61,701 bases of DNA from Lachnospiraceae bacterium (GTDB lineage: Bacteria; Bacillota; Clostridia; Lachnospirales; Lachnospiraceae), in the NCBI GenBank assembly GCA_017622845.1, contig JAGAQJ010000023.1, forward strand, positions 1 through 61,701, given 5' to 3'. Below, one piece after another: positions 1 to 61,701 of the stretch. The notes under the pieces were generated by a model. It had not been told where the DNA came from and made no database searches. It worked only from the letters and a program-made list of their open reading frames with translations. The translations under genes were made by a program, and so were the position numbers. Position 1 is the first letter of the stretch. Each line of letters begins with the position of its first letter.

Positions 1-717
1 CTCCTTTGACAGCTCCTTGAGGTTCTCCACTGCAGCCAGCCTGTTCACCATATCGACGGACAGAAGTATGTTATACTCATACCTGTGCATTGCGGAAGTT
101 CTTTCGGAATACTTATTGGAATACACCTCAAATTCCATATCTGGGTATATCTCATTCAATTTCTGATAAACGCCTCCGCCCTGACCTGTAAGAGGATTAT
201 AAAGCATCCCATTCTTAAAGCATCTCCTGTAATACCAATCATTAAACACGGCATCAGCCTGCAGCAGTAAATCTTCACCCTTCCCTGTATATTCATAACG
301 CGTCAGTCCGTTTTCCTCTATCTTTTCCGTTGATTCTCTCGCTCCTTTTTGGAAAAGCTCTATAAATTCTGTATAGGTTTCAGGTTCATCGGCTTTCATA
401 ATCTCAGTTATTGGCCTCTGCCAAACCGGGTCTTTGGTTACATGTTCGTCGACCTTACTGGAAATATAAATATCCCTGCCGGTTAAAAGCTTTCTTTTTT
501 CCCGTATCCCCTCATTTGTCTCCGCTTCCGCATTGGCAGCATTGTTTTGGAACCTCAGCATTGCTTCTCTTGAAATATCCAGCGTGCGCGCCATCGCATT
601 GCTTCCGGTATTCGCAATACTGGAAGCACTTCCACTTGCGGCTTCCTGATTGATAATTTGTGTACTGATACCTATCGTTTTTAATGTAGATGCATTAATT
701 GTAAGATTGTCAGACAT
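1..717 (-). CDS. unknown protein, runs off the left edge
   Basis: An open frame of 239 codons starts with ATG at 717 and continues past base 1 with no stop. A strong GGGGAGGG ribosome binding site lies 5 bases upstream. The N-terminus (MSDNLTINASTL) has no signal peptide or membrane segment; the first 60 residues are rich in Ala, Ser and Asn and the rest is acidic and soluble. It starts 23 bases after the stop of the preceding gene and is probably the last visible member of the arabinan operon. I do not recognise the family. The reading frame and ribosome binding site are certain; the function is unknown. Confidence 0.7.
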   Translation of the reverse strand, partial: MSDNLTINASTLKTIGISTQIINQEAASGSASSIANTGSNAMARTLDISREAMLRFQNNAANAEAETNEGIREKRKLLTGRDIYISSKVDEHVTKDPVWQRPITEIMKADEPETYTEFIELFQKGARESTEKIEENGLTRYEYTGKGEDLLLQADAVFNDWYYRRCFKNGMLYNPLTGQGGGVYQKLNEIYPDMEFEVYSNKYSERTSAMHRYEYNILLSVDMVNRLAAVENLKELSKE

Positions 718-740
718 AATATCCCTCCCCTAAAATCTGT

Positions 741-1484
741 TTAATATGATATACACTCTTTTAAAAAATAGAAAGTATCCTTAGTGTTTATATCTTCATC
801 ATAGGTAACCCATGCCTCTACGGACATCAAATCATAATAATGCGTGGTTCTGGTTGATTCGTAAGTGTATCCTCCTACTGCCGGATATAAGTATACCGTT
901 GCCGTGAAAAATCCATTACTTCCGGACACAGCCGTTCCAGACGTGACAGCATACTCAGGGTGACCTGCTGCAATCCATTGGTTATTCGTTACGCGGACAG
1001 TCACTCCTACATTCGCCGCCGCATAATTATTTCCTATACTGTCTTTCAAGAATGTCCATCCTGTAATTGTCACGAAATCCGGATTTGTCGCATGCTGGCT
1101 TATCCGATAATGAGAACCGTTATTATAATTGACATTTGCTGCTGCCTCATATCCGGAATATTTCGTAATTTCAATACGGTTTACTTCCGATACCGGTCCC
1201 TCTGAAAGCTTATATGCAGCTGTACCGCCCGCAATAAATTGATTTACAGTCTCTGCGCTGATGACCCGAAGGAAATACGTTCCTGCCGGCAGAGCTATCT
1301 CTCCATTTGTTCCGGAAGCAATCCGGTACATCACATAGTAGTTTGTTACCAGATTCGTATATATTTCGAACCTGCATCTCGACGCATTTGTTATATCCAG
1401 CCTTATCTTACTATTCTCTGCATTATCAGGCACGGTAAAGGTGTACCAATCATTCTCATATCCTCCGGTACTTTCATTACCCAT
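741..1484 (-). CDS. secreted-type beta-sandwich (PPC-like) protein, probably 5'-truncated
   Basis: A 247-residue frame opens abruptly in a beta-rich domain (DWYTFTVP near residue 12, then GEIALPAGTYFLRV) that resembles bacterial pre-peptidase C-terminal (PPC) domains of secreted proteins. A second, Ig-like half follows (VTVRVTNNQW, GFFTATVYLYP). There is no signal peptide and no convincing ribosome binding site before the ATG, and an in-frame stop lies about ten codons upstream. A protein of this kind would normally be exported, so the 5' part may have been lost. It lies 183 bases downstream of the GH43 gene, which would fit an accessory polysaccharide-binding protein. The domain call is by pattern only. 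Confidence 0.5.
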   Translation of the reverse strand: MGNESTGGYENDWYTFTVPDNAENSKIRLDITNASRCRFEIYTNLVTNYYVMYRIASGTNGEIALPAGTYFLRVISAETVNQFIAGGTAAYKLSEGPVSEVNRIEITKYSGYEAAANVNYNNGSHYRISQHATNPDFVTITGWTFLKDSIGNNYAAANVGVTVRVTNNQWIAAGHPEYAVTSGTAVSGSNGFFTATVYLYPAVGGYTYESTRTTHYYDLMSVEAWVTYDEDINTKDTFYFLKECISY

Positions 1485-1667
1485 CTGTGTTCTATTGTTT
1501 TGTGTGATATATCACAAACGGATAATTTTTCTATTTTTATAGTTACATTTAATATATCGGCAATGCTCTGGATTTCTTAACTTTTTTTGTTCATCAAATT
1601 ACAAAAATATTTATATCCGTTCACACCGTGGATTGGGTTCTTCCGCTGCTGTATTTCCTGTGTCTCC

Positions 1668-3323
1668 TTATTTGCTTCCCCATGCGGTCACATTGCCGCC
1701 AAGCACGGAAAATGTCATAACGACCTTGCGCTCGTTGGGATTGAAGTAAAGCTGCTCGCTTGGCATTTTCAGAAATACGCCCTTATAGGTGGTCCCTCCG
1801 ACCGTGATGGTCATATTGGGCGTGCCGTCCTCATAAGTCCAGCTTCCCTCAAGGTCGCCTGTCACTGTGCCGTCTTCATTCAGGCTGATATGGGACGGTT
1901 CCATAACGCCTACTACCGCATTTCCAACCTTTTGATAATAGGTCGTCGGCGTATGGACGATAAACTCATACGCTCCGCACATTTCTTCGACAGCGTATCC
2001 TGACTTGCTGATTTCTTCCCCCGCATACTCATACGGCGCGGCGACAAGCCAGCCGTCTTCATTGACAAAGAGCTGCTGCACGCGCACCTCATGCGCCTCT
2101 GCAACGCCGTTTTTGCCTCCTGCAAAACGGGAATGGTACACCATGTAAATTTTGCCGTCCTCCGTTACATAAGCGGAATTATGTCCCTGTGCAACCCGGA
2201 TTTCCCTGTTTCCGGTCCAGTCGTAAGACCCCATAATCCTGACACCCACATTCTCAAAAAGGTCGTTACATTCCTTTGTGTATACGGCGCTGTTTCCTGC
2301 CTCATCGACATAAGGCCCTGTAATATTCTCTGAGCGGAAAATCCTAATCTGGTATCCGCCGTCTGCCACCAATCCGCCGTAGGATACGAACAGATAATAA
2401 TATCCGTCCTTTTCTATGATAAACGGCCCCTCTCCGGACACGCCAAAACCGCCATGCACCTTATGCCCGTAATATGCATCCTGTTCATTTGGGATTGTCT
2501 CATAGGTTGTGCTGTAATCCCGAAGACCTGTATTTTCGTCCAGGCGGAGCAGATACAGTCCCCCAAACCATGAGCCGTACACCATCCAGAGCGAACCGTC
2601 CTTGTCAAAGAGAACACAGGGATCGATACAGTTGAGCTTCGTATTTTTGGTGCTCTGGTATCTGGTAAGGTCCGCACCTTCGCCAAGCACCTGATACACA
2701 TCGGTGAGCCTGACATCATGCGTATCCGTATTAAAGCCGGAGTACACGACCGGACCTGCATATTCATAAGGCCCCTCAATATTGTCTGCTGTAAGCATCA
2801 CAATGACGGAATTCCAGTCACTGCCGTTGACGCTCATATAAAAGCAGTACTTTTGCATGTTGGGATTGTAAATGACATCCGGCGCCCACAGATTGCCGTT
2901 CAGGTTCGGATTGTTGTCCGTTCTGCAGTACTCCTCCCACTCTTTTCCAAACAGGGAAGCATAGTCTGAGTTGATATTCATCTGAAAGCTTTCCCAGTTC
3001 GTCAAATCCGTACTCTTTGCCCATGCCATGTGTGAACCAAAGATATAATATGTTCCATTGTCATATACGACAGACGGATCATGTACGCTCACACGGCTGT
3101 ATGACACTTCTGTCATTTCTGTTTCCTCCTCTTCCACAACGGTCTGTGTTTCCTGTACTGCGCTGTCCTGCACTTGTGTCTCTGCCGGATTCTCTGCCGT
3201 AAGCGTTTCTGCATTGTCTTTGATTTCGTCAGGCGTGTCCAGGCTGCTGCTCCCGCATCCGCCAAGCATTCCTGCCAGCAGAACTGTCATGAGCGCTCCC
3301 GGAAATATTTTTCTATTTTTCAT
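1668..3323 (-). CDS. GH43 endo-1,5-alpha-L-arabinanase lipoprotein
   Basis: The product (551 residues) should cleave internal alpha-1,5 bonds of arabinan outside the cell. The start at 3323 is chosen because AGAAAGG lies 8 bases upstream; an in-frame upstream ATG has no such site. The N-terminus is a lipoprotein signal with the lipobox ending at Cys23, followed by an acidic Thr/Glu-rich linker. The GH43 five-bladed propeller shows the expected acids: Asp82 in VHDPSVVYDNGTYY (base), Asp234 in CIDPCVLF and Glu298 in GEGPFI (acid). The last 110 residues resemble the GH43 C-terminal beta domain of two-domain arabinanases such as Bacillus Abn2. It is the only glycoside hydrolase in the operon and the best clue to the substrate. 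Confidence 0.88.
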   Translation of the reverse strand: MKNRKIFPGALMTVLLAGMLGGCGSSSLDTPDEIKDNAETLTAENPAETQVQDSAVQETQTVVEEEETEMTEVSYSRVSVHDPSVVYDNGTYYIFGSHMAWAKSTDLTNWESFQMNINSDYASLFGKEWEEYCRTDNNPNLNGNLWAPDVIYNPNMQKYCFYMSVNGSDWNSVIVMLTADNIEGPYEYAGPVVYSGFNTDTHDVRLTDVYQVLGEGADLTRYQSTKNTKLNCIDPCVLFDKDGSLWMVYGSWFGGLYLLRLDENTGLRDYSTTYETIPNEQDAYYGHKVHGGFGVSGEGPFIIEKDGYYYLFVSYGGLVADGGYQIRIFRSENITGPYVDEAGNSAVYTKECNDLFENVGVRIMGSYDWTGNREIRVAQGHNSAYVTEDGKIYMVYHSRFAGGKNGVAEAHEVRVQQLFVNEDGWLVAAPYEYAGEEISKSGYAVEEMCGAYEFIVHTPTTYYQKVGNAVVGVMEPSHISLNEDGTVTGDLEGSWTYEDGTPNMTITVGGTTYKGVFLKMPSEQLYFNPNERKVVMTFSVLGGNVTAWGSK

Positions 3324-3359
3324 AATATTGATACCTTTCTGTTCCGTACATTCGAAAAC

Positions 3360-3385
3360 AGGGGACATTTTTGAAAATGCCCCCT
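3360..3385 (-). terminator. intercistronic hairpin between binding protein and GH43 genes
   Basis: Two 12-base arms (3360-3371 and 3374-3385), complementary apart from one G-T wobble, enclose a 2-base loop just after the binding-protein stop. The minus-strand 3' side is followed by only a short T run. It may be a leaky terminator or an RNA-stabilising hairpin that lowers arabinanase expression relative to the binding protein. Confidence 0.55.
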
Positions 3386-3419
3386 ATTGATTCATTCCTA
3401 TACGATTTTTATCTGCGGA

Positions 3420-5015
3420 TTAATAATTTAACTCAATGCCGATCATTGCATAAGCTTCTTTTGCTGCTGCCAATGCTGCCTGATTTGCATCATTGCCCTT
3501 CTGCTCAAGCTCTGCTGCGAAGTCATTTGCATTCTTGCCTTCCAGGCGAACCTGATCCTCAACGCCAAGCGTATCTCCTACTGCGAAATAAGATGTGCTT
3601 AAGAAGCTTGAGAAGCCCGGAATCTGGCAGTCTCCAAACGGTACAGGATTCTTGCAGTTTGCAAAGAAATCATCGAAATACTTGCCGTACTTCTCATCTT
3701 CATCTGCCGTGACAAGCGCTTCACCGTTTACAGGGTCATATACTGCCTCATAGGTTCTTGTGTTAGCTGTCGGATAGAAGGACTCCTGGAACTCTTTCCA
3801 GATAGCTTCGTCTGTTGTAATCGGGCAAGGCATAGCCTGTCTGTAAAGCGGAAGGTCTGCATAAGTCTCAACGTCCTGATAAGCGTCAAGCTTTGTCTGC
3901 CAGCCTTCTGCGCCCCAGCCCATCCATTTCAGAAGCTCATAAGCCTCTCTCGGATGCTCCGTAGCAGAAGAAATACCGCCAAAGTCAAGTACGCCGAATA
4001 CATATCCGCTCTCGCTTGCGGGAGTTGTGTAAGGCACCCACTCCATACCGCGGTTTCTATAGTCCGGTGTGTCAAACAGATTCAGATATGTCCACCATGC
4101 ATCAATCTGGAATCCAAGCTTGCCTGTGTAGGCAGCCCACATGGTTCTGTCGCCGGTCCATGCTTCCATCTCGTCCGTGTCAGCATAAGGTGCATGATAC
4201 TTGCCGTTTACAAGCTCTGCCCACTGGTTAACGCCTGCTGCCCACTGCTCCATATTGAAGCTTGTGCCGTCCCATCCGAACTCGCCGATCAGGTTGCTCC
4301 CGTTGGAAATCGGATAATAGGTGATAATGGAATGGAACTGGTTGAAGCCGTATGTACCTGCATCTGTGTTGGTAGCAGCCTTGAACGAATCAATCATCTC
4401 ATCCCAGGTCCAGTTTGTAGAGGGAACATCAATGTTGAGCGTCTCAAATACATTCAAATCGCAGTAGATGGCATCCGGGAAGAACTTAATCGGTGTTGCC
4501 AGTTTCTTGTCCGTGCCATAGTAGCCAAGCTTCGCACTGTTGATGGACGGCAGAATGTTTTCATTCTCGGGGTCTGCTTCCCAGTATGGCGTCATATCGC
4601 CAAGCAATGCATTGGAAAGCGCAAAGTCACAGTTGCCCAGAATCATAAAGCAGTCCGGTGTCTGTCCTGACTGGACCAGGTTCAGCAGCGTGTCGTTGTA
4701 TCCGTCTGTTGAGAATGCCTGTGTCTCTACCTTAATATTGGGATACTTTTCCATAAATGCTTCTGCCACTCTGTTTACAAGCTGCTCATTATCGAAGTGC
4801 ATGTAAGTCAGCGTAATCTCATCTGTCGTCATTGCAGGCAGTCCTGATGCTTCTGTGTCTCCTGTGCTTGCTGACGCATCTGCAGATGATGCTGTGTCAC
4901 CTGTGTTTGCTGCATTGTCTGAAGCTGCCGGCTCTGAGCCTGAGCCGCCGCAGCCGGTAAGCAGACCTGCTGCAAGGGTTGCTGCCATCATAAGGCTTAC
5001 CATTTTCTTTTTCAT
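3420..5015 (-). CDS. family 1 extracellular sugar-binding lipoprotein (ABC importer)
   Basis: This 531-residue protein has a lipoprotein signal (LLTGC, Cys22) and then a Ser/Ala/Asp-rich spacer. The mature part has the order of family 1 solute-binding proteins: an early strand and helix ending in VEAFMEKYPNIKVE-type sequence, DCFMILGN, a central region with many Trp residues, and a C-terminal KWMGWGAEGWQ segment. Aromatic residues are abundant, as expected for an oligosaccharide cleft. A GGAGG site precedes the ATG. Next upstream in the operon are two permease genes (5046-7032), its obvious partners, and the GH43 arabinanase follows. The ligand is inferred to be arabinooligosaccharide. Confidence 0.88.
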   Translation of the reverse strand: MKKKMVSLMMAATLAAGLLTGCGGSGSEPAASDNAANTGDTASSADASASTGDTEASGLPAMTTDEITLTYMHFDNEQLVNRVAEAFMEKYPNIKVETQAFSTDGYNDTLLNLVQSGQTPDCFMILGNCDFALSNALLGDMTPYWEADPENENILPSINSAKLGYYGTDKKLATPIKFFPDAIYCDLNVFETLNIDVPSTNWTWDEMIDSFKAATNTDAGTYGFNQFHSIITYYPISNGSNLIGEFGWDGTSFNMEQWAAGVNQWAELVNGKYHAPYADTDEMEAWTGDRTMWAAYTGKLGFQIDAWWTYLNLFDTPDYRNRGMEWVPYTTPASESGYVFGVLDFGGISSATEHPREAYELLKWMGWGAEGWQTKLDAYQDVETYADLPLYRQAMPCPITTDEAIWKEFQESFYPTANTRTYEAVYDPVNGEALVTADEDEKYGKYFDDFFANCKNPVPFGDCQIPGFSSFLSTSYFAVGDTLGVEDQVRLEGKNANDFAAELEQKGNDANQAALAAAKEAYAMIGIELNY

Positions 5016-5045
5016 GTTTGAATTCCTCCTTGTTATTGATATATA

Positions 5046-6071
5046 TTATTCACCAGTTATACCGGTACGGTCAACACTTTCCACAAACTGCTTCTGAAGC
5101 ACGAGGTACATAATCAGCAGCGGTAAGATGCTGAGCATTGTTCCTGCCATCTTGATTGACTCATTAATGTCAACCATGCCGCTTCCTGCTACGCTTCTTG
5201 CAGTATTGTAACTGTTTTCAAAGTTCTTGAGCGATACAATCAGAGAGCTCCAGTGATATGTATCTGCATTGCTTGTAAATGCACCGACTACATAGAGCTG
5301 TGTCAGGTATGATTCATTCCAGTACCACACGATAGAGAACAGGAATACAACCAGGATTGCCGGCGCTGCTGAGGGAAGCGCTATTTTCCTGAATATCTTA
5401 AAATGTCCTGCTCCGTCAATCTTTGCCGCCTCTATCAGTACCTTCGGTATCTGGCGGAAGAAGTTGTAGAATATCAGGATAAATATCTGTGACTTTAATC
5501 CCTGTCCCAGAAGTGCGGGTACGATAAATGCCTTGATGGAATTAATCAGTCCGATGTTTGTGTAGAATACATAGGTCGGCATCATTGTCGCCTGCGGAGG
5601 CAGGATAAAGGAGAACAGCAGCAGTCCGATGCAGAGCTTCTTTCCCTTAAATTCATAGCGCGCAAACCCATATCCTACCATAGCGCATATCACAACGTTT
5701 ATCAAAGTCGGAATACCTGCGATTACTACAGAATCACGGAAGGTTTTCCAGTAATCCATGGACTGAAATGCCTGTCTGTAGTTCTCCAGATAAAGCTGGC
5801 TTGGTATCCAGTTAATCGAAGTATCCAGCAGGTCATTGAGGTTCATAAAGCTTTTGCTTATCATGTAAAGCACCGGATAGAGATACACGAATCCAATGCT
5901 GATCAGCAGGAGATAGACAGCGGCAAGCTTGCCTGCGCCTTCCGTATCCTTTGAGCCGAAGATCAATTTCTTGATCTTATATTTTATCTGCTCCCTGCCC
6001 TCCGGATTAAGCACTCTTTTTAGACTGCTTACGCTGCTGCTTTTCTTTTTGCTTTGCGTAGCTGCGCTCAT
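5046..6071 (-). CDS. MalG-type carbohydrate ABC permease
   Basis: Inner-membrane subunit of the sugar importer with six predicted membrane segments and the EAA loop (EAAKIDGAGHFKIFRKIALP) that docks the ATPase. I place the start at ATG 6071 because AGAGGGG lies 8 bases upstream; a GTG at 6080 would sit on that ribosome binding site. Even so the gene overlaps the 3' end of the upstream permease gene by 65 bases, in a lysine-rich stretch of both products. The N-terminus is an unusually long basic tail of about 45 residues before the first membrane helix. No ATPase gene is nearby, so a shared MsmK-type ATPase is inferred. Confidence 0.88.
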   Translation of the reverse strand: MSAATQSKKKSSSVSSLKRVLNPEGREQIKYKIKKLIFGSKDTEGAGKLAAVYLLLISIGFVYLYPVLYMISKSFMNLNDLLDTSINWIPSQLYLENYRQAFQSMDYWKTFRDSVVIAGIPTLINVVICAMVGYGFARYEFKGKKLCIGLLLFSFILPPQATMMPTYVFYTNIGLINSIKAFIVPALLGQGLKSQIFILIFYNFFRQIPKVLIEAAKIDGAGHFKIFRKIALPSAAPAILVVFLFSIVWYWNESYLTQLYVVGAFTSNADTYHWSSLIVSLKNFENSYNTARSVAGSGMVDINESIKMAGTMLSILPLLIMYLVLQKQFVESVDRTGITGE

Positions 6072-7032
6072 GACGCTCACCCCTCTTTCTTATTTTTCTC
6101 TCCAGACGTTTTTCTTTCCTCAGTTCACGCTGGTACTTCTTTGCACGTCTTTCATAGACATCTTTGCGTCCCATAATCAGAACCGCAAAGAAGATGACGA
6201 TTGCAGATTCTATAATCGAATACAGCCATGCCATTGCTGAGGCGTAGCCGTAACCTCCCGTGGCGGACAGCATTGTGTCATAAATCAATACGATTAACGC
6301 ATTCTGTTCGTTGTTTGACATGAAGATTACCGTGTAAACAACGTTTAACAGAATCATCGGTTTAATCGTGGGAAGCGTAATCTTCCAGAAGCACTCCCAC
6401 TTGGAGCCGCCGTCCATCTTTGCAGCCTCATATAAAGAGGTGTCGATTTTCTGCAGCGCTGCAAGGAAAATCAAAATCTGTACGCCGGAGTACCATAACA
6501 GGGTAATCATGTTGCTGAATACGCTCGTGATACTCTCTGCCAGCACATGCGGCAGATATTCGTCCAAAAGCTGCTCAATCATGGTCACATTCATCATTGG
6601 AATGCTCGCCGCCTCCTGGTCTGCAAGCTGCTGCATTACAGGACCGCTGGCGATAATAATCGGCAGGAAGAAAATCATTCGGAAAAATCCCCTGCAGGAA
6701 ATCTTCTGGTTCAGAAGCATCGCGATAATCAGCGAAAACGCCACGATAACCGGCACTGCAATCAGAGTTTCCAAAAGATAAGACTCAAGCCCCATAATAA
6801 AATCCGGGTCTGTCAGAAAAATCTGGCTGTAATTTTCAAATCCCACATAGAGCTTCGCCATACCCTGCGGCAGAAGCTTTATCTTATTCAGGGAATACTG
6901 GAAGGACTGTACGATGGGCCAGAGCACCAGCAGCACCAGACCGATCAGCCATGGCAGTATAAACAGATAGCCGACCGCATTTTCCCTTTTCTCCAGTTGT
7001 CCGGGTTTCGTTTTTCTTTTATTATTCATCAT
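6007..7032 (-). CDS. MalF-type carbohydrate ABC permease
   Basis: First permease subunit of the second transporter (341 residues). The N-terminus is cytosolic and basic, then a hydrophobic segment NAVGYLFILPWLIGLV opens the membrane domain. The EAA loop is EAAKMDGGSKWECFWKITLP. The C-terminus is a very basic tail of about 45 residues (RRAKKYQRELRKEKRLERKI), which is the part encoded in overlap with the next gene. Two adjacent ATG codons follow GGGGGCAGTGAT; either could be used. It starts 12 bases after the DUF5696-type gene ends, so the two are surely cotranscribed. Confidence 0.88.
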   Translation of the reverse strand: MMNNKRKTKPGQLEKRENAVGYLFILPWLIGLVLLVLWPIVQSFQYSLNKIKLLPQGMAKLYVGFENYSQIFLTDPDFIMGLESYLLETLIAVPVIVAFSLIIAMLLNQKISCRGFFRMIFFLPIIIASGPVMQQLADQEAASIPMMNVTMIEQLLDEYLPHVLAESITSVFSNMITLLWYSGVQILIFLAALQKIDTSLYEAAKMDGGSKWECFWKITLPTIKPMILLNVVYTVIFMSNNEQNALIVLIYDTMLSATGGYGYASAMAWLYSIIESAIVIFFAVLIMGRKDVYERRAKKYQRELRKEKRLERKIRKRGERHERSYAKQKEKQQRKQSKKSA

Positions 7033-7044
7033 ATCACTGCCCCC

Positions 7045-9333
7045 TTACCGTCCAACCACATACGAAAGTGCGGGAACTGCCACACCGTCTGCTTTGGCAT
7101 CTGTCTCAGAGTAATTGATATACAGCTTAACGCCGTTGTCATAGGTTACAATTGTGACACCCGTGTCAGTTATCTCATGCGCCGCAATCATACTGCCCTT
7201 TGTCAGCTCACTGATTTCCTTAAGCTCCTTGTAGTAGCTCAAAATCTGCTGGCGGTATACGGAATACTCGGAGGTATATACATCGCTGGAATTGGTATAA
7301 ATCAATTCGGACGGATTCTCATAGGTCAGATAGAAGGACGGATAAATTCCTGTCTCTACCAGCTTTAAAAAATACTCCCTCTCGTTTGCCTCAAAGTTCA
7401 CATAGTCGCCGTACATCGGAATCATGCCCTTCAATGCGATGGACAGGAATGGTACGCTTTGATCCGTATAAATATAATCGGAGTCTGAAATCGGCATATC
7501 CACAATCGCCTTGGAATACTGCCAATAGCATTGTATCGGAGACTCCAGCATCAGGTCCATCGTTTCACCCGCGCCCTTCAATGCCTCACCATACAGATAC
7601 TTTGACACAATACGGGTCTGCATGGTATCTCCCATGGTATAAGTATACAGAGTATTTCCTATCTCGGAAAGGGCAAGCTTATCAATTCCCTTTTTTTGGA
7701 AGCCCTTCTGCAGCTTCTGAAGATTTTCAAGAGCCTTCTGCGGCGTCCAGTACACGAAGCTGCGGTATACGTTCTGATAGGTATCCTGCTCATATAAACG
7801 TTTATCCATTTTCTTCACGGTGTCAAAGGTCGTATTGGCGGTATCCGTGTTTGCCCTGACAGCATCCAGGAAAAGGTAGAAATCAATATTTTTCTCCCCG
7901 CACTCCTCCATCAGCTTTGACAAATCCCCTGCACCGCCGATGCTTGCGTCTACATCATAGGAGGTAACCGGAATATCATAGATGCCGCCGTCCTGCCAGC
8001 CTTTATATAAGGATAGGATATCGGTCACGCCCTCACCCTCAAGGTCAGCGTAAATCTCTCTGATATTGTCAACGGTAGTCACCGGAACGTCTTTTTTCCA
8101 CATCATCCAGTTCTCCACATCCATACCTAAGAAATCAAGCCTCACCTTAAATTCGTCCGCAGTCCTGACAAGCTCATCGTTCTCAATCAGGTAATCCCTG
8201 TAACGCTTGGCAAGTCCTGTGTAGTTGGCTTCATCACCATCGACAAACATATATCTGACATTAATGTCATATTTAATTCTGTCCGTAACCTTGGTTACAG
8301 AGCCGCCTGAATTGGAGGTCGGCTGTATATAAGTCGTACATTTCCGGAATGCCGCCGTAATCCAGTTATAATCCGAGTAAGCTCCGTTCGGCGTCGCATA
8401 GATGGAAGCTTCCTCATCTCCGCTCTCGATAACGGCAAGATATCCCATATTATCGTCTGTATGAACCATGCCGTACACCGGTGCGAGAATCATCTCGGCA
8501 TCGTTGTGCGTCTCATAGCTGCCCCACAGCAGAGAGAGCACGTAGGACTCGCCTACACCGATATCAGTACCGTATACCTTCTGCACATAGCCGGAGTCAA
8601 AGCGTCCTTCCTTGTCATCAAGGTAAATCAGCGCTCCGTTTCCATCCGGCACAAACATATATCCATCCTTCTCGCCAAGCCGTGTGCTGCCCAGCAGCGG
8701 AAACAAATAGATGTTGCCGATTTTCTTGTTTTCTGCGTTTTCGTAGATAGCGCTTTCCGGTATGCAGGCTGTGATGCTTCCGTCATCATACAGCTTGACC
8801 TCCACCTCGAAGCCAAGCTCCTGTGACGGATAATCCAGCTTTGCATGGAAGCCGCCCGGAATCAGGTCGACCGCCACTTGTGCACCGCTTCCCTCAATTC
8901 CAAGCTTTCTCTGCATGGTGTTCGTCTCCTCCTGCAGCTCCACGACGATTCCCGACTGCAGGAAGCCCTTCCATGTCTCATTGACATTTCCAAGCCGTTC
9001 CTCATCGCGGACGGTAGATTCCATCACGGCTCCTGTCTTTGTGTTTTTTACAATGATGGAGAGCGCCGGCTCATAGAGGTAAAGCTCATAGCTGTCATTT
9101 GCCGCTACCAGATGATGCCCGTTCAGTTCCTTTGAGGTATCCACCGCCCCGTCGCTCAGCGCTGCCTGCGGCTCCTTTACCTCCTGCTGCGCATCGCTGA
9201 CATCTAAGCTGTTTTTACCTCCCGACTTGGAAGCCATCACTGCTACTGCTATGATAACAATGACCACCACTACAGCTATGATAAATTTTATAAGCTTTCT
9301 GCCCATTTTTCTGATATCAAATTTAGCTTCCAA
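7045..9333 (-). CDS. DUF5696-type membrane-anchored extracellular protein
   Basis: A 762-residue protein starting with TTG at 9333. GAGGTGGTG lies 7 bases upstream and no ATG in the first codons has a ribosome binding site. One N-terminal membrane helix (about residues 15-33, rich in Ile and Val) anchors a large outer domain. The outer domain has a beta-rich first half (VAANDSYELYLYEPALSIIV) and a second half with TIM-barrel-like strands (FLFLDAVRANTD, ALSEIGNTLYTY). The layout fits DUF5696 proteins found beside sugar ABC operons in Paenibacillus and Lachnospiraceae; no activity is established. It overlaps the preceding gene by 11 bases, which suggests translational coupling. A glycan-processing or presenting role is inferred from context. 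Confidence 0.7.
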   Translation of the reverse strand: MEAKFDIRKMGRKLIKFIIAVVVVIVIIAVAVMASKSGGKNSLDVSDAQQEVKEPQAALSDGAVDTSKELNGHHLVAANDSYELYLYEPALSIIVKNTKTGAVMESTVRDEERLGNVNETWKGFLQSGIVVELQEETNTMQRKLGIEGSGAQVAVDLIPGGFHAKLDYPSQELGFEVEVKLYDDGSITACIPESAIYENAENKKIGNIYLFPLLGSTRLGEKDGYMFVPDGNGALIYLDDKEGRFDSGYVQKVYGTDIGVGESYVLSLLWGSYETHNDAEMILAPVYGMVHTDDNMGYLAVIESGDEEASIYATPNGAYSDYNWITAAFRKCTTYIQPTSNSGGSVTKVTDRIKYDINVRYMFVDGDEANYTGLAKRYRDYLIENDELVRTADEFKVRLDFLGMDVENWMMWKKDVPVTTVDNIREIYADLEGEGVTDILSLYKGWQDGGIYDIPVTSYDVDASIGGAGDLSKLMEECGEKNIDFYLFLDAVRANTDTANTTFDTVKKMDKRLYEQDTYQNVYRSFVYWTPQKALENLQKLQKGFQKKGIDKLALSEIGNTLYTYTMGDTMQTRIVSKYLYGEALKGAGETMDLMLESPIQCYWQYSKAIVDMPISDSDYIYTDQSVPFLSIALKGMIPMYGDYVNFEANEREYFLKLVETGIYPSFYLTYENPSELIYTNSSDVYTSEYSVYRQQILSYYKELKEISELTKGSMIAAHEITDTGVTIVTYDNGVKLYINYSETDAKADGVAVPALSYVVGR

Positions 9334-11356
9334 TTCTATACACCACCTCTCGCAATACGGAAACTACGAAGTCAATTACCTGTGAGAACAATACATAGAT
9401 GATACAAACAAGCAATGTAAGTATCAAAACGGTAAATGCAGTGAGCGCCAGCGCCTTGGCTGTCTCCTTTACCGAGAAGTTGTTCATCTCCTTTACCGAA
9501 ATCAGTATGAGTACAACCATCCATACGACTACAATCAGATTTGCAAAGGAAATCAGGAACACTTCATTGTAGGTAAGCACATTGGAAAGAATTACCACAA
9601 ACGGCTTTATCACGATAAACGGAGTCAGGCAGTATGCATATGCACAATACAATTCCTTAAAGAATGCCTCGCCCTCATTGATCGTGACTACCAGATAATT
9701 GCACAGCGTCAGTCCGATAAAAATCACGAGCACAGTGCCCACATCGCTTACGATATCATAACGCCCCTCCCTGACTGTCTTTACAAGGAAGCCGCTGAAA
9801 TACTTTTCTATAATGGCGACAAGAATATATGCCGCCAGCAGGATATTGGCACATGCAAAGCTTGCTTTGCCTTCCCGTTTTACGCCGTAGCAGCCGTCAA
9901 ACGGATGCCGCATAAAGTGCAGTCCGTACTTAAGCTGTGCCAGAAGCGGAACCTTTTGGCTCAGGCGCCCGGGTACCCCGTCTTCTCCATACTTCTTTTT
10001 CTTCCACTTCTTATAGAAGCTGATTCCCACTGCCAGAAGCACGATAACGATAACTGCCGTGACCAGATACTTTCTGATCCAGATATTTCTTACCTCCCAG
10101 TAAGCATCGGAGTAGCCTTCCGCTGACTTGGCAAGCTTAAAGTACTTAAGCGCCTCGGTATAGTTCTCCTCCTGAAGGTATGCATGACCCATCGCCTGGT
10201 TTGCGTAGTCAAACATACTGTTCATCTGAAGCACTTTTTCAAGCGGCTCCTTGCTCTCTGTATATCGTCCCTTTGAGAAAAGATATAAGGATTCATGAAG
10301 GAGGTCGGTAAACTCTGTCGGTTCAAAAATATGTACCTGCTTTTTGTCTGAGTCGAGCAGATAAATCCTGTCTGAATGATCCACAGCAATTGCCTCAACC
10401 TTATTGCACAGTCCGATTCTCTGACGTCCGTCATCACGTCCGCCAAACATAAAGAGAAGCTCTCCTTCTTCATTGTATTCGTAGATATATCCGTCCGAAT
10501 CCGCTACCAGCATGTTGTGATACTGTCCTGTCGTCACTGCTGCCGGAAGGTCCGCCCAGTACGGGTCCGCATCCAGCATATTCTTGCCTGCGATATTGAG
10601 CTTCTTAAGGCTCATTTCCGTATCGCCCTGCGTAACCGTATAAATCAATCCGTCTTCATCAATATGGAGGTTGGTCGGCGTCGACGGAATATTGCTGAGC
10701 ATCTGTGCCCGCTGTGCATCGGTAAGAATCAGTCTCTGCAGTATCTGGAAAGGACTCAGCGAGGTATAGTTCGTACCGAAGTACCCAAGGAAGGAACCGC
10801 CCTCAACAGGACTGATCTGAACGATACCATTCATATTTCCTTCGCAGATGATATACATCGTGCCTGTTTTATTTGCCACGACCTTAATCGGCTTAAAGTC
10901 CATGCTGCTGCCGTAAATCGGCGAATCCGGCTTGCCATACTCATTGAGCAGATTTCCCTGTATATCAAACACGAAAACCTTTTTGGCATCTCTGTCCGCA
11001 ACATACACCTTATCGTCATCGGAGACAAACACGCCCATCGGAGTCTGCAGCGTGCCTTCGCCGATCATGCGGACCTCGTCGCCGTCCACTGTACTTACCA
11101 TTACCACATGGGCTCCGGCGTCTGCTATGTATAGGTTCCCGTCATTTCCGATTGCCATATCCATCGGCGTGACAAACGAAGTCTCTCCTACCTTCGTGAT
11201 GGCTGATGCCGGATTGTAGGCTGACTGCGTTTCCAGCACATATCCGTAGCCGTCCACGGTGTAAGTCTTATAGGGTGTTTCCGCTATAACAGTGGAGCTG
11301 AGAATCATACTTAACATGACTGCCAGCAGAATGACCGCTCTTAGTTTCTTTTTCAT
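9323..11356 (-). CDS. NHL-propeller / TPR / Yip1-like membrane protein
   Basis: A 677-residue modular protein. It has a signal peptide (about residues 1-26), then an extracellular NHL-type beta-propeller (PMDMAIGNDGNLYIADAG, TPMGVFVSDDDKVYVADRD, EAIAVDHSDRIYLLDSD). About two TPR repeats follow (SLYLFSKGRYTESKEPLEKV, YLQEENYTEALKYFKLA), then a membrane helix near residue 435, a basic loop, and a C-terminal five-helix membrane domain resembling Yip1. It lies between two permease/binding-protein sets and overlaps the DUF5696 gene. The propeller could bind glycan or the binding protein outside while the membrane part contacts the permeases. That role is inference; the domain order is visible. Confidence 0.75.
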   Translation of the reverse strand: MKKKLRAVILLAVMLSMILSSTVIAETPYKTYTVDGYGYVLETQSAYNPASAITKVGETSFVTPMDMAIGNDGNLYIADAGAHVVMVSTVDGDEVRMIGEGTLQTPMGVFVSDDDKVYVADRDAKKVFVFDIQGNLLNEYGKPDSPIYGSSMDFKPIKVVANKTGTMYIICEGNMNGIVQISPVEGGSFLGYFGTNYTSLSPFQILQRLILTDAQRAQMLSNIPSTPTNLHIDEDGLIYTVTQGDTEMSLKKLNIAGKNMLDADPYWADLPAAVTTGQYHNMLVADSDGYIYEYNEEGELLFMFGGRDDGRQRIGLCNKVEAIAVDHSDRIYLLDSDKKQVHIFEPTEFTDLLHESLYLFSKGRYTESKEPLEKVLQMNSMFDYANQAMGHAYLQEENYTEALKYFKLAKSAEGYSDAYWEVRNIWIRKYLVTAVIVIVLLAVGISFYKKWKKKKYGEDGVPGRLSQKVPLLAQLKYGLHFMRHPFDGCYGVKREGKASFACANILLAAYILVAIIEKYFSGFLVKTVREGRYDIVSDVGTVLVIFIGLTLCNYLVVTINEGEAFFKELYCAYAYCLTPFIVIKPFVVILSNVLTYNEVFLISFANLIVVVWMVVLILISVKEMNNFSVKETAKALALTAFTVLILTLLVCIIYVLFSQVIDFVVSVLREVVYRIGS

Positions 11357-11372
11357 CGCATTGCCGCCCCCT

Positions 11373-12245
11373 TTATTTAATACCGGAATGAGCCATGGTA
11401 TTCATGAAGCTCTTTCTAAGGATTAAGAAAATTGCAAGGTTTGGTATAAACTGTATGAGAATACCTGCCGCCTGAATTCCCTGTCCTGCCACGTTGCTGT
11501 TCTGGTTCGCCAGAGTATTCAGATAAAATGCCAGTGTCTTCATACTCTCATCATTGATGTAAAAGTTCGAGCTTTCCACATTGACCCACACCTGCTGGAA
11601 TGCAAGGATTGCCGTCGTCGCTATCGCAGGCTTAATCAGGGGAATGATAATGGAACGGTAAATCTTAAAGTCCGAAGCGCCATCCATATATGCCGCATCA
11701 AGCAGCGCATCCGGTATCTGGTCGATAAACTGCTTTACCAGAAACAGACCGACCGGCATTGCCAGAAGCGGTAAAATATGTGCAAAATAAGTATCCTTCA
11801 TGCCGAGTGCATCGATTACCAGGTATCTTGGAATCATAACTGCCACTGATACAAACATCAATGCTGTATTGTTGATTTCAAGCAGGGCATACTTTCCTTT
11901 AAACCGCAGCTTTGACAGTGCAAAGCCTGCCATGGTGGAAAAGAGGATAGACAGCAGCACGACCGAGCCTGTGACAATCACGCTGTTAAACACATAGCGG
12001 CTCATTGGGATATTGCTGTCTGCCGAAGCCTTAAAAAGCTTTACGAAGTTATCCAGCGTCGGCTTATGTACCAAAATCTGCGGCGGGAACGCAAACAGTT
12101 CATCCATCGGCTTAAATGCATGGCACACAATAAACACGATGGGAATCCCCATAAATACCGCGAGGGGCAAAAGCGCCAATATAATTTTAAGCTGTCCGAT
12201 CTCAAACTTTTTGGGATTAATATTACTTCCTTTATATCCAGCCAT
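11373..12245 (-). CDS. MalG-type carbohydrate ABC permease (first system)
   Basis: A 290-residue permease with six hydrophobic segments and the EAA loop DAAYMDGASDFKIYRSIIIP. The ribosome binding site GGGGGGAG lies 4 bases before the ATG. It is the second permease of the transporter headed by the large fused binding protein, and lies 12 bases after the first permease gene. The last membrane segment has the usual FIPNLAIFLILRKSF end. It shares the family but not close sequence with the other MalG-type gene at 5046, so the two systems are not a recent duplication. Confidence 0.87.
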   Translation of the reverse strand: MAGYKGSNINPKKFEIGQLKIILALLPLAVFMGIPIVFIVCHAFKPMDELFAFPPQILVHKPTLDNFVKLFKASADSNIPMSRYVFNSVIVTGSVVLLSILFSTMAGFALSKLRFKGKYALLEINNTALMFVSVAVMIPRYLVIDALGMKDTYFAHILPLLAMPVGLFLVKQFIDQIPDALLDAAYMDGASDFKIYRSIIIPLIKPAIATTAILAFQQVWVNVESSNFYINDESMKTLAFYLNTLANQNSNVAGQGIQAAGILIQFIPNLAIFLILRKSFMNTMAHSGIK

Positions 12246-12257
12246 CGTTCTCCCCCC

Positions 12258-13187
12258 TTAATCTTCCTTAAACAATCTGCCAAAAAACTTGGAGAATGCA
12301 AATACCATCAGCAGCAATACGACAGATACTGCAGCCGCATAACCCATCTCATACCGCAGAAATCCATAATCCTCAATATGGTTGACAATCAACTGGCCTG
12401 CATAGTTCGGGGTCGGATTCGTTCCCGAGAGCTGGACGCCGATTGCACCGTTCTGAAATGCGCCTACAATTGCCATAACTGCGCCGAACAGCATCTGAGG
12501 CTTCATGGTCGGTATGGTAATGTAAATCATTTCCTGAAAACGGTTCTTAACACCGTCAATCGCCGCCGCCTCATAAATCTCCTCGTCTGCATTTAAGATA
12601 CCTGCAAGCATCGCCAGAAATCCAACGCCCATGCTCGACCATAATGCAACGATAATGATAATTGGAAGCAGATATCTGCTGTCCACCAGCCAGATAATCG
12701 GTGCATCAATCACGCCAAGCCTCATCAGAAAGCTGTTCAGATAACCCATCTGGTCGCCGGAAAAGATAATTTTCCACAAAACAGTCATGGACACCGCACC
12801 CGTCATGCTCGGCGAGTAGAAGATAACCGTCAGGATGGTGCGCGGCACGGAGCTGAGCTGCGCCAGACACCATGCTACCAGAAAGGAAAGGACATAGCCG
12901 CCGGGACCTACGATTAACGCATAGATAATCGTATTGGGCAGTACCTTCTGCATGAAAATATCATCTGCAGTCAGAAGATTAATATAATTCAGAAATCCTT
13001 TAAAGGTCGGCGCCTGAATTGTGTCATAACTTGTAAAGGATAACCCTACTGCTACCACCATCGGAATGATGATAAATATGGTAAACAATATCACATATGG
13101 TGCCAGAAAAGCATATGCGGCCCTATTGCCATGCTCTCTTCGGGCAGCTTTTGTTTTCCTTGCGGAAACATTTTTTCCTGAAGCCAT
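12258..13187 (-). CDS. MalF-type carbohydrate ABC permease (first system)
   Basis: A 309-residue permease. The start is the ATG at 13187, with GGAGG 7 bases upstream. It overlaps the stop of the binding-protein gene by one base (TGATG); a GTG one codon earlier is less likely. A short basic N-terminus precedes [19 protein letters not shown], the first membrane segment. The EAA loop is [20 protein letters not shown]. With the 11373 gene it forms the pore of the importer whose binding protein is encoded just upstream. No ATPase gene is in the operon. Confidence 0.87.
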
Positions 13188-16168
13188 CACTTGCCCTCCT
13201 TACAGCGTTCTATAATCTCTTGTACCTTCTCCACTGTCGGTACTTCGTACTCTTTTACCGTCACACCGTTCTCAATGTATCCGAATTCCTCCAGTTTCCG
13301 CTGTGTTTCACGCTTAACGCTCTTCTGCGCATCATCAAGCGCCTCGCGCACTGTGGAAGCCTTCGCATCAAGCACCACAAGATTGTATGCGTCGGAAATC
13401 TCACGCTCTACCATGTAACTTGCCAGTGCTCTGGGCGCCTCAAGCGTCCAGCCAATCTGCTCCAGAATGACTTCCTTGTCATCACTGTCCCATGGAAGCT
13501 GTGCAAATGCTTCTGCATTCGCTGTATTCCAGAAATACTCATCGCCGTAGGTAATCTGCAGTCTCTGTCCGAATTCCGCCTGAACCTCCGCGCTGGACCA
13601 CCACTTTACAAATTCCCATGCCTGCTGTTCTCTCTCCGGTGTTGACTCAAACAGGAACGTTGACTCTGCGCCGGCTGATGAGTAATGCAGAACCTCTCCA
13701 TCCTCATTCTTCACGCCCGGAACAAGCGCCACTCCCCAGGAACCGTCAATTTCAGGCGCCGCATTGGAAATCATGTTGTAGTTTCCGAAATCCGAAATTC
13801 CAAGCGGATAGTCGCCGTTTCTAAAATGCTGGTAGAAGTTCGGCACATCTTTTGGAAGGTTGTAAATCGTAAAGAGATTCGTTAATGTGGTAAATCCTTC
13901 CACGATTTCCTCGCTGGTAAGCGTTGCGTTGTCAACCGTTCCGTCATACAGGCTGCCGCCGCTTTGGAAAAGAATCGGCGTCGTGTCAAGGAAGGTCTTC
14001 ATACCTACTGTTCTTGCCGTTGGGTAGTAGAAGTTCAATCCTCTCATCTGAAGGTCCGGAAGCATCGCCTCAACCTCCTCCAGCGTTGTAGGAACCTCCA
14101 GTCCAAGCTTATCCAGAATATCTTTTCTGTAGAACATTACCTGGAAGTTCATCGTTTCAGGTATTGCATAGATGCTGTCGCCGATTACATAAGGCATAAT
14201 CAGGCCTGCATTGTACCGCTCTGCAACTTCCGCGAAATCATCAAACTCTGTTAAATCCTTTAGCGCGCCTCTGATACCAAGCTCAAACGGTATGGAGTAG
14301 TTCACTCCTGTCGCCACATCCGGCGAATCTCCTGACGCATTGGCAAGCACAAGCTTTGTCTGGTCAGGCATCAGGGAAAGGTCAACCTCAATTCCTGTCT
14401 GCGGCGTGAAATATTCATTAATCATCAGCTGCATAATCTCAAGATGCTGTCTGGAGCGGTTTACCGATACCTGCAAATGCTCCGGATTGGTATTCGTTGA
14501 AGAGTATGCCTGTGCGCCGAACGAAGTGAAGAATCTCACAATGCCGAGCCATATTTTCGTAAAGAAATTTTTGTGCTTCGGAAGCTGCGTTTCCGAGCCG
14601 TCCTGATACAGATAAATGCTGTCCAGCGAGAAGTCATTTCCATTCAGGCTGTCAATCAGGTTTGCCAGGTGATGATTAACAGAGGAAACGCTTGTCGCCA
14701 GCTCATCAATTCTGTAAATCAGCTCATCAGGGTCCTTTGCAAGGCTCCTGAGCTGGTTCTCTGCAATCGATATGGAAGAAAATGCTGCAATCTTTTTCTT
14801 TTTCGGATTGTAAATTCTGGCGTCATCCATAACCTGAGCCAGTTCGTCCGCCCATTCGGTCATCATGTCGCCGATTCCGGGTATATAACCTTCCAGGGAA
14901 AAATCTCTGTATTTGTCCTTGTTGGTACCGACGACCTTAGTAACCTCCAGGGAAAGGTCATTGACCTTGCCCATAATCTTCTCTATCGTCTCAAGCGACT
15001 GGCGCAGAGGTTCCATGCTGATCTGCATGGAAATCGTATGTGTTCCTGCCTCCAGCGGAACACTGATTTTGTTTCCCTCGCTGTCCACCATTGTGTACAT
15101 TTCATACTTTTTCTCATATGCAAAGGCATGATTCCTAAACGCCGTATTCGGCACGCTTCCGTCAATCTTAATATCCATAAACACGGGGAAGTCCGCCTTA
15201 TCGCCCTGGCTGTAATGAAATGCCAGATAATAATTGCCTGCCTGCTCCGCAGTAAAGGTGTAGGTCACTTCCTGTCCTCCGTCTCCAAAGGAGGTCGCGT
15301 CGACCGTATTCATGACTCTGTTGGCAGACTCATACGGATAAAGGTCCGGATCGTACTCGCAGGCTGCATGAATGGACGAGTCATTCCGGTATGTAAAATC
15401 CTCCGCCTGTATCTCAATAAAACCGCTGCCTTCTGCGGCCTCGCTTCCGGTGTAATCCGCTATCTGCGGTCTTGCCGTGAGCGTGATATTTCCCAGCAGA
15501 AGGGTTCCCTCGCCAAGCTCTATGGAAATCGTATTCATTCCCTGCTGAAGCTCAATTCCGAGCGGCTCCGTATAACGATATGTGGAGTCCTGCACATATT
15601 TGCTCTGCCAGTCGTACACCTTATCCGGCATACTGACAACTTCATTTCCGTAGCTGTCATAAACCTTTTGCGCCTTCGCCGTCCATTTGCTCTCAAGCAC
15701 CTGCTGACGCATCTCATAAAACGGATATTCTCCGTTTATCTTAATGCCTGCCTCAACAGGGAGAATCGACTCGCTGTCAGCCAGATAGTCGAGCTTCATG
15801 CAGTAAACCGCAGACTGGGGAACATCGATCTCCAGCTCAACGATTCCTTTCTCGCCAATTACCACCGCGCCGTCATCTTCATCGTTTCCCGCATATCCGT
15901 ACTCTGTCGTAAACTCGGCGTTCTCGTTCTTGCATACATTGCGCATCTTATACAGGACAGGTTCGCCCGTGTACTCCGGGAGGGTATAGCCGGCGCTTAC
16001 CTTTGTGTAGCCGTTATCCAGTCTTTCGTTTGAATAACTTTCTGTTACAATGTTTTGTGTTGCCTGCTCCGTACCCTGTGCTCTTAGCTGCATTGTGGGA
16101 AGCACCGTCATTGCCATACACACTGCCATGCTAAGCGCCATGACTCTTTTTGCATTTCCTTTTTTCAT
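13187..16168 (-). CDS. extracellular binding protein fused to carbohydrate-binding-like modules
   Basis: A 993-residue protein, more than twice the usual length of family 1 binding proteins. The signal peptide ends near residue 31 (LRAQG) with no lipobox, so it is not an ordinary lipoprotein. Two beta-sandwich modules follow: residues about 55-230, and about 240-395 beginning [12 protein letters not shown], which is typical of CBM6/35-like domains. A helical linker (about 395-560) leads to a full family 1 binding domain ([20 protein letters not shown] to the end, with [13 protein letters not shown] and WEFVKWWSS). It is the first gene of the long operon, with AGAAAGG before the ATG, and should feed the permeases that follow. 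The fusion suggests capture of polymer-bound sugar at the surface. Confidence 0.85.
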
Positions 16169-16195
16169 GATGACCTGCCCTTTCTTACTATTTTG

Positions 16196-16241
16196 CTAAT
16201 CGTTCCATTATCCGGATTAGTTTCACTGTTCATTGGATTAC
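16196..16241 (-). promoter_or_regulatory. candidate operator half-sites before the arabinan operon
   Basis: The 473-base divergent region 16169-16641 has no gene. Close to the operon start it holds GGATTA at 16214 and again at 16235, a spacing of exactly 21 bases, plus the inverted form CTAATC at 16196-16201 pairing with GATTAG at 16215-16220. Such phased half-sites fit binding by a dimeric winged-helix protein, and the neighbouring ArsR-type regulator is the obvious candidate. Binding is inferred. No strong sigma-A promoter is visible for the minus-strand operon, which may need activation. Confidence 0.4.
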
Positions 16242-16571
16242 TTTATTTTGGAGTGAATTGTTTTAGTATTTCCTTTACAATTTTAAATTACGCTACATTA
16301 ATGAAAAAGTCAAGACAGATTATTGGTCATCTCGTCACTATTGATAGCTGTTTCCCTTGATTTTACAGGGTTTCAGGGCACTTTTGCGATTTGTGCCGAA
16401 TTTTGCTTTTGTTTTTTGTGCATTATGACCACTTAATTTCTTGAGAAAATTATTGTTTAGTCACGAGTAAAAAATACTTAATTGAAAAATAAAATTTTTA
16501 ACTCAAATCCCAATAATTTCACCAATTTATTAAAATATAGAAGGCTTATGTCATCTTTCCGTATTTTAGCC

Positions 16572-16600
16572 TTGACTTTAGTTTTAGTTTTCACTATACT
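16572..16600 (+). promoter_or_regulatory. sigma-A-type promoter of the ArsR-type gene
   Basis: TTGACT at 16572, a 17-base spacer and TATACT at 16595 lie 41 bases before the regulator start codon. The match to a housekeeping promoter is good (five of six bases in each hexamer). A ribosome binding site GAAAGGAG follows before the ATG. Confidence 0.7.
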
Positions 16601-16641
16601 AAATAATAATAAGAAATCATATTGAGAAAGGAGATTTTCAT

Positions 16642-17571
16642 ATGCTGTATTTTCGTTCTATCGGAGAAGCTGAAAATGTATTTAAGGCGCTCAGCACTCC
16701 GATGCGTTTAAAAATAATGGAAATGATTTATCAGGATGACTCGCTCAGTATGAATGATCTGGCTGAAGCTCTCGGACTTACCAACGGTGCGATTTCCATG
16801 CACGTGGGAAAGCTTGAGGAAGCAGGACTGGTGCGAATTAAGATTACTTCCGGCAAACGCGGAACCATGAAGATCGTCCGCCCGCGGTATGACAGGCTGA
16901 TGATAGACCTCGCGCCTGTTAAGGAAGCAAGACACTGTTATACCGATGATATCCGTGTCGGGTACTATACTGCATGCCACGGCACGCCGACCTGCGGTCT
17001 TGCCACAAGCAAGGATATCATCGGCTCTCTTGATGATCCCAGGGTTTTTTCCTTCCCCGAACGTTTTCAGGCAGGCATTCTCTGGTTTACGAGCGGCTAT
17101 GTGGAATACAATCTGCCCAATCATTTACAGGCAGGCCAGATTTTGACAGAGCTTCAGATTTCCTTTGAGATTTCATCGGAATGTCCGAATACGAATGAGG
17201 ATTATCCTTCCGACATCTATTTTTCCATCAACGGCATCCCGCTTGGCACATGGATCAGCCCCGGCGACTATGGCGGACGCAGCGGATACGTCTCACCGTC
17301 ATGGTGGCCCGAAACGCTGAATCAGTACGGTTTATTAAAGACGCTGATTATCAACAACGAAGGCTGTTTCATGGACGGCACCAACAAGCTCTCTGATGTG
17401 ACCATACAGGATTTGAACATTGACTACAACAGCTACATTACATTCCGGTTCGAGGTTCCAAGGGATACTGCCAACTGCGGCGGCTGTACGCTCTTTGGCG
17501 AGGATTTCGGCGACCACAACCAGGCAATCCGCATCAAGGCGTATTATGATGAGGAGAATGACAATAGCTAA
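16642..17571 (+). CDS. ArsR-type winged-helix regulator with extra sensor domain
   Basis: A 309-residue regulator, three times the size of a simple ArsR protein. Residues 8-75 form the winged helix: VFKALSTPMRLKIMEMIY, then the recognition helix in TNGAISMHVGKLEEAGLV. The remaining 230 residues look beta-rich (YSFSING-like segments, ITFRFEVP) and contain paired cysteines: Cys112 and Cys118 in CHGTPTC, and Cys279 and Cys282 in CGGC. These could hold a metal or close a fold. The gene is divergent from the arabinan operon and is its probable regulator, sensing sugar through the second domain. The winged helix is clear; the sensor function is inferred. Confidence 0.8.
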   Translation: MLYFRSIGEAENVFKALSTPMRLKIMEMIYQDDSLSMNDLAEALGLTNGAISMHVGKLEEAGLVRIKITSGKRGTMKIVRPRYDRLMIDLAPVKEARHCYTDDIRVGYYTACHGTPTCGLATSKDIIGSLDDPRVFSFPERFQAGILWFTSGYVEYNLPNHLQAGQILTELQISFEISSECPNTNEDYPSDIYFSINGIPLGTWISPGDYGGRSGYVSPSWWPETLNQYGLLKTLIINNEGCFMDGTNKLSDVTIQDLNIDYNSYITFRFEVPRDTANCGGCTLFGEDFGDHNQAIRIKAYYDEENDNS

Positions 17572-17607
17572 TCAAACGCAGAATCGGGGGGAACGCACAA
17601 AAATACA

Positions 17608-17647
17608 CAAAGCCCCAAAACAGCCGTAAAACTGTTTTGGGGCTTTG
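17608..17647. terminator. bidirectional terminator hairpin
   Basis: A perfect 16-base stem (arms 17608-17623 and 17632-17647) with an 8-base loop lies between two convergent genes. On the minus strand it is followed by a T-containing tract; on the plus strand the tract is poor. It probably ends both the ArsR-type gene and the DUF3021 gene. Confidence 0.85.
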
Positions 17648-17687
17648 CGTGTAGAAGCTTCACTGTTTCAATAAAATCACTCTGTAA

Positions 17688-18113
17688 TTAATGATTTAGG
17701 CTTTTTATCTGTTCATTCATTCTTTTTGCCATCTTTTTATAATAAAGTGAAAAGCCTGCCCATATCAGAAAAGCCGCCAAAAATTCTACAGCCACAACGG
17801 CTGTACAGACAAAAACACCATTCCCAACAGGAATCCACCCCACTGCAAATCCCGTTATCAGCAGTATTGTGCAGCCTGTTCCCATGTGAATAAACACTTT
17901 AACTGCATATGGAATCCTCTTACTTTCATAAATCAGTGCAGGAATTGAAAAGCCAATTCCAACAGCAATTGCTCCTATAACCATTTTGGTGTATGAAAAA
18001 TTTTCAAAATAGTATATGCCATCATTCATTATGTCAAAAAACATTCCAAAGACAGCAAATAATGAAAGCGCTATTGTGACTCCCCTAAAAAGCAGCATCA
18101 GCAGATTTTTCAT
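17688..18113 (-). CDS. DUF3021 membrane protein, partner of LytTR regulator
   Basis: A 141-residue protein with four predicted membrane helices (from RGVTIALSLFAVFGMFF to FLAAFLIWAGFSLYY) and a short basic C-terminus. DUF3021 proteins are found directly after LytTR regulator genes; in Streptococcus mutans the BrsM and HdrM proteins of such pairs hold the regulator inactive at the membrane. Here it starts 11 bases after the LytTR gene. AAAGGAGG precedes the ATG. The inhibitor role is by analogy. Confidence 0.82.
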   Translation of the reverse strand: MKNLLMLLFRGVTIALSLFAVFGMFFDIMNDGIYYFENFSYTKMVIGAIAVGIGFSIPALIYESKRIPYAVKVFIHMGTGCTILLITGFAVGWIPVGNGVFVCTAVVAVEFLAAFLIWAGFSLYYKKMAKRMNEQIKSLNH

Positions 18114-18124
18114 ATATGCCTCCT

Positions 18125-18559
18125 TTATAATCCAAGATATTTTTTAAATTCCGGCAAATATTTTCTTGATATATAGTCTTTGCACCCATTTTTCAATATC
18201 AAAAGCATCATTCCGTTAAACGCAGGCTGTATTTCATCGACATATTTCAAATTGATAAGAGTAGTTTTCGATATTTTCATGAAATCATAGCCCAAATTTT
18301 TTTCAAGGTCGCAAAGGCGTTTTCTGCTTATATATTTTCTCTGTTCGCAATACAACATCGTCTTTTCTTCTTCTACTCTAGCCATGTAAATTTCACTGCT
18401 GTTAAGGACAATTGTCCTGTCATCTCCAACTGCTGTCACTACACTATTTGAGTCATTCATAATATCCATAAGCTTCTGAATCTCTTCAGTCAGTCGATTT
18501 GTATAAATAATAGCATACGGCTCTGTTATATCACTCAGCATTTTTATTTCTACGTTCAT
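18125..18559 (-). CDS. LytTR-family DNA-binding regulator
   Basis: A 144-residue protein with an N-terminal acidic stretch and a C-terminal LytTR domain (about residues 45-140: IVLNSSEIYMARVEEEKTML, KISKTTLINLKYVDEI, GCKDYISRKYLPEFKKYL). There is no receiver domain, so it is not a classical response regulator but the regulator of a LytTR regulatory system. It is followed by the DUF3021 gene and preceded by an ABC transporter operon on the same strand. GGAGA precedes the ATG. Its probable target is the ABC operon promoter at about 20125, where a matching direct repeat is seen. Confidence 0.87.
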   Translation of the reverse strand: MNVEIKMLSDITEPYAIIYTNRLTEEIQKLMDIMNDSNSVVTAVGDDRTIVLNSSEIYMARVEEEKTMLYCEQRKYISRKRLCDLEKNLGYDFMKISKTTLINLKYVDEIQPAFNGMMLLILKNGCKDYISRKYLPEFKKYLGL

Positions 18560-18646
18560 TTTCTCCTAAACCCTCTTAATTTGGGCTTCTCGTTTGACAG
18601 CGCCACTTGATGGTTGTTCATCGAAAAATCCCTATTAGCTAAAGGT

Positions 18647-18675
18647 ATTATACCCCTCTCCTGAGAAATCGGCAA
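18647..18675 (-). promoter_or_regulatory. sigma-A-type promoter of the LytTR-DUF3021 pair
   Basis: On the minus strand, TTGCCG (18670-18675), a 17-base spacer and a perfect TATAAT (18647-18652) lie about 90 bases before the LytTR start codon. This gives the pair its own promoter, separate from the ABC genes upstream. Confidence 0.65.
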
Positions 18676-18726
18676 GAGCAGGATTATGAAACAAAGAAAT
18701 ATTGCGGCAAATCCTCCAATCTGCTA

Positions 18727-19320
18727 TTATATTTCAATTACATTTATATTATTGTTCTCAATTTCAGTATCTTTTTCATGTGATGTCAATATCATTCCTT
18801 TTCCTTCATATATTTTTTTCCAAATAATTTTCCAAATAATTTTCTTTTTCTCTTCATCTACAAAAGCAAACGGTTCATCCAAAATATACCACTCTCTCTC
18901 CAAAGACAGCAGTATTGTTATATATAAAAATTTTTTCTCTCCGCCTGACAGCATTCCCCATTGTTTATTGAGCATTTCCCGAATCGTATGAGTCTCATTT
19001 ATATATTTGTCAATAAACAAGAAAAAATCCGAAACTGTTCTCCCTTTATTATCCAATTTGTTTACAAACTTGAGAAAATCCGCCCCCTTTAATCTATCCG
19101 AAAAAAATATACTTTGATTGATATAAATAATGCTGTGATTACCGCATATCGTAGATGACGTGTCTTTGCGAAGCCCTGAAACATAATCCAAAAGGAGTGT
19201 TTTTCCAGAACCGTTATTGCCTTTTAAATAATTTAGCCCTCTTATAAAGCGAATGTTTATTGTCTTACTGCAAAATGGAATAATCAGACCTTCTATTGTA
19301 ATATCCTCGCTTTTTTGCAT
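18727..19320 (-). CDS. ABC transporter ATP-binding protein (short)
   Basis: A 197-residue ATPase with Walker A GNNGSGKT near residue 35, signature LSGGEKK, Walker B WYILDEP and the switch histidine in LTSHEKD. It is shorter than usual (about 220 residues) because the region between Walker A and the signature is compact. It lies 53 bases after a small ABC-2-like membrane gene with which it forms an exporter. The coding sequence is distinctly AT-rich (Asn, Lys and Ile are abundant), unlike the flanking thioredoxin reductase and arabinan genes, which suggests separate origin. The substrate is unknown; a peptide or antibiotic is plausible from its LytTR control. Confidence 0.87.
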   Translation of the reverse strand: MQKSEDITIEGLIIPFCSKTINIRFIRGLNYLKGNNGSGKTLLLDYVSGLRKDTSSTICGNHSIIYINQSIFFSDRLKGADFLKFVNKLDNKGRTVSDFFLFIDKYINETHTIREMLNKQWGMLSGGEKKFLYITILLSLEREWYILDEPFAFVDEEKKKIIWKIIWKKIYEGKGMILTSHEKDTEIENNNINVIEI

Positions 19321-19373
19321 ATCAATTGCCTTTCCTTTCTATCTAAATCCCTTAAATCCAGACATCAATTTAA

Positions 19374-20054
19374 CTATCTTCTTTCATTTGAATTTGGATT
19401 AAATTTTAAAATTCCTATAATTCCCAACACAATGGAGCAAATCGAAGCAGCCGCGTACAATATTATGTTATAAAGAGATTGGTCTATCAGTATTTTTGAT
19501 ATATAAAACATAGGGTTATATTTGTTCAAATTTGAAGTTGTATTCAACAACATAAACATTCCAAAAATTAATATTGAAAAAATAGTTTTGATGGTGTTAG
19601 CATGCACCTTTCTTATCAAAGTAAATCCAAATCCAAAAAAAGCACATGGTATGCACAATATTATTGCAATCAGACTATACGCTGTAATCACAAAAAACGA
19701 AAATTTCTTTTCCCAGATTACTACAAGATTAAATAAGCTAACGCTTATGATACAGAATACAATTTGAGTCATTAAGTTTCCCAAGAAGAAGTTTACCGGC
19801 GAATTGTCAATCGAAAAAATAGTCCTTAGGCTTCCATCCTCCTTTAATTCCAAAGCATATAAGCCAACTCCGTAGATATAGGAACATAATATCATATATA
19901 TCCACCAATAAGTCAAATCGCTTTCTTTATAAATCTGTTCTCTATTTAAAACATACATAATTAATGGCAGCAGAATAGACCATATAAAAGGAATTTTGTC
20001 CTTTAATAATGATTTCACATTCAATATTACATAGGCAGAAATTTTATTGAGCAT
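19374..20054 (-). CDS. ABC-2-like membrane subunit of LytTR-linked exporter
   Basis: A 226-residue membrane protein with six hydrophobic segments (IPFIWSILLPLIMYVL at the start, YAAASICSIVLGIIGILKF at the end). It is AT-rich like its ATPase partner. GGAGG lies before the ATG. No known export motif is evident, but the size, helix count and position fit the permease half of a two-gene ABC-2 exporter. Transcription would begin at the promoter near 20125. Confidence 0.75.
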   Translation of the reverse strand: MLNKISAYVILNVKSLLKDKIPFIWSILLPLIMYVLNREQIYKESDLTYWWIYMILCSYIYGVGLYALELKEDGSLRTIFSIDNSPVNFFLGNLMTQIVFCIISVSLFNLVVIWEKKFSFFVITAYSLIAIILCIPCAFFGFGFTLIRKVHANTIKTIFSILIFGMFMLLNTTSNLNKYNPMFYISKILIDQSLYNIILYAAASICSIVLGIIGILKFNPNSNERR

Positions 20055-20124
20055 GCAATGTCCTCCATTTTATCCGGCGTAGGCGCATTCTTAAATTACC
20101 ATCATACAGCTGCAGTTGACAAAA

Positions 20125-20194
20125 TTATAATAAAGCAGAATCCAAATTTTGACTCAGTCTTTTTACTAAGTGGCATAAAAAAGCCCTTCAAGTG
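20125..20194 (-). promoter_or_regulatory. promoter with LytTR-like direct repeat before the ABC operon
   Basis: On the minus strand a perfect -10 TATAAT (20125-20130) lacks a recognisable -35. Two similar sites, CACTTGAAG (20186-20194) and CACTTAGTA (20164-20172), are spaced exactly 22 bases apart, two helical turns, with the nearer one ending 33 bases upstream of the -10. Direct repeats with this spacing upstream of a weak promoter are how LytTR regulators such as ComE and BrsR bind. Assignment to the local LytTR protein is inferred. Confidence 0.5.
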
Positions 20195-20221
20195 CAAAAA
20201 AACACACATGAGATACCACCC

Positions 20222-21160
20222 TTATAAGGTGCTGCATTGCGAAACAAAGAAGTTCTGTACGGAATGAACTGCATTGGCTCCGTCTGCCACTGCCGTAATA
20301 ATCTGGCGCATCGGTTTTCTTCTGATATCCCCTGCCGCAAAGATTCCCTTCTCAGAAGTCATGCAGGTCTCATCTGCCACAATATAGCCCTTCTCGTCCA
20401 TCTGCACGAGTCCCTGAAAAGCATCTGTGTTGGGAACAACGCCGACTGCAATAAACACTCCATTCACCGCAAGGCTGCTTTGCTCACCGCTCTGGTTATT
20501 CCGGACTTCAATGCCTTCTACGATCTCTTCTCCGCAGATTTCTTTCACCTCACTATTCCAGATGATCTCAACATTTTCCAGTGAAAAAAGCTTTTTTTGC
20601 AGCGTATCTGCTGCCCTGAGCGTATCTCTTCTATGAATAAGATATACCTTCTGGCAGATTCCGGCAAGAAAGATGGCGTCCTCCGCAGCAACATCGCCTC
20701 CGCCTACAACCGCAACGGTTCTTTTTCTGAAAAATGCTCCATCGCAGGTGGCACAGTATGATACTCCCAGCCCTGAAAGCTTCATTTCCCCCGGCACGCC
20801 AAGCATCGAATGGGAAGCGCCTGTCGCAAGTATGACAGCCCTTGCTTCCAACGAACCTTCATCGGTGAAGACAATTTTCTTGTCTGTATGGTTCTCAATC
20901 TTCTGCACATCAGCCGTAACAAATGTGACCCCAAGCTTATCCGCATGCTCTCTGAACCGTTCGGACAGTTCTCCTCCGCTGAGTCCCGGAAGTCCCAGAT
21001 AATTATCGACCTCATATGTTGTAAGTACCTGTCCGCCGCTTACCGGGCTTCTGTCAACCACTGCGGTCTCAATTCCTGCTCTCACTGCATAAATTGCCGC
21101 CCCCATTCCTGCAGGCCCCGATCCTATTATCACCAAATCATACATCTTCTTTTCCATCAT
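20222..21160 (-). CDS. trxB: thioredoxin reductase (NADPH, FAD)
   Basis: The 312-residue flavoprotein reduces thioredoxin with NADPH. It shows the N-terminal FAD motif GSGPAGMGAA, the redox pair CATC (Cys136 and Cys139), the NADPH motif GGGDVAAEDA and the C-terminal FAD motif GIFAAGDIR. I choose ATG 21160 because it overlaps the SDR stop in ATGA and GGAGG lies 6 bases upstream; the TTG two codons earlier is too close to that site. Translational coupling to the SDR gene is therefore likely. Confidence 0.9.
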   Translation of the reverse strand: MMEKKMYDLVIIGSGPAGMGAAIYAVRAGIETAVVDRSPVSGGQVLTTYEVDNYLGLPGLSGGELSERFREHADKLGVTFVTADVQKIENHTDKKIVFTDEGSLEARAVILATGASHSMLGVPGEMKLSGLGVSYCATCDGAFFRKRTVAVVGGGDVAAEDAIFLAGICQKVYLIHRRDTLRAADTLQKKLFSLENVEIIWNSEVKEICGEEIVEGIEVRNNQSGEQSSLAVNGVFIAVGVVPNTDAFQGLVQMDEKGYIVADETCMTSEKGIFAAGDIRRKPMRQIITAVADGANAVHSVQNFFVSQCSTL

Positions 21161-21888
21161 GTCCAACCTCCGTCTAACGTTATAATCTGTCCTGTCAGGT
21201 ACTCATTGCCTGTGCATAAAAGCCTTACCAGCTCTCCAACTTCCTGCGGACGCCCCATGCGGTCAGCAGGGATTTCCTGTATCAGGGCTTCCATTTCTGA
21301 TTCATCAAAACATTTGTTCATATCTGTGTCAATCACACCGCACGCAATTGCATTTACCTGTATGTTGCTTGGACCCAGTTCTTTTGCAAGCGCACGCGTC
21401 AGCGCATTGACCCCTCCTTTTGATGCCGAGTAAGCAACTTCTGTTGACGCGCCGGTATTTCCCCATACCGAAGAAATATTAATGATTTTTCCTCTATGCC
21501 GTCTCACCATTTCAGGAACTGCACACCGGCAGGTGAGAAAGCAGGCATTTAAGTTGGTATCGATTACTTCCTTCCATTCCTGATAAGTCATATCGGTTAG
21601 AAGCCCTATATAAGAAATTCCTGCATTGTTTACAAGAACGTCAAGATAAGGAATCTCCTCAAACATTTTTGCCACATCTGCTTCGCTGCATACGGAAAAT
21701 GCATAACATTTACAGATGATTCCATATTGATTATGAAGCTTCTGCGCCAATTTATTCAGAAGTTCTATGTTCGTATGGCATGTAAGATACAAATCATATC
21801 CCATTGATGCAAGCTCTTGTGCGATTGCTCTTCCGATTCCCCTTGATGCGCCTGTTACCAGCGCCCTTTTTTTATCATCACCCGACAT
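21157..21888 (-). CDS. short-chain dehydrogenase/reductase (FabG-like)
   Basis: A 243-residue classical SDR. The NAD(P) motif is TGASRGIG (residues 12-19), the NNAG motif is present (VLVNNAGISYIG), the catalytic Ser lies in ISSVWG and the Tyr-x-x-x-Lys pair in YSASKGG. The length and the C-terminus (YLTGQIITLDGGWT) fit FabG-like reductases. It overlaps the trxB start by four bases, an unusual pairing. The substrate cannot be told from sequence; a free-standing 3-oxoacyl-ACP reductase or a sugar/alcohol dehydrogenase are both possible. Confidence 0.85.
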   Translation of the reverse strand: MSGDDKKRALVTGASRGIGRAIAQELASMGYDLYLTCHTNIELLNKLAQKLHNQYGIICKCYAFSVCSEADVAKMFEEIPYLDVLVNNAGISYIGLLTDMTYQEWKEVIDTNLNACFLTCRCAVPEMVRRHRGKIINISSVWGNTGASTEVAYSASKGGVNALTRALAKELGPSNIQVNAIACGVIDTDMNKCFDESEMEALIQEIPADRMGRPQEVGELVRLLCTGNEYLTGQIITLDGGWT

Positions 21889-21983
21889 TTGCAGATTCTC
21901 CTTTCCTTCCTTTTATTATGTTACATCATCTTTCCACGATTGTACATAGCCTCGCGGAGGAAACGCATGTCTGTGCATCATAA

Positions 21984-22006
21984 AAGCCGCAGGCTGCCTG
22001 CGGCTT
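21984..22006 (-). terminator. terminator after the aldolase-family gene
   Basis: A 10-base GC-rich perfect stem (21984-21993 with 21997-22006), a 3-base loop, and TTTTAT following on the minus strand. It ends the aldolase-family transcript, 21 bases past its stop codon. Confidence 0.88.
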
Positions 22007-22027
22007 CTGGTTCTTTGGACACAAGGC

Positions 22028-23002
22028 TTAGTCCTGTGCCACAACTTCTTTGTAAAATTCTGAGTAATCTGTTCTCTTGTCCTTGGTAAACTGAATCGCA
22101 GTTCTTGGATGCTGGTTCAGAAGCCCTGTCATCATATACTGGAGGTCAAATCCCCACACCACGCCGTCTGCCTTGAGCTTATTCATGTATTTCTCAATAA
22201 ACTGAATCGCATAGTAAGTATTGTACTTCGGATTGCGCAGGAAGCCAAGCAGAAGCTCCATCGCACAGTTGCCTGCGCCTCTCCCCATACCGGAATAGGT
22301 CGCATCAAGCCAGTCAACCCCATCGCCCACAGCCTCAATTGTATTGGCAAATGCAAGCTGCTGGTTATTATGCGCATGGATACCAAGCTGTTTACCATAC
22401 TTGCTTGCAAACTCCATGTAAATATCAGAGATACGCGCTATCTGCTCCGGATATAAGGAACCGTAGCTGTCAACAATGTAGAAAACATCGACAGGAGTCC
22501 TTCCTAAAATATCAAGCGCGACTTTCAAATCACTTTCCTGACCGTTTGAAATTGCCATAATATTACAGGTTACTTCATATCCTTTTTTCTTGGCATCTTC
22601 TATCATCTCGGCGGCAGCCGGAATGGTATTGAGATAAGTTGCCACACGTATCAGATCAATCGGACTGTCAGACTTATTGATAATATCATTTTTGTAGTCG
22701 CATCTTCCAACGTCAGCCATCACTGCAAGCTTAAGAGGGGTATTGTTGTCTCCTACGATTGCCCTGATATCATCGTCACTGCAGAATTTCCACTTGCCGA
22801 ACTTACTCTCGTCAAACATTTCTTTTGATGCCTTATAACCCATCTCCATATAATCCACGCCTGACTTAATATTTGTCTCATATAAGGCTTTCACAAGCTC
22901 ATCGGTAAAATAAAAATCGTTGACCAGGCCGCCGTCCCTTAATGTCGCGTCGACAACCTTAATGCTTGAACGATAATCCATCAAATTAACAATCTCTTTC
23001 AT
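22028..23002 (-). CDS. DRE-TIM metallolyase family aldolase
   Basis: A 324-residue TIM-barrel protein related to 4-hydroxy-2-oxovalerate aldolase and HMG-CoA lyase. The signature DATLRDGG is near residue 14; the metal-binding HAHNN lies in the LGIHAHNNQQLA segment and GMGRGAGN follows it. The start at 23002 is set by GGAGGAGAAAGAG just upstream; the frame is open for 25 more codons but without a start site. It is shorter than acetaldehyde-coupled aldolases and no dehydrogenase partner is next to it. Its substrate is unknown. It is monocistronic with its own terminator. Confidence 0.8.
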   Translation of the reverse strand: MKEIVNLMDYRSSIKVVDATLRDGGLVNDFYFTDELVKALYETNIKSGVDYMEMGYKASKEMFDESKFGKWKFCSDDDIRAIVGDNNTPLKLAVMADVGRCDYKNDIINKSDSPIDLIRVATYLNTIPAAAEMIEDAKKKGYEVTCNIMAISNGQESDLKVALDILGRTPVDVFYIVDSYGSLYPEQIARISDIYMEFASKYGKQLGIHAHNNQQLAFANTIEAVGDGVDWLDATYSGMGRGAGNCAMELLLGFLRNPKYNTYYAIQFIEKYMNKLKADGVVWGFDLQYMMTGLLNQHPRTAIQFTKDKRTDYSEFYKEVVAQD

Positions 23003-23229
23003 CTTCTCTTTCTCCTCCGCTGCTTTATTTGAAATAGTATTTCTAAGCTTTTTACATTTTAACACATTAAAGTGCAAAAGTCCACTACTATAACCAATTT
23101 AAATGCTTTTGGAAGGAAATCTTCTGACTGCCGTTTACTATCGTACCAATCTCATAGCAGTCATAGAAACTGCTGACATGGCTGATTACCATCTCTTTCG
23201 CTTTCTGAGGCACAACAAGATGAAAGCCT

Positions 23230-23268
23230 ACTCCGCAGCAAGTGCGTCGTGCTGTACTGAACAATTAC
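23230..23268 (+). mobile_element. IS66-like MITE, 3' part only (copy A)
   Basis: The last 39 bases of the 134-base interspersed element are present, ending GTACTGAACAATTAC. The 5' part is missing or too degraded to align. The rest of the 398-base gap 23003-23400 shows no gene or other clear signal. Confidence 0.75.
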
Positions 23269-23400
23269 TTTTTACTTTATCATAAATGATTTTACCCAAG
23301 GCAGACAATAACCGTACGAGGGAGATTTGCATTCCGGTTCAACTGATGATTGAATGAACAGGCAGGAGCGTCACACCAGTACGAAAGAGGTTAAAAGAAT

Positions 23401-24114
23401 TTATCTTTTTTCCTCTAAACCGATTACCGAATCAATAGGCAGTGATACCACAAGTCCTTTAGCCTCACTATGTATTCCGCAATGCTCTCCAATTGCCTGC
23501 ATCAATTTGAGTTTATTTTCATTTTCTATAATGATAAAGAGCATTTCTTTTTCTTCCTGAATCCCCATTCCCCAGAAGCCCATAGCTTCCTGATTGCCTA
23601 TGCGCCTGCCGGGTACTACTGTACCGCCGCTGGCCCCGGCCTTTTTTGCAACATCCATGACTTCTTCACTATATCCTTGATTAACGACTGCTACAACAAG
23701 TGCGTATTTCATATCTGCCATTTTTATTTCATCCTTTCGATTTGCTGCCTCTGATAACTGCATTTCACCGCCATTTAAATTTTCCAACAGCCGAAAAATC
23801 AGATTGTTGACACCGGACATTGGAAGCGTAAACGCTATACCGCTGTTTACTGCTCCTATCCTAAGTTCTGTTTTCAATTTTTTGAGCATATCATCAGCAA
23901 AGGGCTTGGGAAGTATACTTATTATAATCCTTTTGTCAGGAGTACCCAGCCCTAAAATATCTATCATTTCGCTTGAAGCTGTACCAACGGCATTCCATTG
24001 ATACTGTATGGGAACAGCGCCTTTGCGAAACATATCAACTGCTTTTTCCGAAAGTTTCGGAGTCGTTATCAAAATCAGGATACGCAGCGGCACATGTTTT
24101 ATATTTGAATCCAT
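23401..24114 (-). CDS. double-domain PII-like signalling protein
   Basis: A 237-residue protein made of two halves, each resembling the PII/CutA ferredoxin-like fold. The second half carries GTVVPGRR (about residues 160-170), much like the T-loop region of GlnB-type proteins, and ends with IIENENKLKLMQAIGEHCGI. The first half has ILITTPKLSEKAVDMFRKGA and a degenerate loop. It starts 3 bases after the DUF1538 stop, so the two are translationally linked. PII proteins gate membrane transporters in response to nucleotides; here the DUF1538 protein is the likely partner. That partnership is inferred. Confidence 0.8.
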   Translation of the reverse strand: MDSNIKHVPLRILILITTPKLSEKAVDMFRKGAVPIQYQWNAVGTASSEMIDILGLGTPDKRIIISILPKPFADDMLKKLKTELRIGAVNSGIAFTLPMSGVNNLIFRLLENLNGGEMQLSEAANRKDEIKMADMKYALVVAVVNQGYSEEVMDVAKKAGASGGTVVPGRRIGNQEAMGFWGMGIQEEKEMLFIIIENENKLKLMQAIGEHCGIHSEAKGLVVSLPIDSVIGLEEKR

Positions 24115-24117
24115 AAA

Positions 24118-25644
24118 TCATTCCTCCTTAATCTCGATGATTGTATCCACATCATCCGGAATCATATCCTCTGGCTTAATTAGTTTTTTCTGTTTCATTA
24201 ACTGCAGCTTATCTTGTAATCCCATAATTTGAACTGCTATCAAAGGCGTAAGGGCAACCAATGCTATCACACCAAAAGCATCTGTCATGATATTTCCTCC
24301 CACCGCTTCACAAGCCCCAATGCAAAGAGGCAGTAAAAAAGTAGATGTCATCGGACCACTTGCTACACCACCGGAGTCAAACGAAATACCTACAAATATC
24401 GTCGGAATAAATCGCGACAATATCAATGCTATAACATATCCGGGTATAATAATCCACTGGATTGGAATTCCGGTTAAAATTCTTAATACCGCAAGTCCAA
24501 TACTAACCGCAACTCCGATTGACAGACAACGGTTCATTGATTTTGCAGATACTCTTTCATTTGTAACAGATTGAACTTGATGATTCAGTATTTGAATTGC
24601 CGGCTCTGCTTTCACAATGAAATAACCAATCACCATACCGATCGGTATCAGCAGCCATTTGAATTCGGAGCCTGCGATTTCTCTGCCAATCATTGTTCCT
24701 ACAGGTGCAAATCCGACATTTACACCGCAAAGGAACAGAACCAAGCCCACATATGTATAAATGAAACCGACCAAAATACGCTTTATCTGCCTTTTGGTAT
24801 GCCGCTTACTGATATGCTGAAATACGAAAAAAACTGCAGCAACAGGTAAAATGGAAATGAACACTTCTTTCGCATATTTTGGAATTTCTATCGCAAAGGA
24901 ATGCGCCACATCCCTCATTGTTACTACATCCGCAACCTCCGATGCAGTATATACCGCTTCTTTCGGTGAATAGCAGCAGCCAAGCAGCATGACAGCAAGA
25001 ATCGGTCCCACACTGGATAAGGAAACTAGTCCAAAACTGTCACTGGACGCATTTTTATCACCCCGGACTGCGGAAAGTCCAACACCCATTGCCATGATAA
25101 AAGGCACCGTAATCGGGCCTGTCGTCACTCCTCCTGAATCAAACGCTACTGCAAGAAATTCTTTCGGTACAAAGAAAGAAAACAGCAAAATGACTGCATA
25201 CAGCACCATTAAAAGAATGGACAAATCTACATGTAAAATAATTCGGAGTACAGCAATGCTTAGACAAATTCCCACACCTATTGCTACTGTCGATATTAAG
25301 ATATGATTGGGAATAGAAGGCACCTGCTCCGACAATATCTGCAAATCCGGTTCTGCAAGAGTAACAAGCGCCCCCATTACAAAAGCGACAATCGCAATGA
25401 CACCTATTTTATGTGATTTTGACAAATGAGTGCCAATGCCCTCTCCAAGAGGTCTCATTGACATTTCGGCTCCTAATTGAAACATTCCCATTCCGACTAT
25501 CAGCATCAGCGCTCCCACAAAAAACATTACAACAGTGCCAATCTCCAGCGGAACAAGAATAATGCTCAGTAAAAGCACAATACCGGTTATTGGCAATACT
25601 GCTGACAGCGATTCTTGTATTTTTTCCTTCAGCTTCAAATTCAA
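24118..25644 (-). CDS. DUF1538 membrane transporter-like protein
   Basis: About 508 residues with ten or more membrane segments arranged as two repeated halves. Each half contains the same signature, FDSGGVTTGPITVPFI near residue 170 and FDSGGVASGPMTSTFL near residue 425, which is typical of DUF1538. I choose TTG at 25644 as start because AAGGAGG lies 8 bases before it; the upstream GTG lies on that site itself. Family function is not established; the inverted or tandem repeat with GG motifs resembles secondary transporters. It is cotranscribed with the PII-like gene. Confidence 0.82.
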   Translation of the reverse strand: MNLKLKEKIQESLSAVLPITGIVLLLSIILVPLEIGTVVMFFVGALMLIVGMGMFQLGAEMSMRPLGEGIGTHLSKSHKIGVIAIVAFVMGALVTLAEPDLQILSEQVPSIPNHILISTVAIGVGICLSIAVLRIILHVDLSILLMVLYAVILLFSFFVPKEFLAVAFDSGGVTTGPITVPFIMAMGVGLSAVRGDKNASSDSFGLVSLSSVGPILAVMLLGCCYSPKEAVYTASEVADVVTMRDVAHSFAIEIPKYAKEVFISILPVAAVFFVFQHISKRHTKRQIKRILVGFIYTYVGLVLFLCGVNVGFAPVGTMIGREIAGSEFKWLLIPIGMVIGYFIVKAEPAIQILNHQVQSVTNERVSAKSMNRCLSIGVAVSIGLAVLRILTGIPIQWIIIPGYVIALILSRFIPTIFVGISFDSGGVASGPMTSTFLLPLCIGACEAVGGNIMTDAFGVIALVALTPLIAVQIMGLQDKLQLMKQKKLIKPEDMIPDDVDTIIEIKEE

Positions 25645-25727
25645 ACAAAACACCTCCTTATCATATTGAATTTTTGCATCTCACTTTCTAATTCATAATA
25701 TGAAATGCTTTTCTAATTATTATCCAC

Positions 25728-25747
25728 AAAGTTCGCCAGCGAACTTT
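25728..25747. promoter_or_regulatory. 20-base palindrome between marR and DUF1538 genes
   Basis: AAAGTTCGC and its inverse GCGAACTTT flank two bases. It sits 13 bases after the MarR stop. It could be an attenuating hairpin or a second operator for the MarR protein; the minus-strand side has no clear T run. A single DnaA-box-like TTATCCACA overlaps its left edge. Confidence 0.45.
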
Positions 25748-25760
25748 ATAAGCAAATAAA

Positions 25761-26195
25761 CTATTCGCCAAGCTCTCTGTTAATATTTTCATTCATTTTA
25801 GCAATCACTTCTTTGACTATCGCCAATTCCTCCGGGCTAATACCTTTTTGCACGATGTCTCTGCATTCTGCATAGATATCAATCACTTTTCCGACCACTT
25901 CTTTTGACCTCTCCGTTAAGCTGATATGCAATACTCTATGGTCATTTTCATCTTCATTTAACAGAATAAATCCTTTTGTGCGGAGATTCTCTATTGATTT
26001 TGAAATATGAGCCTTGGATAAATGCTTTTTTTGTATAATCTCTTTGGCAGTATCTGCATTCTTTTCACTTTGCAAAAACACCAATATATCCAGTTCTACA
26101 GGACGCAAATCACATTCCTGCATAATTGGTTCTACTTTTTTTATTATCAATTTCTTTAACTGTAACCCGGACATTACAAAATCGGCGGTTTCCAT
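25761..26195 (-). CDS. MarR-family regulator
   Basis: A 144-residue winged-helix protein (LRPVELDILVFLQSEKN, recognition helix LSKAHISKSIENLRTKGFI, wing DENDHRVLHISLTERSKEV) with long dimerisation helices at both ends. AGGAGG precedes the ATG. It heads the operon marR-DUF1538-PII on the minus strand and has a strong promoter with a palindrome over the start of transcription, so it probably represses itself and the downstream genes. Confidence 0.85.
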   Translation of the reverse strand: METADFVMSGLQLKKLIIKKVEPIMQECDLRPVELDILVFLQSEKNADTAKEIIQKKHLSKAHISKSIENLRTKGFILLNEDENDHRVLHISLTERSKEVVGKVIDIYAECRDIVQKGISPEELAIVKEVIAKMNENINRELGE

Positions 26196-26208
26196 ATTCC
26201 CTCCTGAT

Positions 26209-26263
26209 TAGTTTGCTGAGAAACTATTTTTCATAGTATACACTGCTTTTTTTCGGATGTCAA
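26209..26263 (-). promoter_or_regulatory. strong promoter and MarR-type operator
   Basis: On the minus strand, consensus TTGACA (26258-26263), a 17-base spacer and TATACT (26235-26240) precede an 18-base inverted repeat TAGTTT...AAACTA (26209-26226) that covers the expected transcription start. This layout is standard for autorepressed marR genes. Confidence 0.7.
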
Positions 26264-26332
26264 TTAAGAAAGTTTAAACTTTTCTTTTGGCTTCTCCTTA
26301 TCCTTCTTTTGGGCAGATGCGGATGCATCAAT

Positions 26333-26596
26333 TCATCCCTTTTTATAAACAATTCTCTTTATACTTTCCGCAGACAAATTGTATTTTTCTATCAGTTCCC
26401 CGATTGTCATCCCATCCTGATAGTCTGCCTGAATCTTCCTGTTGCGCTCCTGATAAAACCGTCTTGCACCGGAACCTTCTCCCCATTTTTTCTTCTCTTC
26501 CGGTTTGGGAATATAGATCACTTCTCCGGTCACATATTTTTGTATTTCCTTTAACAGCTCATCGGGCAGAACATGGGAAGCATTTTTATATTTCAT
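26333..26596 (-). CDS. CD3324-family small DNA-binding-like protein
   Basis: An 87-residue protein beginning MKYKNASHVLPDELLKEIQ and ending in a helix-turn-helix-like segment (MTIGELIEKYNLSAESIKRI). It matches the pattern of the CD3324 family, which resembles the Mor activator of phage Mu. CAGGAGG precedes the ATG. It starts 31 bases after the nucleotidyltransferase-like gene and may be the last gene of a GNAT/nucleotidyltransferase/CD3324 unit. Function is unknown; DNA binding is inferred. Confidence 0.75.
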   Translation of the reverse strand: MKYKNASHVLPDELLKEIQKYVTGEVIYIPKPEEKKKWGEGSGARRFYQERNRKIQADYQDGMTIGELIEKYNLSAESIKRIVYKKG

Positions 26597-26627
26597 AGCT
26601 GCCTCCTGTTACCATATACGGTCTCCT

Positions 26628-27674
26628 TTACCGGTTCTCCTTGACAAATTCCTCAAAGGAATAATATTTATTCTGATGCACCTTACTTTCTTCTATCGTT
26701 TTTACAAGATATGCCTCTATTTCTTCTGCTCTTTTGGCAAATCTCGCAAGATTCTCTTGATCAAAAGCAGACATCAGGTCCATCTTCTCAAGATGGAAAT
26801 CTTCCTGAACAGCATCAAATTCTATTTGAAGATAACAGCCCGTCAAATAACTGTCTTCTGCACTGTTTATGCTTGTAAAATAAGCGATTCGGCGAAAGGT
26901 ATACCGCATTTCCTGATACCACATTGCCAAATCTTCGTAATTCGGTTCAAACGTCTTTTTCTCATCTGCCATTATTCTGGTCGTAAGAAACTTTCTCGTC
27001 ATGCAAATCAGTTCATAGACTTTTTTTCTGATGGCATCTATTTCATGTTCAGCAAGCATTTCAGCAAATGTTTTCTCGAATCCGCATGGATATTCTTTCA
27101 TCTGATGCAAATCGTTTGTAAGATTCATATAACCGCTTTTTAAATAAGTGCCGTTTACCATGGCAATCGCATTCATAAGATAACAGCACACGCCTCCGGC
27201 AGCCTTCCTTATATCACATAAAGCTTCTTCAAAAAGCATTGTCTGAAAAATCTCTTGAGCCGTTTCTAAAAATTCCAGGCTTTTCGGCATATGAAATGTC
27301 TTATCCTGTAACTTTAACAGCATTTCTGCCTTTAAATTTTCAAAACGGATTTTTTCTTCCTGACTTTTTGCATAAATCACTTCGCCTTTGGCAAATGCAA
27401 AAATCATGTGAGGTTCTTCAATATTTGCAATCCTTTCTAATCTTTCCCATGAAATCGGATATAAGTCATATCCCATATCCTCAATGATAAAAGTGCGTGC
27501 CAATTGATTTCCGCGTTCGGTCGACGGCACAAAGAAATCAAATACCATATTTTGCTCGTCTGTGGGAATTTTCCCTCCGCCTTTTTGTCCGATTAATAAA
27601 GCGATGTCTTCCTGATACTCTGTGCGGATTTTTTCTACCGCCCATTCCACTAATTCTTTATCAATATTTTTCAT
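26628..27674 (-). CDS. nucleotidyltransferase-like protein
   Basis: A 348-residue soluble protein. The start at 27674 is set by GGGGAAGG 5 bases upstream, right after the stop of the GNAT gene. The first 120 residues (ALLIGQKGGGKIPTDEQ, NMVFDFFVPSTERGNQLART, GYDLYPISWERLERI) have the look of a minimal nucleotidyltransferase fold, but the usual Gly-Ser...Asp-x-Asp triad is replaced by GQKGGGK and FDFF, so activity is doubtful. The C-terminal 200 residues are all helical. Similar uncharacterised genes occur in Lachnospiraceae. Function unknown. Confidence 0.6.
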   Translation of the reverse strand: MKNIDKELVEWAVEKIRTEYQEDIALLIGQKGGGKIPTDEQNMVFDFFVPSTERGNQLARTFIIEDMGYDLYPISWERLERIANIEEPHMIFAFAKGEVIYAKSQEEKIRFENLKAEMLLKLQDKTFHMPKSLEFLETAQEIFQTMLFEEALCDIRKAAGGVCCYLMNAIAMVNGTYLKSGYMNLTNDLHQMKEYPCGFEKTFAEMLAEHEIDAIRKKVYELICMTRKFLTTRIMADEKKTFEPNYEDLAMWYQEMRYTFRRIAYFTSINSAEDSYLTGCYLQIEFDAVQEDFHLEKMDLMSAFDQENLARFAKRAEEIEAYLVKTIEESKVHQNKYYSFEEFVKENR

Positions 27675-27676
27675 AT

Positions 27677-28555
27677 TTACCTTCCCCTTGTCTCCCATAA
27701 GTAAATCTCAGATGATATGTGAAAACCAATTCTAAAATAAAATTCCTGACTTGATAAAACGACTGCCCTTTTTGCTCCTAATTTTCTTGCACGATTCATT
27801 GCTTCATAAACCACAGCTTTTGCCAGCCCTGTTTTTCTAAATTCGGGAATCGTGACAACAGGTTCGATATATGCCGTTTCTCCCTGCGTATACCAGACAC
27901 CGCAATGAGAGCAGTATTCTGTTTCATTGTAAGCAAATACCTTAAGAAAGCTGTTTTCATTTGGAGAAGGCTTCAAAAGCTCCTCATCCCATGGTTCAGG
28001 ACTCCCTTCATTGTCGAAGCCTTTATGCAGTACATTTTGAAAGCACCGGTTATCAATCTGAAAATCCTGCGCCGAAATATAAATTTCCTTTGGCATGTTA
28101 TAGGCAAAATCCTGTTCTAAACTAATTTCTAATATTGCGTTTTCCTTATTATTTTGAAGGAAACCTCTTTCCTGCAATACTGCATTCAGCACGGTATCTT
28201 TGTGATTAGCCTTTATCACTACTTTTCCGTCAATTTCATAATTTTGCATTGCATAATCAATCATTAAGTTCAGAAGTTCCTTATCCGCAGCGGAATGTAT
28301 CAGATACACGCTGTCGTCAAAAAATGTATCATATATAACCAATCCTGTTAAAAGATTGTTTTCATCTCTAAAAAGAGCAATTTTTTCAAGCTTTTGTACC
28401 TCTAACAACGTGTGGCACATCATCCATTCCAATCGTCCCCAGTGAAAATGCTCGTTATAACCGTTATCGGCAGTCTTTAGCAGAAACTTGTATAGCTCGT
28501 CATATTGTTCGTTAAACCTTTGCTTATTTTTATATTGCTCAACTTGATAATCCAT
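27677..28555 (-). CDS. GNAT-family N-acetyltransferase
   Basis: A 292-residue protein. ATG 28555 is used because AAGGTGAT lies just upstream. The C-terminal 110 residues form the GNAT domain: EPVVTIPEFRKTGLAKAVVY contains the acetyl-CoA loop (RKTGLA in place of R/Q-x-x-G-x-G/A) and AVVLSSQEFYFRIGFHISSE closes the fold. The N-terminal half (YDELYKFLLKTADNGYNEHF, HWGRLEWMM) may be a degenerate second GNAT domain. It is 2 bases before the next gene. The substrate is not predictable. Confidence 0.8.
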   Translation of the reverse strand: MDYQVEQYKNKQRFNEQYDELYKFLLKTADNGYNEHFHWGRLEWMMCHTLLEVQKLEKIALFRDENNLLTGLVIYDTFFDDSVYLIHSAADKELLNLMIDYAMQNYEIDGKVVIKANHKDTVLNAVLQERGFLQNNKENAILEISLEQDFAYNMPKEIYISAQDFQIDNRCFQNVLHKGFDNEGSPEPWDEELLKPSPNENSFLKVFAYNETEYCSHCGVWYTQGETAYIEPVVTIPEFRKTGLAKAVVYEAMNRARKLGAKRAVVLSSQEFYFRIGFHISSEIYLWETRGR

Positions 28556-28590
28556 TTTATCACCTTGCCTTTCCAATGATAGCTTACTTT

Positions 28591-28799
28591 TGATATATCA
28601 TGAACTTCGCAGTGTCACTCGAAAATACCTCGCAGTATCACTCGAAAATGCTTCGCAGTATCACTCGAAAATGCTTCGCATTTCCTCGTTCGCGGGCTTC
28701 GCCCTATCCTGCTGTTCCCTGGCAAAAGCGTCTGCAGGCAGCCGTTTTGGCAGGCAGCAGCAGGCACTGCTCATTGCTTTCGCGTACATTATATCATTG
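28591..28799 (-). repeat. second repeat family, copy 1 (with tripled 23-bp unit)
   Basis: A 209-base sequence that matches, in inverted orientation, the element at 35748-35909. Shared parts are the end TGATATAATGTACGCG, a hairpin GGGCGAAGCCC, and CGAGGAAATGC followed by GCATTTTCG. Here a 23-base unit (core ATTTTCGAGTGATACTGC) occurs three times in tandem against once in the other copy. Read on the minus strand the left end carries the extended -10 sequence TGATATAAT pointing at the GNAT gene. Confidence 0.8.
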
Positions 28800-28896
28800 A
28801 GGCAGCAAAAAAAATATGTCACAAACCATTATATCTGTTTCTGACGCTTCGACCTCAGACCAGTTGCGAAAATATGCAATACTTTCCGCCCGGAAA

Positions 28897-28925
28897 GCAC
28901 ACTTTTCCATTTTTGTCATATTTTA
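28897..28925 (+). promoter_or_regulatory. sigma-K-like promoter before dpaA
   Basis: GCAC at 28897, a 16-base gap and CATATTTTA at 28917 fit the late mother-cell consensus (mACm, about 16 bases, CATAnnnTA). dpaA is a late mother-cell gene in sporulating bacteria. The same 14-base core occurs before asnB. Confidence 0.6.
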
Positions 28926-28959
28926 ATGATAAGTCCAGTCAAAAGAGGGAGGGTGATAT

Positions 28960-29847
28960 ATGCCTTCGAAAAATATGGCAAAATACGATATTGCAATTCT
29001 CGGCGGCGACAAGCGTACAGCCTGCATGTCACCCATTTTAGCAGAAAAAGGTTACCGGATTAACTGCTTTCGCACCGTGGATATCCCATACAGCCAGACC
29101 GCAGAATCCAAAATCTTTTTCACAGACTCACTCCGGGAAGCCTTAGATTCCGCACCTGTGATTGTCGGCGGTATTCCATTTATAAAATCAGACTGCCTCT
29201 ACTGTGAGCAGGCTGTTGGCTGCACGGCGGTTCATGTTTCAGACATACAGAGAAACCTTCACAAGCAGCAGAAAATCTTTGCAGGAGTGATTCCGGAAAG
29301 CTTTCGCCGGATTTGTGAGGAAAGGGAAATCGGCTGCTATGATTTTATGCTTGATGAACCAATGACGCTGTATAATGCTGTTGCCACTGCAGAGGGCGCC
29401 ATTTTAGAGGCGCTGCTTCACAAAAATACAAATCTTCACGGAAGCGCTTCCTTCGTATTGGGCTATGGCAGATGCGGGAGGCTCCTTGCTGACCGGTTAA
29501 AAGGACTTCACGCCTGTGTCACCGTCTGTTCCAATGATGTAAATGAACTTGCGCTTGCCTGCTCCCTTGGTTTTGAGACTCTTCACCTTTCAAAGCTGCA
29601 GCAGAAAATCGGCTGCTGCGAATACATATTTAATACCATTCCTGCCTGCGTCCTGAACAGCAAGTGTCTCGAAAAGCTGTCATGCAACGCAATTGTCATC
29701 GACATCGCCTCCAATATGGCAGGCGCCGACTATGAGGCTGCCAGACAGCTCAATGTCAACATTCATTTCTGCCCGGGACTTCCCGGAAAATACGCCGGAG
29801 AAAGCTGTGCAAAATATTTAACCGATTATGTGATAAACAGAATATAG
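28960..29847 (+). CDS. dpaA: dipicolinate synthase subunit A
   Basis: A 295-residue oxidoreductase-like subunit that with DpaB turns a dihydrodipicolinate-pathway intermediate into dipicolinic acid, the spore-core solute. The nucleotide-binding motif is VLGYGRCGRLLADRL near residue 165; the N-terminus IAILGGDKRTACMSPILAEKGY is characteristic of DpaA. GGGAGGGTG precedes the ATG. The dpaB gene follows after 13 bases. It lies behind a sigma-K-like promoter, which fits its known late sporulation role. The Bacillus partners asd and dapG are absent here. Confidence 0.93.
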   Translation: MPSKNMAKYDIAILGGDKRTACMSPILAEKGYRINCFRTVDIPYSQTAESKIFFTDSLREALDSAPVIVGGIPFIKSDCLYCEQAVGCTAVHVSDIQRNLHKQQKIFAGVIPESFRRICEEREIGCYDFMLDEPMTLYNAVATAEGAILEALLHKNTNLHGSASFVLGYGRCGRLLADRLKGLHACVTVCSNDVNELALACSLGFETLHLSKLQQKIGCCEYIFNTIPACVLNSKCLEKLSCNAIVIDIASNMAGADYEAARQLNVNIHFCPGLPGKYAGESCAKYLTDYVINRI

Positions 29848-29860
29848 GAGGCTTGATGAT

Positions 29861-30466
29861 ATGGATATCAAAGGAAAAAAAGTTGGTATCGCGCTGACCG
29901 GTTCCTTTTGTACCTTCGAAAAAATGTTTGCTGAACTGCAAAAGCTGGCAGATGCCGGTGCGGAAGTCTATCCTATTATGTCAGATTCCTCACAGACAAT
30001 CGAAAGCCGTTTCGGAAAACCTGACATCTATGTCACAAAAATAAAAGAGATTACCGGCAGAAAACCAATCATGTCCATTGCAGGCGCAGAGCCTATCGGT
30101 CCGAAAGGCTTTCTGGATATACTGGCAATCCTTCCCTGTACCGGAAACACTGCTGCAAAGCTTGCAAACGGCATCACTGACACGCCTGTCCTGATGGCAG
30201 CAAAAGCACATATGCGAAACAACAAGCCTCTTGTTATATCCATCTCCACCAATGACGGGCTTGGCATGAACCTGAAAAATATCGGACTTCTGTGCAACAG
30301 TAAAAATATATACTTTGTTCCGTTTGGTCAGGATAACTACGAAAAGAAGCCGAATTCTCTGGTTGCCCACGCAGAGCTGCTCATACCGACACTCGAAATG
30401 GCTCTTGAGCACAGGCAGTACCAGCCAATCCTGAAAGATTATCATAACGATTCCGTATCCTCATAG
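29861..30466 (+). CDS. dpaB: dipicolinate synthase subunit B (flavoprotein)
   Basis: A 201-residue flavoprotein-family subunit (VGIALTGSFCTFEKMF at the start, ILAILPCTGNTAAKLANGIT in the FMN-binding region). It is cotranscribed with dpaA and preceded by AGGAGG. The last codons and the TAG stop are shared with a degenerate MITE copy (30444-30527): the element's ACGATTC...CCTCATAG reads as the C-terminal residues and stop. The family's natural C-terminus may therefore have been trimmed or replaced; the core domain is intact. Confidence 0.93.
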   Translation: MDIKGKKVGIALTGSFCTFEKMFAELQKLADAGAEVYPIMSDSSQTIESRFGKPDIYVTKIKEITGRKPIMSIAGAEPIGPKGFLDILAILPCTGNTAAKLANGITDTPVLMAAKAHMRNNKPLVISISTNDGLGMNLKNIGLLCNSKNIYFVPFGQDNYEKKPNSLVAHAELLIPTLEMALEHRQYQPILKDYHNDSVSS

Positions 30467-30527
30467 TAACGGGCAGCAAGCCATGCAAACCAATATAGCG
30501 CAGCGTGGTGCTGTATTGAACAGTTGC
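30444..30527 (+). mobile_element. degenerate IS66-like MITE (copy B) overlapping dpaB end
   Basis: The start (ATAACGATTCCGTATCCTCA) and the end (GTGCTGTATTGAACAGTTGC) align to the 134-base element with substitutions, and the middle is deleted. It supplies the dpaB stop codon and ends 9 bases before the asnB promoter. Confidence 0.7.
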
Positions 30528-30536
30528 AGATTACCC

Positions 30537-30566
30537 AACCTTTTATGACATCAGTGTCATATTTTA
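30537..30566 (+). promoter_or_regulatory. sigma-K-like promoter before asnB
   Basis: AACC at 30537, a 17-base gap and CATATTTTA at 30558 match the late mother-cell promoter pattern. The core TGTCATATTTTAAT is identical to that before dpaA, implying that asnB is a sporulation gene here. Confidence 0.6.
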
Positions 30567-30598
30567 ATAACTATTATGCAGAAAGGGTGATTGGAATT

Positions 30599-32452
30599 AT
30601 GTGCGGAATAGCCGGATTCAGCAGCTTTCACATCAACTACCGCGAGGATTCCTCCCGATGGTTTTCCGTACTGCAAAAGATGAATGCCTGCCAGCATCAC
30701 CGCGGTCCTGATGAAAACGGAGTCCATCTTTCACGATACTGCGGGCTTTCACACACACGTCTTTCGATTCTTGATTTGGAATGCGGTAAGCAGCCCATGG
30801 TAAGACAGCTTGGAAACCACCGCGCTGTCATTGCCTATAACGGTGAAATCTACAACATGCCGCACCTTCGCCGCGAGCTTGAAAAGGACGGCGTCGTTTT
30901 TGAAACCACCTGTGATACGGAAGTCATCCTGATGGGATATCTGAAATACGGATGCTCCTACGTCAAACAGCTAAACGGCATTTTTGCTTTTGCCATATTT
31001 GATGAAAGCCTTCAAAGACTTTTTCTCTTTCGCGACAGACTTGGCGTAAAACCTTTGTTCTATACCCTTTTTAACAACACTCTCATCTTTTCATCAGAGC
31101 TGAAGGGAATCCTGTGCTTTCCTGATTTTAAGGCACAGCTTGACCGCGACGGGCTTTGTGAGGTATTCGGTCTTGGCCCTGCAAAGACCTATGGAAAGGG
31201 TGTTTTTAAGAATATAGATGAGCTGCTGCCGGGACATTACCTTGAATATTACGGCTCCGACTTTTCCACAAATTGTTACTGGAAGCTGGAAAGTTGTCCA
31301 CATGAAGATGACTGGAATCAGACAGTTGAGAAAACCCGGTATCTGGTGACAGATGCGATCAGGCTTCAGATGCTTTCTGATGTACCGATCTGTACCTTTT
31401 TATCGGGCGGCGTGGACAGTAGTCTTGTCACAGCGGTATGCAGCAGCGAGCTTCAAAAGCAGGGTAAGAGGCTCGACACGTACTCCTTTGATTTCAAGGA
31501 CAATGATAAAAATTTCAGGGCAAATTCCTTCCAGCCCTCTCAGGACAGACCGTGGGTTGACATGATGATTGCCCATTGCCATACGAACCATCAGTACCTT
31601 GAATGTACCAATACTGATTTATATCATTATCTGTTTGATGCAGTCGATGCAAGGGATTTGCCCTGCATGGCAGATGTGGAGGCCTCCATGCTGTACTTCT
31701 GCAAGCGGGTTGCCGCAAACCACAAAGTCACCCTTACCGGAGAGTGTGCGGATGAAATTTTCGGCGGCTATCCATGGTTCCACAAGAAAGAATGCTTCGA
31801 TGCTGACTGTTTCCCTTGGTCGATGGATTTCACCCCTCGCACCATGCTTCTAAAGGATAGTGTACTTTCCATTCTTCCTTTACAAGAATATGCACATGAG
31901 GCATACTGCAAGACAATCTCAGAGACTCCTGTGCTGGAGGGAGAAAACGCCGAAGAAAAACGCCGCCGCGAGATTTCTTACCTGAATCTCAAATGGTTTA
32001 TGCAGACCTTACTTGATCGCATGGACCGAACCAGCATGCATACAGGACTTGAGGCGCGCGTGCCGTTTGCAGACCACCGCATTGTAGAATACCTGTGGAA
32101 TGTACCATGGCACATGAAATGCAAAGACGGTGTGGTCAAGGGACTTCTCCGCGCTGCTGCCGACGGACTGCTTCCGGGTGAAGTACTGTACCGCCGCAAA
32201 AGCCCTTATCCCAAAACATATGACCCTGCCTATGAAAATCTGCTCCGCACCTCGATTGTCGAAGTTTTATCCGATACACGTTCACCGCTTCGGGAGCTTG
32301 TTGATTTGTCCAAGGTGCTTGAATATATCCAGCACCCATCAGACTACGGCAGACCATTTTACGGTCAGCTTATGGCAGGTCCTCAGCTTCTGGCATATCT
32401 GCTTCAAGTCAATTACTGGCTGAAAAAATACAAGGTGGAGCTTTTGTTGTAG
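30599..32452 (+). CDS. asnB: asparagine synthase, glutamine-hydrolysing
   Basis: A 617-residue class II amidotransferase. The start is ATG 30599 because Cys2 of MCGIAGF is the glutaminase nucleophile; 25 earlier codons are open but cannot be used by a working enzyme. The N-terminal glutaminase shows RLSILDLECGKQPM and YNGEIYN; the synthetase domain has the PP-loop LSGGVDSS near residue 270 and GECADEIFGGY. The length is normal. It follows dpaAB behind a similar sigma-K-like promoter. Bacillus subtilis has a sporulation-linked asparagine synthase, AsnO, which is a sensible parallel. Confidence 0.93.
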   Translation: MCGIAGFSSFHINYREDSSRWFSVLQKMNACQHHRGPDENGVHLSRYCGLSHTRLSILDLECGKQPMVRQLGNHRAVIAYNGEIYNMPHLRRELEKDGVVFETTCDTEVILMGYLKYGCSYVKQLNGIFAFAIFDESLQRLFLFRDRLGVKPLFYTLFNNTLIFSSELKGILCFPDFKAQLDRDGLCEVFGLGPAKTYGKGVFKNIDELLPGHYLEYYGSDFSTNCYWKLESCPHEDDWNQTVEKTRYLVTDAIRLQMLSDVPICTFLSGGVDSSLVTAVCSSELQKQGKRLDTYSFDFKDNDKNFRANSFQPSQDRPWVDMMIAHCHTNHQYLECTNTDLYHYLFDAVDARDLPCMADVEASMLYFCKRVAANHKVTLTGECADEIFGGYPWFHKKECFDADCFPWSMDFTPRTMLLKDSVLSILPLQEYAHEAYCKTISETPVLEGENAEEKRRREISYLNLKWFMQTLLDRMDRTSMHTGLEARVPFADHRIVEYLWNVPWHMKCKDGVVKGLLRAAADGLLPGEVLYRRKSPYPKTYDPAYENLLRTSIVEVLSDTRSPLRELVDLSKVLEYIQHPSDYGRPFYGQLMAGPQLLAYLLQVNYWLKKYKVELLL

Positions 32453-32462
32453 GCTCCACCTT
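32432..32462. terminator. bidirectional terminator between asnB and the kinase gene
   Basis: A 10-base perfect stem (32432-32441 with 32453-32462) overlaps the asnB stop codon. On the minus strand it is followed by GTATTTTTTC, a good T run for the kinase operon. Confidence 0.85.
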
Positions 32463-32480
32463 ATTGATGCAAACGACCGA

Positions 32481-33875
32481 TTACTCCGCCTTTGGAAAGA
32501 TTACACTAAACCGCGTTCCAAGTCCCTCGCGGCTTACAATATCATAATAGCCCTGATGCTTGTCGACAATCCACTTCGCAATGGACAGCCCAAGTCCTGT
32601 GCCGCCTGTTTTGCTGTTTCGCACTGCATCTGCCCGGTAAAAGCGGTCAAAGGCATGCGCCACGTCCTCCTGCGACATGCCGATGCCATTATCCTGTATT
32701 CCATAAAATGGGCATCCGTCCTTCCATACTCCCACACGAATCAATATTTCCTCGCCCTGCTTTGTATACTTGGCTGCATTGTCAATCAGGATTCGCGCCG
32801 ACTGCTTGAGCATGTCGCAATCCCCATAGACACAGACATTACCTGATTCCTCAAAACGGTAACGATGCTTCTCATCAATCATTAACGACTCCTCATAAAC
32901 CTCGCGCATAATCTCATTCAGCTCATGCACCTTCATATCAAGGCTCTGCCTGTTGGAATCCCCTCTGGCAAGAAATAAAAGCTGCTCGACCAGCTTCTGC
33001 ATATGGTTTGCTTCATTTTGAATCGCCTCAATGGACTCCTCAAGGATAGCGGTATCCTCCTTTCCCCATCGGTCAAGCATATTGACATATCCCTGAATCA
33101 CTGCAATCGGCGTGCGAAGCTCATGAGAAGCATCTGACACAAACTGCGTCTGCTGTTTATACGAAGCCCTGATGCGCTCCAGAAGACCGTTCAGCGCCGT
33201 TTCAATTCCCTGCAGCTCCTTGTCGTGCATATGGATTCCTTTTTCCATCGCGTCTGCTTTCAGATTGGAAATTGCATCTTCAAGATTATGGTACTTTGTC
33301 TCATCAAAGGCAATTTCACTTAATTCCTGTGCCTTCGCCGCAATTTCATTTAATGGGCGAAGCTTTCTCCGCACTCTTCTTGTTCCCTTTAACGCAAGTG
33401 AGAAGATATCCGCCAGCTCTACCGCAAGCACCACCATTCCGCCATAATAAAAAATGGAAAGCCAGCCGCCCATCGGTATCTGATACAACAAAGCTTCATC
33501 AGTGCCGCTTACTGTATAGATTGTATTCCACAGTTCACCGTCATACGAGATGCCTCGCATATACTGCATGGAAAATGTTCCTGTCATCTGCCAGTCCATT
33601 CCCACAACGAAGCTGACAAGCAGGAATATCGCAATCAGAATATCAATCCCCAAATACGCAGTAAACAGCCGCCATACATAACCCAAATTAATTTTTCTTG
33701 CAATCGATGTGACGCGCACCATGTCAGATGGTCTGTTTTTTTTGTTGATATTGCTATTGATGCTGTCGTCTATCGCTGCCTTGGCTCTCTTTTTTTTCTT
33801 ATTATCCTTTTGTTCTTTTCTTCTCTTGATATCCTTTTTACGGCTTTTTTGATTGTCCTCTTTCTTAGCTCTCAT
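32481..33875 (-). CDS. sensor histidine kinase
   Basis: A 464-residue two-helix membrane kinase. The membrane segments are about residues 67-92 and 137-160, with a short outer loop of only 45 residues. The phospho-acceptor is His251 in SHELRTP; the ATP domain shows DNAAKYT, DNGIGM and TGGTGLGLSI. The first 50 residues are extraordinarily basic (RRKEQKDNKKKKRAKA), unusual for this family and possibly an RNA, membrane or partner contact. It overlaps the response regulator gene by 11 bases. The signal is unknown. Confidence 0.9.
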   Translation of the reverse strand: MRAKKEDNQKSRKKDIKRRKEQKDNKKKKRAKAAIDDSINSNINKKNRPSDMVRVTSIARKINLGYVWRLFTAYLGIDILIAIFLLVSFVVGMDWQMTGTFSMQYMRGISYDGELWNTIYTVSGTDEALLYQIPMGGWLSIFYYGGMVVLAVELADIFSLALKGTRRVRRKLRPLNEIAAKAQELSEIAFDETKYHNLEDAISNLKADAMEKGIHMHDKELQGIETALNGLLERIRASYKQQTQFVSDASHELRTPIAVIQGYVNMLDRWGKEDTAILEESIEAIQNEANHMQKLVEQLLFLARGDSNRQSLDMKVHELNEIMREVYEESLMIDEKHRYRFEESGNVCVYGDCDMLKQSARILIDNAAKYTKQGEEILIRVGVWKDGCPFYGIQDNGIGMSQEDVAHAFDRFYRADAVRNSKTGGTGLGLSIAKWIVDKHQGYYDIVSREGLGTRFSVIFPKAE

Positions 33876-34551
33876 CTTTGATACAATATCCTACTCCCCG
33901 CACTGTCTGTATAATCTTTACATGAAATACGTCGTCAAGTTTGCTTCGAAGATATCTCACATACACATCAATAATATTGGTCTCCCCCATATAGTCATAT
34001 CCGCACACTCTCTCAAGCAGCGTGTCTCTTGATATCACAATATTTTTATTTTCAAGCAGAACCTTTAACAGCTCAAATTCCCTGTGTGTAAGCTCTACCT
34101 GTTTACCGTCATAGGTTACTTCATAACGCTGTACGTCCATGCTCAGTTTTCCGACACCAAGCTGATTCTTTTCTGCGGAGGCTCTGCCGCCCCGCTTCTT
34201 AAGCGCAAGCCGGATACGCGCAAGCAGCTCCTCGATGGCAAAAGGCTTTGTCATATAATCATCTGCTCCGCCGTCAAGACCGGCAACCTTATCCATAACC
34301 TCATCTCTTGCAGTCAGCATTATGACAGGAATGTCAGATTTTTTCCTCAGGCGTCTGAGCACCTCAAAACCGTTCAGCTCCGGCAGCATCACGTCAAGCA
34401 CCACCAAATCCGCCTTGCCGCTCTCTGCCTTTTCCAATCCGTCTCTGCCGTTTGCCGCTTTCATGACCTCATAGCCTTCATGCAGAAGCTCAAGCTCCAA
34501 AAAACGCCCGATTTTTTCCTCATCCTCAACAATCAAAATTGTCATTGCCAT
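33865..34551 (-). CDS. OmpR/PhoB-family response regulator
   Basis: A 228-residue regulator with a receiver domain (acidic pocket VEDEE, phospho-acceptor Asp53 in VLDVMLPELNG, Lys in TKPF) and a C-terminal winged helix (VELTHREFELLKVLLENKN, TVRGVGYCIKDES). The gene precedes and overlaps its kinase gene, so the pair is one operon. ATG 34551 follows GGGGAC; a second ATG two codons later is possible. Confidence 0.93.
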   Translation of the reverse strand: MAMTILIVEDEEKIGRFLELELLHEGYEVMKAANGRDGLEKAESGKADLVVLDVMLPELNGFEVLRRLRKKSDIPVIMLTARDEVMDKVAGLDGGADDYMTKPFAIEELLARIRLALKKRGGRASAEKNQLGVGKLSMDVQRYEVTYDGKQVELTHREFELLKVLLENKNIVISRDTLLERVCGYDYMGETNIIDVYVRYLRSKLDDVFHVKIIQTVRGVGYCIKDES

Positions 34552-34617
34552 CGTGTCCCCATCCTATTCTTATCTGATATCAGCATCCGTGCTTGTCCCA
34601 TATACATTAAAACGTCC

Positions 34618-34651
34618 AAGCAGACTGACAATCTGCATTGTCAGTCTGCTT
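34618..34651 (-). terminator. terminator hairpin after the DUF4342 gene
   Basis: A perfect 15-base stem (34618-34632 with 34637-34651) and a 4-base loop lie 65 bases past the DUF4342 stop and upstream of the response regulator. GGACGTTTTAA follows on the minus strand. Confidence 0.75.
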
Positions 34652-34675
34652 GTCTCTCTATGAATGGCTTGCCTG

Positions 34676-34701
34676 AAAACCACTTCGCTGCGGCTTGATG
34701 C
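34676..34701 (+). mobile_element. small degenerate MITE fragment
   Basis: Twenty-two of 26 bases (AAAACCACTTCG...CTTGATGC) match the central hairpin of the 134-base element. The flanking parts do not align well, so this may be an old decayed copy. Confidence 0.4.
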
Positions 34702-34716
34702 ACCTCAGCCACTGCA

Positions 34717-35259
34717 TTATTTGTTTTCTTCCTTAGATACTGCGCTGTTAAACTCGTTTTTGATATTCTCTGCTGCTTCTGCTGCGCCGTCCATCGCCTT
34801 GTTAATATCGATATCCACGCTTCTGATATCCGGTCCTGCAAAATGATACCGCATATTAAAGAACAATCCTACCACCAGCAGCGGAACCACCACCCAGAAT
34901 GCACAGATGAGCAATACAATCAGCAGTGTAACCGGCACCCTGAAAATCTCTCTGTTGTCTCTCTCCACGCAGAAGCTGTTGTTATTTCCTTTCTCAATCC
35001 ACTTCACACACCAGTTGCCAAAACGCTTGAGCGTATCGGTAAAGCTGCATTTGCCCTCTTTATCCTCCACCTCAATCTTCACCTTCTGAGCCTGTGTCGT
35101 ATAGCTTGCACTATCCGGTCCGTTCACTTTGCCATTCTGTTCCAGATAAATCATTGCATCAAGAATATCCCAATTGCTGTATTCCAATGCCTGCTTTGCT
35201 TCCTCATAAGACACGTTTGCATGTTCTCTTAATTTTTCTACCTTTTCAAAATTATCCAT
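34717..35259 (-). CDS. DUF4342 protein with UBA-like N-terminus
   Basis: A 180-residue protein. Residues 3-43 form a UBA/EF-Ts-like helical bundle (VEKLREHANVSYEEAKQALE). A middle DUF4342-type beta part (IFRVPVTLLIVLLICAFWVV) contains one or two membrane helices around residues 108-135. The C-terminus is acidic and helical. A strong ribosome binding site (GGAGA) precedes the ATG. The family is common in Clostridia but has no assigned role. It has its own promoter and terminator. Confidence 0.8.
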   Translation of the reverse strand: MDNFEKVEKLREHANVSYEEAKQALEYSNWDILDAMIYLEQNGKVNGPDSASYTTQAQKVKIEVEDKEGKCSFTDTLKRFGNWCVKWIEKGNNNSFCVERDNREIFRVPVTLLIVLLICAFWVVVPLLVVGLFFNMRYHFAGPDIRSVDIDINKAMDGAAEAAENIKNEFNSAVSKEENK

Positions 35260-35383
35260 TTCTTTTCTCTCCTTTTGATTACTCCTGATTCCAGTCAGCC
35301 TCCGGCTTCCTGTAACTGGTTCTGCACAACGCCCTCATATGTTCATTCCTATTTTCTTTTGTGCAGAGGTGTTTTTGTTTCAT

Positions 35384-35404
35384 AGTATAGATGACCATAC
35401 GGTC
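35384..35404 (-). promoter_or_regulatory. candidate promoter and operator of the DUF4342 gene
   Basis: On the minus strand a TATACT -10 (35384-35389) is preceded by the inverted repeat GACC-ATAC-GGTC (35393-35404, plus-strand reading), placed in the spacer where a repressor would act. The -35 is weak. The stretch 35260-35543 shows nothing else. Confidence 0.4.
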
Positions 35405-35543
35405 TGCCTTAATGGCTGGAGTTCTTTCCGCCATCTGATGATACAATCATAAGCGAACAATATTAAACAAAAATGCGGATAAGATTAAAAATAAATTAAG
35501 GTTAGCGTCAAATTCTAAGCCATCTAAAATACAAGAATAATCA

Positions 35544-35677
35544 ATAACTATTCAGTACCCTCATAATTGCGGGCATCAAGTCATGCAAAACCGCTTCGTG
35601 GTGACTTGATGCCTAACGCAATTTACGCATTCTCACGCACTCCGCAGCAAGTGCATAGTGCTGTACTGAACAATTAC
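35544..35677 (+). mobile_element. IS66-like MITE, complete (copy C)
   Basis: A full 134-base copy, from ATAACTATTCAGTAC to GTACTGAACAATTAC. It is flanked on both sides by the same 8 bases, AATAATCA (35536-35543 and 35678-35685), a perfect target-site duplication. Internally it can form a long hairpin (GCATCAAGTCA with TGACTTGATGC) and a second one (GCACTCCGCAGCAAGTGC). Confidence 0.9.
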
Positions 35678-35747
35678 AATAATCATTCAGTTTGACTGTA
35701 AATATCATAACATTTCCACCCTTGATTTTAAATCGTTTTTCCATTAA

Positions 35748-35909
35748 CATGATATAATGTACGCGAAAGCAATGAGCAGTGCCGAATGTTGAATGTCAGA
35801 ACGGCTGCTTGCAGACGTTTTTGACAGGAAACAGACGGATAGGGCGAAGCCCGTGAACGAGGAAATGCGAAGCATTTTCGAGTGACACTGCGAAGTTCAT
35901 GATATAATG
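35748..35909 (+). repeat. second repeat family, copy 2
   Basis: A 162-base element bounded by direct 12-base repeats CATGATATAATG (35748-35759 and 35898-35909). It matches the inverted copy at 28591-28799 over most of its length. The right end places TGATATAAT, an extended -10 sequence, 70 bases before the tRNA-dihydrouridine synthase start, so it may be that gene's promoter. Confidence 0.8.
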
Positions 35910-35978
35910 AGCGTTAGCGAGCGGGAACAGACAGGCTCTGCACAAGCGACTCTAAAATTGTATGAAAAGCGAGGTCCT

Positions 35979-36917
35979 ATGAAACTTTATCTTGCCCCCA
36001 TGGAGGGAATTACAACCTATATCTACAGAAATGCCTATGCCCGTTATTTTGGCGGCATTGACAAATACTTCACGCCGTTTATAGCCAGCAAAAAGATGAA
36101 CCGCCGGGAACTGAACGAAATCCTGCCCGAGCATAATGCCGGAATTGTTGTCGTACCCCAGATTCTCACAAACCGCGCGGACGAGTTTTTGCAGATTACA
36201 GAAAAAATTGCTGAATACGGCTATGAGACGGTCAATCTCAATCTCGGCTGTCCCTCCGGAACGGTGACTTCAAGAAAGCGCGGTGCCGGCTTTTTGAGTG
36301 TTCCTGATGCGCTGGACAGCTTTCTATATGAAATATATGACAAATCGCCGCTAAAAATTTCTATTAAAACAAGAATTGGTATGGAATCGCTTGACGAGTG
36401 GGAGCATATACTGTCGATTTATCAGAAATATCCGATTGAGGAGCTGATTATCCATCCGCGTCTCCAGAAGGAGCTGTACAAATTCACGCCCCACAAGGAG
36501 GCTTATCTTACCGCCGCAAAAATGCTGCCGGAGATACCGCTTTGTTACAACGGAGACATCACCTCGGAAAGAAGCCTTCAAGCGCTGCTTGCAGTAAGTC
36601 CGCAGACAAGCTGTGTCATGATGGGACGCGGTATCCTGAGAAATCCCTCACTGACTGCACAGCTTAAAAAATCGGACTCCCAAACGCGCTGCACGAAAGA
36701 TACGCTTAAAGCCTTCCACAATGAAATCTTTGACAATTACGCTGCACAGATGGCAGGCGAAACACCCACGCTTTTCAAGATGAAAGATTTATGGACCTAC
36801 CTCAGTGAAAGCTTTCAGGAATCGGACAAGTATTTGAAAAAAATCCGCAAAGCCTCTGGTTATGCCGAATACAAGCTTGCAGTCAATACGCTGTTTCGCG
36901 AGTGTGAACTAAAATAG
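35979..36917 (+). CDS. tRNA-dihydrouridine synthase family protein
   Basis: A 312-residue FMN-dependent reductase of uridines in tRNA. The start ATG 35979 has GAGG 5 bases upstream and gives the canonical N-terminus MKLYLAPMEG; the 24 open codons before it come from the repeat element. NLNLGCPSGTV carries the conserved Cys, SIKTRIGM and ELIIHPR line the flavin site, and GRGILRNPSL closes the barrel. A helical C-terminal domain follows. The KRGAGFL segment matches the family. Which uridine is modified cannot be told. Confidence 0.88.
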   Translation: MKLYLAPMEGITTYIYRNAYARYFGGIDKYFTPFIASKKMNRRELNEILPEHNAGIVVVPQILTNRADEFLQITEKIAEYGYETVNLNLGCPSGTVTSRKRGAGFLSVPDALDSFLYEIYDKSPLKISIKTRIGMESLDEWEHILSIYQKYPIEELIIHPRLQKELYKFTPHKEAYLTAAKMLPEIPLCYNGDITSERSLQALLAVSPQTSCVMMGRGILRNPSLTAQLKKSDSQTRCTKDTLKAFHNEIFDNYAAQMAGETPTLFKMKDLWTYLSESFQESDKYLKKIRKASGYAEYKLAVNTLFRECELK

Positions 36918-36943
36918 TGTACTGTTTGCCAGACAGTACACTA
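36915..36943. terminator. bidirectional terminator
   Basis: An 11-base perfect stem (36915-36925 with 36933-36943) begins in the stop codon of the dihydrouridine synthase gene. On the minus strand TTTTAG follows the amino-acid ABC operon end. Confidence 0.75.
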
Positions 36944-36961
36944 TTGTCTTACAGCTTCCCA

Positions 36962-37747
36962 TTACCCTTGTGTATATCTGGTCAGAAATTGTCTGGTACG
37001 CTCCTCACACGGGTGGTCAATCACCTGTCTGGGGTCGCCCTGTTCTACAATCACACCGTCGTCCATAAAGATAAGCTGGTCTGATACATCTCTTGCAAAC
37101 GCCATCTCATGTGTGACAATAATCATCGTTGTCTTCTGCTCTGCAAGCCCCCGAATCACACTCAACACCTCTCCGGTAAGCTCCGGGTCAAGCGCCGAGG
37201 TCGGTTCGTCAAAGCACAAAATATCAGGCTTGAGCGCAAGGGCCCTTGCGATGGCAACACGCTGCTGCTGACCGCCGGAAAGCTGGTGCGGATAATGCTG
37301 TGTACGCTCCGAAAGCCCCATCTGCTTTAACAGCTCATATCCATGCGCATTAATCCTGTCAAGAATTTCCTTCCTGTGCTGCTTAAAATCCGGCTGCTCC
37401 TGCGCCAGGAGTTTTTCTGCCAGCGTCACATTTTCAAGCGCTGTGTATTGCGGAAACAGATTAAAGGACTGAAATACCATTCCAAAGTGAAGTCTTTTCA
37501 TTCTTAAGTCCTTGTCCCTGATCTCAGATGATGCAGCAGCATCAAAAAGCGTCTCGCCCTTTACCGATATCGTCCCATGGTCAGGAATCTCAAGAAAGTT
37601 TAAGCATCGCAGCAATGTTGTTTTACCTGAGCCTGAGGAGCCGATAATGGCAAGCGCGTTGCCCTCCTCAAGAGAAAAGCTTACATCATGAAGCACTTTG
37701 GTGCTTCCGAAATGTTTTTCAATATTTTTCACTTCTAAAATCGCCAT
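36962..37747 (-). CDS. polar amino-acid ABC transporter ATPase
   Basis: A 261-residue ATPase with Walker A GSSGSGKTT, Q-loop, signature LSGGQQQR, Walker B LCFDEPTSALD and switch His in VTHEMAFA, closest in pattern to GlnQ/HisP. An extra loop of about 20 residues (EQPDFKQHRKEILDRINAHG) sits between the Q-loop and the signature. It is last in the binding protein-permease-ATPase operon. GAGGAGAA precedes the ATG. Confidence 0.92.
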   Translation of the reverse strand: MAILEVKNIEKHFGSTKVLHDVSFSLEEGNALAIIGSSGSGKTTLLRCLNFLEIPDHGTISVKGETLFDAAASSEIRDKDLRMKRLHFGMVFQSFNLFPQYTALENVTLAEKLLAQEQPDFKQHRKEILDRINAHGYELLKQMGLSERTQHYPHQLSGGQQQRVAIARALALKPDILCFDEPTSALDPELTGEVLSVIRGLAEQKTTMIIVTHEMAFARDVSDQLIFMDDGVIVEQGDPRQVIDHPCEERTRQFLTRYTQG

Positions 37748-37824
37748 TTGATTCTCCTCACGCCGCTATTCACCCCTGCCATATCCGGCGCATTGTTTTA
37801 TTTTTTCGGTAACTCTCCTCACGC

Positions 37825-38481
37825 TTATCGGAAATAATCGAGCTTTTTCTCAATATAATTAAATAATATCGTCAGGATACCGACAAACAGCAGGTAAAAA
37901 ACTCCCGTGTAAAAAAGCGGCCATGTCAGACCTGCTGATTTCATAAAGGAATAGCCTGCAAAAGTAAGCTCATAAGCCGCAATAATGCGGGCAAGCGAGG
38001 TATCCTTCACCAGCGTGATAATTTCATTCGACATCGGCGGCACTACTCTTTTCATCATCTGCAAAAGCGTAATTTTGAAAAATATCTGGCTTTTTGTCAT
38101 GCCAAGCACTTCTCCTGCCTCACGCTGTCCTTTGGGTACGCCTTCAATGCCGCCGCGAAAGATAACGGAGAAATAACAGGCATAGTTAATACTGAAGGCC
38201 ACTACCGTAGCAGTAATGCGGCCTGCCTCGTCACCACTCCATATATTTTTTCCAAGCCACAGACCCGGACCATAAAAAATAATAATCAACTGCAGCATCA
38301 AGGGGGTACCCCGTATAATCCATACAAGCACCTGAACCAGATATCGAAGCGGTTTCCATCTGCTCATTGCGCCAAATGCCAGTACAAGTCCCAAAGGCAA
38401 TGCAAAGATTAATGTCAATATAAAGATTTCAACCGTTGTTGCCAGTCCGCCAAGCAGCGACTGTGTTACATTCCAAAACAT
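37825..38481 (-). CDS. polar amino-acid ABC permease
   Basis: A 218-residue HisM/GlnP-type permease with five membrane segments. The family motif lies in GVPKGQREAGEVLGMTKSQI (the EAA loop equivalent) and RGTPLMLQLIIIFYGPGLWL. Its start is 16 bases after the binding-protein stop; a 77-base gap separates it from the ATPase gene. Confidence 0.9.
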   Translation of the reverse strand: MFWNVTQSLLGGLATTVEIFILTLIFALPLGLVLAFGAMSRWKPLRYLVQVLVWIIRGTPLMLQLIIIFYGPGLWLGKNIWSGDEAGRITATVVAFSINYACYFSVIFRGGIEGVPKGQREAGEVLGMTKSQIFFKITLLQMMKRVVPPMSNEIITLVKDTSLARIIAAYELTFAGYSFMKSAGLTWPLFYTGVFYLLFVGILTILFNYIEKKLDYFR

Positions 38482-38497
38482 ATAAAATCCTCAATTG

Positions 38498-39298
38498 TTA
38501 TTTAGAAGAGACTACGACCACCTGTGCATTGTTGCAGTATGCATTGGTACATTCCATTGACTCCTTCACCTCATTGGTAAGTGTCATACCGTTCCATACG
38601 ACATCAATGTTCTTTGAATTCAGCTCCATAATCTTGTTGTCCCAGTCTATCTCAACAAACTGCGCCTCAACGCCAAGCTTATCGGCAACCATGCGCGCCA
38701 TATCTGCGTCAAAGCCAATCCACTCGCCGGAACCGTCCTTATAATCCATCGGTGCAAAGTCCGTGATGCCGACAATCAGAGTGCCCTTTTCCTGAATATA
38801 TGCCACATCGCTGTCTTCAGCGGCGCTGTACTCTGCTGCTGCCTGCTCAACAAGGGATTCCTGCACACCGTATTTTGTCGCAGTCTCCTTCATGGAACCG
38901 TCCGCATAGCTTTCTGCAAACACAGCATTAATATAGGAAGCAAGGTCAGAACCCTTTCTGCATCCGACTCCATACTCCTCAGTCGTAAGCTTATCTGTAT
39001 AAGTCATGTCAGGATAGCTTGTGCCGTCGCCAATCATGGCTCCTGCCATCAAAAGGTCGATAATTGCCGCATCAGAAGTGCCTGATGCAACCTCCATCAG
39101 TGCATCCGCCTGTGAAGCTACGGAATTGTATGTAAAGCCCTTATCCTGTGCTGCTGCTTCTCCTGCGGAGCCTGCCTCAACTGCATATACAAGCTCTTTG
39201 TCTGTCTGTGCTGCCTCCTCTGCCTTGTCGCCGCAGCCTGTAAGAGCTATACCCATTGTGAGCATAGCTGCCATCATCATTGCAATTTTCTTTTTCAT
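38498..39298 (-). CDS. polar amino-acid-binding lipoprotein
   Basis: A 266-residue family 3 solute-binding protein with lipobox LTGC (Cys22). The usual order of segments is altered: the part that normally opens the mature protein (GTLIVGITDFAPMDYKDGSG and WIGFDADMARMVADKLGVEA) lies near residues 160-200, while the second-lobe-like part (FTYNSVASQADALMEVASGT) precedes it. This looks like a circular permutation of the family 3 fold. It heads the operon with its own promoter. The ligand, a polar amino acid, is inferred from the partners. Confidence 0.85.
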   Translation of the reverse strand: MKKKIAMMMAAMLTMGIALTGCGDKAEEAAQTDKELVYAVEAGSAGEAAAQDKGFTYNSVASQADALMEVASGTSDAAIIDLLMAGAMIGDGTSYPDMTYTDKLTTEEYGVGCRKGSDLASYINAVFAESYADGSMKETATKYGVQESLVEQAAAEYSAAEDSDVAYIQEKGTLIVGITDFAPMDYKDGSGEWIGFDADMARMVADKLGVEAQFVEIDWDNKIMELNSKNIDVVWNGMTLTNEVKESMECTNAYCNNAQVVVVSSK

Positions 39299-39345
39299 AA
39301 CCCATCTCCTCTGTTTTCTACAAAATAATTTTTAAAGACTTTGAT

Positions 39346-39374
39346 ATTTTATCACAGCATCACGCTAAAGTAAA
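39346..39374 (-). promoter_or_regulatory. promoter of the amino-acid ABC operon
   Basis: On the minus strand TTTACT (39369-39374), a 17-base spacer and TAAAAT (39346-39351) precede the binding-protein gene by about 47 bases. Confidence 0.55.
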
Positions 39375-39388
39375 GAGAAAATAAATGA

Positions 39389-39421
39389 ACCACCGGATAT
39401 TGACAGCAACGCTCCGGTGGT
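39389..39421 (-). terminator. terminator after folD
   Basis: A 9-base perfect stem (39389-39397 with 39413-39421) lies 35 bases past the folD stop and is followed on the minus strand by TTCATTTATTTTC. Confidence 0.75.
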
Positions 39422-39456
39422 CTTATTATTTTATATTTTTTGAAAAGCTATGGAAT

Positions 39457-40293
39457 TTACTCTACGGAGGACACGCAATTATGCATCAGCATCGCGATGG
39501 TCATTGGCCCTACTCCGCCGGGAACAGGCGTGATTGCGCTTGTGTGCGGTGCAGCCTTCTCAAAATCAACATCACCGCAGAGCTTATTGTTTTCATCTCT
39601 GTGAATGCCTACATCAATTACAACAGCCCCCTCCTTTATGTAAGAATCGTCTATCATTTTAGGCTTACCGATTGCTACAATCAGGATATCTGCCTGCTTT
39701 GTAATCTCTTTGATATTCCGCGTGCGTGAATGGCAGACTGTAACCGTACCATTTTCCCTTAGCAATAACAGTGCCATCGGTTTTCCGACAATGTTGCTGC
39801 GGCCGATTACAACGCAGTTCTTTCCTGCAATTTCCACGCCGGAACGCTTTAAAAGCTGGATAATGCCAAGCGGCGTGCAGGAAACATATCCCTTGCTTCC
39901 TACACAGAGTGCGCCTACGTTTTTCTCATGAAAGCCGTCCACATCTTTTTCCGGCGCTATGGTCTGAATCACTTTCTCCTCATCAATGTGCTTCGGAAGC
40001 GGAAGCTGAACAAGGATACCGTTTACCTTATGATCCGCATTCAGTTTTCTCACAAGCTCCAGAAGCTCCTCCTCGCTTGTCTCCTCCGGAAGCTCATAAG
40101 ATAACGATTCAATGCCGATATAGGCACATGCCTTTTTCTTATTGCCGACATAGACACTTGATGCTGGGTCATTTCCTACCTGAATCACTGCAAGGCATAT
40201 ATTTTTGCCCTGTTCTTTCAATGATGCCGCTTTTTCTTTCAGCTCATCTTTTATCTCCTGAGAAATTTTCTTTCCATCTATCACTTGATACAT
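39457..40293 (-). CDS. folD: methylenetetrahydrofolate dehydrogenase/cyclohydrolase
   Basis: A 278-residue bifunctional folate enzyme that interconverts methylene-, methenyl- and formyl-tetrahydrofolate using NADP. ATG 40293 follows AAGGAGAA. The signature segments are clear: SSVYVGNKKKACAYIGI, GILVQLPLPKHID with PEKDVDGFH, the Rossmann part VIGRSNIVGKPMA, and the C-terminal TPVPGGVGPMT. Length and motifs are standard. It is separated by 132 bases from nifU, with overlapping hairpins between. Confidence 0.94.
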   Translation of the reverse strand: MYQVIDGKKISQEIKDELKEKAASLKEQGKNICLAVIQVGNDPASSVYVGNKKKACAYIGIESLSYELPEETSEEELLELVRKLNADHKVNGILVQLPLPKHIDEEKVIQTIAPEKDVDGFHEKNVGALCVGSKGYVSCTPLGIIQLLKRSGVEIAGKNCVVIGRSNIVGKPMALLLLRENGTVTVCHSRTRNIKEITKQADILIVAIGKPKMIDDSYIKEGAVVIDVGIHRDENNKLCGDVDFEKAAPHTSAITPVPGGVGPMTIAMLMHNCVSSVE

Positions 40294-40346
40294 CTTGGCA
40301 TTCTCCTTTTGCTGCAACTGCACATAATTAATTATCCGCCGTCAGA

Positions 40347-40378
40347 ACTTCCCATTCTGCCGGGAAGTCTGTCCGGCA
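40347..40378 (-). promoter_or_regulatory. two mutually exclusive hairpins before folD
   Basis: Stem A pairs 40358-40363 (TGCCGG) with 40373-40378; stem B pairs 40347-40353 (ACTTCCC) with 40362-40368. They share bases 40362-40363, so only one can form at a time, as in an attenuator. The alternative is a simple terminator after nifU. No known folate riboswitch core is visible. Confidence 0.4.
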
Positions 40379-40425
40379 CATTTTTTTAATCATAACATGC
40401 CAAAAATACTTTCGCAATGGATTTC

Positions 40426-40863
40426 TTAATATTCCTCTTCCTCCAGCTTTTCCTCAATATCATTTACAGGCTTCTCAAGTCCGTCAATTGTAATATGGTT
40501 CTTCTCTGCATAATCCCAAAGCGCCGCGTGTATGGCTTCTTCTGCCAGAAGAGAACAGTGTACCTTTACCGGCGGAAGCCCGTCAAGCGCCTCCATAACA
40601 GCTTTATTGGTCACCTCAAGCGCCTGCTGTACGGTTTTGCCTTTTACAAGCTCTGTCGCCATGCTGCTTGTTGCGACTGCCGCACCGCAGCCAAAAGTCT
40701 TAAACCTCGCCTCCTGTATCACCCCATTCTCATCAATATCAAGATACATGCGCATAATATCGCCGCACTTAGCATTTCCTACTGTGCCGACTCCGCTGGG
40801 ATTCTCTATCTCACCCACATTGCGCGGATTATTAAAATGATCCATTACCTTTTCACTGTACAT
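40426..40863 (-). CDS. nifU: iron-sulfur cluster scaffold protein, NifU/IscU type
   Basis: A 145-residue scaffold on which clusters are assembled. The three ligand cysteines are Cys33 (NAKCGD), Cys59 (FGCGAA) and Cys103 (VHCSLL). The Asp after the first Cys that aids release is present. The C-terminal tail is acidic and ends EEEEY. The gene overlaps nifS by 11 bases, so scaffold and sulfur donor are made together; the operon probably begins at the nifS promoter region. Confidence 0.93.
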   Translation of the reverse strand: MYSEKVMDHFNNPRNVGEIENPSGVGTVGNAKCGDIMRMYLDIDENGVIQEARFKTFGCGAAVATSSMATELVKGKTVQQALEVTNKAVMEALDGLPPVKVHCSLLAEEAIHAALWDYAEKNHITIDGLEKPVNDIEEKLEEEEY

Positions 40864-42037
40864 GGTTCATACCTCCTTTTACAAAATCTTCATACAACGG
40901 CGACATGGAACGAAGACGCTCCACAATCTTTTTCAGCTCCTCTACCGTAAAATCAATTTCTTCCTTTGTGGTTGTCTCTGACAAGGTAAGTCTCAGAGAG
41001 CCATGTGCAATTTCATGCGGAAGTCCGATTGCCAGAAGCACATGTGACGGGTCCAGAGAACCGGAGGTGCAGGCGGACCCGGAGGATGCACAAATTCCCT
41101 GCTGGTCCAGCAGGATAAGAAGGGACTCTCCTTCTATAAACCGAAAACAGAAATTCGCATTGCCCGGAAGTCTCTTTACAGGGTGTCCGTTCAGCCTGCT
41201 GTAGGGAACCTCATCCAACACTCTCTGAATTAAATAATCTCTTAATTCTGACACTTTTGTCATATTTTCCGCAAGCTTCGCTGCCGCAAGGTCTGCCGCT
41301 GCTCCCATTCCCACAATGCCGGGCGTATTGAGCGTTCCGGCACGCCGTGAGCGCTCCTGTGCACCGCCATGTATATAAGAGCCGATGCGTACGCCCTTTC
41401 TGATATACAGGAAACCGATGCCTTTTGGTCCATGGAATTTGTGTCCGCTGGCGCTGAGCATGTCAATGTTCAGTTCGTCCACATTCAATGGAATATGTCC
41501 GTATGCCTGTACTGCATCTGTGTGGAACAAAATATTGTTTTTCCTTGCAAGTGCGCCGATTTCCTTTAACGGCTGTATCGTGCCAATCTCATTGTTTGCC
41601 GCCATAACCGTAATCAGAATCGTATCCGGTCTGACAGCCGCCTCCAGCGCGTCAAGCTTTATCACTCCATTCTCATCAACATCCACATAAGTAACTTCAT
41701 ATCCCTGTTTCTCCAGATACTGGCAGGTATGGAGTACTGCATGATGTTCAATCGTTGAAGTGATGATATGTTTTCCTTTATTCTTATAGGCCTCCGCTGC
41801 CGCCTTAATTGCCCAGTTGTCAGACTCGCTGCCGCCCGCGGTAAAATAAATTTCATTCGGCTGTGCGCCAATCAAACGTGCGGTCTTTTCCCTCGCCTCG
41901 TCCACAGCCTTCATAGATTTGCCTGCAAAGCTGTAAATCGCTGACGGATTGGAATACTGCTCGCAGAAATACGGCTTCATCGCCGCAAAAACTTCCTCTT
42001 CAACAGCAGTAGTAGCTGCATTATCAAGATAAATCAT
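40853..42037 (-). CDS. nifS: cysteine desulfurase, NifS/IscS type
   Basis: A 394-residue PLP enzyme that takes sulfur from cysteine. Lys200 (SGHKFHGPKG) binds PLP, and the active Cys323 sits in SSGSACTSG, the short-loop class I form. HTDAVQ and ERRAGTL-like segments are present (SRRAGTLNTPG). AAGGAGG precedes the ATG. It lies downstream of an Rrf2 regulator gene and overlaps nifU, the typical Clostridia arrangement. Confidence 0.94.
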   Translation of the reverse strand: MIYLDNAATTAVEEEVFAAMKPYFCEQYSNPSAIYSFAGKSMKAVDEAREKTARLIGAQPNEIYFTAGGSESDNWAIKAAAEAYKNKGKHIITSTIEHHAVLHTCQYLEKQGYEVTYVDVDENGVIKLDALEAAVRPDTILITVMAANNEIGTIQPLKEIGALARKNNILFHTDAVQAYGHIPLNVDELNIDMLSASGHKFHGPKGIGFLYIRKGVRIGSYIHGGAQERSRRAGTLNTPGIVGMGAAADLAAAKLAENMTKVSELRDYLIQRVLDEVPYSRLNGHPVKRLPGNANFCFRFIEGESLLILLDQQGICASSGSACTSGSLDPSHVLLAIGLPHEIAHGSLRLTLSETTTKEEIDFTVEELKKIVERLRSMSPLYEDFVKGGMNHVQ

Positions 42038-42061
42038 CTCATTTTCCTCCTTTTTCTTTTC

Positions 42062-42085
42062 CTACTTTTCATATAAAAATAGTAG
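42062..42085 (-). promoter_or_regulatory. imperfect palindrome before nifS, candidate Rrf2 operator
   Basis: CTACT and AGTAG flank an AT-rich 14-base centre, matching in 9 of 12 arm positions. It lies 25 bases before the nifS start, a plausible site for the neighbouring Rrf2 regulator. Binding is inferred. Confidence 0.3.
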
Positions 42086-42140
42086 AGTTATTGTGTGCAA
42101 TAAAACATTATGATCAAAAAGCGCCTTTCCATTTTATACA

Positions 42141-42184
42141 TTTTTGCAGATACGCTGTTTTCGCATTCATTGTATCTGCAAAAA
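42141..42184 (-). terminator. hairpin after the Rrf2 gene
   Basis: A perfect 13-base stem (42141-42153 with 42172-42184) lies 35 bases past the Rrf2 stop, with AT-rich sequence after it on the minus strand. It may end or attenuate transcription before nifS. Confidence 0.65.
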
Positions 42185-42218
42185 CGTGCGATTTCAGATA
42201 TGCATTCATCTAAACAAG

Positions 42219-42653
42219 CTATATCACATAAAAATCAGACGCTTTTTCGCTCTCTATATCCAATAAATCCTGTATGGTTGTCGTGTCAATCACATTGTTG
42301 ACCGCCTCATAGATGCGCTTGTATATCTCAACGGTTGCACATTTTCCCTCTCTTTCACAGGGAATCGCATTCTCCGTAAGGCATTCCACTGGTGCAAGGG
42401 AGCCTTCTGTCAGACGAAGAACCATGCCGACCGTATACTCCTTGGGCGCCCTCACCAACTGATAGCCGCCCTGTGCTCCGCGCGTGCTCCTGACGTAGCC
42501 TGCCTTATTGAGCACTGCAATAATCTGCTCCATATATTTTTCGGATATTTCCTGCCTTGATGCGATATCCTTCAGCTTAATCGTCTCTCCCATATGGCTT
42601 GCCAGGTCCATCATAATTCTCAAAGCGTAGCGTCCCTTTGTCGATATGGTCAT
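42219..42653 (-). CDS. Rrf2-family regulator, IscR-like
   Basis: A 144-residue winged-helix regulator (MTISTKGRYALRIMMDLA; RSTRGAQGGYQLVRAP in the wing). Three cysteines at 91, 99 and 105 (VECL, IPCE, GKCA) match the positions that ligate an iron-sulfur cluster in IscR. ATAGGAGG precedes the ATG. Placed just before nifS-nifU, it probably senses cluster supply and controls the operon. A MITE is inserted 31 bases upstream of its start codon and may have displaced its promoter. Confidence 0.9.
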   Translation of the reverse strand: MTISTKGRYALRIMMDLASHMGETIKLKDIASRQEISEKYMEQIIAVLNKAGYVRSTRGAQGGYQLVRAPKEYTVGMVLRLTEGSLAPVECLTENAIPCEREGKCATVEIYKRIYEAVNNVIDTTTIQDLLDIESEKASDFYVI

Positions 42654-42684
42654 AACCAGCCTCCTATGAATATATTGATATAAC

Positions 42685-42818
42685 GTAATTGTTCAGTACA
42701 GCACTACGCACTTGCTGCGGAGTGCGTGAGAATGTGTAAATTGCATTAGGCATCAAGCCACCACGAAGTGGTTTTGCATGACTTAATGCTCGTAACTATG
42801 AGGGTACTGAATCGTTAC
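42685..42818 (-). mobile_element. IS66-like MITE, complete, inverted (copy D)
   Basis: A 134-base copy in reverse orientation, from GTAATTGTTCAGTAC to GTACTGAATCGTTAC. The 8 bases GATATAAC stand immediately on both sides (42677-42684 and 42819-42826), a perfect target-site duplication. Confidence 0.9.
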
Positions 42819-42951
42819 GATATAACAATATATATCACTTATTTCCTAGAAAGTCAATATTCTTTATATGAATTGTTGTAACTAATGTAACAGTTCTGTC
42901 TTTTATGCATTAACATTCGGACGAAACGCGTCCATGGACAGCAGAACTCTG

Positions 42952-43554
42952 CTACTGCTCTTTCGCAATCTCATCGTTGATAATATCTTCTGATTCAGCC
43001 ATTGCCTGAAGTGTGAGCGCAAGCAGCTTATCAAGCTCCCACCCAAGCTGCTCTGCCCCTCTCTCAATGACTTCTCTTGAGCAGCCGGCAGCAAATCCCT
43101 TGCTTTTATACTTTTTCTTCAGTGACTTTAACTCCATATCTTTTGTGCTTTTGGAAGGACGCATAAGCGCTGCTGCCCAGATAAGACCGGTTAGCTCGTC
43201 TGCCGCAAACAACACTTTTTCCATCTCATGCTCCGGAGCCACATCTATTGTCGCACCGCACCCTACCGTAATTCCATAGCCGTGCGATACCACTCCGTGA
43301 ATGATATCCTCACTGACTCCTGCTTCCCTTAAAAGCTCAGGCGCTTTCAGACAATGCTCCTCAGGATATAATTCAAAATCGATATCATGAAGAAGTCCGA
43401 TGATTCCCCAATATTCTGCATTATCACCATATCCGAGTTCTCCTGCAAACCACTTCATTACAGCCTCCACCGTGAGGGCATGCTGAATATGAAAAAAATC
43501 TTTATTGTATTTTTTTAGAAGCTCATATGCGTCTTCTCTGGTTATCTGTCCCAT
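42952..43554 (-). CDS. HD-domain phosphohydrolase-like protein
   Basis: A 200-residue protein. ATG 43554 is chosen for GGAGG 8 bases upstream. The HD motif is IIGLLHDIDFELYPEEHC (His and Asp near residues 60-62), with the second metal histidine in VVSHGYG and the aspartate in FAADELTGLI. Such proteins hydrolyse nucleotides or phosphate esters; the substrate is not predictable. It is flanked by two MITE copies in opposite orientation (42685 and 43622), which could recombine and invert it. Confidence 0.85.
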   Translation of the reverse strand: MGQITREDAYELLKKYNKDFFHIQHALTVEAVMKWFAGELGYGDNAEYWGIIGLLHDIDFELYPEEHCLKAPELLREAGVSEDIIHGVVSHGYGITVGCGATIDVAPEHEMEKVLFAADELTGLIWAAALMRPSKSTKDMELKSLKKKYKSKGFAAGCSREVIERGAEQLGWELDKLLALTLQAMAESEDIINDEIAKEQ

Positions 43555-43621
43555 TTTGCCAACCTCCTGCATTTCTAACACTAATATACAGGGACAGCAC
43601 GCCCCCGTATATTTCTCTTCT

Positions 43622-43756
43622 GTAACGATTCAGTACTCTCATAGTTACGAGCATCAGGTCATGCAAAACCACTTCGTGGTGACTTGATGCCTGACGCAAT
43701 TTACGCATTCTCACGCACTCCCCCAGCAAGTGCGTAGTGCTGTACTGAACAATTAC
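43622..43756 (+). mobile_element. IS66-like MITE, complete (copy E)
   Basis: A 135-base copy, GTAACGATTCAGTAC to GTACTGAACAATTAC, between the MalY-type gene and the HD gene. The flanks TCTCTTCT and TCTTTTCT match at seven of eight bases, an aged target-site duplication. Confidence 0.88.
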
Positions 43757-43776
43757 TCTTTTCTTATAAAATTTTC

Positions 43777-44952
43777 TTATAAAATATTTTTGATTCTGTC
43801 CAGCGCTTCCTTCAACACAGACCTTGGGCATGCGACATTGATCCGCTGGAAGCCATTACCTATCTTACCAAATATTTTTCCGCTGTCAAGCCACAGCCTT
43901 GCATCATATATCATTCTTCTGTCCAGCTCTTCCGGATCAATTCCGGTATCCCTGAAATCCAGCCAGACAAGATAGGTTCCTTCTGTATCTGTCATTTTTA
44001 CTTTTTTTAAATTTTTATTGACATATTCCTTTACAAACCCGATATTTCCCTTAATATATGTGATGAGCGCCTGATACCATTCTTCCCCATCTTTATACGC
44101 TGTCTCTGCTGCTATCAATCCAAGGACACTGAGCTGACTGATTCCTGCGGCATCAACCTGCTTTTTAAATTTTGATTTCAATGCTCTGTTTGGAATGAAA
44201 ATATTAGAAATCAGCATGCTTGCAAGATTAAATGTCTTGCTGGGAGAAGTACATATGATGGAAATGTCCTCGTATTCTTTTTTCAGTGATGCAAAGACGT
44301 GATGCTCTCCCCGAAAAATAAAATCATGATGTATTTCATCGCTTACAACGATGACGCCGTATTTCAGGCAGATATCTCCAAGTCTGATTAATTCCTCCTT
44401 TGTCCACACCCTTCCGACCGGATTGTGCGGACTGCAAAGGAAAAACAGTTTTATCTGATTATCCTGAATTTTCTTTTCAAAATCCTCAAAATCAATATGA
44501 TACCTGTTATCGTCTCCAAGATACAAATCATTGCTTACAATCGTTCTTCCATTATCCGTAATAACCTCCGAAAACGGATAATATACCGGCTGCTGAATCA
44601 TCACCTTGTCGCCTTCCTTCGTATATGCCTTGACTGCCATCGCAAGCGCAAATACAACCCCTGGCGTTTTGATAAGCCAGCTTTCCCCGGGCAGCCATGC
44701 ATGGTGCTTTTTCATCCAGTCTGCTACAATTTCAAAGTATTCTTTCCCGACCTCGCTGTACCCAAATATCGCCTCCTGCGCTCTCTTTACTAACGCATCT
44801 TCCACATAGGAAGATGTCTTAAAATCCATGTCTGCAACCCAAAAAGGAAGCACATCCTCCGGCAGTCCTCTTTGCTTTGCAAAATCATACTTTAAACAGT
44901 TGCTGCCTCGCCTGTCTGTCACCTCGTCAAAGTTTATATTTCTTTCCGGCAT
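43777..44952 (-). CDS. MalY/PatB-type PLP C-S lyase or aminotransferase
   Basis: A 391-residue fold-type I PLP enzyme. Lys239 in TSPSKTFNLAS binds PLP, Asp205 in SDEIHHDF and the SPHNPVGR loop contact the cofactor. The FPFWVADMDF-like N-terminus (LPFWVADMDFKT) is the mark of the MalY/PatB group, which are cystathionine beta-lyases or cysteine-conjugate C-S lyases. It is last in the LanC-like/cysK operon, so its substrate is probably a thioether or cysteine conjugate. GAGGGATG precedes the ATG. Confidence 0.88.
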   Translation of the reverse strand: MPERNINFDEVTDRRGSNCLKYDFAKQRGLPEDVLPFWVADMDFKTSSYVEDALVKRAQEAIFGYSEVGKEYFEIVADWMKKHHAWLPGESWLIKTPGVVFALAMAVKAYTKEGDKVMIQQPVYYPFSEVITDNGRTIVSNDLYLGDDNRYHIDFEDFEKKIQDNQIKLFFLCSPHNPVGRVWTKEELIRLGDICLKYGVIVVSDEIHHDFIFRGEHHVFASLKKEYEDISIICTSPSKTFNLASMLISNIFIPNRALKSKFKKQVDAAGISQLSVLGLIAAETAYKDGEEWYQALITYIKGNIGFVKEYVNKNLKKVKMTDTEGTYLVWLDFRDTGIDPEELDRRMIYDARLWLDSGKIFGKIGNGFQRINVACPRSVLKEALDRIKNIL

Positions 44953-45072
44953 ATCATCCCTCTTTTCCTGCTTACTGTATTATTTGTAATCTCCGGTACT
45001 CTGACCGGCTGCTGGCTGCGCACCTTAGCCTGCAGGCAGTCACGATCATAGGATACATTCATTTCTGCATGG

Positions 45073-46059
45073 CTAAACTGTTGCATACATATTTGTAGAT
45101 AAGTATTTGAATGCGTTGTCTGCCAGAATGACTACGATATTTTTTCCTGCGGCTTCCGGTCTTCTTGCAATCTGCGTTGCAACCCAAAGCGCTGCTCCGG
45201 CGGACTGTCCGACAAAAAATCCTTCCTTGCTGACAAGCTTTCTTCCTGTCTCATATGCATCTTCGGCAACGACATCAAAACATTCATCATAGTATGTATT
45301 GAACTGACTAAATAATGCAGGAACCTTATCCTCAGGCACTCCGTCAAACTTTAACACGCCGTCAATTGTATTTCTATCCGGAAATGCTGGGTCCTTTAAG
45401 GACTGCCTGGCGGGCTGGGCTCCGATAATTTTTACGTTCGGATTCTTTGTTCTCAGATAAGCAGACAGTCCCGATAAAGTACCTCCGGTTCCTACCAACT
45501 GCACAACATAATCCACCTTTCCGTTCGTATCGTCCCAAATCTCCGGACCGGTTCCGATAATGTGCGCCCTTGAATTTGCCGGATTGGAGCACTGATTGAT
45601 GTAAAACCACCCTTTTGATTCTGCAAATTTGCCCATTACATCTTCTAAGCCTGCCAGTGAGAGTCCGGTTTTTAACATTTCGGCAAAACCGGGAACATCT
45701 GTTACCTGCAAAAGTTCAGCGCCTAATGCTCTTAAAATTTGCGAACGCTCTACGGAAACTCCCGGCTGAATAACTGCTACGTAATGATAACCTTTTGCAT
45801 TTGCAAAAGTAGCGGTGCCAATACCTGTATTTCCGCTTGTGTAATCTACAATCGTCATTCCCGGCTTCAGCTTTCCTTCATACTCCGCCTCCAAAATCAT
45901 GTTGAGAGCGGCTCTGTCCTTTACGCTTCCCGACGGATTAAAATATTCAAACTTTCCTAAAATATGTCCGCCAACACCCTCTGCTTCTTCATATCGATGT
46001 AATCTTACCAATGGTGTTTTTCCAACTAATTCAGTGATTGAATCATATATTTTTCCCAT
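45073..46059 (-). CDS. cysK: cysteine synthase (O-acetylserine sulfhydrylase) family
   Basis: A 328-residue PLP enzyme that adds sulfide (or another nucleophile) to O-acetylserine. ATG 46059 follows AAAGGGTGG. PLP Lys47 lies in PSGSVKDRA, TSGNTG binds the substrate carboxylate, and GTGGTLSG holds the phosphate. The C-terminus is QSAGAALWVATQ. No serine acetyltransferase gene is beside it. The gene lies between a LanC-like gene and a C-S lyase gene, so a specialised role with another thiol nucleophile is possible. Confidence 0.9.
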   Translation of the reverse strand: MGKIYDSITELVGKTPLVRLHRYEEAEGVGGHILGKFEYFNPSGSVKDRAALNMILEAEYEGKLKPGMTIVDYTSGNTGIGTATFANAKGYHYVAVIQPGVSVERSQILRALGAELLQVTDVPGFAEMLKTGLSLAGLEDVMGKFAESKGWFYINQCSNPANSRAHIIGTGPEIWDDTNGKVDYVVQLVGTGGTLSGLSAYLRTKNPNVKIIGAQPARQSLKDPAFPDRNTIDGVLKFDGVPEDKVPALFSQFNTYYDECFDVVAEDAYETGRKLVSKEGFFVGQSAGAALWVATQIARRPEAAGKNIVVILADNAFKYLSTNMYATV

Positions 46060-46097
46060 AATACGCCACCCTTTCTGTCTGCCTTTCACAATCGCTT

Positions 46098-47525
46098 TTA
46101 CAGATAATTATATTCCACAAGTCCTACATATTTTTCATTTTTTAATACCCCGACTAAGGATAATAAGCTCCATGCATTCCCTGCCGTACCGATATACAGT
46201 CCCGAATAAGTATGCACATCCTGCGGAATGGTTCTCCACCAGTTTCCAAGCCATCTCCTCGAATTTCCAAGCTTATAAATATCATCCGGGCTGTCATCTG
46301 CATGTGATTGTCCGATAACGGTTCTGGCAGTGCGTTTCGCATAGTTTAAAAATTCTTCTTCCCCGGTCAGCTTATATACGGATATGAAATGCTCCAGCAA
46401 TCCCGGTGTACCGCAGCATAATGCCTGACTTCTCCAGTATCCCCGTGAATAATTCTCAGGAGCGCCGGCTTCAATAATGCCTCTTGAAAGCTTCTTTACC
46501 CAGTCCAGATAGTTTTGATCCTTCGTAATGGCGTATAATGCTTCAAACAATAATGCTGTTCCAGCCGGTCCATGGCAGGTGCTAAGATAATAAAATTCTG
46601 TAGAGGGTCCTCTTTCCAGACTATCCAAATAGGGAACAAGTACCGCATTCTCATCGCCTACCGCAATCCCCTGAATATATGCTGCTGCATCTTTTGCCGC
46701 CTGCAAAAAGACTTCGTCCTTTGACGCCTTATAAAGAATGGTAAAAATCCAGCCTACACCGGAAGTACCATGTGCAAGATTTACCCAGAACACATCAGCA
46801 GGGAAATCAATGATTGTCAAATCTACAACATTCCAGTACTTACCGCCATTTGGTGCATCTTTCCCTTTTGCAACGATATAATTTCCTAAGGCTTTCGCCG
46901 CATCTAAATATTTATTGTCCTTTGTCAGCTCCCATGTTGAGACAAGATAAGTAACAAATCCTGCATCTCCGCACAAATCATTTTGCTCGCTCCAATAGAT
47001 GCCCTCCGGCGCCTCCTTTGCTGCAGCTAACAAATCGTCAGCGGCCTTTATGACATAATCCTTATACTGTTCCTCTCCTGTTACCTCGTAGAGCTTCAAT
47101 ACAAGATAGGCGCTTCCTGTAGGGCCATTGTAGTAGCCTGTTGTCCAGCCCGGCATATTTTTTACATGAACAAGCTTATCTTCTGTACCCTTTGCATGAT
47201 TCAATGCATTTTCATAAAACGCTGTTCCTTCATCCGTCGCTATAATGTCATCTGCAGCCGCCCTTGCTTCCAGCAGATATTCTTCCTTCCCTGTCACCTG
47301 ATACAAACGCAGATAAAATAATCCGACACCAGCCGAACCGCCATACAATGCCTTTTCTGTCAGCATCGGATAGTCTGAAAAATCCTCCGTGGAATCCGGA
47401 CTCTGGTCCCACCGCTTTCCAAATGGTGTTATTTTCTCCGTTGTTTTAATCCATCTTGCCGTCTCCTCTGCGATAGCGATATAGTCCTCTGTTTGATATG
47501 CTTTAAATAAATAATTCCTTGCCAT
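46098..47525 (-). CDS. LanC-like protein with CCG-type zinc site
   Basis: A 475-residue all-helical protein with seven GxxG repeats typical of the LanC double toroid (YGGSAGVGLFYLRLY near 61, YNGPTGSAYLVLKLY near 132, CGDAGFVTYL near 185, AHGTSGVGWI near 251). The zinc ligands of lanthionine cyclases are present: Cys317 in TCHGPAG and Cys370-Cys371 in LCCGTPG. The usual third ligand His is Cys (CCG in place of CHG), as in promiscuous ProcM-type synthetases. His252 matches the LanC AHG motif. No LanB/LanM dehydratase or precursor gene is near. It heads the operon with cysK and the C-S lyase; it may add a thiol to an acceptor. The reaction is unknown. Confidence 0.8.
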   Translation of the reverse strand: MARNYLFKAYQTEDYIAIAEETARWIKTTEKITPFGKRWDQSPDSTEDFSDYPMLTEKALYGGSAGVGLFYLRLYQVTGKEEYLLEARAAADDIIATDEGTAFYENALNHAKGTEDKLVHVKNMPGWTTGYYNGPTGSAYLVLKLYEVTGEEQYKDYVIKAADDLLAAAKEAPEGIYWSEQNDLCGDAGFVTYLVSTWELTKDNKYLDAAKALGNYIVAKGKDAPNGGKYWNVVDLTIIDFPADVFWVNLAHGTSGVGWIFTILYKASKDEVFLQAAKDAAAYIQGIAVGDENAVLVPYLDSLERGPSTEFYYLSTCHGPAGTALLFEALYAITKDQNYLDWVKKLSRGIIEAGAPENYSRGYWRSQALCCGTPGLLEHFISVYKLTGEEEFLNYAKRTARTVIGQSHADDSPDDIYKLGNSRRWLGNWWRTIPQDVHTYSGLYIGTAGNAWSLLSLVGVLKNEKYVGLVEYNYL

Positions 47526-47612
47526 TTTATCTCTCCTTTTCCCATCTGATAAGTATGCTTTTCATGTCTGTAATACTATCACATCTTATCCCGTTTGTAT
47601 AATCTTGCTTTT

Positions 47613-47628
47613 CTATGTGTATCTATAG
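47613..47628 (-). promoter_or_regulatory. candidate LysR-type box before the LanC-like operon
   Basis: CTAT and ATAG flank 8 bases, the short interrupted inverted repeat typical of LysR sites, about 90 bases before the LanC-like start codon. The adjoining LysR gene is the likely partner. The promoter after it is weak, consistent with activation. Confidence 0.4.
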
Positions 47629-47649
47629 GAAAAGGCTATAACCTTACCT

Positions 47650-48561
47650 CTATTCCAAAACCATTGCCTTATATCTCGCCAAAATCTCAATATATTTTTG
47701 CCCTATCTCACTGATGACTGCCGCTTTTCTGGCAATATATCCGATCGTCATCTTTTCATCCGTCTTCAGCTTGACTGCACAATAATCCGAACCGTTTAAC
47801 TCCTCGCATATAATGCCGGAGCACAGCGTATATCCGTTGATTCCAACCATAAGATTCAGCAGAGTCGCCCTGTCATTTGCGCGAATCAGTCTCTTATATC
47901 CGTAGGTGCTGAGAACCTCCTCTGCAAAGTAAAAGGAATTGTAATCGCCCTGTGCAAATACCAGGCATGGATACTCATCCAAATCTTCAATCGTGATTTC
48001 CGTCCGGCTGGCTAACGGATTTTTCTTGCTCATATAAGCATAAATGCTGCACTCAAATAATGGTGTAAATTCCAGTCCGTCCTCATGGAATACCTTTTGC
48101 AGAACTGTTTTGTTAAAATCATTTAAGTATAAAACGCCTATCTCGCTTTTCTGATACTTCACGTTATCTATCACTTCATGTGTCTTTGTCTCGTGTATTT
48201 CAAACTCATACTCATCAAAACCATATTGATTCATCAATTCTACAAATGCATTGACAGCAAATGTATAATGCTGCATTGATACATGAAAGCTTCTTTTGCC
48301 ATTCGTTTTTGATATATACTTCGCATCGAGCAAATCATACTGCTCTACAACAGATCTTGCATAGCCCAAAAACTCCGCTCCCTTTACTGTTAAGGATACG
48401 CCGCTTTTGGAACGCAGGAAAATGTCAAATCCAAGCTCCTGCTCCAGCGCATGCAGTGCAGCCGTCAGGCTTGGCTGTGAGATAAATAATTTTTTTGCAG
48501 CTTCATTCAAAGAATTTTCTTTTGAAATAGCTATAACGTATTTTAATTGATTCAATGTCAT
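47650..48561 (-). CDS. LysR-family regulator
   Basis: A 303-residue regulator. The N-terminal helix-turn-helix is MTLNQLKYVIAISKENSLNE with the recognition helix in SQPSLTAALHALEQELG. The C-terminal two-lobe effector domain ends at MVLE. It starts 3 bases after the stop of the ABC permease gene upstream and lies 124 bases before the LanC-like gene on the same strand. It is the probable regulator of the LanC/cysK/C-S lyase operon; CysL- and CysB-type relatives sense O-acetylserine or sulfur state. The effector is unknown. Confidence 0.88.
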   Translation of the reverse strand: MTLNQLKYVIAISKENSLNEAAKKLFISQPSLTAALHALEQELGFDIFLRSKSGVSLTVKGAEFLGYARSVVEQYDLLDAKYISKTNGKRSFHVSMQHYTFAVNAFVELMNQYGFDEYEFEIHETKTHEVIDNVKYQKSEIGVLYLNDFNKTVLQKVFHEDGLEFTPLFECSIYAYMSKKNPLASRTEITIEDLDEYPCLVFAQGDYNSFYFAEEVLSTYGYKRLIRANDRATLLNLMVGINGYTLCSGIICEELNGSDYCAVKLKTDEKMTIGYIARKAAVISEIGQKYIEILARYKAMVLE

Positions 48562-48564
48562 TTT

Positions 48565-50676
48565 TTAATCGCTCCCATTTGTAATGATTACCAAAAGCCC
48601 TGCAAGCAGTCCCAGTAAAACCGGCAGCATCATCGTCAGCACTGACATGACAGCTCTGTTTCTTTTGTAAAAGCGCCGGTTTTTCGTATCAATAATGACT
48701 TGGACGATTCCCTGCAGAACGCACAGAAGAATTGTGATGGTTACCACCATGCGCACAGGATATGTCATCTCATTTTCCTCCCCGGCAGCATCGCTCACCG
48801 TTACGGTTCCTATGCGTTCCATCTCAAAGTCAAAAGTAGTGCCTGCTGTAAGCTGCCTTTCAAAGCTGTCCTCAACCTTTCGATGAAGCGCCTGTGTGTC
48901 TGCTCCAAGCGATGCAATAACGCTGTTCTGCGCAATATAGTCCTCATACCACCGTAGGGAAACCTGTCTGAAAATCCTTTCAAACAGAACCTCATTGACT
49001 ATGGGCACCGCCACCGCGTCAACGTCCTGATAAACATGCACGGATTTGTTTGCCCTGCGTGTAATGATATCCTCTGTCAAGTCCCCGGGAAGAAGATATC
49101 CGCACTCTATGTCGCCTGCAAGCACTGCCTTTTGAAGCTGCTGCGTATCGTCAAATATTTCAAATCTGACAAGTCCGTCATACGCCTCAAGCAGCGCTGC
49201 ATACTCACCGGATTCATCGCAGACTCCAACCTGAATCTGCGTTTTCGACCTTTTTTCCGCTCCTGCAATGACCATCGACAGCACCACCGTAAGTCCCATA
49301 CATAGCCAGATGCTTTTTTTGTGCAGAAGGCGGCGCAGCAGCACCATACAAAGGGACGGCACATGCATATGGGAATGCATTTTTTTATGTCGAAGCTCTG
49401 ATTGTTTTCGTTCACCTGTCCGTATCAGCACAAGTGTCACAGCAAACAAAATCAAACTCCATATCAATAGTCCCTTCGCCACATGCGGAAGCTGCCTTGT
49501 CTCACCTGTAAGAAATGCGGTAAAGCCTGCCTTGATAAAGGCTGCCGGAAGCAGCTCCCCTGCCTTGTTGATTGCCTCCGGCAGTAAAACCGCGGGAATC
49601 AGACAACCCGATGCATATGCCTGCAGCAGCGCAGATATTCCGATTACCACAACAGCGGATTCCTGTTTTTCTACCAGCTGATACCAAAACATATGGTATA
49701 CCGCAGCAAACATGATAACCAAAATAAGACTGATGCTTCCCCTTATGGTCAGTTTTACAGTCACTAAATCCCTTATTGCCGGAATAAACAGCAGCGCAAG
49801 CGGCAGCAAGGTTGTCAGAAACAGCAGAGCGCCTCCTGCAAGGCATCTGTCCAAAAGCTGCGCAGCATACCCTACTCCAATGCGTTTTGCTGTCATTGTC
49901 TGCTGTATGCTTGTCCTTTTGCAAAAACTTCCGATAAAAAGCCCTGCAAGCAAAATATATATCGTGAAAAGCGCACTTCCATAATATACTGCATAGGTAT
50001 CCGTTCCTGTGACAGAAAGATTTTCAATATGAAACAGGTCTTCTCTTTTTGTTGCAATGCTGAGGTTAAACCGGTTAATATCATCATACATTGTCTGAAC
50101 AAAATCGCCGGTCACACTGCTGCCTGCGTCATAATCCCTTGTCATTTCCTCAAGAATCACGGAAACTGCATAGATTTCCGCCTGTGCCGTTGCGAGCATT
50201 CCCATACCTGCTGATGCCAGCTCCTCAAAAAGCATAGTTCCTACGGCATAAAGCCCTCCTGCACTATCCCCTGCCGGCAGATAAAGCCTGGCAGGCGTAT
50301 TTCTTCCTGATAGGATTTCATTTATCACATCTTGGGGAAGAACAATCAGTGCAGACAATTCTCCTTCGTTTAAAAGCTTCCTGCCCTCCTGCTCCGAGAC
50401 AGCTTCCAAACTGCATAAGCTTTGGACAGATTCCATATTTTGGATATATGCTATGGCAAAGTCTGTCAGCATATTCTCCTCTGCCACATAACCGATGCGC
50501 AGCTTCTGCGTATCACTTTGTGTCTCCTGCAGGCTCTTGATGCAAAAAGCAATCACACCGACTGCTGCCAGGCATACAGTTATCAATATGATTGCTTTTT
50601 TTAAAATGAAAGGCAGCATAAAAGCTGCCCTTTTATATTCCATTTTCAGCCAAACGGCATGTTTTTTCCTGTTCAT
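48565..50676 (-). CDS. two-unit ABC-2-type permease
   Basis: About 703 residues made of two similar ABC-2 halves. Each has an N-terminal membrane helix, a large outer domain (LRIGYVAEENMLTDFAIAYI and IQVGVCDESGEYAALLEAYD) and, in the first half, six further membrane segments; the second half keeps only the first helix and two C-terminal helices. It looks like a fused or degenerating duplicate. The start MNRKK at 50676 has only a weak GGAAA site, which is part of the target duplication made by the MITE inserted 15 bases upstream. Its ATPase is encoded at 52777. Confidence 0.75.
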   Translation of the reverse strand: MNRKKHAVWLKMEYKRAAFMLPFILKKAIILITVCLAAVGVIAFCIKSLQETQSDTQKLRIGYVAEENMLTDFAIAYIQNMESVQSLCSLEAVSEQEGRKLLNEGELSALIVLPQDVINEILSGRNTPARLYLPAGDSAGGLYAVGTMLFEELASAGMGMLATAQAEIYAVSVILEEMTRDYDAGSSVTGDFVQTMYDDINRFNLSIATKREDLFHIENLSVTGTDTYAVYYGSALFTIYILLAGLFIGSFCKRTSIQQTMTAKRIGVGYAAQLLDRCLAGGALLFLTTLLPLALLFIPAIRDLVTVKLTIRGSISLILVIMFAAVYHMFWYQLVEKQESAVVVIGISALLQAYASGCLIPAVLLPEAINKAGELLPAAFIKAGFTAFLTGETRQLPHVAKGLLIWSLILFAVTLVLIRTGERKQSELRHKKMHSHMHVPSLCMVLLRRLLHKKSIWLCMGLTVVLSMVIAGAEKRSKTQIQVGVCDESGEYAALLEAYDGLVRFEIFDDTQQLQKAVLAGDIECGYLLPGDLTEDIITRRANKSVHVYQDVDAVAVPIVNEVLFERIFRQVSLRWYEDYIAQNSVIASLGADTQALHRKVEDSFERQLTAGTTFDFEMERIGTVTVSDAAGEENEMTYPVRMVVTITILLCVLQGIVQVIIDTKNRRFYKRNRAVMSVLTMMLPVLLGLLAGLLVIITNGSD

Positions 50677-50691
50677 AAATTTATTTCCATT

Positions 50692-50776
50692 GTAACGATT
50701 CAACTTGATGCCTAACACAATTTACACATTCTCACGCACTCCGCAGCGAGTGCGTAGTGCTGTACTGAACAATTAC
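50692..50776 (+). mobile_element. IS66-like MITE, internally deleted (copy F)
   Basis: Both ends are present (GTAACGATTCA... to GTACTGAACAATTAC) but about 50 internal bases, including half of the main hairpin, are gone. The flanks TTTCCATT and TTTCCATC match at seven of eight bases. It splits an otherwise compact ABC operon. Confidence 0.88.
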
Positions 50777-50837
50777 TTTCCATCAATATTTTATTCTGCA
50801 GGCATTCACCCATGATTTATCCTTTCCACAGGAAGCG

Positions 50838-52769
50838 CTACTCAAATGCGGATAAGATATCGTATAACAGATACTCAATTTCGGACTCTGTCATCTCAAG
50901 AAGATTTGCTGCGCTTTCCGGAACCTCAATCTTCTCTGTTGTCGGTTCCATCTCGAATGTTCCGCTCATGATAATAAAATCCTGATTATCAATGCTTAAT
51001 ACTGCATTATTGACGCGGAAGCTGTATCCCTCGTCCTGAGTCATCTCCGTGTATGCTCCGTCTGCATTGAGTTCCATGACAGAACCGTCTGATTCAATCG
51101 CTATTTGCATCTCATAGGACTGGTCACTGTAATCCCATTCGTTTATATATGTAAACGAAATATCATTTTCATGGCTGTTATCCTGAAGCACTACGGACAA
51201 ATCCTCACTGTAAAGCGCCTCTGTCACACTTGCCTGCCTTGAGATACCCAGATATGCAACCTGCTCCCCTGACCTTACATAGATGCCTCCTTCTGTCTCA
51301 TCCAGCGCGCGCACCTCACCGGTAAAGCTGATATCTACAGCTAATGCATCAATATCTGTATACTGGCTGCTTACCTCCAAGTCATAGGGAGTCGCGATAT
51401 TGACGATGCGTCCTTTGCTGTCCATATAAAAGTCCAGCACATAATCCTGCTCAAACCTGATGGACATCAGTTCCTCTATGGCTTTGTCTGCCTCTGCCTT
51501 GAATTCCCCGGCATCTCCATAATATGACTGCATATCAAGGCAGGCTGCAATAAACTCCGAATAAGCGGCGCTTGCAAGAATCTGATTCTTAAATTCCTCA
51601 ATCGCTTCGTTGTAAACGTTCTGGGGGATTGTTACCCGTACTCCGCTGCAGCTTACATTTTTTTCTCCAATCCTGAAATCCTTCTTTTCCTTGATAAAGC
51701 TATATTCCGCCGCAGCTTCCAATTGATGATCAAAATTGCTGAATATCTCCGAAAGCTCCTGCTCAAGCTCTTTATCGTCCTCCATCTCTGCAAGCTCAAA
51801 CAGGGAATCCGAATAATTCTCAGGAATCTCCACTCCCAGCAAATCCGCCCATGCGGAATTTGAGAAATCTTCTGCAAAATTTTCCAAGTCAAGGCTGTAA
51901 ACCTCATCCTGGAATACAAGCGGTGCACTGATATAAAGCATTTGATCATCTGTGACGATGCTTCCCAAATCCATGTAAAATCCTGATGAACCAACCTTTA
52001 AATCATACTTTGCCTGCTTGTTTGCGCTATCAGTGACAGCATCTACCACAATACTGAAATTATCGAAGCTGCCTGCCGCATTGGGGTCCGTAAACGATAA
52101 AGCTGCATTGACATGTGCCGGATCGCCGCTCATAATCTCACTGAATGCAGTAAGCGCATTTTCCTGAAAAGCAGAATTCGAATAGGCGTCCAATTCCTCC
52201 GACATCATCTCCATACCTTTTGCAAGCTGCTCTTCGGGATTGCCGTCAAAACGAGATTTTGACAAAAATACACATATTACAATCACCAGTATTACTGCGG
52301 CCGCTGCAATCATGCCTGCAATCACACCTGCTTTTCTCTTTTTCGGCTTGACCGGCTGCAGCTGCCCCGGTAACAATCCGGGCTGCATTTGCGGCTGATA
52401 CTGATAATTGGGCTGACCATAATAGCCGGATGGATTTCCATTGATTCCGGCATTCGGTATTCCCTGATTCATATAGCCTGAGCCATTTTGCAGAATCGGT
52501 TGATTATGAACTGTCTGCTGCGGCTCCGGCGTTTTTTCCAGCCGTACGGGTGTCCCTGCACTTTCCTGCGGCTCTGACGCTTTTTCTAACTGCACCGGAG
52601 CTGCTGCGCTTTCCTGCGGCTTCTCCGAATCATTAACCTGCGCCTGCTGCTGCCCATACACTGATGAATTTCCTGTTCCATCTGTCTGCGGCTGCGGTTG
52701 GCTGCCGTACGGTGAGTCTCCGTATATGGAACCGTTCTGATTGGTCACAAAATTGTTGTTTTCTTCCAC
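50838..52769 (-). CDS. Pro/Gln-rich single-pass membrane protein of an ABC operon
   Basis: A 643-residue protein starting with GTG (AAGGAGT 9 bases upstream). Residues 1-145 are a disordered cytosolic tail rich in Gln, Pro, Gly and Tyr with two copies of a PQESA..PV.LEK repeat of about 20 residues. A basic stop (KPKKRKAG) and one membrane helix (about 148-170) follow, then an acidic outer domain of 470 residues with repeated beta segments. The family is not recognised. It lies between an ATPase and a permease gene, so it may be the accessory outer subunit of that ABC system. Confidence 0.65.
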   Translation of the reverse strand: MEENNNFVTNQNGSIYGDSPYGSQPQPQTDGTGNSSVYGQQQAQVNDSEKPQESAAAPVQLEKASEPQESAGTPVRLEKTPEPQQTVHNQPILQNGSGYMNQGIPNAGINGNPSGYYGQPNYQYQPQMQPGLLPGQLQPVKPKKRKAGVIAGMIAAAAVILVIVICVFLSKSRFDGNPEEQLAKGMEMMSEELDAYSNSAFQENALTAFSEIMSGDPAHVNAALSFTDPNAAGSFDNFSIVVDAVTDSANKQAKYDLKVGSSGFYMDLGSIVTDDQMLYISAPLVFQDEVYSLDLENFAEDFSNSAWADLLGVEIPENYSDSLFELAEMEDDKELEQELSEIFSNFDHQLEAAAEYSFIKEKKDFRIGEKNVSCSGVRVTIPQNVYNEAIEEFKNQILASAAYSEFIAACLDMQSYYGDAGEFKAEADKAIEELMSIRFEQDYVLDFYMDSKGRIVNIATPYDLEVSSQYTDIDALAVDISFTGEVRALDETEGGIYVRSGEQVAYLGISRQASVTEALYSEDLSVVLQDNSHENDISFTYINEWDYSDQSYEMQIAIESDGSVMELNADGAYTEMTQDEGYSFRVNNAVLSIDNQDFIIMSGTFEMEPTTEKIEVPESAANLLEMTESEIEYLLYDILSAFE

Positions 52770-52776
52770 TTTTATA

Positions 52777-53469
52777 TTACTCCTTATTGCTTATCTGGTA
52801 TTGTAACGCTTCCCCCCGCAGAGTATTGCTTATTTCCCTGCTGACTCCTTTGGTCAATGTATATAACTTATCACATAACTCCAAATCTGTCTCATCATGT
52901 GTAGCAAGAAGAATCGTGCCTCCATACTGCTTATACCTGTTAAGATGCCTTCTGATATCAGCCTTTCCCGGCAGGTCAAGCGCCGCCCCCGGCTCATCAA
53001 GTATCAGTATCGGGGGATTTCCTGCCAGCGCACATCCTATGCTCACACGCTTCTTCATGCCTCCCGAAAGTCTTCCGGCCTTGAGACGGCACATCTGTTC
53101 AATTCCAAGCTTATGCAGAAAGCCCTGTTCAAGCTCCTGCTTCAATGCTCCTGCATCCTGATACCACAAGCGCAGATTATCCATCACACTAAGCTCCGGT
53201 ATCAAATTATCCTCCTGCGGCACGTAACCAACGTATGCCTGAAAGAGCCGCCTGCCCCCACGTCCTGCTGCCTGCTGCCCGTCAAAAAAGATATCTCCTC
53301 CGCCTGCTTTTCTCAGACCTGCAAGGATATTGAAAAGCGTAGACTTGCCGCATCCGTTTGTCCCTACGATGCCGATACACTGTCCTGTCTCTGCTGCGAT
53401 ATTCACATCGCAAAGCACTTTTTTTCTCCCATATGAGCTAACAATATGAACTGCAAGTAAACGCTCCAC
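52777..53469 (-). CDS. ABC exporter ATP-binding protein
   Basis: A 230-residue ATPase starting with GTG, GGAGG 6 bases upstream. Walker A is GTNGCGKST near residue 36, signature LSGGMKKR, Walker B ILILDEPGAALD and switch His in LATHDETD. The type is that of ABC-2 drug, peptide or Na exporters. It is first in the operon with the Pro/Gln-rich membrane protein and the two-unit permease. Substrate unknown. Confidence 0.9.
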   Translation of the reverse strand: MERLLAVHIVSSYGRKKVLCDVNIAAETGQCIGIVGTNGCGKSTLFNILAGLRKAGGGDIFFDGQQAAGRGGRRLFQAYVGYVPQEDNLIPELSVMDNLRLWYQDAGALKQELEQGFLHKLGIEQMCRLKAGRLSGGMKKRVSIGCALAGNPPILILDEPGAALDLPGKADIRRHLNRYKQYGGTILLATHDETDLELCDKLYTLTKGVSREISNTLRGEALQYQISNKE

Positions 53470-53549
53470 TTCAAGCCTCCAAACAGCAGCAGTCCGCCTT
53501 ATGGCTTTCTGCGGCTCCCAATATTACTATGTATCTGTCTGCTGATACG

Positions 53550-54638
53550 CTAATTCGATAAAATCTGTTTTTCGAAATCTTCGAAGTTCATCTGTGAATA
53601 AGCTGTATCCAGCTCTTTGTTATTCCATGCGCTGCCGCTCTTCTTTCCACTCAGTTTTGTCGGTTCGTTATAGCCGTTTTTCAGAATCGTAAGCACATAT
53701 CCGACCTTGTTGTCCACATTCTTTTTCAATGTGTAGGACAGAATTTCAAAAAGCTGCTCATGCGTACGGTCATTTGCCTTTGCCGTACGCAGGATATCTT
53801 TCGCTTCCTTGAGGCTGCAGTCAAATGCATCGATGACTTCCTGTTCCTCCTCAGTGGCAATCTCAGACTCACCGTTTTTCCCAATTGTCTCATACTCGAC
53901 CACAGTACGGTTTCTCTTGACTCTTTTGACTTTAAAACGTACGGCGCTGATGCTTCGTTGACCGCTCGGGAGCTTTTCGTGAATCAATTCATATTCAAAA
54001 GAAATGTCTGTATTTCCATTAATCTCCTCATATGGCTTATCGAGAATTTCACGTTTTACATTTCCATTCGCATAGGAATCCGGTATCTTCATCATTTTTC
54101 TAAGCTCATCAAAAGATACAATAAAAGTTCCTCCGTTGAACGTCTCTTTGTCCTTCAATAGATAATAAAGCCGTTTTGAATATTTTTTTGTGAGATTTAA
54201 AGGATATTCGATGCGGTAATATGCCCCCTGCTTCGCAGACATAATCATCTCTTTTACCTCCGGATGGAGGTCCAGCACAATCTTGCTTCTGCTCTCATCT
54301 CCGCGCTTTTTCTGATATTTTATCTTACTGAACCACGGATAATAGATATCTGTTCCTTCGTCTTCCTTAAGCCGGAAGCCCAGTCCTTCAAATTTTTTTA
54401 CAGCCTTTTGCAGATAGTTGTATGCATTTGACTCATCCTGAAGATTATAGAGGTGCTTTACATCGCCGATATTGATTTCATAGCGTGTGTTCTCCTCCGT
54501 ATCATCTCCCTCGCCGACAATGCCGAGCAATATATCAAGGATATCATTCTGCCTTCTGTCAAGGTCATATCTTGCTTCAATGATGGTCTGGGGTCTGAAT
54601 GCGACCTCTGTTCCGCCCATTTTCTTCTTACGATTCAT
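53550..54638 (-). CDS. Rep_3-family (RepB/RepA-like) replication initiator
   Basis: A 362-residue protein. ATG 54638 follows GGAAGAGG by 7 bases; 16 upstream codons are open but without a site. The N-terminal half shows the two winged-helix layout of plasmid Rep_3 initiators (RRQNDILDILLG, YPLNLTKKYSKRLYYLLKDKE, SFDELRKMMKIP, ISFEYELI). The C-terminal 110 residues, acidic then helical, look like a primosome-contact region. Such proteins bind iterons at plasmid origins; chromosomal copies occur in Lachnospiraceae with no known job. A large inverted-repeat structure lies just upstream. Whether it still starts replication cannot be told. Confidence 0.83.
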   Translation of the reverse strand: MNRKKKMGGTEVAFRPQTIIEARYDLDRRQNDILDILLGIVGEGDDTEENTRYEINIGDVKHLYNLQDESNAYNYLQKAVKKFEGLGFRLKEDEGTDIYYPWFSKIKYQKKRGDESRSKIVLDLHPEVKEMIMSAKQGAYYRIEYPLNLTKKYSKRLYYLLKDKETFNGGTFIVSFDELRKMMKIPDSYANGNVKREILDKPYEEINGNTDISFEYELIHEKLPSGQRSISAVRFKVKRVKRNRTVVEYETIGKNGESEIATEEEQEVIDAFDCSLKEAKDILRTAKANDRTHEQLFEILSYTLKKNVDNKVGYVLTILKNGYNEPTKLSGKKSGSAWNNKELDTAYSQMNFEDFEKQILSN

Positions 54639-54715
54639 TAAATAACCTCTTCCTTCTATGTTCCGGACCACTGCCCGGATGCCCATATGGATAACTGTTT
54701 TACCATATACTTTCT

Positions 54716-54744
54716 ATAATAATCTAAATTTAAGGTTTACGCAA
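54716..54744 (-). promoter_or_regulatory. promoter of the replication initiator gene
   Basis: On the minus strand TTGCGT (54739-54744), a 17-base spacer and TATTAT (54716-54721) lie 77 bases before the start codon. Confidence 0.55.
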
Positions 54745-54781
54745 GCCGTTGACAAAATATTTGTGCAGCAGAGGTGACAGT

Positions 54782-54837
54782 GCAGCCGGAGGGATATTTT
54801 AATCAGGACGAAGGGCGGCAGTTCTATGCCGCCCTTC
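54782..54837. repeat. direct-repeat unit and GC-rich hairpin left of the structured region
   Basis: GCAGCCGGAGGGATA occurs at 54782-54796 and again at 55079-55093, bracketing the structured region. Next to the first copy a perfect 11-base stem (54810-54820 with 54827-54837) could act as a terminator, though neither side has a strong T run. Confidence 0.6.
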
Positions 54838-54878
54838 TGTGTACTGACAACTGTCCGGCTTTACGGTTTCGCTGAACA

Positions 54879-55108
54879 GAAAACTGCAGATAGTATCCCG
54901 TAGAATGCCTCGGTGGAGAATGGTGATATTTCCTTATACGATGATAGATACCCAGGAGTAAATTTGCATGGACGCAAATTTAGGCGAGACGGAGGCATGG
55001 ATGCCGACTCGAGCCGGCTCCGTCCTCATTCGGAAGCCTTGATTCATCGTATTAGGAAATTCCCATTCGAAACCAATGGCAGCCGGAGGGATACTATCTG
55101 CAGTTTTC
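54879..55108. ncRNA. 230-base nested inverted-repeat structure, candidate structured RNA
   Basis: The outer arms 54879-54899 and 55088-55108 are perfectly complementary over 21 bases. Inside, 54918-54923 pairs with 55063-55068, and 54928-54944 with 55044-55060 (16 of 17). Two inner hairpins follow: TAAATTTGC with GCAAATTTA (54959-54982) and GACGGAG with CTCCGTC (54988-55024). The nesting is too regular for chance. Purine-rich unpaired loops on the plus strand suggest that strand is the RNA. Size and shape recall large bacterial non-coding RNAs such as raiA, but I cannot confirm a family. An origin-linked DNA cruciform is the alternative. Confidence 0.6.
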
Positions 55109-55130
55109 GTCCGGATAGGAATGCATCAAA

Positions 55131-55166
55131 GGCTGAACTGCTGCCAGTAATGGCAGCGGCTCAGCC
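55131..55166 (-). terminator. terminator of the MoxR-DUF58 operon
   Basis: GGCTGA (55131-55136) pairs with TCAGCC (55161-55166) and GCTGCC (55140-55145) with GGCAGC (55152-55157), separated by a small internal loop. It overlaps the stop codon of the last gene and is followed by TTTGATG on the minus strand. Confidence 0.75.
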
Positions 55167-56423
55167 CCGACTGTCCTGCGTCTTCCCATAACGCACCTCT
55201 TCATATTTTGTATGGAGCAGCTTCATTTCCTCATCACCCTTTAAGCCTGCCCCATCCTCAATCTCTAAGGGTGTCTCATATGGTTTGGGTATATCTTTTC
55301 TGTGCCTGCGGATTGTCCTTCGGTATCTGCGCCGTATCTTTTCCGCTTCACTTTCCATACCGCGCAGCCGTTTCAAACCCACAAGCTCTTCTTTAAAAGA
55401 ACTTTCCTCATCTTTAATTTCTTCAATGACATCACCGTTTTCATCAAGATTGTTTCTAAAATCCAAAAGCACCTGCCGCACAATCTGAAAGATTCCGTAG
55501 AAAAAAGCCAGAAGGCACGCGATGCCGATTACCCAAAATACTGTGTTTATGAAGACAGAAGGCTCCGGTGTCGGTTCTCCGTCATTGAAAAGCTCCAGCA
55601 TATCCGCGCCCCCTGCCGCTGAACCCAAAAATTCACCGTCGCTTTGATACTGATAAGACACCGGCCCCACATCGCCGAACCAGTCCCGTACATCCGTATA
55701 CTGCCTGTACTCCGACATAAAGACGGCCGGAAGCATTCCGACAAAAAGCAGAAGCAAGAACATCAAAAGCATCATGGAGCTGATACCATACAGGCGCTTT
55801 TTAGGGATTCCTTGGGTGCGGCGGTTCTGTTTCAAATATGCCTGTGTCGTGCCGCAATGCGTATAGACTAATGATATCAGCAGATATACAATCGCGCTGA
55901 AAAATGCCATATCACACAGTTCCTTTGAATCAAAACCGATGCCAAATACATATACTGCTGCAAAATACCATACAAGGGAAGGCGTCGGATGATTCAAAAA
56001 GCTTGTCTCCTGCCCCGCAAAAGGGTCACTGCCTTTTTGATACTGCACTTCCCTCAGCCTGTCCCGAAACCGCTTTACGGCAAGCATAAGGGTTTCTGCA
56101 AGCATTCCGACACAGTAACATAACTGATATGCCTCAAGGTGATTTTGGGAGTCGAGCGCCCATGGCAGCAGTCCTGTCACACACCCGACACATGCCAGCA
56201 ATGCCGCGCATATTGTCAGATACGCAACAAAACCTTTGGCGTGCCTTTGCGCCTGCTCCGTCACAATAACAGGCACCGCCACCAGCAGGCATTTCATGTA
56301 AAAGATTCCTGCTCCCTTTGGATCAGCAAGCCCTGTCACGGCATACAGAATCGGAACGGGAAGCGCAAAGACCAGTGCAGCATGAACATACTCTGCCAGC
56401 TTCAAGCCGCGGGTTAAAATCAT
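55161..56423 (-). CDS. multi-spanning membrane protein with DUF4129-like tail
   Basis: A 420-residue protein with about eight membrane helices in two groups (residues 10-240 and one near 300-320) and a cytosolic tail. The tail (KIRRRYRRTIRRHRKDIPKP, then ETPLEIE and LHTKYEEVRYGK) resembles DUF4129 domains, which usually follow transglutaminase-like proteins in MoxR-DUF58 operons. The transglutaminase domain itself is missing here. It overlaps the DUF58 gene by four bases (ATGA). A role in envelope protein assembly together with MoxR is inferred. Confidence 0.75.
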   Translation of the reverse strand: MILTRGLKLAEYVHAALVFALPVPILYAVTGLADPKGAGIFYMKCLLVAVPVIVTEQAQRHAKGFVAYLTICAALLACVGCVTGLLPWALDSQNHLEAYQLCYCVGMLAETLMLAVKRFRDRLREVQYQKGSDPFAGQETSFLNHPTPSLVWYFAAVYVFGIGFDSKELCDMAFFSAIVYLLISLVYTHCGTTQAYLKQNRRTQGIPKKRLYGISSMMLLMFLLLLFVGMLPAVFMSEYRQYTDVRDWFGDVGPVSYQYQSDGEFLGSAAGGADMLELFNDGEPTPEPSVFINTVFWVIGIACLLAFFYGIFQIVRQVLLDFRNNLDENGDVIEEIKDEESSFKEELVGLKRLRGMESEAEKIRRRYRRTIRRHRKDIPKPYETPLEIEDGAGLKGDEEMKLLHTKYEEVRYGKTQDSRG

Positions 56424-57565
56424 GTTCTTTCCACCTCCTTAACCAATACTCGTATATTTTTCCTGCTTTTTGCAGAGTACTCCGAACTCTTTTTATCCCC
56501 CCTGAAAACCGGCATCACAATCAAGACCTGATACGCTCCGGTGCATTCCTCAATCTGCTCCATAAGCTGATCATTGAGATTTTTCGTAATCACAATCAGA
56601 ACCGTATCTTCCGAAATCGGCTTGGTCAAAAAGTGCTCTGCAAAGCACCTGTAAAGCAGCTTCCCGAAATCCTCAGTCCCATTTTCCTTTTTGTACTGTG
56701 CAAGCGTGCGCTCCAGACTGATAAGTACACTTTTTCTGTTCGTCGGCATTAGAAGCGTGTCCGCCTTCGTTCCATTCTTTCCATTATAAACAAAGCCTAC
56801 CTCCATGTTCTGCCTCAGCAGCTTTCTGATTATGGTTGCTGCCATCGCAATGCTTTCTTCTACCAGGTCCTCATATTTTAAGATGCCTGTGTCTTCCACA
56901 TCTAAAAAAATCATCGCCTTTTGGGACTGCACAGAATCAAACGTATTTACCATGAGAGCGCCTGTCTTGGCGCTTGCTTTCCAGTTGATGGTTTTCATCG
57001 GGTCATCCGTCGTGTAGTTTCGTATGGTGCGGAAGGCAAACGGGTCCTCATAAAGCCTTTTTGCACATTGCTGTGTGCCGATCATGCGTTCACAGGCATT
57101 CATTATTTCTGACACATCTGTCATTTTAGGATAAACATAGATGCCTGCTGATGTCCCTATTCCTTTGCTGTAATGTTTACGATACAGCAGCGTATAGGTG
57201 GTAATGTCAGCGTCACTCACTTCATATTTCCCGCGCTTTGTACATTTGACCGGAATTTCTCTTGTAATCTTCTGTCTGCCAAGCACGGAGAAGATATCTC
57301 TTTTATAGATGTAATCACTGACATTGGTATTCTCTATATCCGTGAAATCAAGCTCCTTTTGCGTATGAAATCCCACTTCGAGAACGGGAACCGCCATCCC
57401 TTTTCTGTTCTCGATCATTTCATAAAGCTTTGTCTCCTGCCCTGCATACACGGCATCATTGTCAAACCACAGCTCTACAGCAATATCTTTTGACCATTGG
57501 GATTTGTAGTACAGCTCCCACAGCGTACTGACAAGAAAAATCCCCAGCAATAACAGTATTATCAT
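56420..57565 (-). CDS. DUF58 (von Willebrand-like) membrane protein
   Basis: A 381-residue protein with an N-terminal membrane helix (MIILLLLGIFLVSTLWELYY), a beta-rich outer or linker part, and the DUF58 signature RTIRNYTTDDPMKTINWKAS near residue 180, followed by a vWA-like fold (KAMIFLDVEDTG). These proteins accompany MoxR ATPases as putative clients. It overlaps the MoxR gene by four bases and the next gene by four bases. The ribosome binding site GGAGG is farther away than usual, consistent with coupling. Confidence 0.9.
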   Translation of the reverse strand: MIILLLLGIFLVSTLWELYYKSQWSKDIAVELWFDNDAVYAGQETKLYEMIENRKGMAVPVLEVGFHTQKELDFTDIENTNVSDYIYKRDIFSVLGRQKITREIPVKCTKRGKYEVSDADITTYTLLYRKHYSKGIGTSAGIYVYPKMTDVSEIMNACERMIGTQQCAKRLYEDPFAFRTIRNYTTDDPMKTINWKASAKTGALMVNTFDSVQSQKAMIFLDVEDTGILKYEDLVEESIAMAATIIRKLLRQNMEVGFVYNGKNGTKADTLLMPTNRKSVLISLERTLAQYKKENGTEDFGKLLYRCFAEHFLTKPISEDTVLIVITKNLNDQLMEQIEECTGAYQVLIVMPVFRGDKKSSEYSAKSRKNIRVLVKEVERT

Positions 57566-58491
57566 CTTTTTGACCAGTCCTCCGTCGGCAGTTCGGCACT
57601 GTTTAAAATCCCTGTCACAATGGATGTCTTCTGTGCTTCCTCAAGTTCACCAATGATTCTGTGACACAGGACAGAATACGCCACTTCTTTAATGTCCTCG
57701 GGCACAACAAAATCCCGTCCCTGCACCAGTGCATATCCCTGCGATGCGCGCAGCAGTGCAAGCGTTCCGCGCGGACTTACCCCTGTCCTGTTCTTTCTGG
57801 TCGCCTGGACAAGCGACACGATATAGTCTCTCAGATCATCATGAACATATACCTGACGGCAGGTCCTTTGCAGCGCCCTGATATCCTCCTGACTGCATAC
57901 TGCTCCGATTTCTGCAAGCGGCTCTGCATTGATAAAGCGGTCAAGCATCTGACGTTCTTCTCTGCTGCTGAGTCCGCCCATATTGATTTTCATAATGAAA
58001 CGGTCAAGCTGCGCCTCCGGCAGCGGAAAGCATCCGATTGTCTCCACAGGATTCTGCGTGGCTATGACAAAAAACGGCGTCTCCAGCATCCTTGTCTCTC
58101 CGTCCACTGTCACCTGTCCCTCCGCCATGCATTCCAAAAGGCTTGACTGCGTTCTGGGTGTGGCACGGTTAATCTCATCTGCAAGTAAAATATTGGTAAA
58201 TACCGGTCCTTTCTTAAAAGTAAATGCCGCCTTCTCCTGATTAAAAAATGACAGTCCTGTCACATCGCTCGGAAGCAAATCCGGCGTAAACTGCACTCTG
58301 TCAAATTTACAGCCCATTGACTTCGCAAGCGCTCTTGCAAGCACTGTCTTGCCTGTTCCCGGAACATCCTCCAAAAGCACATGCCCTCCTGCTGCAAGCG
58401 AGGCAAGCAGCAGTCTTGTCACCTCTTTTTTCCCGACGATTACCTTTGCTACATTTTCTTCTATATTTGATAAAATACTGTTTATTTCCAT
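57562..58491 (-). CDS. MoxR-family AAA+ ATPase
   Basis: A 309-residue chaperone-like ATPase. Walker A is GVPGTGKTVLA near residue 41, Walker B ILLADEINRATPRTQS, sensor 1 VIATQNPVE, arginine-finger region LPEAQLDRF, and the small C-terminal domain ends with TGVSPRGTLALLRASQGYA. GTGAGG precedes the ATG. It heads the MoxR-DUF58-DUF4129-like operon. Likely role: folding or assembly of an envelope complex; no client is known. Confidence 0.93.
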   Translation of the reverse strand: MEINSILSNIEENVAKVIVGKKEVTRLLLASLAAGGHVLLEDVPGTGKTVLARALAKSMGCKFDRVQFTPDLLPSDVTGLSFFNQEKAAFTFKKGPVFTNILLADEINRATPRTQSSLLECMAEGQVTVDGETRMLETPFFVIATQNPVETIGCFPLPEAQLDRFIMKINMGGLSSREERQMLDRFINAEPLAEIGAVCSQEDIRALQRTCRQVYVHDDLRDYIVSLVQATRKNRTGVSPRGTLALLRASQGYALVQGRDFVVPEDIKEVAYSVLCHRIIGELEEAQKTSIVTGILNSAELPTEDWSKR

Positions 58492-58550
58492 ATATTACCT
58501 CACTTACGGCTTTTTCTATATTATAAAAGTACTCCATACGCAGCCGAAAG

Positions 58551-59543
58551 TCAACGCCCGTCTGAGAATGAATCTTTACCCTGATTTTTCCTTTGAAGCC
58601 AGCCTATCGACAAATCCATCGCAGCGCAGCATGCCTCTGTCCTGTCCAGTGCATTCAGCATGACAAAGTCATGTATGATGCCCTGCACCCTTACCGCTGT
58701 TACATTGACACCTGCACACCGCAGCTTTTCCCCGAATTTTTCTCCCTCGCTGCGCAGTACATCTGCCTGACCGTTTACAATCATTGTATCAGGAAATTTC
58801 TGAAAACATTCTGCATCCGCCTTCAAGGGAGATGCCAAAATATGATTTCTGTCCTTTGAATACGGTGCGTACTGCTGCCAGAACCACTTCATTCCTTCCC
58901 GATATAAATAATAATTTTCAGCAAACTGACAATAAGACGGAGTGTTAAAACATGCGTCCGTTACAGGATAATACAGAAGCAGTTTATGGATATCGGGACC
59001 GCCCCGCATTTCTTTCATAAGCGTCATAGCGATTGCCATGTTACCGCCAACACTGTCTCCTGCAATCGTCAGCGTATCCTGATTGAATTCCATGCAATGA
59101 CCATCAAGTATTTTCCACAAAGAGGAAAAAAGAAAGAAACATTGTTCAATGGCAACCGGATATTTTGCCTCCGGTGCAAGAGCATACTCCGGGAATACAA
59201 CGAGCGAACCGGTTCTTGCTGCCAGTTCTCTTACCAGCTTTTCATGCGTATGAAAGCTTCCGAAAACCCAGCCTGCACCATGAATATAGAAAATAACATC
59301 TCTGATACTGCCTGCACCTTCCGGTCTGACAAAATATACCCTGACATCTCCCCATTGTCCCGTTTGTATCTGCTCTGTCCTTATGTCAGCAGGATATTTG
59401 TACACTGGTGTATTTTGAGCCTCCTCCAGCTTTTGCCGCCCCTGCGTAGGAGGCATCTGATAAATACGCGGATAAACAGCGCTTTGATTGCAGACCTCCT
59501 CTGCTGCAGGCTCTAACAGAACGCATCTTTTCATTTCAGACAT
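58551..59543 (-). CDS. alpha/beta-hydrolase fold-3 esterase (HSL-like)
   Basis: A 330-residue esterase-type hydrolase. The oxyanion motif IHGAGWVFGS (for HGGG), nucleophile elbow GDSVGGN, and the acid and histidine in GQADVLRSEG and GIIHDFV are in order. I place the start at ATG 59543 (GGGAAAAG upstream); ATG 59534 is also possible. The frame stays open for 39 codons farther, through the MITE at 59568-59701, so a longer product would carry an artefactual N-terminus. The substrate is a small ester of unknown kind. Confidence 0.85.
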   Translation of the reverse strand: MSEMKRCVLLEPAAEEVCNQSAVYPRIYQMPPTQGRQKLEEAQNTPVYKYPADIRTEQIQTGQWGDVRVYFVRPEGAGSIRDVIFYIHGAGWVFGSFHTHEKLVRELAARTGSLVVFPEYALAPEAKYPVAIEQCFFLFSSLWKILDGHCMEFNQDTLTIAGDSVGGNMAIAMTLMKEMRGGPDIHKLLLYYPVTDACFNTPSYCQFAENYYLYREGMKWFWQQYAPYSKDRNHILASPLKADAECFQKFPDTMIVNGQADVLRSEGEKFGEKLRCAGVNVTAVRVQGIIHDFVMLNALDRTEACCAAMDLSIGWLQRKNQGKDSFSDGR

Positions 59544-59567
59544 CTCTTTTCCCACATTCAGCAATCG

Positions 59568-59701
59568 GTAACGATTCAGTACCCTCATAGTTACGAGCAT
59601 CAAGTCATGCAAAACCGCTTCGTGGTGACTTGATGCCTGACGCAATTTACGCATTCTCACGCACTCCGCAGCAAGTGCGTAGTGCTGTACCGAACAATTA
59701 C
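59568..59701 (+). mobile_element. IS66-like MITE, complete (copy G)
   Basis: A 134-base copy, GTAACGATTCAGTAC to GTACCGAACAATTAC, 24 bases upstream of the esterase start codon. CAGCAATC (plus one base) on the left and CAGCATTC on the right are a likely aged target-site duplication. Confidence 0.9.
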
Positions 59702-59775
59702 CAGCATTCTATAAATTAAAATATGAACTTTCGGAAAATTGCGTACCTTGTACTGCAGCTTGGTCCATTATTTTT

Positions 59776-60543
59776 TCAACCTATGCCAATCACACAACTC
59801 ATCTCGTGCCATTCCTCACCGCCCCACTTAGAATCTGCAATTCCATTGTCCTGAAATCCAAATTTCTTATACATTTTAACCCTTGATTTCAGACAGGTGA
59901 GCAATACCAGGCGCCTGTCCCTCTCACGCTCACGCCGCAAATATTCAAATACAAGTTCCCTGCCAAGCCCCTGCCTGCGGTATTGCGGCAATACATCTAA
60001 TCCCAACAGCATAATGTTCTTTCCATTCGGATTGTGTAAATCCGCATCTGTAAAAAATTCATCTCTGAAAGAATACTCATCTGTAGACAGTCCATTTAAA
60101 AATCCTGCAATCTTTCCGGTTTCTTTATCCACAGCCACAAGAAACAGTTCCGAAGCCTTTGCAATCCGCTCTCTCATATGCTGCTCTGTACATGCCTCAT
60201 TCGGCGGGAAGCAAATCTGTTCTATAGACACAGCCTGTTCTGTCTCGTCCGGTCTTATATTGCGGAACTCATATTTTTCCAGAATATCTTTGTCTGCAAT
60301 ATGATACTCTGCAAGCAGCTTTCTCGCCTGTTCTTTTCCTTCTTCAGATAAGTACACACATTTGCTTTTCTTCGGTTGATAAAGCAAATCTTTATGTTCC
60401 AGCTCATCTATTGCATCAAAATCATAATTTTTCCAGCTTGTTTCCATATACCTGCAAAATTCGTTATTATCTTGAAATCTTGTCAGATATATCAGCATCA
60501 GAGACAGTTCCTCGATTGCCTGTTTTCTTGATTTTTTATCCAT
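59776..60543 (-). CDS. GNAT acetyltransferase with DUF6429-like N-terminal domain
   Basis: A 255-residue protein of two parts. Residues 1-80 (IEELSLMLIYLTRFQD, LYQPKKSKCVYLSEEGKEQA) look like the small DUF6429 domain with a winged-helix-like end. Residues 90-255 are a GNAT domain with the acetyl-CoA loop LPQYRRQGLGRELVFEYLRR and a closing KFGFQD. It has its own ATG with a ribosome binding site in the tandem-repeat-rich leader. The fusion suggests a DNA- or RNA-linked acetyltransferase, but that is inference. Confidence 0.8.
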   Translation of the reverse strand: MDKKSRKQAIEELSLMLIYLTRFQDNNEFCRYMETSWKNYDFDAIDELEHKDLLYQPKKSKCVYLSEEGKEQARKLLAEYHIADKDILEKYEFRNIRPDETEQAVSIEQICFPPNEACTEQHMRERIAKASELFLVAVDKETGKIAGFLNGLSTDEYSFRDEFFTDADLHNPNGKNIMLLGLDVLPQYRRQGLGRELVFEYLRRERERDRRLVLLTCLKSRVKMYKKFGFQDNGIADSKWGGEEWHEMSCVIGIG

Positions 60544-60571
60544 ATCGGTATCCTCGTCCCTTCTTTATTCT

Positions 60572-60605
60572 TAAAGTTTAATGTTTCCTAAAGTTTAATA
60601 TTTCC
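60572..60605. repeat. two tandem 17-base repeats before the GNAT gene
   Basis: TAAAGTTTAATGTTTCC is followed directly by TAAAGTTTAATATTTCC. They lie 30 bases upstream of the GNAT start codon, where they could affect its promoter. The rest of 60606-60799 holds a short open stretch but no recognisable gene. Confidence 0.7.
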
Positions 60606-60799
60606 TGCCAATCAGTCATTTTCCATCCAATGTTCAAAAAAATAATAATGATCTTGTGTCAAGTATTATCTGAAGAAAGGCATGTTATCAATCCCAGTGA
60701 CTCTTCGTATCAATTTGAGTATTTCCATCAGCATCCTTTATTGCAGAATACCGACTGCTGTACCAATAGCCCACATCATAAAACCTTCTGCAGGATATA

Positions 60800-61051
60800 T
60801 TATTTTTCTACAGTTGTAATATCCGGAAATTTTCCTTCTTCTCTATACATGATTTTAACTATTTTTTCTGCTGCCCATCTCTCATATGCTTCGTTAGATA
60901 AAATTCCATCATTCACACTCTTTCGAATATGAAACACTTTATTTACTTTATGAAACTCAATAATCCCTAAATGTTTTTCACTTGGACCAAACTGATACAC
61001 TACTTTTTCTTCGTTATCCTCCATCTTTATCATCAATACAAATGCAGCCAT
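60800..61051 (-). CDS. small unknown protein with ribosome binding site inside an IS remnant
   Basis: An 83-residue soluble, charged protein (MAAFVLMIKMEDNEEKVVY to TTVEK). It contains an alternating beta/alpha pattern (KVVYQFGPSEKHLGIIEF, AAEKIVKIMYREEGKFPDIT) and resembles no family I know. The only good ribosome binding site, GAGGAGG 7 bases before the ATG, lies within codons of the decayed IS3 orfA just upstream. It may be a host gene whose 5' flank was replaced by the insertion sequence, or a C-terminal fragment. Confidence 0.55.
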   Translation of the reverse strand: MAAFVLMIKMEDNEEKVVYQFGPSEKHLGIIEFHKVNKVFHIRKSVNDGILSNEAYERWAAEKIVKIMYREEGKFPDITTVEK

Positions 61052-61227
61052 TTATCTGCCTCCTCTGATACTTTGGCGGGAGAGAGCTGTTTTACCCGGT
61101 TGCTGGGTGTACTCCGATTTACGCCATATTCACGCTCCGGTTGTGGATACGAAGTTCCTCCGGCATTGTACAAATCTACAATCTGCTGCTTAAATTCCGG
61201 AGTGTAAGATTTTTGGTTCTTCGCTAT
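61052..61227 (-). pseudogene. IS3-family transposase orfA remnant
   Basis: About 58 codons read as the N-terminal helix-turn-helix of an IS3-type OrfA: SYTPEFKQQIVDLYNAGGTS, then YPQPEREYGVNRSTPSNRV and KQLSPAKVSEEADKW. The expected ATG has become ATA (61225-61227) although the upstream AGAAGAGG site remains. The frame is cut after the LSP-KVSEE segment and has no leucine zipper or OrfB. It is a dead fragment. Confidence 0.75.
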
Positions 61228-61514
61228 GTTGAACCTCTTCTTTGCTCTTTCATTGAATAGTATAGGTTATTCAAATTTTCTTGTCCACACTGGTATACTA
61301 ACACCAGCAAAATCATTACCAATATTATAAACAGTTTCCCCTCCGCATCTTTCTCTGTAAGAATATCCGAGTTTTTCACAATAATATTTCCTGCTTCCTG
61401 CCCATATTTTTGAACAATATTTTCTAACATTTTTACAATAGACTCATTTTGTTCCCTTACAGTTGAATCTCCATAAATAAGTTTCATTAAACCAGGTATA
61501 TTTTGAACTTCCAA
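61224..61514 (-). CDS. short unknown membrane protein, probably truncated
   Basis: A frame of 96 codons from TTG 61514 to a stop formed at the IS3 junction. Residues 1-55 are acidic and helical (QNESIVKMLENIVQKYGQEA); a hydrophobic stretch LFIILVMILLVLVYQCG near residue 60-77 could cross the membrane. The frame stays open upstream for about 30 codons without a start, and the 3' end runs into insertion-sequence DNA, so both ends are suspect. Family unknown. Confidence 0.4.
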   Translation of the reverse strand: MEVQNIPGLMKLIYGDSTVREQNESIVKMLENIVQKYGQEAGNIIVKNSDILTEKDAEGKLFIILVMILLVLVYQCGQENLNNLYYSMKEQRRGST

Positions 61515-61598
61515 TTTTCCATAATATTTTTCACAGAAGTCTAATAATTCATATATATATACTATAAATGAGCAAATTTAAAAAACTGCACAATGCGT

Positions 61599-61701
61599 CT
61601 ATGCAATTAAAGCTAGGACTTCCTCAAAAAGAACGTGCTTTGCCCCGCACTGGTAAATGAAACGGAGCCGTTCTTCGTGGATATGGCTATAAATATAAGC
61701 A
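61599..61701 (-). CDS. C-terminal end of a gene off the right edge
   Basis: The last 33 codons of a minus-strand frame enter from the right edge and stop at 61599 (IYSHIHEERLRFIYQCGAKH, then VLFEEVLALIA). The YQCG segment also occurs in the next frame downstream (VYQCGQENL). I do not recognise the family and cannot see the start. Confidence 0.4.
   Translation of the reverse strand, partial: AYIYSHIHEERLRFIYQCGAKHVLFEEVLALIA

What the first reader, a model, noticed from the sequence alone, without database searches (positions are those of the whole stretch)
23230..59701. IS66-related MITE family with 8-bp target duplications
A 134-base element occurs at 35544, 42685 (inverted), 43622 and 59568, with deleted or degraded copies at 50692, 30444 and 23230 and a fragment at 34676. 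Ends are imperfect inverted repeats (GTAACGATTCAGTAC and GTAATTGTTCAGTAC). Copies C and D have perfect 8-base duplications (AATAATCA and GATATAAC); E, F and G have 7 of 8. GTAA-type ends and 8-base duplications are hallmarks of IS66-family elements, so a full IS66 relative elsewhere in the genome probably moves them. Internal hairpins could act in RNA.
Basis: partly seen in the sequence, partly recalled or inferred. Interest (0 to 1): 0.7.

Follow-up and report, generated by a model that had tools for sequence, protein, structure and literature searches.

The report
Hairpin-built miniature transposons of IS66 kin
A 134-base piece of DNA that codes for no protein has been copied dozens of times around this gut bacterium's genome, very probably by a borrowed IS66-type enzyme, and its relatives keep three folded hairpins whose sequence changes while their shape does not.

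Summary
The genome holds at least 41 copies. Of 25 two-ended copies, 19 have 8-base duplications matching at 7 or 8 positions, against 0.7% in a cross-copy control. A sister genome has a clean empty site.

The IS66 guess is right but needs refining. Canonical IS66 ends (GTAAGCGTCAAA) match these ends at only 6-8 of 12 bases, like random GTAN words; IS66 elements of the ISBst12 type match at 9-12. Two decayed IS66 genes in the same genus carry exactly these ends: GTAACTATTCAG (L262) and GTAACAGTTCAG on both sides (L264). No IS66 transposase was detected in this genome's own assembly.

New: the element is three hairpins. Across 34 diverged copies their stems covary (score 0.40, shuffled 0.12, 0 of 500); the two ends paired with each other do not. 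Unpaired cells are A-C as often as G-T (13 vs 11 of 1,095), and resident copies decay one side at a time (0 of 616 pairs changed on both sides). This fits selection on DNA hairpins during mobility better than an RNA role at the insertion site.

The parts
35544..35677 (+). full MITE copy (first base A instead of G); duplications AATAATCA at 35536-35543 and 35678-35685
42685..42818 (-). full MITE copy; duplications GATATAAC at 42677-42684 and 42819-42826
43622..43756 (+). full MITE copy, 135 bases; duplications TCTCTTCT / TCTTTTCT (7/8)
59568..59701 (+). full MITE copy; imperfect duplication CAGCAATC(G) / CAGCATTC
50692..50776 (+). internally deleted copy with both ends; duplications TTTCCATT / TTTCCATC (7/8)
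30444..30527 (+). degraded, internally deleted copy; duplications AGATTATC / AGATTACC (7/8)
23230..23268 (+). right end only (bases 96-134)
34676..34701 (+). 26-base fragment (bases 44-69)
   Evidence: E = 7e-4
59568..59594 (+). hairpin H1, which includes the left terminus
   Evidence: position by element coordinates
59597..59636 (+). hairpin H2, with a 7-8-base bulge on its 5' side
   Evidence: position by element coordinates
59661..59685 (+). hairpin H3
   Evidence: position by element coordinates

Best explanation
These are non-autonomous miniature transposons (MITEs) moved in trans by an IS66-family transposase of the ISBst12 type. The enzyme recognises the imperfect 12-15-base ends (GTAAC-NR-TTCAG) by sequence, inserts into AT-rich targets (consensus RAWWWWWY) and leaves an 8-base duplication. 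Shown: the ends, the duplications, mobility (empty site in a sister genome), and identical ends on IS66 remnants of the same genus. Inferred: that this transposase did the moving, here supplied by a copy since lost or missing from the assembly. The interior is three hairpins kept by shape in the lineages that spread; resident copies then decay freely. I infer that the hairpins matter for mobility as DNA (a cruciform or single-stranded step, or shielding of the ends). Solo H1 copies between duplications are inferred to be deletion remnants: H1's right arm and the right terminus share about 8 bases (AYAGTTAC), so slippage between them leaves H1 and both duplications.
For: Duplications: 19 of 25 in this genome and 33 of 41 in named loci, controls 0.67% and 0.91%. 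Clean empty site L390/L407. L262 (G170, same genus): an IS66 C-terminus (PF03050 35 bits, NCBIfam IS66 66 bits, 71% identical to L454 over 66 aa) whose stop codon directly abuts the right end GTAACTATTCAGAACTCC. L264 (G175, same genus): a 441-base piece with GTAACAGTTCAG at both ends holding an IS66 C-terminal fragment (PF03050 25 bits, NCBIfam 62 bits), without a recognisable duplication. L454 (G014): PF03050 118 bits plus DUF6444, NCBIfam IS66 223 bits, ends GTAACTGTTCAGAACCCCC / GTATCTGTTCAGAACCCCC; a MITE in G004 (L104) shares its first 20 bases. ISGst1 and ISGka4: GTAACTATTCAG ends, perfect 8-base duplications. L287, L288, L443: 8/8 duplications, GTTAC..TTCA ends. Ends: 9-12 of 12 for 24 ISBst12-type termini, 6-8 for 11 canonical ones. 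Covariation.
Against: No IS66 transposase was detected in the own assembly (95% complete, 76 contigs). L454 and L447 have no matching duplications, and neither has L264. Part of the 24 termini were found with a related motif. Most intact relatives start GTT and not GTA. No transposition has been observed. The hairpin mechanism is inference; a Nostoc relative has weaker ends (9-10 of 12) and a Deinococcus one gave no clear ends (L460).
Confidence: 0.88

Rival explanations
1. Canonical, multi-gene IS66 elements (ends GTAAGCGTCAAA) move these MITEs.
For: They also have GTAA ends and 8-base duplications (L077, L087, L119, L122) and are common: 57 of 150 family genomes have PF03050 matches, all IS66 types together.
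Against: Their ends match at 6-8 of 12, within the range of random GTAN words, against 9-12 for the ISBst12 type.
Confidence: 0.05
2. The hairpins are kept because the element is transcribed and acts as a structured RNA (terminator, mRNA stabiliser or small RNA), for the host or for its own amplification.
For: Strong covariation; the H3 loop (GYRAR in most sequences) resembles GNRA tetraloops; BOX and SPRITE elements are precedents named in the review PMC10969869 (passages only).
Against: G-T cells are no commoner than A-C (11 vs 13 of 1,095); in resident copies stem bases change nearly as often as unpaired ones (4.3% vs 5.5%), with more A-C than G-T (23 vs 14). None of the 4,227 Rfam families matched an element at the gathering score in the seven sources scanned.
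Confidence: 0.2
3. The stems stay perfect by mutation alone: template switching inside the hairpins copies one arm from the other, so paired changes need no selection.
For: Two-sided changes without wobble intermediates across lineages.
Against: In 21 resident copies 50 stem pairs are changed on one side and none of 616 on both (about 1 expected by chance), so such repair is not frequent enough to keep resident copies paired.
Confidence: 0.15
4. The 27-base solo H1 is itself a mobile element and not a deletion remnant.
For: 27 of 123 H1 occurrences in named loci have abutting 8-mers matching at 7 or 8 positions, 14 perfect.
Against: H1's right arm and the right terminus share about 8 bases, so slippage gives the same product; many other internal deletions exist (66 bases in L067, 68 in L386, 85 at window 50692).
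Confidence: 0.15

Closest known systems
ISBst12 group of the IS66 family (ISDge4 in PMC12898284, passages read; ISGst1 and ISGka4, whose group I infer from their single gene and ends)
   Same: Terminal words GTAACTATTCAG and the like, 8-base duplications; same ends on IS66 remnants in the window's genus
   Different: Those elements carry a transposase gene in 1.5-2.4 kb; this one is 134 bases, non-coding, built of three hairpins
Canonical IS66 elements
   Same: Start with GTAA and make 8-base duplications
   Different: Beyond GTAA the ends differ: GTAAGCGTCAAA
Prokaryotic MITEs, e.g. QMITE2 of Coxiella (PMC10969869, passages) and MITEPsy1 (PMC3189936, passages)
   Same: Short, AT-rich targets, inverted ends, direct repeats, foldable interior
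   Different: No IS66 MITE appears in the passages seen; shape conserved by covariation over a bacterial family is not described there
REP/REPIN elements with RAYT transposases (PMC3116915, PMC2817692: search listing and start of abstract only)
   Same: Short intergenic palindromes that spread in trans
   Different: As recalled, no target duplication; here 8-base duplications and DDE-type ends

Membership tests
MITE | Short, non-coding, multi-copy, inverted terminal repeats | tested here: met
   134 bases, at least 41 copies, imperfect 15-base ends
MITE | Target-site duplication | tested here: met
   19 of 25 two-ended copies >= 7/8
MITE | Empty sites in relatives | tested here: met
   one clean site of ten tested (L390/L407), a second with changed target sequence (L384/L404)
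MITE | Movement by a transposase in trans | not testable with these tools
   needs a bench assay
ISBst12 type of IS66 (as its non-autonomous derivative) | Same terminal sequence | tested here: met
   9-12 of 12 for 24 termini; identical 12-mers in L262 and L264 of the same genus and in ISGst1, ISGka4
ISBst12 type of IS66 (as its non-autonomous derivative) | 8-base duplication | tested here: met
   for the MITE; for autonomous elements
ISBst12 type of IS66 (as its non-autonomous derivative) | Autonomous partner in the same genome | tested here: not met
   0 PF03050 matches in the own assembly, which is 95% complete in 76 contigs; not required for a MITE
Canonical IS66 | Ends GTAAGCGTCAAA-like beyond GTAA | tested here: not met
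   6-8 of 12 for 11 termini
Rfam RNA family | Match at the gathering score | tested here: not met
   seven sources; only TwoAYGGAY and S10-Clostridia were found, outside the elements

The most novel reading that the evidence does not exclude
ISBst12-type transposition uses a folded DNA step: the MITE's three hairpins are a structural substrate (cruciform or single strand) that the transposase or replication machinery reads by shape, so that the element evolves like a structured molecule in DNA. This would be a hybrid between a duplication-making DDE transposon and hairpin-read elements such as IS200/IS605 or attC.
Probability: 0.3. Interest if true: 0.78.

Novelty: new variant of a known kind. 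Interest (0 to 1): 0.5.

Why it matters
[quoted passage not shown] A widespread gut-bacterial MITE family with identifiable autonomous relatives gives a small, testable substrate. The contrast between ends conserved by sequence and hairpins conserved by shape, and between spreading lineages (paired) and resident copies (decaying), isolates selection on mobility itself. Solo H1 remnants between duplications would also explain a class of short intergenic hairpins in Lachnospiraceae genomes.

Tried and rejected
Autonomous partner in the own genome: no PF03050 match and no inverted pair of the 15-base ends at IS spacing in the list (read by eye). Two named genomes with many ends were listed (capped list); five spaced stretches were fetched and I saw no transposase between the ends in their open frames (no family search was run on them). 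A blast of inward flanks for shared long interiors gave three pairs of one orthologous locus and three weak local matches. Viral contigs: no H1; 65 hits of a bare 16-mer, no more than I expect by chance, not followed beyond the scan. tblastn of the L454 transposase found none in phages; the pattern search of viral contigs found none. The MITE has no match in plasmids and one in each of three unannotated fecal 'phage' scaffolds, not followed. Insertion into palindromes or terminator loops: only a weak dyad peak (0.32 against about 0.265), not claimed. Pairing of the two ends with each other: no covariation. An IS66 in G035 with the internal word GTAAATCATTAGTACC looked close at first, but by comparison with L283 its terminus probably lies outside that word.

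Mended on re-checking: I first held that no fetched IS66 locus carried the MITE ends. The listing already showed such ends in L262 and L264; searches confirm them, and confidence in the IS66 link was raised for that reason. One search failed because the stretch held a stop codon; one search used the open part only.

Paper searches: 'MITE + IS66 + Lachnospiraceae' 0 papers; 'ISBst12 + MITE' 0; 'IS66 + miniature inverted-repeat' 8 listed, one read in passages; 'MITE + IS66 family + target site duplication' 2 listed; listings. No description of these MITEs was found in this library by these searches.

Rows dropped: 38 elements passed the filter (both ends, duplication >= 6/8, 120-138 bases, < 93% identical); 34 were aligned. 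Left out: two reverse-strand readings, L198 (H2 bulge missing) and L221 (different H3). Longer elements (about 140-236 bases, e.g. the Blautia and Oliverpabstia type with an extended H3) were outside the length filter. Pairs 106-123 and 108-122, unpaired in 16 and 12 of 34 sequences, are counted but not. H2 pairs were parsed per sequence in the best register, which favours pairing. Searches used partial copies extended by position; one search replaces them with 21 of the 25 two-ended copies (the other four are under 80% identical to the window copy).
Full report
OBSERVATION. The window carries four full copies and four remnants of a 134-base element at the coordinates given. Its genome (G000, 3.6 Mb in 76 contigs) has 41 blastn matches, a lower bound, and 76 exact copies of the end word against none for the pattern read backwards. 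In 19 of 25 two-ended copies the flanking 8-mers agree at 7 or 8 positions (12 perfect); the left flank of one copy against the right flank of another does so in 0.67% of 600 pairings. In loci of named genomes it is 33 of 41 against 0.91% of 1,640. Targets are AT-rich with the consensus RAWWWWWY (111 sites chosen for duplications of >= 7/8).

SPREAD. In the genus 28 of 38 genomes, own included, have matches. The genus includes a genome (G151) whose locus L111 is 100% identical over 1,077 bases to Lachnospiraceae bacterium COE1 (L183). In a sample of 150 family genomes 5 match the window sequence, own included; the sequence diverges fast.

MOBILITY. G185 and G156 are 99.65% identical over 2,000 bases at one locus. 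Ten MITE sites (eight of G185, one of G168, one of G173) were turned into joined flanks and searched in G156, G168 and G173. One gave a clean empty site: G185 (L390) reads AGGTATCT-MITE-AGGTATCT, G156 (L407) a single GGGTATCT with 99% identical flanks. In the same stretch G156 carries another MITE that G185 lacks. The L384 site is also empty in G156, but the target sequence itself has changed, so it is not clean. At L389, L391 and L394 the spacing of the matches suggests that G156 is occupied too. An 83% match spanning the L395 joint was fetched (L426) and not analysed. L400 (G173) and L402 (G168) look like one insertion in two genomes (by eye).

WHICH TRANSPOSASE. The own genome has no PF03050 (IS66) match. 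The same search finds divergent IS66 transposases in other genomes of the genus with about 45-101 bits, so an intact one would probably have been seen. Canonical IS66 elements of the family end GTAAGCGTCAAA, GTAAACGTCAAA and the like, several with 8-base duplications, and match the MITE ends at 6-8 of 12. A scan of the fetched loci and the window (2.17 Mb) for inverted end pairs with duplications gave L287: 2,323 bp, ends GTTACTTTTCACGGGT, duplication TATCAATA. Its 582-aa transposase hits PF03050 at 80 bits and NCBIfam IS66 at 151 bits, below that model's cut-off of 180; a 136-codon frame lies upstream. L288 and L443 have GTTACTGTTCA[CG] ends and perfect duplications; L446 and L447 have such ends without a matching duplication. 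Five proteins of four loci, aligned, keep D343, D394 and E519 (L288 numbering), which I read as the DDE triad. L454 (G014) is the closest intact one: PF03050 118 bits, DUF6444, NCBIfam IS66 223 bits (over the cut-off), ends GTAACTGTTCAGAACCCCC and GTATCTGTTCAGAACCCCC, no matching duplication. A MITE in G004 (L104, 145 bases, duplication CATCAAAT) shares its first 20 bases with it.

THE LINK WITHIN THE GENUS. Two decayed IS66 genes in the window's genus carry exactly the MITE's terminal 12-mers. In L262 (G170) an IS66 C-terminus (NCBIfam 66 bits; 71% identical to L454 over 66 aa) stops directly before the right end GTAACTATTCAGAACTCC, the layout of L454. In L264 (G175) a 441-base piece with GTAACAGTTCAG at both ends holds an IS66 C-terminal fragment (NCBIfam 62 bits); its flanks show no duplication. 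Both genomes have MITEs (17 and 7 matches). ISGst1 and ISGka4 of Geobacillus plasmids have GTAACTATTCAG ends and perfect duplications; a Chlorohelix element matches well, a Nostoc one less, and a Deinococcus one gave no clear ends. ISDge4, placed in the ISBst12 group by its authors, has GTGACTACTCAGCA / GTAACTGCTCAGCA and an 8-base repeat (PMC12898284, passages). Of the 24 termini (9-12 of 12), those found without a TTCA motif are L288, ISGst1, ISGka4, Chlorohelix and Nostoc; the others were found with one or beside one.

STRUCTURE. A sequence-only alignment of 34 diverged copies (A1) gives 21 consensus pairs, 13 with two-sided changes. With 23 named pairs, 94.8% of 782 cells pair; the covariation score is 0.40 against 0.12 shuffled (0 of 500) and 0.03-0.09 when slid; one measure, the number of further pair types, is not above the shuffles (161 of 500). 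The two ends paired with each other show no covariation (450 of 500 shuffles reach the observed score). So the termini look read as sequence and the hairpins kept as shape. H2 has a 7- or 8-base bulge on its 5' side and 0-2 bases on the other in all 34 (best register). Some relatives carry extra sequence inside H2 (L187 236 bases, L172 223, L176 211).

DNA OR RNA. Across lineages, cells without a Watson-Crick pair are A-C as often as G-T (13 and 11 of 1,095, 11 others). In 21 resident copies of the window's subfamily, outside the 15-base ends, stem bases differ from the consensus at 4.3% and unpaired bases at 5.5%; 50 pairs are changed on one side (23 A-C, 14 G-T, 13 other) and none of 616 on both. 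Resident copies are therefore neither repaired nor visibly selected, yet lineages that spread keep their stems. The simplest reading is selection for pairing at the moment of movement, on DNA. An RNA needed only for movement is not excluded.

REMNANTS AND ARRAYS. Of 123 H1 occurrences in named loci, 27 have 8-mers matching at 7 or 8 positions directly abutting the 27 bases (14 perfect). H1's right arm and the right terminus share about 8 bases, so slippage would leave exactly this. Tandem copies one duplication apart exist (three in L129; two in L016), as expected from unequal exchange at the duplications.

VERDICT. The finding is real and the family guess nearly right: a MITE family of the ISBst12-type branch of IS66, not described in the papers my searches reached. 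What lifts it above an ordinary MITE is the shape-conserved interior.

Noticed in passing
window 54911-55075 (+): A TwoAYGGAY RNA (Rfam RF01731, 99 bits) lies here.
   Followed up: no
A1 columns 114 and 117 (apex of H3): The two loop bases are C-G in 23 and T-A in 11 of 34 sequences, never mixed, although only two bases lie between them.
   Followed up: no
L198, element starting at 2896 (+), 163 bases: Ends of the same type and a perfect 8-base duplication (TTCTTGTC), but an unrelated interior with its own long hairpin.
   Followed up: no
G000 contig ends C10:38894-39059 (L047) and C16:1-238 (L048): Both contigs break off inside a MITE interrupted by other sequence; by eye they look like the two sides of one insertion sequence that landed in a MITE.
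   Followed up: partly
L283 (G151) and L284 (G150), about 6.3 kb: Canonical-type IS66 elements (ends GTAAACGG..) whose transposase match is split into two pieces about 3.4 kb apart, as if a second element sat inside the gene.
   Followed up: no
MT836459.1, MT837311.1, MT839789.1 (L435-L437): Three unannotated human fecal 'Bacteriophage sp.' scaffolds hold a MITE copy at 75-79% identity; whether they are phage is not tested.
   Followed up: no
L187, two places: A 236-base variant with an expanded H2 sits twice in one 8-kb stretch, each with its own perfect duplication.
   Followed up: no
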